Source: a virus. Taken from it: a stretch of 24,645 nucleotides of DNA. Both the position numbers and the translations under genes were made by a program. Location of the stretch: the IMG/VR virus record IMGVR_UViG_3300030380_003390, positions 1 to 24,645 of that record; one strand, 5' to 3'. This document shows positions 1-24,645 of this stretch, piece after piece (position 1 is the first letter of the stretch; each line of letters starts with the position of its first letter). The notes under the pieces are model-generated. The model was not told the origin of the DNA, made no database searches, and saw nothing but the letters and a program-made list of their open reading frames with translations.

Positions 1-351
1 AGTTATATTGATACGTTAAATAATTTATGGTTTAAACCAAAAGAATTTAATAATAAAGATATTGAATTACCTAACATCTTCGGCATGACTGCAAAAAATA
101 TTGCTGATATGTCGCAAGTATATGACATAAACAAGATAAATAATTATGACGGCAAAATGTTATTTAAGTACATGGATAATAAGTTCTATGTATGGAGTAA
201 GTATCGTAGCGGCGCGCATGAACATATACTCCGTAAAGATAATGTTAAAAGCATAGAGTCTATTCTTATGGGTTGTAGATGGACTGAAGACTTAGATTTT
301 GAACTACTTGACTGGTTGAAGCAGTCTTCATCTAAAGTCGGTGTTGTATAA
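1..351 (+). CDS. Hypothetical protein, C-terminal part (cut by window start)
   Basis: The frame is open from base 1 to the TAA at 349-351, giving at least 116 residues with no stop. The first ATG (85) has no Shine-Dalgarno sequence in front of it and 28 open codons before it, so the true start is probably left of the window. The visible part is soluble, mixed charged and aromatic, with a Tyr/Lys/Trp-rich middle and a C-terminal helix around residues 95-110. I do not recognise a family. Its stop shares a base with the next ATG (TAATG), which suggests coupled translation with the following gene. If the gene does start at ATG 85 it is an 88-residue protein. Confidence 0.6.
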   Translation, partial: SYIDTLNNLWFKPKEFNNKDIELPNIFGMTAKNIADMSQVYDINKINNYDGKMLFKYMDNKFYVWSKYRSGAHEHILRKDNVKSIESILMGCRWTEDLDFELLDWLKQSSSKVGVV

Positions 352-569
352 TGCAAGATCTAATAAAGCTACTTGAAGATAGACAGAACGATAGTGAAAA
401 ATATTGGCAAGAGCAATATCCTGAAGAGAAATCTATATCCAATGCACAGGAAACTGATAATGAATCATGGGAAATAGGATTCTATGCGGGACTGCAATTT
501 GCAATAGATACTATTAAAGAAATAAATATTGTAATACCAAACAAATATAGAAGGAGTAATAATGCCTAA
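351..569 (+). CDS. Small acidic hypothetical protein (72 aa)
   Basis: It starts at the ATG that overlaps the previous stop by one base. The protein is acidic and helical: a charged N-terminal helix (about residues 2-25), a polar Gln/Asn-rich linker, then a helix around residues 38-58 carrying a WEIGFYAGLQFA stretch of a kind common in small accessory phage proteins. No catalytic motif or membrane segment is visible. The last codons overlap the start of the next gene by 8 bases. Function unknown; position suggests an early, host-directed or accessory role. Confidence 0.65.
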   Translation: MQDLIKLLEDRQNDSEKYWQEQYPEEKSISNAQETDNESWEIGFYAGLQFAIDTIKEINIVIPNKYRRSNNA

Positions 570-726
570 TTTAATAGAGCGATTAACGATAGATATAATT
601 ACTGAGGATTGTGGAGGAACTTATTCTGCACTAGACCACATATATCAGTGGGTTGAAGAGCATGGTAATGGACAACACATAATTAGTAGTAGTTCAAAAA
701 AATTAAAGTTAGTGGAGGAAAAATAA
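562..726 (+). CDS. Small hypothetical protein (54 aa)
   Basis: ATG 562 is preceded by AAGGAG (551-556) at good spacing. The frame encodes MPNLIERLTIDII at the start and ends LVEEK, with a central Trp-containing helix and a Ser run near the C-terminus. It overlaps the gene before it by 8 bases and shares a base of its TAA with the ATG of the next gene. I do not recognise it. The strong ribosome binding site and the exact fit between its neighbours are the reasons for calling it. Confidence 0.6.
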   Translation: MPNLIERLTIDIITEDCGGTYSALDHIYQWVEEHGNGQHIISSSSKKLKLVEEK

Positions 727-971
727 TGCCTAATATAAAAACAAAAATTGAACTAGAGAAAAAGAATTTTCAACATTATATAGATGAAGGATTATTTAAT
801 TATGATAGTGAAAAAGACATGACTTTAGGATATGTAGACATGACTGCTGAAGAAGTGCTTAAAAAAATTAAACAGTGGGATTTTTCTCCATTAGATAATT
901 TAGTGTGGCACTACGCAAGAATAACTTTATTAAATGAATTACTAAATGAGGAGGAATCATGCCAGGTATAA
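726..971 (+). CDS. Hypothetical protein (81 aa)
   Basis: The start ATG overlaps the previous stop (TAATG), with GTGGAGG a few bases upstream. The protein is Lys/Glu-rich and probably helical, with a short aromatic patch (QWDFSPLDNLVWHY, about residues 50-63) followed by a helix rich in Leu and Glu. No family recognised. It ends inside the next gene, overlapping by 13 bases, and its own tail holds the GAGGAGG that serves the next start. Confidence 0.65.
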   Translation: MPNIKTKIELEKKNFQHYIDEGLFNYDSEKDMTLGYVDMTAEEVLKKIKQWDFSPLDNLVWHYARITLLNELLNEEESCQV

Positions 972-1090
972 ATAATGAATGTAGATTATGTGAAGAATAT
1001 TATCCATTAATAAGTATGACTAATGGTATATGTTCTATGTGCATGCAATTACATAGCAAATCAGAAGTAATAGGAATGTTGGAGGACTAA
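959..1090 (+). CDS. Mini zinc-binding protein, two CxxC pairs (43 aa)
   Basis: ATG 959 follows GAGGAGG at about 5 bases. The 43 residues contain CRLC (residues 8-11) and CSMC (25-28), a C-x2-C-x13-C-x2-C array spaced like a zinc ribbon or zinc knuckle. That spacing is seen directly; zinc binding is inferred from family knowledge. Such proteins in phages often bind nucleic acid or a host transcription or repair protein, but nothing here tells which. It overlaps the preceding gene by 13 bases and is coupled to the next by TAATG. Confidence 0.65.
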   Translation: MPGINNECRLCEEYYPLISMTNGICSMCMQLHSKSEVIGMLED

Positions 1091-1218
1091 TGCAAATATA
1101 TCAAGTAATAGTTATAGATGAAGAGAATACTCTTTATGAGTTGGATAGTCCATATTTGAACGAGAACTTTAAATACGATGCAGTAAACGATAACTTAAAA
1201 CAGATAGGAAGTGTGTAA
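1090..1218 (+). CDS. Small hypothetical protein (42 aa)
   Basis: It starts on the shared base of TAATG (1088-1092), preceded by TTGGAGGAC. The beginning MQIYQVIVIDEENTLYEL is beta-like; the rest is a short polar helix. The gene is exactly bounded by one-base overlaps on both sides. No homologue recognised. Called because of the ribosome binding site and the uninterrupted coupling pattern. Confidence 0.5.
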   Translation: MQIYQVIVIDEENTLYELDSPYLNENFKYDAVNDNLKQIGSV

Positions 1219-1391
1219 TGCCTGATATATATAAAGCATATAAAAAATTAGAGCATGAACATTACAAGTTAGAGCAAAGAATTTATTATCTTGAACAGGA
1301 AATTTCTGGATTAGATTTTGAAAATTCAGAAGCATTCGCCAGAGTAGACCAGAAGATGAACGAGGAGTTCGGAGATGAAGATGATGAGTAA
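1218..1391 (+). CDS. Small coiled-coil-like hypothetical protein (57 aa)
   Basis: It starts on TAATG (1216-1220) with GGAAGTG upstream. Residues about 5-32 look like one long amphipathic helix (KKLEHEHYKLEQRIYYLEQE) with hydrophobic residues at heptad-like spacing, so a coiled coil or dimer is likely. The C-terminus is strongly acidic (EEFGDEDDE). The family is unknown. It overlaps the next gene by up to 17 bases. Confidence 0.55.
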   Translation: MPDIYKAYKKLEHEHYKLEQRIYYLEQEISGLDFENSEAFARVDQKMNEEFGDEDDE

Positions 1392-1587
1392 ATACTATTG
1401 GATAATTAGAACTGATGATACCAATGGTTTACCATACGATACATTCATTAAGTGGTATAACTTACCAACATTAATTTATTGGTTAATTAAATATAGGATT
1501 GTAAATTATTGGTGTAGTTTTACCTGGATAGATATGGATACCAACATAGGAGAGAGCGACTTATTTATATTAAGAGGAAGGAGATAA
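1375..1587 (+). CDS. Aromatic-rich hypothetical protein (70 aa)
   Basis: Two starts are possible: ATG 1375, with GAGGAG at 1362-1367, or ATG 1381/1384, with GGAG at 1371-1374. The protein is unusually rich in Trp, Tyr and Ile, for example IKWYNLPTLIYWLIKYRIV in the middle, which could touch a membrane but is interrupted by charges. It ends in RGRR. I do not recognise it. It is coupled to the next gene by TAATG. Confidence 0.55.
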   Translation: MKMMSKYYWIIRTDDTNGLPYDTFIKWYNLPTLIYWLIKYRIVNYWCSFTWIDMDTNIGESDLFILRGRR

Positions 1588-1784
1588 TGTTAGAACCATT
1601 AACTGCAATAGGAAGTCTCTTCTGTTTTATTTTAGGATTCACCTTCGGATATGCAGTGGCGCAGCATAACCGGAGATTGTTTATTGAGGAAAAATTAAGA
1701 GCTTTACAGACAGAAAAAAAGTTTATAAAATCACACTTAGAAATAGTTGAAGATATAAACTATAACTTAAGGAAGGAAAAATGA
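1587..1784 (+). CDS. One-helix membrane protein with charged helical tail (65 aa)
   Basis: Starts on TAATG behind GAGGAAGGAGA, a strong ribosome binding site. Residues about 6-26 form a clear transmembrane segment (IGSLFCFILGFTFGYAVA), followed by a charged helix to the end (residues 29-65). This topology, short N-terminus plus one helix plus coiled tail, is shared by inner-membrane spanins and by many unrelated small phage membrane proteins. It lies far from the lysozyme, so a lysis role is only a possibility. Confidence 0.65.
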   Translation: MLEPLTAIGSLFCFILGFTFGYAVAQHNRRLFIEEKLRALQTEKKFIKSHLEIVEDINYNLRKEK

Positions 1785-1948
1785 TGAAGGAATTATTATT
1801 ACAATACATACATAGCATGACAGAACGCTTCATGCGATTCTTAATGGAGAATGATTATCCAATTCGATACGATAGTGATATTGTTTGCCAGGAAGGAACT
1901 ATTTTCGATGAGTGTTATTGCCCGATACACAACATGGAGACCGCATGA
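1781..1948 (+). CDS. Small hypothetical protein with Cys-rich C-terminus (55 aa)
   Basis: ATG 1781 overlaps the previous TGA (ATGA) and follows AAGGAAGG; ATG 1784 is an in-frame alternative. The first half is helical with several Met, the second half has Cys residues at about 36, 45 and 47 and a His at 50, which might bind a metal. That reading is weak because the spacing fits no standard motif. It overlaps the next gene by 4 bases. Confidence 0.5.
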   Translation: MMKELLLQYIHSMTERFMRFLMENDYPIRYDSDIVCQEGTIFDECYCPIHNMETA

Positions 1949-2253
1949 TAGAAGAAATTAGTTATAAGGAATGGAAGAAGAAGTACAAGCCACGTGTAAT
2001 AGAAGCGGCGGGAGAAGGAAGACAGTACGTTAATCTTGATGGTTCACCTGCATACTCCTGGTTCGATACAAATAAAGAAGACTATGACATAATGATGAAG
2101 CATGCTGAACCAAATACAGTATGGACTGAACGTTATGATGAAGACGATAAACCATACTTAACCTCCGGTGTAGGTGTAGTAGATAGATTCTGCTATTACG
2201 TATCAGAAGTTAGTCATGAAGGTAAGGAGGTGTTAGTAAGTGATAACCTTTAA
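1945..2253 (+). CDS. Hypothetical protein (102 aa)
   Basis: I prefer ATG 1945, which overlaps the previous TGA (ATGA) and follows GGAGA, over an in-frame start at 1912 that would lie deep in the previous gene. The protein is a soluble alpha/beta type with many Tyr, Trp, Asp and Lys and no membrane segment. No catalytic motif stands out and I do not recognise the family. Its 3' end holds AAGGAGG (2224-2230), which serves the next GTG start. Confidence 0.65.
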   Translation: MIEEISYKEWKKKYKPRVIEAAGEGRQYVNLDGSPAYSWFDTNKEDYDIMMKHAEPNTVWTERYDEDDKPYLTSGVGVVDRFCYYVSEVSHEGKEVLVSDNL

Positions 2254-2389
2254 AGTATTTGAATCTATAACATACGTGCATACAGTAGAAGCTAACAGTG
2301 AAGAAGAAGCTATTACAAAAGTTAATGAATCTGATGACAACGGTAAGTTAGTTGATGGCAGTGAGTTCATTGTAGAGAAGGTAAGCTAA
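2240..2389 (+). CDS. DpnD/PcfM-like small protein (49 aa), GTG start
   Basis: The start is GTG 2240, 9 bases after a full AAGGAGG; the in-frame codon just before is a stop, so this start is well fixed. The sequence begins MITFKVFESITYVHTVEA and continues with NSEEEAITKVNES, the strand-strand-helix pattern (a beta pair, then an EEEA helix) typical of DpnD/PcfM-like small proteins of mobile elements. The assignment is by pattern only; the molecular role of that family is not established. It overlaps the upstream gene by 14 bases. Confidence 0.6.
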   Translation: MITFKVFESITYVHTVEANSEEEAITKVNESDDNGKLVDGSEFIVEKVS

Positions 2390-2432
2390 AGTCGTATTGG
2401 TATCTAAAATCGAACAAAACATTGGAAGGATC

Positions 2433-2558
2433 ATGACTAAATACAATTATAAGAATTACCAGGCACACAAAAAGAACCAGGAAAAAATTAGAAGAATAAG
2501 ACAGAAGAGAAGAGAACAAGAAGAAGCAAGGAAAAAGCATGAGCGAAATACTAATTAA
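2433..2558 (+). CDS. Very basic small helical protein (41 aa)
   Basis: ATG 2433 follows GGAAGGA. Of 41 residues, more than 15 are Lys, Arg or His, arranged in one helix (about residues 16-38, KKNQEKIRRIRQKRREQEE). Such a peptide would bind nucleic acid or RNA polymerase nonspecifically; no family is recognised. Overlaps the next gene by 20 bases in another frame. A 43-base gap precedes it. Confidence 0.45.
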   Translation: MTKYNYKNYQAHKKNQEKIRRIRQKRREQEEARKKHERNTN

Positions 2559-2634
2559 TTTATCTTTTATCGGTGCAGCTGCATTGTTAGGAGGTTTTAT
2601 TTATTACGGTATCAAAAATATATTAGATGGTTAA
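2539..2634 (+). CDS. 31-residue single-helix membrane peptide
   Basis: ATG 2539 follows AAGGAAAAAGC. The 31 residues are almost one transmembrane helix (INLSFIGAAALLGGFIYYGI) with a GG kink and a short tail. It overlaps the basic peptide gene by 20 bases. Could be a small holin-like or host-membrane-directed peptide, but that is not shown. Its shortness leaves a real chance that it is not a gene. Confidence 0.4.
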   Translation: MSEILINLSFIGAAALLGGFIYYGIKNILDG

Positions 2635-2638
2635 AAGG

Positions 2639-2666
2639 TTGTTATTGCTGCTTATTTAGTTATAAT
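2639..2666 (+). promoter_or_regulatory. Predicted sigma70-type promoter
   Basis: TTGTTA (2639-2644, four of six consensus bases) and a perfect TATAAT (2661-2666) are separated by 16 bases. It lies in a 55-base gap, and the expected transcript would start near 2673, just ahead of the ribosome binding site of the gene at 2690. It would drive the 64- and 171-residue genes. No operator-like repeat is visible beside it. Confidence 0.5.
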
Positions 2667-2689
2667 TAGAGGAGAAGGAGATAATAATT

Positions 2690-2884
2690 ATGAAACCATT
2701 ACTAATACAAGGACAACATAAGGGCATTGAGTACGCGGTTAAACGTTTTCACAGTGCTTTTTATAATCATCACATCGATGATAAAACAAGCAACGAAATA
2801 GAGAAGCAGCTTAACAGATTAACAGAATCTATTTACACTATTTCGAATCAGAAGACCGAGCTATATTTTAAGGAAGGAAAATAA
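2690..2884 (+). CDS. Small helical hypothetical protein (64 aa)
   Basis: ATG 2690 has an extended GAGGAGAAGGAG upstream, one of the strongest ribosome binding sites in the window, behind a predicted promoter. The protein is soluble and mostly helical, with a Tyr/Phe/His-rich central stretch (RFHSAFYNHHIDD, about residues 19-31) and a C-terminal helix. No family recognised. The next gene begins one base after its stop region, with AAGGAAGG supplied by its last codons. Confidence 0.6.
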   Translation: MKPLLIQGQHKGIEYAVKRFHSAFYNHHIDDKTSNEIEKQLNRLTESIYTISNQKTELYFKEGK

Positions 2885-2885
2885 C

Positions 2886-3401
2886 ATGGCAAAAACAAAA
2901 TTAAATAAAAAACAATATGAAATAGAAATAAGCAAAATTAGGTTATTTAATACTCTTTACGGTATTAAGTTTGAAACTCAAATATTTGACGAGAAGCTAA
3001 ACGAATGGACATGGAACGGCAAGACGTTAAAAGACCACATAAACGAGAGCCGAGACGGGCAGATTATCAAGAGCGCACGGGATACAGTAAACACAGAAAA
3101 AGTATTTGTTTACGGATTAGTTAGACGTGTAAGCGCTAACGGAATGAATCGCCAAATCTCATTATTTGCAGTAAATGACCGTAAAGAAATAGTTAATATT
3201 ACTTACAATGCACACATGATTCTAGAAGGCAAAGAGCCGCCGACTAATTCATTCTATGAGCATGTTATTAAAGTAAATGGAACTGGAATGGATATGGTAT
3301 TTCATACGGTTTATAATCTATCTTCTACATTGTTTGAAGGTATCGAAGGAGTAGGAGAAGAAGACCGGGAAGGATATATTTTAAATAAAAGAAATTTGTA
3401 A
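2886..3401 (+). CDS. Hypothetical protein (171 aa), last gene of the early block
   Basis: ATG 2886 follows AAGGAAGG. This is the longest gene of the left block. It is a soluble alpha/beta protein with a Lys-rich N-terminus, a strand-rich middle (about residues 70-115, with EKVFVYGLVRRVS) and a Gly/Glu-rich C-terminus. I see no catalytic or nucleic-acid motif and do not recognise it. It is followed at once by a stop-codon hairpin and two terminator-like structures, so it ends the transcription unit. GC looks slightly higher than in the genes before it. Confidence 0.7.
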   Translation: MAKTKLNKKQYEIEISKIRLFNTLYGIKFETQIFDEKLNEWTWNGKTLKDHINESRDGQIIKSARDTVNTEKVFVYGLVRRVSANGMNRQISLFAVNDRKEIVNITYNAHMILEGKEPPTNSFYEHVIKVNGTGMDMVFHTVYNLSSTLFEGIEGVGEEDREGYILNKRNL

Positions 3402-3419
3402 TTACTCCCTTGTAATTAC
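3398..3419 (+). other. Hairpin over the stop codon
   Basis: GTAATTAC at 3398-3405 and again at 3412-3419; the octamer is its own reverse complement, so the two copies are both a direct and an inverted repeat around a 6-base loop (TCCCTT). The TAA stop lies in the left arm. No T run follows, so it is not a classic terminator; it may slow 3' decay of the message. Confidence 0.5.
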
Positions 3420-3430
3420 GTACTAAAGAG

Positions 3431-3470
3431 AAGCCGCCGCAAGTATCCGCCCGATGTCTTCGGCGGTTTT
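3431..3470 (+). terminator. Terminator-like hairpin after the early block
   Basis: AAGCCGCCG (3431-3439) pairs with CGGCGGTTT (3461-3469) through nine positions including one G-T wobble, with a 21-base loop and a TTTT at 3467-3470 that continues into a pyrimidine-rich stretch. The stem core is six G-C pairs. The large loop lowers confidence. Confidence 0.6.
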
Positions 3471-3503
3471 CTCATTCTCTTATTGACCAAAGCCGCACGC
3501 TTC

Positions 3504-3530
3504 ACTCTATGGATCAGAAGAGTTTTTTTT
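3504..3530 (+). terminator. Second terminator-like element (weak stem, long T run)
   Basis: ACTCT (3504-3508) pairs with AGAGT (3519-3523) around a 10-base loop, followed directly by seven further T. The T tract is the longest nearby; the five-pair stem is weak. It may act as backup to the stronger hairpin just upstream. Confidence 0.4.
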
Positions 3531-3624
3531 AATGTGCAGCTGCAAGCCGTACCTATCCGGATTTAAAGAATAGTACTCCGTCTGTATGGCGAACGCATAA
3601 CAGTCCAGGACTACACAAAGAGCG

Positions 3625-3654
3625 GACACTACACGACACAACGCGACAGAATAC
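3625..3654 (+). repeat. Three phased 10-base degenerate repeats
   Basis: GACACTACAC, GACACAACGC and GACAGAATAC follow one another without gaps (3625-3634, 3635-3644, 3645-3654), all starting GACA. A related GACTACACAA lies at 3609-3618, 16 bases before the first. One helical turn of period would place copies on one face of the DNA, as in protein-binding iterons. The copies are degenerate, so chance is possible. Confidence 0.4.
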
Positions 3655-3799
3655 CCCCGCCCTATGTTATAACGTATATATTTACCCCCATACCTAAACC
3701 GGCGGTGTGTGGAAATGTATATGGAGTTGCACCTGCGTTGAGTTAGTTAATTAGGAACAAACAGCTAACTGCGATCTAGTAACACCCCCAGTGGACATT

Positions 3800-3818
3800 G
3801 TACCACAATATGTGGTAC
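3800..3818 (+). repeat. Perfect inverted repeat, 8+3+8
   Basis: GTACCACA (3800-3807), spacer ATA, TGTGGTAC (3811-3818). Outer pieces ACACC (3782-3786) and GGTGT (3823-3827) could extend it into a larger stem. It is the cleanest dyad in the spacer and would suit a dimeric DNA-binding protein or a cruciform; no T run follows, so it is not a terminator. Confidence 0.6.
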
Positions 3819-3841
3819 TGTTGGTGTGAAAACACTAGATA

Positions 3842-3869
3842 TAGTGCTTCGCACTAATTCTTGTTTTTT
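3842..3869 (+). terminator. Third terminator-like hairpin in the spacer
   Basis: TAGTGC (3842-3847) and GCACTA (3851-3856) form a perfect six-pair stem around TTC, equally readable as a five-pair stem with a CTTCG loop. A T6 run (3864-3869) follows after seven bases. The gap between stem and T run makes it weaker than a textbook intrinsic terminator. Confidence 0.45.
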
Positions 3870-3984
3870 AGAGCCGTTGTAGTCCGTAGTAGTATAGCTA
3901 ACCCTGTGTCACTCCCAACCCAAACCAGTTTATTAAGTGTAGTGATCAGTTTTTGCTTCTCTCTCGTATCTAATAAATAAAATG

Positions 3985-4078
3985 TGAGGAAGGTCCCTCA
4001 ACGGACGACTAAGGCAGTCCTGCTAGTCTAACCTATCGATAACGATTCCTGAACATGTATGCTTTGTATAGGCAGGAA
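3985..4078 (+). promoter_or_regulatory. Hairpin-rich leader upstream of the terminase gene
   Basis: Three stems follow in order: TGAGG/CCTCA (3985-3989 with 3996-4000); GACTA + GCA pairing with TGC + TAGTC (4007-4028, two bulged bases); TTCCTG/CAGGAA (4046-4051 with 4073-4078). The terminase ATG lies 45 bases further on and has only a weak AGAG upstream, so the leader may control its translation. It is not a tRNA: no T-loop consensus or acceptor pairing is present. Confidence 0.35.
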
Positions 4079-4122
4079 GCACACATTGCTTGTTCCACTA
4101 TGGTACACTATAGCATAGAGAT

Positions 4123-6039
4123 ATGTCAAACAAACAAAAAAACACACTTTGTACAGCGGGAGACTGCACCGTTCCATTACCAGAAGGTCGTAGAAAATAC
4201 TGTAGTAACAAGTGTTCAGAACGTACTAAGAAGAGAGCATATAGAGCTAGTAAATCTACGGAGGATTTTCAACAAATAAAAGAAGTAGATGAACAAGTAC
4301 AGAAGCGTAGAGGAGATTACTACGCCATTATGAAGAAAAAAAATTTTTTTGACGATATCTTAAATGGGGACAAGACGAAAAAACAGGTATCGGATATACT
4401 ATCCTGCAGTCCTGCAACAGTGAGTCGAGCTATGGCAGCGTATCTAGAAGATAAAGCAAAAGAAGCCGAATACGAAAAACGATCTACAGCAACAGTGGGG
4501 GAGATACAGGAAGCCGACGTAGACGACTTCGTAAAGTTTAGAGATGAGTATTTCTTAACAGAACAAAATAAAAAATATGAAACTCCAGAGTTCCAAAGGA
4601 AGTGGATTTCTGCTATCTTAGATACTATACAACATGGAAAAAGGTTGATGATCTTGTCTCCACCTAGACATGGTAAGACAGATTTGTTAACACACTTTTG
4701 CGTATACATGATTTGTAAAAATCCAAATATACGTATCATGTGGTGTGGTGGTAACGAAGATATTGCCAAAAACAGTGTTGGTGCAGTATTAGATCATTTG
4801 GAGAACAATGAAGGACTCATACAAGATTACGGAGATTGGGACGGATTTAGACCTGCTAATCGTTCAGGAAAAAGTTGGTCGTCCAGTCAATTTACTGTTG
4901 CAACTAGAACAGTCTCTGGTATTAAGTCGCCAACTCTTGTCGCAATTGGAAAAGGAGGTAAGATCCTTTCCAGAGACGCAGACCTTATTATTGCAGACGA
5001 CATCGAAGATCATGGAACAACTGTGCAACCAAGTGCTAGAGAAAACACAAGAAACTGGTGGACTACAACATTACAATCACGTAAAGAGGAACACACAGGA
5101 ATGGTCTGCATTGGATCAAGACAGCACCCCGACGATTTATACCATCACCTCTTAGATAACAGAGCATGGGAATCTATTATAGATAGAGCGCATGACTTAG
5201 AAGTACCACTAGAAGACGAAACTATTGATCATACTAAACACATGTTGTGGTCAGAAAAAAGAAGTCATAAATGGTTATTAGAACAATTGTCTGCAGCAGA
5301 GACAACAGGTGGTAGAAATATATTTGAAATGGTATATCTAAATAAAGCTATACCTGATGGCATGAGTTTATTTACAGCAGAAGCAGTAGATAGTTGTTTA
5401 GACAAATCTAGAAAACTAGGTGACATACCTCCACACACTACATTGATAGCAGGACTCGATCCGGCAAGTACCGGATACCAGGCAGCAGTGCTTTGGGCAT
5501 ACAATGTAAAAACACAACAAGTATGGTTGGTAGATATAAAAAATGATCAAGGTGGTGGTATTAAAAAAGCACATGACCTTATGAAGGAATGGTATGACAA
5601 GTATTTCTTATCACATTGGATCATAGAAGAAAACGGATTCCAACGTGCTATTGGACAAGATAGAGATATTAAATTTTGGGCAGCTAATCATGGTGTACGT
5701 ATAGAAGGACATCAGACATACAAAAATAAATGGGATCCTGTATTTGGTGTAACCAGTATGGTCGGTATGTATGAAAACCAAAAGATAAATTTAGCATGGG
5801 GGGACGCTGCAACAAAACGTAAAGTCAATATATTTAGACAACAGCTTTTATATTTTTCACAAGCAGGTGCTTCTAATTCACGTAATGTAAAAACAAAAAC
5901 TGACTTAGTTATGGCAAGTTGGTTCCCTATGAAACGTATACGTACTAATGTAAAAATGATGTTAGCGGAAGCAGAGAGCGACTATACTCCTAGTTATAGT
6001 TATTATAAAAATAGCGAATACAACGAGGTTTTTTGGTAA
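4123..6039 (+). CDS. terL: Terminase large subunit with fused N-terminal zinc/HTH region
   Basis: 638 residues; motor and nuclease that cuts the concatemer and pumps DNA through the portal. Walker A is SPPRHGKT (residues 179-186), Walker B LIIADDIE (288-295), the coupling motif GSRQHPDD (331-338). The C-terminal RNase H-type nuclease shows GLDPAS (Asp 446), IIEEN (Glu 502/503) and KTDLVMA (Asp 594). Before the ATPase lie about 110 extra residues: Cys 10, 15, 27 and 31 form a C-x4-C-x11-C-x3-C zinc-finger-like array, followed by a helix-turn-helix-like stretch (about 84-108, with QVSDILSCSPATVSRAM). These look like a DNA-recognition module of the kind usually held by the small subunit; no separate small-subunit gene is visible in this window. 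The start has a weak ribosome binding site behind a structured leader. It shares a base with the portal gene. Confidence 0.93.
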   Translation: MSNKQKNTLCTAGDCTVPLPEGRRKYCSNKCSERTKKRAYRASKSTEDFQQIKEVDEQVQKRRGDYYAIMKKKNFFDDILNGDKTKKQVSDILSCSPATVSRAMAAYLEDKAKEAEYEKRSTATVGEIQEADVDDFVKFRDEYFLTEQNKKYETPEFQRKWISAILDTIQHGKRLMILSPPRHGKTDLLTHFCVYMICKNPNIRIMWCGGNEDIAKNSVGAVLDHLENNEGLIQDYGDWDGFRPANRSGKSWSSSQFTVATRTVSGIKSPTLVAIGKGGKILSRDADLIIADDIEDHGTTVQPSARENTRNWWTTTLQSRKEEHTGMVCIGSRQHPDDLYHHLLDNRAWESIIDRAHDLEVPLEDETIDHTKHMLWSEKRSHKWLLEQLSAAETTGGRNIFEMVYLNKAIPDGMSLFTAEAVDSCLDKSRKLGDIPPHTTLIAGLDPASTGYQAAVLWAYNVKTQQVWLVDIKNDQGGGIKKAHDLMKEWYDKYFLSHWIIEENGFQRAIGQDRDIKFWAANHGVRIEGHQTYKNKWDPVFGVTSMVGMYENQKINLAWGDAATKRKVNIFRQQLLYFSQAGASNSRNVKTKTDLVMASWFPMKRIRTNVKMMLAEAESDYTPSYSYYKNSEYNEVFW

Positions 6040-7781
6040 TGGTGTATACCCCAGATGAATTATTAATAAAGACAGATGACCTTCGTGGTATGCACGAACA
6101 AAGTGGACACTACGAATATAGAGACAGAGTACGTTCTATTATGAACGGTGGTTCTAATGGTATATCTGCATTACTAGGTGATGGTGCAAAAAACTATGAC
6201 ACCGACCTACCAATACCAAATCTTATACATTCCGGTCTAGAACACCTTGCACAAAAATTAGGACGTATGCCAGACATAAAAGTGGACGCATACGCAGATA
6301 GTGATAGAGCAAAAAACAAAGCAGAAAAATTAGAACGAATTGTTACTAGCTTAGACGGTCATTCTAAGATGGATCAACAAATGCCACAGGCAGCTAGATG
6401 GTTACCTGGTTATGGTTTTTGTGTATGGATCATTAGACAAAAAATGGGACCTGATGGTGTTTTATATCCACACGCAGAACTACGTGATCCTTATGATTGT
6501 TTTCCAGGATATTATGGACCAGACCAAGATCCAAAAGAATTAGCATTAATACGTTTAGTACCTAATGCTGTTATCAAACAAATGTATCCACAAGCACAAG
6601 TTATGGTTGACGAGTCAAGTGGTTTTCCATCTGGTTATAGCAAATTTAAATATCAAGATCAATTTCAAAGAAGTTGGGATAACCATACTGCTGATGGTAC
6701 AGAACTCGTAGAGTTTTATGATGAGAACGGTACATACGTATTTTTACCAGAAACAAAACAAATACTAGATTACACACCTAATCCGTTAAGATCAGGACCA
6801 AGATTTGTAATATCTAAAAGATTTAGTTTTGATAGACTTACAGGTCAATATGACCATGTATTAGGTTTGATGGCAGCTATGGCAAAAATTAATGTTTTGT
6901 CAATAATTGCTATGGAAGACAGTGTATTTACTGAAACGAACATTATTGGTGAATTAGAGAGCGGGAACTACAAACGTGGTAGATTTGCAGTCAATTACTT
7001 AACACCTGGTTCACAAGTTGCTAAACCACCTAACAATGTTCCATATCAGTTATTTACACAAATAGACAGAATAGAACGTCAGTTAAGAGTTGGTTCTAGT
7101 TATCCAGTAAGTGATGACGCTATATCACCTAACAGTTTTGTGACTGGTAGAGGATTACAAGAACTATTATCTTCAGTTGACCTAAACGTAAAAGAATATC
7201 AGCTATCACTAAAAAGAGCTATGGAAGAGCTAGATTATAAACGTTTAGAGATGGACGAAGCACTTAACGGAAAAACTAAAAAACCATTAGCAGGATACAT
7301 AGATGGTACTGCTTATGCAGAACAATACACACCAAGCAACGACATACAAGGTATGTACAAGACAAGACGTATCTATGGTGTTATGGCAGGTTTTGATGAA
7401 CCTACAAAGATAGTATCTGGTTTACAATTATTACAAGCCGGTATTATCGATAAAGAAACTTTGCAAGAAAACATGGACGGACTAGACAATGTACAAAAGA
7501 TAAACGATAGAATCTTAAAAGACGAAGCAGAGCGTACATTGTTTGAGACATTAAAAATTCAAGCAAGTAATGGTGATCCAAAAGCTACGATGGCATTAGT
7601 ACAGATATATAAAAATCCAAATTCTATGCAATCAATATTAGATAAATTTTATACTGCAGAAGAACCAGAAGTTCCTGAAGCAGAAGCTGCCTTGTTAGGT
7701 CAAGAAGCACAATTACCAATACCACAAGGTCCTACTCCAGATATACGTTCATTATTATTAGGAGGTCCTCCAGGTGCCTAG
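6039..7781 (+). CDS. Portal protein
   Basis: 580 residues from ATG 6039, which overlaps the terminase stop (TAATG) and has GAGG at 6025-6028; a TTG at 6033 is a less likely start. The assignment rests on its place directly after the terminase, its size (usual portal range about 450-700), and its soluble alpha/beta make-up with a wing-like region around residues 60-180 and a long helical part around 370-420 before a charged C-terminus. The dodecameric ring sits at one capsid vertex and is the DNA conduit. The tail (about 550-580) is rich in Pro, Glu and Gly. I do not see a short diagnostic motif, so the call depends mainly on context. Confidence 0.78.
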   Translation: MVYTPDELLIKTDDLRGMHEQSGHYEYRDRVRSIMNGGSNGISALLGDGAKNYDTDLPIPNLIHSGLEHLAQKLGRMPDIKVDAYADSDRAKNKAEKLERIVTSLDGHSKMDQQMPQAARWLPGYGFCVWIIRQKMGPDGVLYPHAELRDPYDCFPGYYGPDQDPKELALIRLVPNAVIKQMYPQAQVMVDESSGFPSGYSKFKYQDQFQRSWDNHTADGTELVEFYDENGTYVFLPETKQILDYTPNPLRSGPRFVISKRFSFDRLTGQYDHVLGLMAAMAKINVLSIIAMEDSVFTETNIIGELESGNYKRGRFAVNYLTPGSQVAKPPNNVPYQLFTQIDRIERQLRVGSSYPVSDDAISPNSFVTGRGLQELLSSVDLNVKEYQLSLKRAMEELDYKRLEMDEALNGKTKKPLAGYIDGTAYAEQYTPSNDIQGMYKTRRIYGVMAGFDEPTKIVSGLQLLQAGIIDKETLQENMDGLDNVQKINDRILKDEAERTLFETLKIQASNGDPKATMALVQIYKNPNSMQSILDKFYTAEEPEVPEAEAALLGQEAQLPIPQGPTPDIRSLLLGGPPGA

Positions 7782-8022
7782 TCCATACGAACGTGATATT
7801 ACAAATATGCAATTTGCAGATATATGCGAAAACTCCTTAATTGATGTATGGCAAAGATCTTCAGAACAAATACTAGATTACGAAAACGATATATATAGAG
7901 ATGAACCTGTAGCTACTTTTATGCCACAAGGCATGGTAGTTCAATACATACCTAACGGTTTACTTATTTTTTTTGGACAACCTATACAAGATGAGGAGGA
8001 CTTTGATGAGTACGGATTCTAG
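7774..8022 (+). CDS. Small acidic hypothetical protein (82 aa), GTG start
   Basis: GTG 7774 lies 8 bases after GGAGG (7761-7765) and overlaps the portal stop by 8 bases. The protein is acidic with a helical N-terminal half and a hydrophobic stretch around residues 57-69 (QYIPNGLLIFFGQP) too short and polar-flanked for a sure membrane anchor. Position between portal and large virion proteins suggests a head or connector accessory role. No family recognised. Confidence 0.6.
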   Translation: MPSPYERDITNMQFADICENSLIDVWQRSSEQILDYENDIYRDEPVATFMPQGMVVQYIPNGLLIFFGQPIQDEEDFDEYGF

Positions 8023-8470
8023 TAGGTCTAGAGGTAGAAGAGGTGGAGTAAAGAGACCTGCAGCTACAAGTGGACCTGGTAAATTATCAAGAAGGACAGA
8101 TGGTCAAGCACCAACTATAGAAGACGTTAGAGGTATGATTACTGAATCAGCAGGTGAAGAAACAGCTTTAGTCAATCAAGTAAGACAAGGTAACATTACA
8201 CCTCCAGGTACAACTGTTGCACAACCAACAGGCGCACCACAACAACAATTAGAACCATTGCCGCCAGGCATAGGTGAAATATTTACAGGAGAAGATGAAT
8301 TACCTGCAGATACACCTTCAACAATGGCAGAAGAATCATCGACATTGTTAGAACCTGATGATGTAATGCTTATTAGAGCAATGGCAAAAATTAATCCATC
8401 ACAAGAATTAATAAGTTTATTGCAATTTGCAGAACAGAAGATAAACCGAACACCACAACAATTCGGATAA
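8006..8470 (+). CDS. Low-complexity hypothetical virion-cluster protein (154 aa)
   Basis: ATG 8006 follows GAGGAGG (7993-7999) and is preferred to a TTG at 7973 with no such site. It overlaps the previous gene by 17 bases. The N-terminus is Ser/Arg/Gly/Lys-rich (about residues 2-30), the middle is Pro/Gln/Thr-rich and probably disordered (60-100), and the C-terminus is a helix (about 118-150, with EPDDVMLIRAMAKINPS). This build resembles small assembly or chaperone-like proteins beside portals, but no homologue is recognised. Confidence 0.65.
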   Translation: MSTDSSRSRGRRGGVKRPAATSGPGKLSRRTDGQAPTIEDVRGMITESAGEETALVNQVRQGNITPPGTTVAQPTGAPQQQLEPLPPGIGEIFTGEDELPADTPSTMAEESSTLLEPDDVMLIRAMAKINPSQELISLLQFAEQKINRTPQQFG

Positions 8471-8471
8471 A

Positions 8472-11400
8472 ATGGGCGTTTTTCATTACGACAATCCAAA
8501 GTCTGAACAAGACTTATACAAAGAGCTACGACAAAGAAAAACTCAATGGACAAGAGCGCAATCTGCTGTAAATAAAGAAGACGCTGCACGTGCTACAGCA
8601 ATATCACAGTTGTATCCTAATTTTTCACCAGATGTTATAACATCATTAACAATGTTGCAGGTCAAACCTGAATCAGAAGTATTGAATACATTATCTCAAA
8701 GAATAATAGAACATAATAAAAAAAGTCTTGTAGAAAAAATATCTGATCCATTAAAAGGTGCTGTAAGGTTTGGATTACTAGCATTAGAAGATTTATATAG
8801 AACAACAGTTGATAGACCTTTAAACTCTATGATTGCTGCAACAATAGGTGATAATGCAGAAAACTTATCATTTGCAGACGCATATAAACAATCTGGTAGT
8901 TCTACAGTTAAACAAGTATTTAAAAATTTAGCACAAGGTAAAGAAGTAAATTTAGGTGATGGATTATTACCACAGTCAGATGTATTTGATCCAAACAATC
9001 CTAATAGCAAAATGTACGATGAATATAAATATCTTATACAATCTGGTTTTGAAGAACAACGTGCGCAAAGCATAATACAAAATCAATTAGGTTCTGCTAT
9101 CACAGAGATAGATAGAAACATGCAAGAAGACAGTGGTTTGTTTAATATTTCTACAACATTAGGTACAGGAGAGACTGTACAGACACCTATCTCATTAGGT
9201 AGAACTGTTGCCTTAGGCGTTTCAGAACCTGGTACAACAGCTTTTAACACGATATCAGGCGTACTAGACGCAGGTAAAGCATTGTTCTTAGATCCTGCAA
9301 ACTACTTAACATTAGGTGCTGCAGCAGTATCAAAGAGTAGAAAAACACTTAGAGCTAGTGATGATCTTATTGCAATGCTAAAAGGTAAAAGTGTAGAAGA
9401 TGTAAAGAAGATGACTAAAGCAGAGCTAGCTGAAATAGGTATGGTAAACAGAGGTTGGGGATTATCTTTTATTACACCTAAGTCTGTAACAGATTATCTT
9501 AATAAAGATCCAGGTGGTATGAAACTTGTTAAGTATTTATCAAAAATAGAATCAGAATCTAAATTTATGGACATTACAGGTATAAAAGATCCTGGTGTTG
9601 TAAAAGAATTTATGAGAGTATCACAAGACTTTACAAAAACTGCAGACGAAAAAATATTAGATATGGCTAATTTGTTAGATAAATCTATAGGTTTTAAAGA
9701 TATGCCATTTGGAAATATAAGACCTACTGTAGGTGCAATAGGTAAAATATTAGGTGGTACAGCAGAAGCCATAACAGGTGCTAATGTCCCTGCAGGTACT
9801 GGTGCTTTGTTTGGCGCTAAAAAAGTATTTAAGTTAGCACTTATGGATAGCAATTCTAGATCTGCACGTATCATGGCAACCTATACAAAAGACTTACCAT
9901 TACGTTATTTAGATAGTGAAAACATGCAACAATCATTTGATCAAGTTAAAAAATGGTTAGACCAAACAGATCTTAATAGGAATACAAAAGATAAATTATT
10001 AAAAGAAACAATGAATCTAAAAAACAGAGATCAATCAGGTTTATTTAGAGTAGCTACATCTATGTTGGAAGAAACAGGTAAAGACTTAGTAGAAAACGGT
10101 GGAGTATCTGCACAAGACGCTAGAACATTTACGCGTATTTTTGAAGAAACAATTGACGATATGCGTAAATATTTTATAGATGGTTACACAGGTGATAACG
10201 TTAGACAACCAGGTATGAAGATGAAACCTATTGTACTAGAAGGTAAGATGGCTTCAGTACCTGACGCACACCTTACAACAGAATTTATTAATAGAACTAT
10301 ACCTATGCCAGACGCAGGACAACTTGCAAAAGCTATGAACAGTATGGCAATACTAAGAAATAAAATGGGCGGCACAAAAGCATTTGATGATTTCTTAGCT
10401 AAATATCCTAAGAAAATGCAAAAAGGTATTGCAGGAAGATCAGTTGATTGGTACTACACAGAGTTTTGGAAACCTGCTGTATTGTTACGTGGTGCATGGT
10501 TATTACGTGTTGTAGGTGAAGAACAGCTACGTATGTTTACTAGAGGTTACGACAACATATTTTCTAGACCATTATCAATAATATCTTTAGGTGTAGCAAA
10601 AGCTACAGGTGCAGGTAAAGAAGCTGCACAAGCAAAACGTTGGACACAAAAAGATGTAGAGTTTAAAGATTTGCTAGGTAATCCATTAGATGAAAGTTTA
10701 GAGTGGCAACAAGGTTCTTCACGTATGCGTGGCTCTAATAACAACGATGAGTTGTTTGGTGGTGCGCAACGTAATCAAAGAAGACAACAAGGTAGACGTA
10801 AAAAAGCAGGACCACATGATTATGACATATTAGATAAAGATGACGCTATACGTGGATTAACTACAGGCGACAAAGCTAGTGGTAATAAGTTTGTAAGAAG
10901 TTGGACTAATGAAACAGCAAAACTATATCAAGATGATCTGTTTACTTTATTATTTAAAAACAAATCTAATCCTAAAGCTAGACAAAATGCACTAAAAGAA
11001 TGGGTAGAAGGTAAGTCACAAAAAGCAAAAGCTGTTATAGAAGAGTATGCAAAAGGTGGTCAAAGATACGAAGATGTTATGTCTACAGCAGGTGGTAGAT
11101 ATGCTTATGCTAAATCTATAGAAGCAAGACTTCATCAAGCTGCAGGTGGTGCATTTGACGAAGACGTAACAATATTAGAAGATCTTATGAACAAGTTAGA
11201 GTTTGAAGATATAGATTTTAGTAAAAATCCATTTCCATTACGTATAGATAAACCACGTAATGAAGATCTATATAACCTACTTACAACAGGAAAACTAAAA
11301 CATATTGCAACAGAAGCAACTGATGGTGTATGGACTGACTCTGCTTTACTTACACCTGCACAAATAAAAAATGCAGCTAGTTCTGTAGAGCATGGCGGCA

Positions 11401-13997
11401 AGACTATGTATCTTATTAAAGAAGGTAATGGTTTAGATGGCATAGAAACACTAGAAGATTTGTACAAAATATTTGGTAAAGGTTTTACAAAACTAGATGA
11501 CAAGAGTATGCGTAAAGCAGCTAACACATACTATGACTCAATACTAAATAATTACATAGAGGATTTACCACAATTTGTTACTGCACCACTTGATGGCACA
11601 GTATTAGATGATACAAAATGGATAGAGAGATTTGTTAATAAAATGTTTGATGAGATCATGGGACAAAGAACAGATAATGCTTCTAGGTCACCTGTATTTA
11701 GACAAGCATATTGGCGTGCTATTTATGATTTATTGCCAAGAATGACTCCTGCAATGCGTACAGTATTGTTAGAAGGTAAGTCATACAGACAAGGTGGCAA
11801 GACTATAAAAGTAAGTGGTGCTAGAAAATCTAATATACCTGACGAAAACCTATTAGCAAGTATAAAAGCAGACATAGGTTTACCAAGTGTTAAGTTACGT
11901 AAAAGAGATACAGAAATTAATTTAGATTTATTTGAACGAAGAGTTGCAGAACTTAATGCTGCAGACGCAAAGCAAGGTACAAAGTATATAGACAACACAA
12001 AAGATATACAAAAGGCACAACAAGATGTTTCTATTTATAAAAGAAAACAACAAAAACTTATTGACGATATAGATGATCAAATAAACAAAGCTGATGACGA
12101 TATAGTTGATGATTTACTTGCACAAAAAGAATCTCTAATAGATGAGATGAATGATGGAATAAAAACACGTAATGCTGCAATAGATGAATTAGGTGTAGCT
12201 TCAGGTTTTGATAATAATTTTATAGACGCAGAGTATGTAGATAACTTTGCAAAAGCTATAGCACTAGAAGAACTACAAGGTTTGTTATACGATCTAAGTA
12301 AGCGTAGTAAGATTACTTACAATTTAAGAGGTATATTTCCATTTGGTGAAGCATACGTAGAAATATTATCTACATGGGCTAAGTTACTTAAAGAGAATCC
12401 AGAGATTGTAAGAAGAGGTCAAGTAACAGTTAATGCTGCACGTGACGAAAATCCATTTAGTCCTGTAGAAGGTGAAGGGTTTTTATCAGAAGATGAAGTT
12501 ACAGGAGAAGAAATATTTTATTATCCAATGGTAGATGATTTAGTATCAGACGCTATATTTGGTCAAGATAGAAATGTAGGAGTAAGATTACCAGGTTATG
12601 CAGGTTCTCTTAACATTGCATTAGAAGTTGTACCAGGTATTGGTCCTACAGCTGCTATACCTGCAGCATTCTTTTTAGAAGGTACTCCTAAATTTACAGA
12701 GACACAAAAGTTTTTATTTCCTTATGGTCTACCTACAGTTAAAACACCAGGCGATTTAATACAAGAAGCAGGTGTACCGTCATGGTTAAAGAACGGTGTA
12801 CGTGCTGCTTTTATGTTTAACGAAGACGCACCTCCAGGTGAGTTATCACGTATTGCAAGTAATACAACTATTGATGTATATAGAGTACTAAAAGCAAATG
12901 GTGAAGATGATATGACACCAGAAGCACAACAAAGATTACTAGAGAAATCTAGAAGCATTGGTAAAGGTTTGACTCTAATAAAAATGTTTTCACAGTTTGT
13001 AGGTCCTACAGGATTAAATCCTAGATTTGATATAGGCGATCCTAAGAATGCAGGTCAAGTATATTCTTTACAAATACTTGCAGATAGATACAGAGAACTT
13101 ATAGAGACACCACCTAAAGATCCAGTTACAGGTCAATTTTTATTTGCACCTGGTGATAACTATTCTGCTACAAAATATTTTATAGATGAGTTTGGTTTTA
13201 ATCCATTAGATATAGCTACACCTAAATCTGTAGTTGTAGAACCAAGACCAGTAGATGAACGTGGTGTACAGTTTGAAAAAGAAAATCCAGAGTTATTTGA
13301 AGATTATTCACTTACAGCATTTTATGCAGTTCCAAATGGTGGTGGTGGTCCATTTGATTATGAAGCATATACAAGAACTATATATAACGAGCAAAGAGAA
13401 CCACTTACACCAGAAGAATGGTTAGCAACACGTAACCAAAGATTAGGTGAGTTTTTTATGGAAGAAGAGAGAATTTCTACTTTAACACAATTTGATATTA
13501 CAGATCCATACCAAGCTAAACAAAGATCTAGATTGTTGTCACTTAAAAGAAATATAGCTGCACAAAAGTATCCAGGATTCGATACAACAATACCTGGTTT
13601 ACCACAACGTGGTACATTAGACGCACAGTTTGAAGAATTAAAAAGGTGGGAAGATAGTCCTAAATTACGTAAAACAGAAACAGGTAAAGCTGTTGCACAA
13701 GTGTTAGATTATATAGGAATACTAGAGAAGAAATCATTAGGTAGAGGTTTATCATCTAACGGTTGGCGTACATCACGTACAATGTTAGTTGAAAGACAAC
13801 AACTTAGAGATTTCATAGGACAAATATCAGTATCTAATGATGATTTTTATGTTATTGCACAAAATCTACTGTTACCATTATTCCAAGAGAGGACACAGTT
13901 CTTAGAGGATTTAGAGTACGATTATGATACAATGGTTGAATACGGTACATATTTACCTACAACAAACATTAGTAATGTGCAGCAGGGAGAAGCGTGA
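8472..13997 (+). CDS. Giant virion-associated protein, probable internal/ejection protein (1841 aa)
   Basis: One uninterrupted frame of 1841 residues, the largest gene here. It begins one base after the previous stop with little ribosome binding site, so coupling is likely. It is mostly helical and polar. Visible parts: a Gly/Ala-rich, weakly hydrophobic stretch about 250-290; a coiled coil about 1177-1241 rich in Lys, Asp and Gln; a conserved-looking FPFGEAYVEILSTWAKLL around 1289-1306; and another hydrophobic Gly/Pro/Ala stretch about 1373-1403. Aromatic FPFGE..W patches of this type recur in very large phage internal virion proteins. Size and place suggest a protein ejected with the genome; no polymerase, protease or lysozyme motif is visible. 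It lacks the repeated all-helical look of a tape measure. It ends in a GTGA overlap with the next gene. Confidence 0.6.
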   Translation: MGVFHYDNPKSEQDLYKELRQRKTQWTRAQSAVNKEDAARATAISQLYPNFSPDVITSLTMLQVKPESEVLNTLSQRIIEHNKKSLVEKISDPLKGAVRFGLLALEDLYRTTVDRPLNSMIAATIGDNAENLSFADAYKQSGSSTVKQVFKNLAQGKEVNLGDGLLPQSDVFDPNNPNSKMYDEYKYLIQSGFEEQRAQSIIQNQLGSAITEIDRNMQEDSGLFNISTTLGTGETVQTPISLGRTVALGVSEPGTTAFNTISGVLDAGKALFLDPANYLTLGAAAVSKSRKTLRASDDLIAMLKGKSVEDVKKMTKAELAEIGMVNRGWGLSFITPKSVTDYLNKDPGGMKLVKYLSKIESESKFMDITGIKDPGVVKEFMRVSQDFTKTADEKILDMANLLDKSIGFKDMPFGNIRPTVGAIGKILGGTAEAITGANVPAGTGALFGAKKVFKLALMDSNSRSARIMATYTKDLPLRYLDSENMQQSFDQVKKWLDQTDLNRNTKDKLLKETMNLKNRDQSGLFRVATSMLEETGKDLVENGGVSAQDARTFTRIFEETIDDMRKYFIDGYTGDNVRQPGMKMKPIVLEGKMASVPDAHLTTEFINRTIPMPDAGQLAKAMNSMAILRNKMGGTKAFDDFLAKYPKKMQKGIAGRSVDWYYTEFWKPAVLLRGAWLLRVVGEEQLRMFTRGYDNIFSRPLSIISLGVAKATGAGKEAAQAKRWTQKDVEFKDLLGNPLDESLEWQQGSSRMRGSNNNDELFGGAQRNQRRQQGRRKKAGPHDYDILDKDDAIRGLTTGDKASGNKFVRSWTNETAKLYQDDLFTLLFKNKSNPKARQNALKEWVEGKSQKAKAVIEEYAKGGQRYEDVMSTAGGRYAYAKSIEARLHQAAGGAFDEDVTILEDLMNKLEFEDIDFSKNPFPLRIDKPRNEDLYNLLTTGKLKHIATEATDGVWTDSALLTPAQIKNAASSVEHGGKTMYLIKEGNGLDGIETLEDLYKIFGKGFTKLDDKSMRKAANTYYDSILNNYIEDLPQFVTAPLDGTVLDDTKWIERFVNKMFDEIMGQRTDNASRSPVFRQAYWRAIYDLLPRMTPAMRTVLLEGKSYRQGGKTIKVSGARKSNIPDENLLASIKADIGLPSVKLRKRDTEINLDLFERRVAELNAADAKQGTKYIDNTKDIQKAQQDVSIYKRKQQKLIDDIDDQINKADDDIVDDLLAQKESLIDEMNDGIKTRNAAIDELGVASGFDNNFIDAEYVDNFAKAIALEELQGLLYDLSKRSKITYNLRGIFPFGEAYVEILSTWAKLLKENPEIVRRGQVTVNAARDENPFSPVEGEGFLSEDEVTGEEIFYYPMVDDLVSDAIFGQDRNVGVRLPGYAGSLNIALEVVPGIGPTAAIPAAFFLEGTPKFTETQKFLFPYGLPTVKTPGDLIQEAGVPSWLKNGVRAAFMFNEDAPPGELSRIASNTTIDVYRVLKANGEDDMTPEAQQRLLEKSRSIGKGLTLIKMFSQFVGPTGLNPRFDIGDPKNAGQVYSLQILADRYRELIETPPKDPVTGQFLFAPGDNYSATKYFIDEFGFNPLDIATPKSVVVEPRPVDERGVQFEKENPELFEDYSLTAFYAVPNGGGGPFDYEAYTRTIYNEQREPLTPEEWLATRNQRLGEFFMEEERISTLTQFDITDPYQAKQRSRLLSLKRNIAAQKYPGFDTTIPGLPQRGTLDAQFEELKRWEDSPKLRKTETGKAVAQVLDYIGILEKKSLGRGLSSNGWRTSRTMLVERQQLRDFIGQISVSNDDFYVIAQNLLLPLFQERTQFLEDLEYDYDTMVEYGTYLPTTNISNVQQGEA

Positions 13998-15694
13998 CAG
14001 AAGAATATAAACAGTCGATAGTAGACAGTATTATTGCGCAAAGGCAATTAGTAGAGACTGATCCATTTGTAAAAGAATTAAATGCCTATGTTAAAGAAGA
14101 GATATCTGATTCTTTATTTATTGCAAAAGTAAATACTGCATTGAAGATATACGATACAGCACAATCACAAGATTCTGTATCTGGTTTAGGTATGACCAAT
14201 GTAACAAAAACAGTTTTCACAAATGCACTAAATGACGCAATATCTGCAACCGAACTAGAAGGATCTCCTGCAGGATATTCTCCTGGTATGTACGAAACAT
14301 GGTTAGTTAATACACCAATGAACATAAGAACAGAAATACTAAAAGGTATGGACGTATCTGCAGGTGTTATAGCAGCAGATGAACCAGAAGATTATTTTAA
14401 TTATCTTGTTGATAAGTTAGACGAATGGTATGACTCTACAGGACAAATAGGTGCATTAGTAAAACCTGGTGGCGGTAAAGGTGTTGTTATGTTTTCTACA
14501 GATGAGTATGACAGATATAAAAAGAACTATGACAATCCAGAAGATACTATGCAAATATTTAGAGATGTAGAACCTGGTAGAACAAAAGTACCTAAGCAAG
14601 GATTTAGAGCAGAACCTACAGTTTTATATGAACCTATTATGTCAGGTGAAGCAGGCAATTATGAATTTAGTGGTGAGTATAACGATAGAGTTAAAGACAT
14701 AAGTGATAAAACATACAAGACTGTAAAAGAAGCAGGCGGTGCTATATCAATAATTAATAATGCTACAGGAGAAGTAGAACAAAAAGTTGTAACAGATAGT
14801 GAATTTGTACAAATATCAGAAGGTCAATTAGAAGGTGGATACACAGTAATACAGAGTCAAGAAGCAGCAATAGTAAATCAAGCAAAAGAATCTTTATTAG
14901 GACAAAGTGCGTTTTCTGGTAATTATGGTTTGTTTGGTGGTATTACACCAGGATATTCTGTATATAAGAATCCTGATTTAGCAGCAGTGTTTGAAGAAGG
15001 CAGAGAACTTACACCTAGTGACATGGCAGCAGAAACAATAACACTTACAGAAGAAGATGTAAAAAATAGATATGGTAATCAAGATCATATACAAATAGGT
15101 TTTAACATGTTGCCACAAGAGAGATTAGCTGTACAAACAGATTTATTACAAGCAGGATATTTAAGTTATGATGATTGGTTTTTTGAGCAAGGTAGTTGGG
15201 GATCAGCAAGTCAATCAGCTATGTTATCAGCTATGACAAATGCTAATTATGAGTTAGCAGATATAGGTACACACCTTGCAGCAGAAAAAGATAGATTATA
15301 TAAACGACCACCTTTACTACCTAAAGTGTTTGTAGAACCTAGTCCATCAGCTATAAAGACAGAGATAGATGGTGCATTACGTTCTATAGGTATTGACAGA
15401 GAATTGTCAGAAGCAGAGATGGTTGCTTTATCAGATTTTTATGTATCTAGTAGTAAGAACTACGAAACAGCAGTTGCAGATTTTAACAAGAATTATGATT
15501 TAGCGCAACGTATGTTTCCAGGTGCAGATAAAAACCTTACTGTTCCAGAGACACCGACTGCTAGTCTAGAAGAATACGCTGACGGCTTATTTGGTGCAGA
15601 ATCAGCAGCAATGGAAAAAGCTGAAAAGGAACGTAATGATCTTAGCTACTTGTTTACTACTCTCGACACTATGTCCAGGTTGGCTAGTGGTTAG
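13994..15694 (+). CDS. Probable virion protein (566 aa), GTG start
   Basis: GTG 13994 overlaps the previous TGA by 4 bases and follows GGGAGA. The protein is acidic, with helical ends and a strand-rich centre about residues 195-285 (including IINNATGEVEQKVV). The C-terminal third (about 430-566) is helical with several Tyr/Phe/Trp patches. No catalytic motif. Its position between the giant protein and the lysozyme, and similar composition, suggest it works with them, perhaps as a partner in the ejected complex. The last 58 bases may also be read in another frame as an N-terminal extension of the lysozyme. Confidence 0.6.
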   Translation: MTEEYKQSIVDSIIAQRQLVETDPFVKELNAYVKEEISDSLFIAKVNTALKIYDTAQSQDSVSGLGMTNVTKTVFTNALNDAISATELEGSPAGYSPGMYETWLVNTPMNIRTEILKGMDVSAGVIAADEPEDYFNYLVDKLDEWYDSTGQIGALVKPGGGKGVVMFSTDEYDRYKKNYDNPEDTMQIFRDVEPGRTKVPKQGFRAEPTVLYEPIMSGEAGNYEFSGEYNDRVKDISDKTYKTVKEAGGAISIINNATGEVEQKVVTDSEFVQISEGQLEGGYTVIQSQEAAIVNQAKESLLGQSAFSGNYGLFGGITPGYSVYKNPDLAAVFEEGRELTPSDMAAETITLTEEDVKNRYGNQDHIQIGFNMLPQERLAVQTDLLQAGYLSYDDWFFEQGSWGSASQSAMLSAMTNANYELADIGTHLAAEKDRLYKRPPLLPKVFVEPSPSAIKTEIDGALRSIGIDRELSEAEMVALSDFYVSSSKNYETAVADFNKNYDLAQRMFPGADKNLTVPETPTASLEEYADGLFGAESAAMEKAEKERNDLSYLFTTLDTMSRLASG

Positions 15695-16448
15695 CGAACA
15701 AGATATGACAATATCTCCTGAAGGTATTGAATTTTTAAAAAATAAAGAAAAATTAGAATTAGAAGCATACGACGACGGTACAGGTGTGCAAACTATTGGT
15801 TATGGTCATACAGGTAGATCATCTGGTACTCCAGTAAAACCAGGCACAAAAATAACAATAGAACAAGCTGAACAATTATTACTAAATGATTTAAAAGAAC
15901 ACGAGTTAAGAGTAAGAAATCGTATGAATAATTATGGTATTACATTAGATCAAAGAGCTTATGATTACATGGTAATTGCAACATTTAATAGAGGTAGCGC
16001 TGTAGCAAATGAATCTTTTTACAAAGCAGCAGCTAATAAAGATTATGGAAAACTTGCTGTGCTTATGTTAGATAGTATTAGTGGATCAGACAAAAATGTA
16101 AAAGAAGGTTTAACAATAAGAATAAACGATGAAATAGAGTATTTACAAACAGAGCCACAACCTACAACAACTACTACATCTACTACAACTTCTACAATTC
16201 CTAGCACTACAACAACTACAACACCTAAGGTTGAAGATAACGAAACACCTTTAGAAGATGAACGTAGAAGAAAACAACGTGAAGCGTTAGCAAAAAAAAC
16301 ATTTATAGAAGATGACGTAGAAGAAGTATTTAAATCTTTCCAAACTATTGTTAAACAATTTTTTGGCATAATACCTGGTGGTCCTAAAGCAGAAGGTAAG
16401 TATGGATTACTAGGTGATCAAATATCTAAGATGGTAAAGAGGGACTAA
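15687..16448 (+). CDS. GH24-type lysozyme (muramidase) with Thr/Ser linker and C-terminal domain
   Basis: Hydrolyses the sugar backbone of peptidoglycan. From GTG 15687 (253 aa) the catalytic triad of T4-type lysozymes is complete: Glu 21, Asp 30 and Thr 36, spaced E-x8-D-x5-T, followed by IGYGHT (37-42); the helical part with ATFNRGSA matches the family's usual FN.G stretch. A 20-residue Thr/Ser linker (about 160-179) joins an unassigned charged C-terminal domain of about 70 residues. GTG 15687 overlaps the previous stop by 8 bases. An in-frame ATG 15636 with a better AAAAGGA site would add a 17-residue extension with a hydrophobic run (ILATCLLLSTLCPGWLVV). No holin gene adjoins, and it lies among virion genes, so it may be virion-borne, an endolysin, or both. 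Confidence 0.85.
   Translation: MVSEQDMTISPEGIEFLKNKEKLELEAYDDGTGVQTIGYGHTGRSSGTPVKPGTKITIEQAEQLLLNDLKEHELRVRNRMNNYGITLDQRAYDYMVIATFNRGSAVANESFYKAAANKDYGKLAVLMLDSISGSDKNVKEGLTIRINDEIEYLQTEPQPTTTTTSTTTSTIPSTTTTTTPKVEDNETPLEDERRRKQREALAKKTFIEDDVEEVFKSFQTIVKQFFGIIPGGPKAEGKYGLLGDQISKMVKRD
16164..16223 (+). repeat. ACA/ACT-rich microsatellite encoding the Thr/Ser linker
   Basis: Twenty codons, 15 of them Thr (ACA or ACT) with a few Ser, one Ile and one Pro. The run is in frame in the lysozyme gene and separates the catalytic domain from the C-terminal domain. Repeats of this kind can change length by slippage. Confidence 0.75.
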
Positions 16449-18331
16449 TGGCAAGAGATCCAAAAGACGATCCATATTATAATCCTGATTTTTCTCCTGA
16501 AGTAAATGAAGTTACAAATGATTTTACGTACAAAAAATTTGCAGATAAACAAGTTACTGGTGACGCAGTAATAATAAGAAAAAGAAATAACTTAGGTGAT
16601 TTTGATGTATTGCTTATTAAAAGAAAAAGAGGACCACATCAAGGTGGATTTGCATTACCAGGTGGTATATACGAAGAAGGTATGGATACACTAGAAGATT
16701 TTATTGGTAGAGAAGCATTAGAAGAAGTTGGTTTACAAGAGTCAGATATTGTAAATAGTTTTGACTTAGAACCTAAATTAGACAGATTTGATTGGGACGC
16801 AAGAGCAGGTAAAGGTGTAGATGTTTATGGCAAAGTATTTATAGTAGATGGTGACTTTGTACCTATAGCAGCAGATGACGCTTTGTCAGCACAGTTTATA
16901 AATATAGATGATATTGTAAGTGGCAAAGTAGATCTTGCATTTGGTCACGCAGAATGGATATTTGATAGCTATGGTCGTGGTAAAGCAGCAGAATTTACTG
17001 TAGGTAAAGGTCGTGACGATCACATGAAACTTGCAGAAATTGTTAAAGAAAACAAAAAACGTAACCAAGATTTTATATTAGAAGTAAACGAAAAAAGAAA
17101 ATTTGATAATTTTAATATTATTGATTTAACACTAGACAGTGAGTTTGATATGTCAGCACCAGATGATGTTGGTGAATTATTTAAAGCTGATCCAGAAGTA
17201 AATCAGTCAGGCGCTATGGACGCATTGTCTAATGCACTTCCAGATAATTTAGATGAAACAGATTTATCTGATGAAGATAAACGTATGATAGAAAAATACA
17301 GAGAAGATAAAGCAGACTTTGAGAAATTAGTAACAGAAGGTCAAGCAGAAATAACAGATGATGACATTGCAGATTTAGGACTTGAAGAAAATGATTTATC
17401 TGACGGTGACGCAATGACAGAAAAATTTTTAGATGAAGGTGATAGTTTAGATTTAACAGATGAAGAGAGAGCAGCATTACTAGATGATATTGAACAAATA
17501 GACAAAGCTAATGATCCTAGAAGGTTAGGCGGATTAGATCCTAATGCAGAAATACCTGATTCACCAAAAGATCTAGGTGACGAAGATTTACTTGATCTAG
17601 CAAGAGAATTAGGAATAGTAGAAGAAGGACCTATGGATATATCAGGATTGTCTGATGACGCAAAAGGTTTAATAGGTGATCTTGCTGATGATGAAACAAA
17701 AGCACAGTTTTATGATTTAAATGATATAGAAAATTTTGCTAATGGTAATCAAAGAATTTCAGCAGAACAAGCTAAAGAACTACAAGATATGACTGGAATG
17801 TTTCTAGATAAAACAGATGAAGTAGTAAATAAATTACCAATAGAAAAAGTTGTTAAAACTAGATTAAAGAAAAAATTAGCAGAAATGACAGTAAAATGGA
17901 CAACATTTTCTGGTGCAGGTGAGTTGTTAGATATATATGAAACAGGTGTTTTATTGTTTTACGGACTTGTTGCAGCAAAACCAGAGCTAGAAAAACTTGC
18001 TACAAACTATATGATTGATATGTACAACACAATGGCAGAGCCATACGGTGCAAAAATTAACAGAGAAGAATATACACCTGATTGGAATTATATAAACGAG
18101 CAGTTAGAAAACGCAGAGAAGATTACACCTACAGATATAATTATTAAAAAAACAGGAGAAGTTATAGAAGGTGCTGCTGAAACTGGTATGGTTACAGGTT
18201 TTGGCTATGTACCAACAACTAAGGATAAATTGAACAAAACATTGGTTCAACCAAAACCAGTAGAAGAGAAGGTTGAGGATCCAATGTATGATAGAATAAG
18301 AAGAACATTTAGTGGAAAGTTTACAAAGTAA
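16448..18331 (+). CDS. Nudix-domain protein fused to a long acidic virion-type protein (627 aa)
   Basis: Starts on TAATG after GAGGGA. Residues about 35-180 form a Nudix hydrolase domain: strands with VLLIKRKRGPHQGGFALPGG (54-73), then the Nudix box ending in REALEEVGL (88-96). Between GG and RE lie 14 residues, one more than in the common box, and Met 79 stands where Glu is usual; the same 14-residue spacing occurs in CoA-pyrophosphatase-type members. The metal-binding EALEE helix is intact, so activity on a nucleoside-diphosphate-type substrate is plausible, but the substrate is unknown. The remaining about 430 residues have a very acidic middle (about 200-420, many Asp/Glu) and a helical C-terminus. 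Such proteins are normally small free enzymes; here it stands in the structural block. Confidence 0.75.
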   Translation: MARDPKDDPYYNPDFSPEVNEVTNDFTYKKFADKQVTGDAVIIRKRNNLGDFDVLLIKRKRGPHQGGFALPGGIYEEGMDTLEDFIGREALEEVGLQESDIVNSFDLEPKLDRFDWDARAGKGVDVYGKVFIVDGDFVPIAADDALSAQFINIDDIVSGKVDLAFGHAEWIFDSYGRGKAAEFTVGKGRDDHMKLAEIVKENKKRNQDFILEVNEKRKFDNFNIIDLTLDSEFDMSAPDDVGELFKADPEVNQSGAMDALSNALPDNLDETDLSDEDKRMIEKYREDKADFEKLVTEGQAEITDDDIADLGLEENDLSDGDAMTEKFLDEGDSLDLTDEERAALLDDIEQIDKANDPRRLGGLDPNAEIPDSPKDLGDEDLLDLARELGIVEEGPMDISGLSDDAKGLIGDLADDETKAQFYDLNDIENFANGNQRISAEQAKELQDMTGMFLDKTDEVVNKLPIEKVVKTRLKKKLAEMTVKWTTFSGAGELLDIYETGVLLFYGLVAAKPELEKLATNYMIDMYNTMAEPYGAKINREEYTPDWNYINEQLENAEKITPTDIIIKKTGEVIEGAAETGMVTGFGYVPTTKDKLNKTLVQPKPVEEKVEDPMYDRIRRTFSGKFTK

Positions 18332-19573
18332 ATGCCAGTAGTAGAGAAATCAGAAAATAAATTAATAAATACTATATCTAAAGATTTTGAGATATGGGAA
18401 GAGATAACAGAATTTGGTAGTAAATTTTATTTAGTAGCACAATTACCTGAATTTGAAGGTGCCGCAGGTGCTTTTACATGGCGTTATGATATAACAGATT
18501 ATAACGTTATAAAGGATAAAACAGCTAGTGGGGATTTAGTAGCAAATGTTGTTGTTGATAGTAATTACAATATTGTAGAAGGTACTTCAGATATTACAGG
18601 AGAAGAATATAACAATAGTTTTTATTTTGGTAATGCTAGCCAGTTATTATTTAACACAGCAGAACCAGGCGCACAACCTTATGATCATCTTGTAAATGCA
18701 CTTATGGAAGAATCCAAATATAGTGAATGGATATTATCAGAGACTGATGATGGTAGATTAGATTTTTTAGCAATAGCAATAGAAGCAGCGTTAGAAGGAC
18801 AACAAGTACGAGCAGCAGATTTAGAACGTACTACATGGTGGCAAACACATACACCTCAAGAGAGAGCAGCGGCAGAATTATTTGCAAGTGATCCTGCACA
18901 ATACGCACAAAAATCTTTAAATGCACAACAAACTATTGTTGATGGCATGATTGCAAGAGGTGTGCAAACAATTAATCCAGATGTTGTTGCAGGTCTTACT
19001 AAGTTAGTAAACACAGGTGTTATACCTGATGATCAAGAACTAGGAAGAATACTAGACAAAATGGTCAATGATCGTATTAGATATACAATTAGTCCAGAAG
19101 TACAAGCAGTTCTTACAGGACAAAGTTTCGATACTATTTTAGCTACAAATGAATTAGCAAAAACAATTGATCAAAAAATAGGACCTGGTGCTAGTGAGAA
19201 CTATGATTTAGAAGCAATACTACAAGAAGGTCAAGCAAATCCTGCGTGGTATAACGAAGTATTTATACCAGAATTAGAAGGTGCATTTCAAAATAAATAT
19301 TCACAATTTAAAGGTACTAATGTTAAAAGTTATGAAACTGCTGCGGGTGCTTTTAGAAGTGAATGGATTGGTATTACAGGACAAAGAGCTGATGAAACTA
19401 CAAACGAATGGCAAAAGTTTTTAGCAACAAATGATGTCAAAGAACGTGAAGATATAGCATTTGCAGCTGCAGCAAAACTAGGTACACAAAAGTACAGAGA
19501 TACTTTAGAAGCAAGAATGACAAGCGTACTAGGTAAAGCAGGTCAAAGAGCTACAGGAAATAGTAGATTCTAA
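18332..19573 (+). CDS. Probable virion protein (413 aa)
   Basis: ATG 18332 follows the previous TAA directly, with a weak GGAAAG upstream. The N-terminal part (about residues 1-90) is strand-rich, the rest helical and Ala/Gln-rich, with ERTTWWQTHTPQERAAAEL around 172-190. No membrane or catalytic motif. It ends on a TAATG shared with the next gene. Composition and place suggest an internal or tail-associated protein of the same group as its neighbours; no family recognised. Confidence 0.6.
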   Translation: MPVVEKSENKLINTISKDFEIWEEITEFGSKFYLVAQLPEFEGAAGAFTWRYDITDYNVIKDKTASGDLVANVVVDSNYNIVEGTSDITGEEYNNSFYFGNASQLLFNTAEPGAQPYDHLVNALMEESKYSEWILSETDDGRLDFLAIAIEAALEGQQVRAADLERTTWWQTHTPQERAAAELFASDPAQYAQKSLNAQQTIVDGMIARGVQTINPDVVAGLTKLVNTGVIPDDQELGRILDKMVNDRIRYTISPEVQAVLTGQSFDTILATNELAKTIDQKIGPGASENYDLEAILQEGQANPAWYNEVFIPELEGAFQNKYSQFKGTNVKSYETAAGAFRSEWIGITGQRADETTNEWQKFLATNDVKEREDIAFAAAAKLGTQKYRDTLEARMTSVLGKAGQRATGNSRF

Positions 19574-20871
19574 TGAGTATATTACAAAGATTTTTAGAAA
19601 TAGAGAGACAATATAGACCACCTACAAATCCTGTATTGACTGGCGATAGAGAGCTAAGTGCTGATGATGATATAGGTGCTATTAGAGAAGAAGCAGCACA
19701 AAGTGAAGCAGTACAAGCTGCAAGAAGACGTAGAGAGTTTATAGCACAACAAGAAGCCGATAGACAAGCAGCAGCATTAAGAGCGCAAGAAGAAGCTGCA
19801 GCAGCACAAGCATTACAAGACGCAGAAGCAGCAGCAGCAAGAGAAGCAGAAGCTGCAAGGATTGCTGCACAAAACGCAGCTAATGAAGCAGAAGCAAGAA
19901 GACTTGCACAAGAAGCAGAACGTTTAAGATTAGAGCAATTACGTCTACAAAATTTAGCTAACAATCAACCACCACCTCCTCCTCCTGGACAACAAATAAT
20001 AATTCCTGGTGATCCTGTAGAAGACTTTGATGGTTTAACATTTGCAAAAGAAAATTATTCATGGTTAGGCGATGAACTTATAACAAAATTTATAGATGAA
20101 TTTAATACAAACGGTGGTGATGAACAAGAAGCAATAAGATCTGTAAGAACTACACAAGCATACAAAGACAAGTTTCCAGGTATATTTAGAGAAGATGGTG
20201 TAACTATACGTTCAGAATCTCCTACACCAGAGTTAGATTATATAAAAAGAAGAGAAGATTATTCTAACTTATTACAAGATTACAATTTAAATCCTGACTT
20301 TTTTGAAGGACAAATTGAAACATTATTTATGAATGATGTGTCACCTAGAACATTTGAAGATAGATTAAGTACAGCTTATAACGCATTGTTTAATCAGTTC
20401 GACGCAGTAAAACAATACTATGTTAACAATTATCCTAATGTGTTTCCTAGTACAGAAGACATAACAGATGAAACTATATTTGCTAGTTTTATATCAGAAG
20501 ACTTATCAGAAGAAATTATTCAACAACGTGTAGATGTATCACAAATTGGTGGTGCTTTTGCAGAACAAGATTTTGCCATATCTTCAGAGCAAGCTACAAG
20601 ATTAGTTAGCGCAGGTTTGACAGGTACTGGTGCGCAACAGTTAGCAGCTAGAGCTGAAACACAATTACCAAGACTACAAAGATTAGCTAGAAGATTTACA
20701 GGTAGAGAAGATATATTTGGTTTGTCAGAATTTATTGAATCAGAAGTATTCGGTTCAGGTGTAGCAGATCAAATAAGAGACAGACTAGAAGCAGAAGCAC
20801 AAACAGCATTTACAAGAGAAGGTGGTGCTGCTGTTACTGCTGCAGGTGTAACTGGACTAGAGGAGGTCTAA
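19573..20871 (+). CDS. Coiled-coil virion protein with Ala-rich N-terminus (432 aa)
   Basis: Starts on TAATG with AGGAAA upstream. Residues about 35-128 form a long, highly regular Ala/Glu/Arg/Gln coiled coil. A poly-Pro run (about 133-138) then separates the C-terminal part. That part has a repeated-looking helical pattern around 155-200 and 210-235 (RTTQAYKDKFPGIF, then ELDYIKRREDYSNLL); this AYK..F.G plus Y...Y pattern recurs in large internal virion proteins of uncultured phages. Its reverse strand carries a long Ala/Ser-coding shadow that is not a gene. The call as a virion protein is inferred from composition and context. Confidence 0.6.
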   Translation: MSILQRFLEIERQYRPPTNPVLTGDRELSADDDIGAIREEAAQSEAVQAARRRREFIAQQEADRQAAALRAQEEAAAAQALQDAEAAAAREAEAARIAAQNAANEAEARRLAQEAERLRLEQLRLQNLANNQPPPPPPGQQIIIPGDPVEDFDGLTFAKENYSWLGDELITKFIDEFNTNGGDEQEAIRSVRTTQAYKDKFPGIFREDGVTIRSESPTPELDYIKRREDYSNLLQDYNLNPDFFEGQIETLFMNDVSPRTFEDRLSTAYNALFNQFDAVKQYYVNNYPNVFPSTEDITDETIFASFISEDLSEEIIQQRVDVSQIGGAFAEQDFAISSEQATRLVSAGLTGTGAQQLAARAETQLPRLQRLARRFTGREDIFGLSEFIESEVFGSGVADQIRDRLEAEAQTAFTREGGAAVTAAGVTGLEEV

Positions 20872-21044
20872 TGTTTAAATGGGTAAGAGCTAGAAATAAA
20901 AAAGGTCATTTTATATCTGACAAGGCATGGACTTTTTGGAATGACGCTTATAAAATTAAATTAACACAACAAGGAAAAACTATCGTAACAGTGATTTTAT
21001 GTGTTATAATAATTGTACTGGCGTGGTCAGTTTCCGCCAGATAA
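20871..21044 (+). CDS. One-helix membrane protein (57 aa), holin candidate
   Basis: ATG 20871 shares a base with the previous TAA and has AGGAGG at 20861-20866, a full Shine-Dalgarno. Residues 1-35 are basic and aromatic and would stay in the cytoplasm; residues about 37-56 (TIVTVILCVIIIVLAWSVSA) are a transmembrane helix close to the C-terminus. This tail-anchored layout occurs in small holins and in other phage membrane proteins. It is the only membrane protein in the late block, so it is the best holin candidate in this window; no sequence family confirms it. Confidence 0.65.
   Translation: MFKWVRARNKKGHFISDKAWTFWNDAYKIKLTQQGKTIVTVILCVIIIVLAWSVSAR
21002..21010 (+). promoter_or_regulatory. 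Possible extended -10 promoter for scaffold/capsid genes
   Basis: TGT TATAAT (21002-21010) is an extended -10 with a perfect hexamer, lying inside the 3' end of the membrane protein gene. No good -35 is seen 16-18 bases upstream, as is allowed for extended -10 promoters. A transcript would begin near 21017 and carry a leader of about 200 bases before the scaffold gene. The bases also encode a Val-Ile-Ile stretch, so chance is possible. Confidence 0.3.
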
Positions 21045-21224
21045 ATAATAGAACGACAACTCTGGATTAGGTTCCTACGTCTGATCCACGTAATAAATTC
21101 GTAGAGGTGTTGTATGCGATGTTACAGCGCCCATTCAACATGTAATAAAATACTGTAATCACTCCCAATATGTACCACACCTTATTGGAGTTAAGTGTAA
21201 TAGTGTGAGAAATGGAGAATATCA
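21045..21224 (+). promoter_or_regulatory. Structured leader before the scaffold gene
   Basis: This 180-base gap has no gene. It contains TACGT/ACGTA with a 7-base loop (21076-21092), enclosed by pairable ACAAC and GTTGT flanks, and ACTCC-AAT pairing with ATTGGAGT (21161-21169 with 21184-21191, one bulged base). The scaffold ribosome binding site GGAG (21214-21217) lies beyond these stems. A role in setting high expression of the scaffold and capsid genes is an inference. Confidence 0.35.
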
Positions 21225-21683
21225 ATGACTGATAATCAAGAAAACGAGACAATGGAAAACACAGAAAACAACGAAGGCATAAAAGGTTTAAGGGATAAAC
21301 TTAAATCTGTAGAAGCAGAGAATAAAGAACTTAAGAATGTCGTTAAGACTTCTTTGTTTAAAGATGTTGGATTAGATCCCAACTCTGGCACAGGTAAGAT
21401 GGCTTACGATCTTTATGATGGTAAACCAGATACTGCAGAGTTAGGTGCATGGTTAAAAGAAACTTACAATATTGATACTGAAGTACAGCAGAACAACGAA
21501 GTAGCTGCTGCGAAGATCATGGAGAGTGACCAAAAACTAGAATCTATACAGCAATATTCACAAGCTATTAAAAATCCTGACATGGCAGAACGTGTTAATG
21601 AAATTATTTCTGATCCGAATACGTCAGTAAGAGATAGTCTTAGAGCAAAATTAGCTTTACAAGAACAAGAGAAACGCAACTAA
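21225..21683 (+). CDS. Capsid assembly scaffold protein
   Basis: 152 residues, acidic and helical. Residues about 20-45 form a coiled coil (GLRDKLKSVEAENKELK), followed by GLDPNSGTGKMAYDLYDG around 50-67, and a helical C-terminus ending in Lys/Gln/Glu/Arg. Size, charge, coiled-coil start and the place immediately before the major capsid gene fit a scaffold that shapes the procapsid and then leaves it. The ribosome binding site GGAG is 7 bases before the ATG. No protease gene or domain that would remove the scaffold is recognised nearby. Confidence 0.75.
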   Translation: MTDNQENETMENTENNEGIKGLRDKLKSVEAENKELKNVVKTSLFKDVGLDPNSGTGKMAYDLYDGKPDTAELGAWLKETYNIDTEVQQNNEVAAAKIMESDQKLESIQQYSQAIKNPDMAERVNEIISDPNTSVRDSLRAKLALQEQEKRN

Positions 21684-21715
21684 ACAACAAGACGCAAGTC
21701 TAGAAGGGAAATAAA

Positions 21716-22762
21716 ATGGGTGCAATATCAGGTGCAAATCCGATAGTCGCTAGTGATATCAATAACTTCACTGGTGAATTATTTAAAATAACACCACATA
21801 GAACTCCTCTCCTTGCAGCAGCAGGTGGTTTGAACGGCGGAAATGCTATTAATAGCACATTCTTCCAGTTTCAAACACAAGACAATGCAGTTGTTACTTC
21901 CGTTACTCCTGATGACGAAGGTGGTTCACCTAACTATTCAGGTAGAAACAGAAGCGCACAACAGGGCGTTCTTCAGATTTTCCACGAAGCAGCACAAGTA
22001 TCTTATACAGCACAAGCTGCGTCTGGTGAAATCGTACCTTTCCAATTATCTGGAAACTACAAGAACTCCGATCCTGCATTATCTTTAGAGGGTAATAACG
22101 CAATCTCTGATGAGTTAGCTTATCAGATGGAATTAGTACTGGAAACAGTAGCTAAGAAGGTTGAGTTCCAAGCATTTAATGGAACATACAACGACGGAAC
22201 ATCAGGTGATCGTCAAATGAGAGGTCTTAAAGCACATCAAGATCTATCAGGCGGTAACTCTGTAAATAACGACGACGGTGCAGGTTCTCCTGCCGCACAA
22301 AAAATCAACTGGGACATCATTGCTTCTGCAATGAAAACTCTTTATGACGCAGGTGCGCCAATGAGACAACCAGTTCTTTTCGTTAGCCCAACAATGTTGT
22401 TGGATCTAAACAAAGAATTAGTTAAAGCAACAGTCGGATCTGTTAATTACGGAATCCTACCAAGAGACAGAAATGTCGGAGGTGTTGACATTGATACAAT
22501 CGTTACACCATTCGGTTCATTAGGTCTCGCATTATCTGACTACTTGCCTGCAGGAACCATTGCCGGTTCTAAGCAAGCATTTATCGTTGACCTTAGCTTT
22601 GTCAAACCAGTATTCCTTAACATTCCAGGTTTCGGAACTATGTTTGTTAGAGACTTAGATCAAAACGATCAAGCAAGAATTGCAAAAGCAGTATATATGG
22701 AAATGGCGTTCGATTTCGGACCTCAACAATATCACTGTGCAATTGACAACGTAGTTGGTTAA
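21716..22762 (+). CDS. Major capsid protein
   Basis: 348 residues; the shell subunit of the head, probably with the HK97 fold. N-terminal part: NPIVASDINNFTGELF and then RTPLL followed by Gly/Asn-rich and beta-rich sequence, a layout I associate with SU10-like capsid proteins (that family link is from memory, not a search). A central helix about 135-157 (ELAYQMELVLETVAKKVEFQ) would suit a spine helix. It follows the scaffold gene, has AAGGGA at good spacing, and is followed by two hairpins. Codon use differs from its neighbours: about 12 of 18 Phe codons are TTC, against almost all TTT in the giant gene, as expected for a very highly made protein. Confidence 0.85.
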   Translation: MGAISGANPIVASDINNFTGELFKITPHRTPLLAAAGGLNGGNAINSTFFQFQTQDNAVVTSVTPDDEGGSPNYSGRNRSAQQGVLQIFHEAAQVSYTAQAASGEIVPFQLSGNYKNSDPALSLEGNNAISDELAYQMELVLETVAKKVEFQAFNGTYNDGTSGDRQMRGLKAHQDLSGGNSVNNDDGAGSPAAQKINWDIIASAMKTLYDAGAPMRQPVLFVSPTMLLDLNKELVKATVGSVNYGILPRDRNVGGVDIDTIVTPFGSLGLALSDYLPAGTIAGSKQAFIVDLSFVKPVFLNIPGFGTMFVRDLDQNDQARIAKAVYMEMAFDFGPQQYHCAIDNVVG

Positions 22763-22770
22763 TCCAACTA
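22752..22770 (+). other. Hairpin over the capsid stop codon
   Basis: TAGTTGG (22752-22758) and CCAACTA (22764-22770) make a perfect seven-pair stem; the TAA stop sits in the five-base loop. No T run follows. Probably a 3' message-stabilising element or one half of a tandem with the next hairpin. Confidence 0.5.
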
Positions 22771-22780
22771 ATTAGATTAT

Positions 22781-22815
22781 TCCAAGACCGCTATATAAAC
22801 GTAGCGGTCTTTGGA
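22781..22815 (+). terminator. Strong hairpin after the capsid gene, without T run
   Basis: TCCAAGACCGCTA (22781-22793) pairs with TAGCGGTCTTTGGA (22802-22815) through 13 pairs with one bulged base and an 8-base loop. The stem is the strongest in the window, but only TTT inside the right arm stands in for a T tract, so termination would be partial at most. It likely sets the ratio between capsid and downstream messages or blocks 3' decay. Confidence 0.55.
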
Positions 22816-22836
22816 GTATGTTAAAATAAGGACACA

Positions 22837-23178
22837 ATGTACGGAAGAACAAAAAGCGAAGTAGCTTTAATTGATATATCAGAAGACGCAAGCAACAGTA
22901 TCGCAGTTAATTGTGATAACATGTTACTTTGCGGTATAGTATTCCCGTCCGCTATGACAGGTACAGCTGTTACATTTGACTATTCAGTCGATGGAACAAA
23001 CTTTGTAGATGTTAAAGAAACAGACGGTACCGAAGTATCCTACACAGTAAGTGCAGGCGACGCAATAAGAATCGATCCTAGTGGTTGGGCTTTTGCAGGC
23101 GGAGGTTTTTTAAGAATCACATCTGGATCAACAGAAGCTGCTGACAGAAAAATTAAATTATTATTTAGAACTGCTTAA
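22837..23178 (+). CDS. Small beta-rich virion protein (113 aa)
   Basis: ATG 22837 follows AAGGA. The sequence is a run of beta strands with Gly/Thr/Ser turns: GIVFPSAMTGTAVTFDYSVDG (about 33-53, quoted here only in part by its pattern), then a DGT..V strand, a DPSGWAF segment (80-86) and a closing LLFRTA. The pattern of GIV.P...T....F..S.DGT.F followed by an RI.SG segment recurs in small phage head decoration or neck-associated proteins. It follows the capsid gene, which supports a head-surface or connector role; which one is not settled. Confidence 0.6.
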   Translation: MYGRTKSEVALIDISEDASNSIAVNCDNMLLCGIVFPSAMTGTAVTFDYSVDGTNFVDVKETDGTEVSYTVSAGDAIRIDPSGWAFAGGGFLRITSGSTEAADRKIKLLFRTA

Positions 23179-23186
23179 GGAGTACC

Positions 23187-24128
23187 ATGTCAACGTTTGG
23201 TCAACTTATAGACAGAACTTATAGAGAATACCTTAGACCTGTAGAGGAACAAGAACCTCTTACACAGGTTTCTAATACAGATAGTATTACAGGTGGCACA
23301 GGTCTTACGGCTTCTGCTACTTCTATTACATATCAAGCAGGTTTATTAACACCGGAAGAAGAAGAATTAATTGGTGCAGGTTCTGTTATAGAGATAGGTC
23401 AAGAACTTATCATGGTTGAAAACATTAACACTGTTGCCAGAACACTTACAGTAGAACGTGGTAGATTAGGTTCTACAGCTGCTGAACATGCGACTGGTAC
23501 AGATATAATTATTAAACCTAAATATCCTAGAATTAACGTAGCTAATGCTATTGGAGATCAAGTTATAGGATTATTTCCTGCACTTTATGCAGTAAAGAAA
23601 ACAACATTAACAACTTCATCTACACAATTTGTAGAAATGCCTGCAGGTACACAAAGAATATTACAAGCAAAAATAGATAACTCTACTGCGGGTTCTACTA
23701 CAACTGTATATAGTGACGTAGCACTAGAACTACTTACAGATTTCACACCATCATCAACAGAATGTGCTGTACAGTTTCCATCAGCACCTACATCAGGTAA
23801 AAGTGTATTTGTTGTATTTGCTTCTAAATTTACAAGACCAACAACAGAAGCAACAGATCTAAACACTACATCAGGTCTAGAAGATTTTCATGAACAAATT
23901 GTTATGGTTGGTGCTATAGCACAGTTACTATCAGAACTAGATGTTGATGTTACAACACAAGACTTTATAACAGAAAACTTAGAACAAAGAGGTATACCTG
24001 TAGGTTCTGGTGAAAGATTGCGTAATGCTTTATTAAGATATTACGGAGTGTTATTAGACAGAGCGAGAAGAGAACAGAGATCAAGATTCCCACAAGGTGT
24101 AGAACTTTACGGAATTAGTTTTACCTAA
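23187..24128 (+). CDS. Putative head-tail adaptor/neck protein (313 aa)
   Basis: ATG 23187 is five bases after AAGGAG. The N-terminal helix FGQLIDRTYREYL (4-16) is followed by a beta domain (about 40-110) with EIGQELIMVENI and RGRLGSTAAEHATGT, a Gly-rich strand pattern common in phage neck or tail adaptor proteins. A second helical part at about 232-310 is Arg-rich near the end. Position after the capsid and decoration genes and before a tail-type gene supports an adaptor. It shares TAATG with the next gene. Confidence 0.55.
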   Translation: MSTFGQLIDRTYREYLRPVEEQEPLTQVSNTDSITGGTGLTASATSITYQAGLLTPEEEELIGAGSVIEIGQELIMVENINTVARTLTVERGRLGSTAAEHATGTDIIIKPKYPRINVANAIGDQVIGLFPALYAVKKTTLTTSSTQFVEMPAGTQRILQAKIDNSTAGSTTTVYSDVALELLTDFTPSSTECAVQFPSAPTSGKSVFVVFASKFTRPTTEATDLNTTSGLEDFHEQIVMVGAIAQLLSELDVDVTTQDFITENLEQRGIPVGSGERLRNALLRYYGVLLDRARREQRSRFPQGVELYGISFT

Positions 24129-24645
24129 TGCCTATACCAAATACATCAAATGTCGACAGGGCATTAGCATGGGGATACCAGGCACAAATATCAGACGGTA
24201 CTACAGACTTACTACTTAGACTTGCTGTAGCACCAGGTAGAGAACTTAGTGTTACAACTGCACCATTAGCTGCGCAACAAATTAACACAGCACAAACACC
24301 AGAAGAATTTAGAGCAGAGTTTGGTCAAACTTATGCAAGATCAGATTTTACTGGCGGTGCAGGATTAGACCAGGCACATGGTAGAAATGCAGCACCTAAT
24401 GATTTTAGAAGATTTTTCGATAGCAAAGGTGTAGATGTATTTAAGAATGCAGGAGAAAAAGGTGACGCATATAGTTTATGTTTACATAAAGAAACAGAAG
24501 CTGTAGCTGCACATGCAAGTACAGAAACATTTCAAAGCATGGTAGAAGTTGACGATACAATTATTTTAGCAAGAGACGAACAGATATATAAAACAACAGA
24601 TAATTTTGCAACTGTCACAACACACAATCAACTTGTAGGTCCTAC
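24128..24645 (+). CDS. Tail/adsorption-type protein, N-terminal part (cut by window end)
   Basis: Begins on TAATG with little ribosome binding site and stays open for 172 codons to the last base, so it is 3' incomplete. Residues about 65-100 contain EFGQTYARSDFTGGAGLDQA and a RRFFDSKGVDV segment, a pattern I associate with phage tail or receptor-contact proteins that continue into a beta-propeller. The last part (IILARDEQIYKTTDNF, near 140-158) looks like the first blade of such a propeller. The function is inferred; the decisive C-terminal region lies outside the window. Confidence 0.55.
   Translation, partial: MPIPNTSNVDRALAWGYQAQISDGTTDLLLRLAVAPGRELSVTTAPLAAQQINTAQTPEEFRAEFGQTYARSDFTGGAGLDQAHGRNAAPNDFRRFFDSKGVDVFKNAGEKGDAYSLCLHKETEAVAAHASTETFQSMVEVDDTIILARDEQIYKTTDNFATVTTHNQLVGP

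Follow-up and report, generated by a model that had tools for sequence, protein, structure and literature searches.

Elimination of GATGC/GCATC from an uncultured phage genome along with some nine further short words, and switching of such words among its relatives

Avoidance of restriction sites by phages is already known, usually from phages whose hosts have been identified and which lack a palindrome or two. In a survey of viral genomes, elimination was detected in about a tenth of them and concerned almost exclusively orthodox Type II sites (Rusinov et al., 2018; PMC6286503). By the statistic used here, coliphage T7 (CCWGG and GATC; its words are CCAGG and GATC-derived ones) and Roseophage SIO1 (CCWGG and CCGG) show the same type of loss as the phage described below. 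The word most strongly avoided by that phage, GATGC/GCATC, is the target of SfaNI-like Type IIS restriction-modification (R-M) systems, which include SfaNI of Enterococcus and R.Cal02329 of Caldicellulosiruptor and carry two methyltransferases (PMC9799307); the phage shows only what looks like the footprint of such a system, no gene for an enzyme of this kind having been found here. As in the dsDNA phages of the survey, the loss of Type II words is nearly complete, affects both orientations and is compensated by synonymous codons. Unlike in those cases (PMC6286503), several asymmetric words and palindromes are missing at once and the set of missing words switches between phages at 71–95% terminase identity. 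The genome therefore exemplifies a familiar phenomenon in a strong and uncommonly rich form, its interest lying in the breadth of the losses and in their switching between lineages.

The stretch of DNA that was analysed (the window) is a complete IMG/VR virus record of 24,645 bases (positions 1–24645) with 35% G+C, from an uncultured, probably marine phage. Nearly all of its genes lie on the plus strand, as do all of those named here, and they run from small early ORFs through the genes for terminase, portal, an 1841-aa protein, lysozyme and a NUDIX protein to the capsid gene. The terminase large subunit (4123–6039; phrog_38, 8e-69) served for collecting relatives and for constructing a tree. 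The portal protein (6033–7781) was recognized by a match to phrog_104 (1e-4) together with the gene order. The 1841-aa protein (8472–13997), whose gene is free of GATGC, was left without an assigned function, having no match in Pfam, in PHROGs or in the comparison with isolate phages. Downstream are a phage lysozyme (15681–16448; PF00959, 3.5e-18), a protein with an N-terminal NUDIX domain (16448–18331; PF00293, 1.9e-8) and the major capsid protein (21716–22762; phrog_1328, 3e-38), which is 32% identical to that of Mycobacterium phage Bernal13.

A direct count found a single GATGC (1177–1181) and no GCATC in the entire window, where base composition predicts about 15 and 12 copies, respectively; both the counts and the 10–15 copies per strand expected in a preliminary description of this sequence were thus correct. 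The lone site forms an Asp-Ala pair (GAT-GCA) in a 42-codon ORF (1090–1215) of the early block, where the preliminary description had placed it. Near relatives lack a close homologue of this ORF, the only match being a weak one of 40% in L041 and L042, and no relative could be aligned by blastn at the site itself. When synonymous codons were permuted so that neither the proteins nor the set of codons changed, 32.6 copies in both orientations were expected in the coding sequence and none was seen (z −9.2; the ORF set of this test did not include the site-bearing ORF), which is the most extreme depletion among the 512 five-mer pairs. A stricter null model (300 shuffles), which also fixes the dinucleotides at codon junctions and was applied with ORF 1090–1215 counted, gave 29.8 expected copies against one seen (z −8.1), the lowest count in any shuffle being 20. 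The observed count thus lies far below what the proteins and their codons would allow, as it should in restriction-site avoidance, and codon choice does enforce the absence, as had been proposed.

The elimination is equal in both orientations (GATGC 1/19, GCATC 0/11 under the strict null; such pairs of word counts, here and below, are observed/expected numbers, not fractions) and is specific to the word. Expectation is reached or exceeded by 14 of the 15 one-mismatch neighbours of GATGC and missed only by GAGGC, which is itself an eliminated word, and the usual substitute GACGC is used twice as often as expected (29 versus 14, strict null). Asp before Ala is encoded as GAC-GCN in all 28 pairs of the ORFs counted, and elsewhere in the window GAT outnumbers GAC 383 to 133. 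The exclusive use of GAC, described previously, therefore stands, but for 28 or 29 pairs rather than 30. The reported avoidance of GCA-TCN in Ala-Ser pairs was borne out as well: Ala before TCN is encoded by GCT (seven times) or GCG (once) and never by GCA, elsewhere its commonest codon (349 of 554).

The preliminary description suggested a codon-shuffled comparison and its repetition on related phages, and the depletion proved to be clade-wide. Eighty relatives were gathered via terminase. The wider clade of the window (61 contigs including the window and L082, 709 kb) has 13 GATGC/GCATC sites and the sister clade (21 contigs, 250 kb, 71–73% terminase identity) has 636. The sister clade, which has a similar GC content, carries the word at expectation and encodes its Asp-Ala pairs as GAT-GCN 272 times and as GAC-GCN 32 times. 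An artefact of library preparation or assembly was rejected, as the contigs come from many different IMG samples and yet are concordant inside each clade and discordant from one clade to the other. On the terminase tree, gain or loss of GATGC amounts to one change on one branch, and its avoidance is constant in all 61 relatives, so that, taken alone, it represents a single evolutionary switch. The avoidance is thus specific to a lineage, as restriction-site avoidance would be, exposure itself not being observable here.

The loss is maintained by current selection and not merely inherited, because control words turned over while GATGC never did. Over 20,085 bases aligned between the window and its close relative G008 (88.8% identity), GATGC was gained or lost 0 times and each of twelve control words 8–44 times. 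At 22 aligned places where the sister-clade genome G009 has GATGC, the window most often has GACGC (six places).

Most of the remaining sites lie in DNA that is accessory or looks foreign. Nine of the 13 sites in the clade are in accessory or foreign-looking regions and the other four in regions common to clade mates (L013, L037, L044 and L049). L016 has four GATGC sites in a region without a counterpart, two of them inside an antirestriction gene of the ArdC family. Both sites of L082 are held by a small early ORF (L082:172–294) with 96% DNA identity to L071, a sister-clade contig that does not avoid GATGC, and this ORF appears from its sequence to have been transferred recently between the clades. 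The sites of L039 and L040 are likewise shared with L071. This pattern fits foreign DNA awaiting purging. There are 0 or 1 sites in 59 of the 61 clade contigs. Some Type IIS enzymes require two sites (PMC4081073), and a single site might be tolerated for this reason, the sites being too few to separate such tolerance from recent acquisition.

GATGC is one of about ten words eliminated from the window on both strands and in coding and non-coding DNA. There are no copies of GGATG, GCTGG, GGAGC, GGGTC, GAGGC, AGGCT, GGCTG and GGCC, nor of the 6-mers AAGCTT, CATATG, ATGCAT, GAATTC and GTGCAC, the list thus including the HindIII and NdeI targets, and CTGAG occurs once. The absence of many unrelated five-mers, which the preliminary description named as an observation that would speak against selection on GATGC, was therefore found in part (seven words at zero, CTGAG at one), but these are discrete words that switch between lineages and there is no general loss. 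The weaker words are individually modest in the window under the strict null (z about −3) and draw their force from the larger relatives and from the switching. In the 40-kb genome of G008 the counts are 0/59 for GATGC, 0/43 for GCTGG, 0/33 for AGGCT, 0/31 for CTGAG, 0/29 for GGAGC, 0/28 for GAGGC, 0/25 for GGATG, 0/21 for GGGTC and 2/71 for GAAAG.

Other relatives avoid other words. GANTC is missing from G004 (0/69) and normal in the window (49/47); CCGG is missing from G011 (0/20) and retained in the window; GTSAC is lost in G009 (0/26), GGTGA in G019 (0/37), CCWGG (0/28) and TTTAAA (0/20) in G017, and CASTG and CCTTC in some relatives, while GGCC is absent from some (0/17) and normal in others. 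Some words were regained: GCTGG in L036–L045, GGATG in L026–L034, GGAGC in L046 and GGGTC in L059 and L068. The terminase tree requires mostly one to three changes per word and five for CGATG. A degenerate target GAKGC (GATGC plus GAGGC), offered by deconvolution, was rejected, as GAGGC switches independently of GATGC: it is present in the GATGC-less L008–L010 (3/4, 5/7 and 4/6) and nearly absent from L061 and L071, which keep GATGC. The avoided word is therefore exactly GATGC/GCATC, as would be expected for a SfaNI-like target. By the strict statistic, 3–9 five-mer pairs are eliminated in this phage group and 0–5 in seven reference phages, a small set that is not GC-matched. In G017 (L116), L059 and L068, GACG (0/28), CCWGG and TTTAAA are gone and GGGTC, CCGG and GGCC, missing in others, are kept, which gives a nearly complementary barcode. 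Strong site loss is also seen in the SAR11 phage HTVC010P of Pelagibacter (L164), with CTAAG 0/42, CTCAG 0/23, GTCAC 0/18 and CAGTC 1/23.

We consider it very probable that these words were purged by several Type II-like R-M systems of the host, one of them SfaNI-like. The agent is called restriction mainly because many of the words switched in the relatives are what we take to be well-known Type II targets. We know of no enzyme for GCTGG, GGAGC, GGGTC, GGCTG and AGGCT. As the search yielded no host and no enzyme specific for GATGC, the enzyme's SfaNI-like and probably Type IIS character is read from the word itself, and the host, too, we can only infer. Selection against a non-palindromic five-base target, as originally proposed, is strongly supported, but the accompanying account in terms of SfaNI alone is too narrow, because some nine further targets have been eliminated besides GATGC. 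The phage lineage would multiply in hosts with several such systems, one of which would cut unmethylated GATGC/GCATC. Phage DNA would arrive unmethylated, so that genomes bearing the word would be lost more often; copies would be removed over many generations, mostly by synonymous changes (GAT-GCN to GAC-GCN, GCA-TCN to GCT-TCN), and newly arising ones purged. The same process would have acted on GGATG, GCTGG, GGAGC, GGGTC, GAGGC, AGGCT, GGCTG, GGCC and some 6-bp palindromes, and the barcode borne by each phage lineage would thus reflect its recent encounters with restriction systems. Ten simultaneous eliminations would need a host rich in restriction systems or a succession of hosts.

Other host defences with short asymmetric sites, such as Type III R-M, Type ISP or BREX, could be responsible in place of Type IIS enzymes, and non-palindromic 5-bp words do dominate the list, as they do with systems of Type III and its kin. 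For cleavage by a Type III enzyme, two sites in head-to-head arrangement are usually required, and the loss of one orientation can suffice for evasion. Here, both orientations are gone for GATGC, and the same holds for GCTGG, CTGAG and AGGCT (for several other words the expectation in one orientation is too small), and palindromes typical of Type II systems are dropped by relatives in like manner. In the viral survey, Type III sites were avoided only very rarely (PMC6286503), and we regard this explanation as unlikely. Self-protection from a nuclease encoded by the phage or by a mobile element competing for the same host would account for a loss of GATGC that is constant throughout the clade, yet it would take about ten specificities that differ from one close relative to the next; no matching nuclease repertoire was seen among the genes examined and the eliminated words include standard R-M targets, making this explanation highly improbable. 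Least credible of all is a mutation bias, a preference for certain codon pairs or dinucleotides, or some other effect of composition, which the AT-richness of these phages, the rarity of many G+C-rich words and the only moderate significance of some other words in the window alone under the strict null could suggest, but which, like chance, is already refuted for GATGC by two codon-preserving nulls, the stricter one fixing codons and junction dinucleotides, by normal neighbouring words, by the sister clade with its similar GC content and by losses that are discrete and switching.

If host restriction is indeed the agent, this phage group, sampled from metagenomes, allows the speed of selection by restriction to be measured in nature: it shows about ten complete losses per genome, differences between relatives, purging that can be followed at individual sites and foreign genes in which the avoided word persists. 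Phage DNA alone could then predict restriction specificities and candidate hosts. We would, with some reserve, go on to regard the set of avoided words as a heritable barcode of some ten restriction specificities, asymmetric ones included, which turns over at the level of phage species and might report the arsenal of a coastal host rich in restriction systems. Should this be true, the genome of an uncultured phage would help to find its host and new restriction enzymes.

Neither the host nor a GATGC-specific enzyme could be traced through near relatives in genomes or through isolate phages. Isolate phages gave matches of only 26–32%, to terminases and capsids of actinobacteriophages. In bacterial assemblies the only near relative was one contig in a 38.5%-GC metagenome-assembled genome (MAG) labelled Rhodobacteraceae. 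This single contig gives no convincing host: the content of the MAG looks mixed with viral contigs, and 396 other members of the family carry no close relative. No D12-type methyltransferase was found in this MAG, and the contigs that encode its methyltransferases look viral, the neighbouring genes resembling those of phages or primases. In MAG G024, labelled Rhodobacteraceae, contigs C78 and C72 (L149 and L148) carry tandem cytosine-5 methyltransferases adjoining a primase-like protein and are probably viral contigs binned into the MAG.

No DNA methyltransferase of the families PF01555, PF00145 or PF02086 is encoded in 29 phage records, and methylation by the phages themselves was accordingly rejected as the reason for the sister clade's tolerance of GATGC. 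Genes of the ArdA family, which inhibits Type I enzymes, were detected in 11 of the 29 records, nine of them over the curated cut-off (including L102:1087–1659), whereas the window, G001 and G008 gave none. The antirestriction gene of L016, the only clade member with four sites, is ArdC-like (L016:4880–5761, minus strand; ArdcN plus MPTase-PolyVal). A division of labour may be envisaged in which inhibitors would counter Type I enzymes and site loss Type II enzymes. The closest relative, G008, also encodes a SET-domain protein (L095:5082–5384, minus strand).

What the first reader, a model, noticed from the sequence alone, without database searches (positions are those of the whole stretch)
16448..18331. 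Nudix hydrolase fused to a 627-residue protein within the virion gene block
Phage Nudix enzymes are usually small, free, early proteins. Here the domain begins a long, acidic protein between the lysozyme and other virion genes, with coupled translation on the left. If the protein is packaged and ejected, it would bring a nucleotide- or cap-hydrolysing activity into the cell with the DNA, for example against a defence signal molecule or NAD/CoA derivatives. The box has an unusual spacing (14 residues between GG and RE) and Met 79 at a usual Glu position.
Basis: partly seen in the sequence, partly recalled or inferred. Interest (0 to 1): 0.62.

Follow-up and report, generated by a model that had tools for sequence, protein, structure and literature searches.

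The report
Swappable enzyme cargo in phage virions
A marine phage gene makes a protein whose front is a NAD/ADP-ribose-type Nudix enzyme and whose back is a shared carrier segment; in related phages the front is exchanged for unrelated modules, which suggests that these phages load interchangeable enzymes into their particles and inject them with their DNA.

Summary
In detail: one intact 627-aa frame (16448-18331) starts with a Nudix domain (Pfam E 1.9e-8), lies between lysozyme and other head-block genes, overlaps the lysozyme stop (TAATG) and is acidic (pI 4.3). The fusion recurs in independent contigs; in 20 whole relatives a Nudix occurs only in this gene or nowhere. The domain is closest to the NadM/NrtR ADP-ribose clade, keeps the catalytic glutamates and is strongly constrained (dN/dS 0.08). 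Relatives show more: the gene is a fixed, hypervariable slot. A C-terminal carrier is kept while N-terminal modules are swapped or lost; where the slot is empty, the carrier's last 50 residues sit on the lysozyme. Other slot proteins hold GNAT or HPr-like domains. In many slot genes a 28-bp linker, conserved as DNA and with a palindromic core, separates modules; this window lacks it. Best reading: a virion-packaged, modular injected effector, a new carrier family of the polyvalent/polymorphic kind. Packaging, ejection and substrate are inferred; no virion or enzyme data exist. Packaged phage Nudix proteins were already proposed (PMC9503650).

The parts
16448..18331 (+). Slot gene: 627-aa protein, N-terminal Nudix cargo + acidic linker + C-terminal carrier
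16535..16981 (+). Nudix domain (residues ~30-178), NadM/NrtR-like
   Evidence: Pfam residues 40-168; fold and structure matches; NCBIfam ranking
16661..16735 (+). Nudix box, residues 72-96: GGIYEEGMDTLEDFIGREALEEVGL; 14 residues between GG and RE, REUXEE intact
17003..17749 (+). Acidic, low-constraint linker (residues 186-434), partly shared with slot proteins that have other N-termini (L008, L010, L053, L062, L067)
17750..18328 (+). C-terminal carrier domain (residues 435-627), mostly helical; common to slot proteins with unrelated cargo
   Evidence: HMM E 1e-58 to 1e-90 in 16 slot proteins; also in linker-fetched ORFs
18278..18328 (+). Conserved C-terminal tail (DPMYDRIRRTFSGKFTK), also found at the end of the lysozyme where the slot is empty
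15591..16448 (+). Lysozyme gene directly upstream (hydrophobic N-terminus, MILATCLLL...)
   Evidence: Pfam Phage_lysozyme E 4.8e-18
18332..19573 (+). 413-aa gene of the virion block, right-hand border of the slot
   Evidence: conserved in position in relatives
8472..13997 (+). 1841-aa gene of the virion block, no library match; likely internal virion protein (inference)
   Evidence: conserved position
13994..15694 (+). 566-aa gene of the virion block, no significant library match
   Evidence: conserved position
19573..20871 (+). 432-aa gene of the virion block (Ala-rich N-terminus), PHROG_8424
   Evidence: conserved position
21716..22762 (+). SU10-type major capsid protein, anchor for the survey
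   Evidence: Pfam E 7.5e-48; anchor scan

Best explanation
The gene is the cargo slot of a virion-delivered effector. The C-terminal carrier (perhaps with its last ~15 residues as a tag) takes the protein into the particle with the other internal proteins; on infection the protein is ejected, and the N-terminal Nudix domain hydrolyses the diphosphate of an ADP-ribose-type molecule (ADP-ribose, a NAD+-derived immune signal, or NAD+) at the start of infection. Across relatives the N-terminal modules are exchanged while slot and carrier stay, so each phage lineage carries different injected activities. Shown here: Nudix domain with conserved catalytic residues under purifying selection, fixed slot, common carrier, module exchange, carrier tail on the lysozyme where the slot is empty. 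Inferred: packaging, ejection, activity, substrate and the anti-defence purpose.
For: Nudix fold and NadM/NrtR affinity; catalytic REUXEE glutamates kept in all 22 distinct slot Nudix domains (R is K in three); dN/dS 0.08 for the Nudix part against 0.52 for the linker and 0.31 for the carrier; always in the virion block, tightly coupled; Nudix found only in the slot in whole relatives; same carrier with unrelated N-termini, and clean swaps L074/L065, L002/L068, window/L008, L004/L005; carrier tail fused to lysozyme in empty-slot loci; two carrier lineages match by profile, E 3e-6. Packaging of such proteins has been argued on the same grounds (PMC5512222, PMC9503650).
Against: No virion proteomics or biochemistry. 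The carrier has no homologue of known function. Only one enzymatic domain is recognised in the window form. The best-known neighbours in the block (1841, 566, 413 aa) are themselves unidentified, so 'internal virion protein' rests on gene order. No NAD-based defence of the (unknown) host was examined.
Confidence: 0.6

Rival explanations
1. Late, non-packaged enzyme: the Nudix protein works in the producing cell (nucleotide or NAD housekeeping, or NAD-RNA decapping) and the C-terminal part only fixes it to an assembly site or membrane.
For: The gene lies in a late-type block; the C-terminal part holds a moderately hydrophobic helix (KD 1.25 over 19 residues); NudC is also among the structural matches.
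Against: No NadV partner for NAD salvage in 12 records; housekeeping does not explain wholesale exchange of the module in one slot, nor the carrier tail on the lysozyme.
Confidence: 0.15
2. Packaged, but the Nudix domain is a ligand-binding module without catalysis (a sponge or sensor, as the Nudix domain of the NrtR repressor senses ADP-ribose).
For: NrtR (3gz8) is the second-best structural match; one-residue insertion in the Nudix box and Asp for Glu; some relatives have a long insert inside the box.
Against: The metal-binding glutamates of REUXEE are kept throughout; close relatives have the canonical spacing.
Confidence: 0.12
3. Polymorphic toxin: the slot carries antibacterial toxin modules that act on the host or on competing cells rather than counter-defence enzymes.
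For: Polymorphic architecture; ART-like motifs seen by eye in some modules (L018/L028/L056 KLYHGS...GFHVGTY; QYE in L004, L045, L062).
Against: No Pfam, PHROG or PDB support for ART in these modules and the L028 model failed (pLDDT 36). No tyrosine or serine recombinase in 19 records, so a lysogeny-linked toxin is less likely.
Confidence: 0.07

Closest known systems
Virion-packaged phage Nudix proteins, T4 NudE-like and NadM-like clades (PMC9503650)
   Same: Nudix of an ADP-ribose/NAD clade encoded in late genes, some beside the virion lysozyme or fused to head proteins; proposed to be packaged and injected
   Different: That paper lists fusions to MuF, portal and capsid protease; here the partner is an unrelated C-terminal carrier, and the whole module is exchanged or absent in close relatives
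Polyvalent proteins of phages and conjugative elements (PMC5512222)
   Same: Effector-type modules combined in one polypeptide encoded among virion genes; GNAT, lysozyme and NUDIX contexts are mentioned there
   Different: One fixed slot with a shared C-terminal carrier; one recognised enzymatic domain in the window form; DNA-conserved linker between modules in relatives
MuF polymorphic toxins (PMC5576092)
   Same: A virion-linked constant part with a variable effector part
   Different: No MuF domain; polarity is reversed (variable N-terminus, constant C-terminus); no integrase or resolvase found in 19 records
T4 Alt and N4 virion RNA polymerase (as described in PMC5512222)
   Same: Enzyme packaged in the head and injected; the N4 enzyme has a separate C-terminal encapsidation part
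   Different: No sequence relation found; cargo here is exchangeable
NadM bifunctional enzyme and NrtR repressor Nudix domains
   Same: Closest Nudix relatives by sequence and fold; ADDA and LAFxHxE motifs
   Different: No adenylyltransferase or HTH part; fused to a phage carrier instead

Membership tests
Nudix superfamily | Significant match to the Nudix profile | tested here: met
   Pfam PF00293 34.9 bits, cut-off 21.1
Nudix superfamily | Nudix box GX5EX7REUXEEXGU | tested here: inconclusive
   GG and REUXEEXGU intact; spacing 14 instead of 13 and Asp80 in the Glu place
Nudix superfamily | Nudix fold | tested here: met
   AlphaFold model, Foldseek E down to 1.6e-9 to Nudix structures
NadM/NrtR-type ADP-ribose clade | Nearest relatives by sequence and structure | tested here: inconclusive
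   NadM models rank first in NCBIfam but far below whole-protein cut-offs; 2fml, NrtR and NadM lead the fold list, NudC close behind
NadM/NrtR-type ADP-ribose clade | ADP-ribose hydrolysis or binding | not testable with these tools
   needs biochemistry
Polyvalent proteins (PMC5512222) | Encoded among virion genes | tested here: met
   conserved order with capsid, portal, lysozyme
Polyvalent proteins (PMC5512222) | Two or more domains of disparate activity in one polypeptide | tested here: inconclusive
   window: one enzymatic domain plus an uncharacterised carrier; several distinct modules in L041/L045
Polyvalent proteins (PMC5512222) | Transferred into the host with the DNA | not testable with these tools
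   needs virion proteomics and injection assays
MuF polymorphic toxins (PMC5576092) | MuF domain | tested here: not met
   no MuF in the Pfam scans of the window protein and 26 slot relatives
MuF polymorphic toxins (PMC5576092) | Temperate phage | tested here: inconclusive
   no tyrosine or serine recombinase in 19 records, several of them ~40 kb; records may be incomplete

The most novel reading that the evidence does not exclude
The slot is a cassette system: a 28-bp DNA element (AGACACACCTACAAATGTAGTAGATGAT, palindromic core CTACA-AA-TGTAG, read in frame as DTPTNVVDD) is kept as DNA, not merely as protein, and lets marine phages shuffle injected-effector modules (including Nudix in giant relatives) between diverged genomes, building combinatorial virion cargo.
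Probability: 0.3. Interest if true: 0.85.

Novelty: new variant of a known kind. Interest (0 to 1): 0.64.

Why it matters
If right, a widespread group of uncultivated marine phages keeps one address in its virion gene block for interchangeable injected enzymes. The slot then serves as a locator for early-acting anti-host or anti-defence proteins that family searches miss; the carrier and its tail give a testable signal for protein packaging; and the DNA-conserved linker makes the question of how effector modules move between phages directly testable.

Tried and rejected
(1) Separate early Nudix gene in relatives: 20 whole records searched; every hit lies in the slot protein. (2) Assembly artefact: rejected, same fusion in several independent contigs. 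(3) NAD salvage (NadV partner): none in 12 records. (4) ART assignment of other cargo modules: resemblance by eye only; no Pfam, PHROG, NCBIfam or PDB support, L028 model pLDDT 36, and two ART-like groups do not match each other by profile. (5) Homologue of the carrier, the 1841-aa or the 432-aa protein in the PDB: none convincing. (6) Host: WhiB absent; the capsid protein matches cultured actinobacteriophages at about 24-32%, but MAG contigs with a related portal are labelled Rhodobacteraceae, Actinomycetota and Flavobacteriaceae: left open. (7) A window-type linker (GGTGAYGCAATGACAGAA) scanned as DNA gave 13 stretches, of which only L109 (the contig of L001) was recognised as a slot; the rest were not examined. 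(8) The 26-bp linker core is not in the window, even with 3 mismatches. (9) Site-specific recombinase for the linker: no PF00589 or PF00239 in 19 records.

Full report
Observation. The window is a 24,645-base virus record, with terminase (4123), portal (6033), a 1841-aa and a 566-aa gene, lysozyme (15591), the 627-aa gene (16448-18331), 413-aa, 432-aa and scaffold-like genes and an SU10-type capsid gene (21716), all in one direction. The 627-aa frame is intact and has a Nudix domain at residues 40-168 (Pfam E 1.9e-8). Its start overlaps the lysozyme stop (TAATG) and the next gene starts directly after its stop. It is acidic, pI 4.3, mostly because of the linker at residues 186-434. GG-RE spacing is 14; relatives L071, L074, L097 and L098 have the canonical 13, so Met79 reads as an inserted residue and Asp80 takes the Glu place.

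What the Nudix part is. By sequence the nearest solved structure is 2fml, with NadM and NrtR proteins further down the list. NCBIfam ranks NadM-type NMN adenylyltransferase/Nudix models first and the ADP-ribose-responsive repressor next, all far below cut-offs set for whole proteins. AlphaFold models the domain with block pLDDT mostly 66-85 and the rest of the protein poorly. Foldseek gives 2fml, ADP-ribose-bound NrtR (3gz8) and NadM (2r5w, 2qjt, 2qjo) among the top 15, mixed with NudC. The motifs ADDA and LAFxHxE, shared with 2fml, are present. Between the window and L001 the Nudix part has dN/dS 0.08, the linker 0.52, the C-terminal part 0.31 and the neighbouring 413-aa gene 0.20. All 22 distinct slot Nudix domains keep the glutamates of REUXEE; R is K in three. 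An active ADP-ribose/NAD-type hydrolase is therefore likely; substrate and activity are not shown.

The slot. With the capsid protein, the Nudix part and the C-terminal part as anchors and clustering of all open frames, gene order around this gene is conserved while the gene itself varies. The C-terminal ~190 residues are shared by proteins with unrelated N-termini (HMM E 1e-58 to 1e-90). In L004 and L005 both ends agree and only the middle differs. L074 carries the Nudix part where L065 has another N-terminus, with 86% identical bodies; L002 carries it where L068 and L064 have none. In loci such as L032, L035 and L036 there is no slot gene, and the lysozyme carries the last ~50 residues of the carrier (HMM E 1e-12), ending in YDRIKRTFSGKF as slot proteins do. 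A second lineage has its own end, GKML(D/N)R, and its carrier matches by profile (E 3e-6). Other slot proteins reach 2,318 aa. A set of 1,474-1,867-aa proteins holds a related Nudix domain (about 33-39% identity) with some 40-50 extra residues inside the Nudix box. L044 has three GNAT stretches (E 3e-17).

The linker. In L004, L041 and L045 the modules are separated by DNA repeats that encode DTPTNVVDD; L005 has it too. The exact 26-mer occurs in 63 stretches of IMG/VR; 53 of 57 distinct cases are in frame in a long ORF, and the other four lie within about 220 bases of a locus end, where a long ORF would be cut. All 43 with recognisable neighbours lie in the same gene block, below portal, the 1841-aa homologue, the 566-aa homologue or lysozyme, or above the 413- and 432-aa homologues. 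In loci fetched without using the linker, 10 of 10 DTPTNVVD peptides use the same codons, where codon usage predicts 3.75% per case; the cases are not fully independent. In 52 divergent contexts the base before the pattern, which was not searched for and is a wobble position, is always A; the first Asp codon is GAC in 98% although GAT is used for 79% of Asp codons; and the flanks drop to background at once. The core CTACA-AA-TGTAG is an inverted repeat. In L043 and L046 the linker stands just before the Nudix domain. The carrier HMM also finds a carrier in 12 ORFs that were fetched only by the linker. No tyrosine or serine recombinase was found in 19 records, so homologous recombination at the linker is the simplest mechanism; a site-specific one is not excluded. 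The window gene itself has no such linker.

How it works, most likely. The carrier places the protein in the particle with the internal proteins; it is ejected with the DNA, and the Nudix domain destroys an ADP-ribose-type molecule early. Shown: domain, constraint, slot, carrier, exchange. Inferred: packaging, ejection, substrate, purpose. The inference follows the reasoning of the polyvalent-protein paper (PMC5512222) and of the NAD/ADP-ribose survey, which already proposes that Nudix proteins are packaged, some encoded beside the virion lysozyme (PMC9503650). In 20 whole relatives a Nudix hit occurs only in the slot, and no NadV accompanies it.

Known and new. A virion-associated Nudix protein is a known proposal, and effector modules in virion proteins are known as polyvalent proteins and MuF toxins. 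What differs here: a C-terminal carrier with no known homologue in the libraries searched, one fixed slot with whole-module exchange between close relatives, a carrier tail on the lysozyme when the slot is empty, and a DNA-conserved linker. MuF membership is rejected (no MuF domain, reversed polarity). Polyvalent membership is open for the window form because only one enzymatic domain is recognised.

Limits. Nothing here shows the protein in virions. ART-like readings of other modules are by eye only. The aldolase match in L123 covers half the domain near a contig end and may be an assembly chimera. The host is unknown. The literature search covered only open-licence papers.

Noticed in passing
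L004:3571-3597, L005:4237-4262 and 4711-4736, L041:3283-3316, and L114-L175 (positions): A 28-bp in-frame linker (DTPTNVVDD), conserved at wobble positions and with a palindromic core, separates modules in slot proteins of many marine phage contigs and was seen in no other gene.
   Followed up: partly
L032:421-1380, L035:628-1584, L036:5708-6664, L040:5709-6665: Empty slot: the lysozyme gene is directly followed by the 413-aa gene and carries the last ~50 residues of the slot carrier at its own C-terminus.
   Followed up: partly
L019:207-5756, L027:619-5826, L043:1223-5644, L048:1295-5734: Giant slot proteins hold a Nudix domain whose box is split by about 40-50 extra residues between GG and the RE/KE helix, an unusual Nudix variant.
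   Followed up: no
L053:3893-4711, L062:3757-4548, L025:5682-6608, L043:5496-6599: At or beside the lysozyme position some relatives have a different protein that looks like a lytic transglycosylase (DYGLWQIND, SYGLMQID), and in giants it lies after the slot gene; judged by eye only.
   Followed up: no
L044:2-5269: A 1,756-aa slot protein with three GNAT acetyltransferase stretches.
   Followed up: no
L130:1546-3657, L134:3184-6840, L155:2648-4750, L123:6354-8405: HPr-like modules in slot proteins (over the Pfam cut-off in three records) and half of a class-II aldolase in L123, the latter possibly an assembly chimera.
   Followed up: partly
window:21716-22762; L176-L179: The capsid protein's nearest cultured relatives are phages of Mycobacterium, Propionibacterium and other actinobacteria (about 24-32% identity), but MAG contigs with a related portal disagree on the host.
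   Followed up: partly
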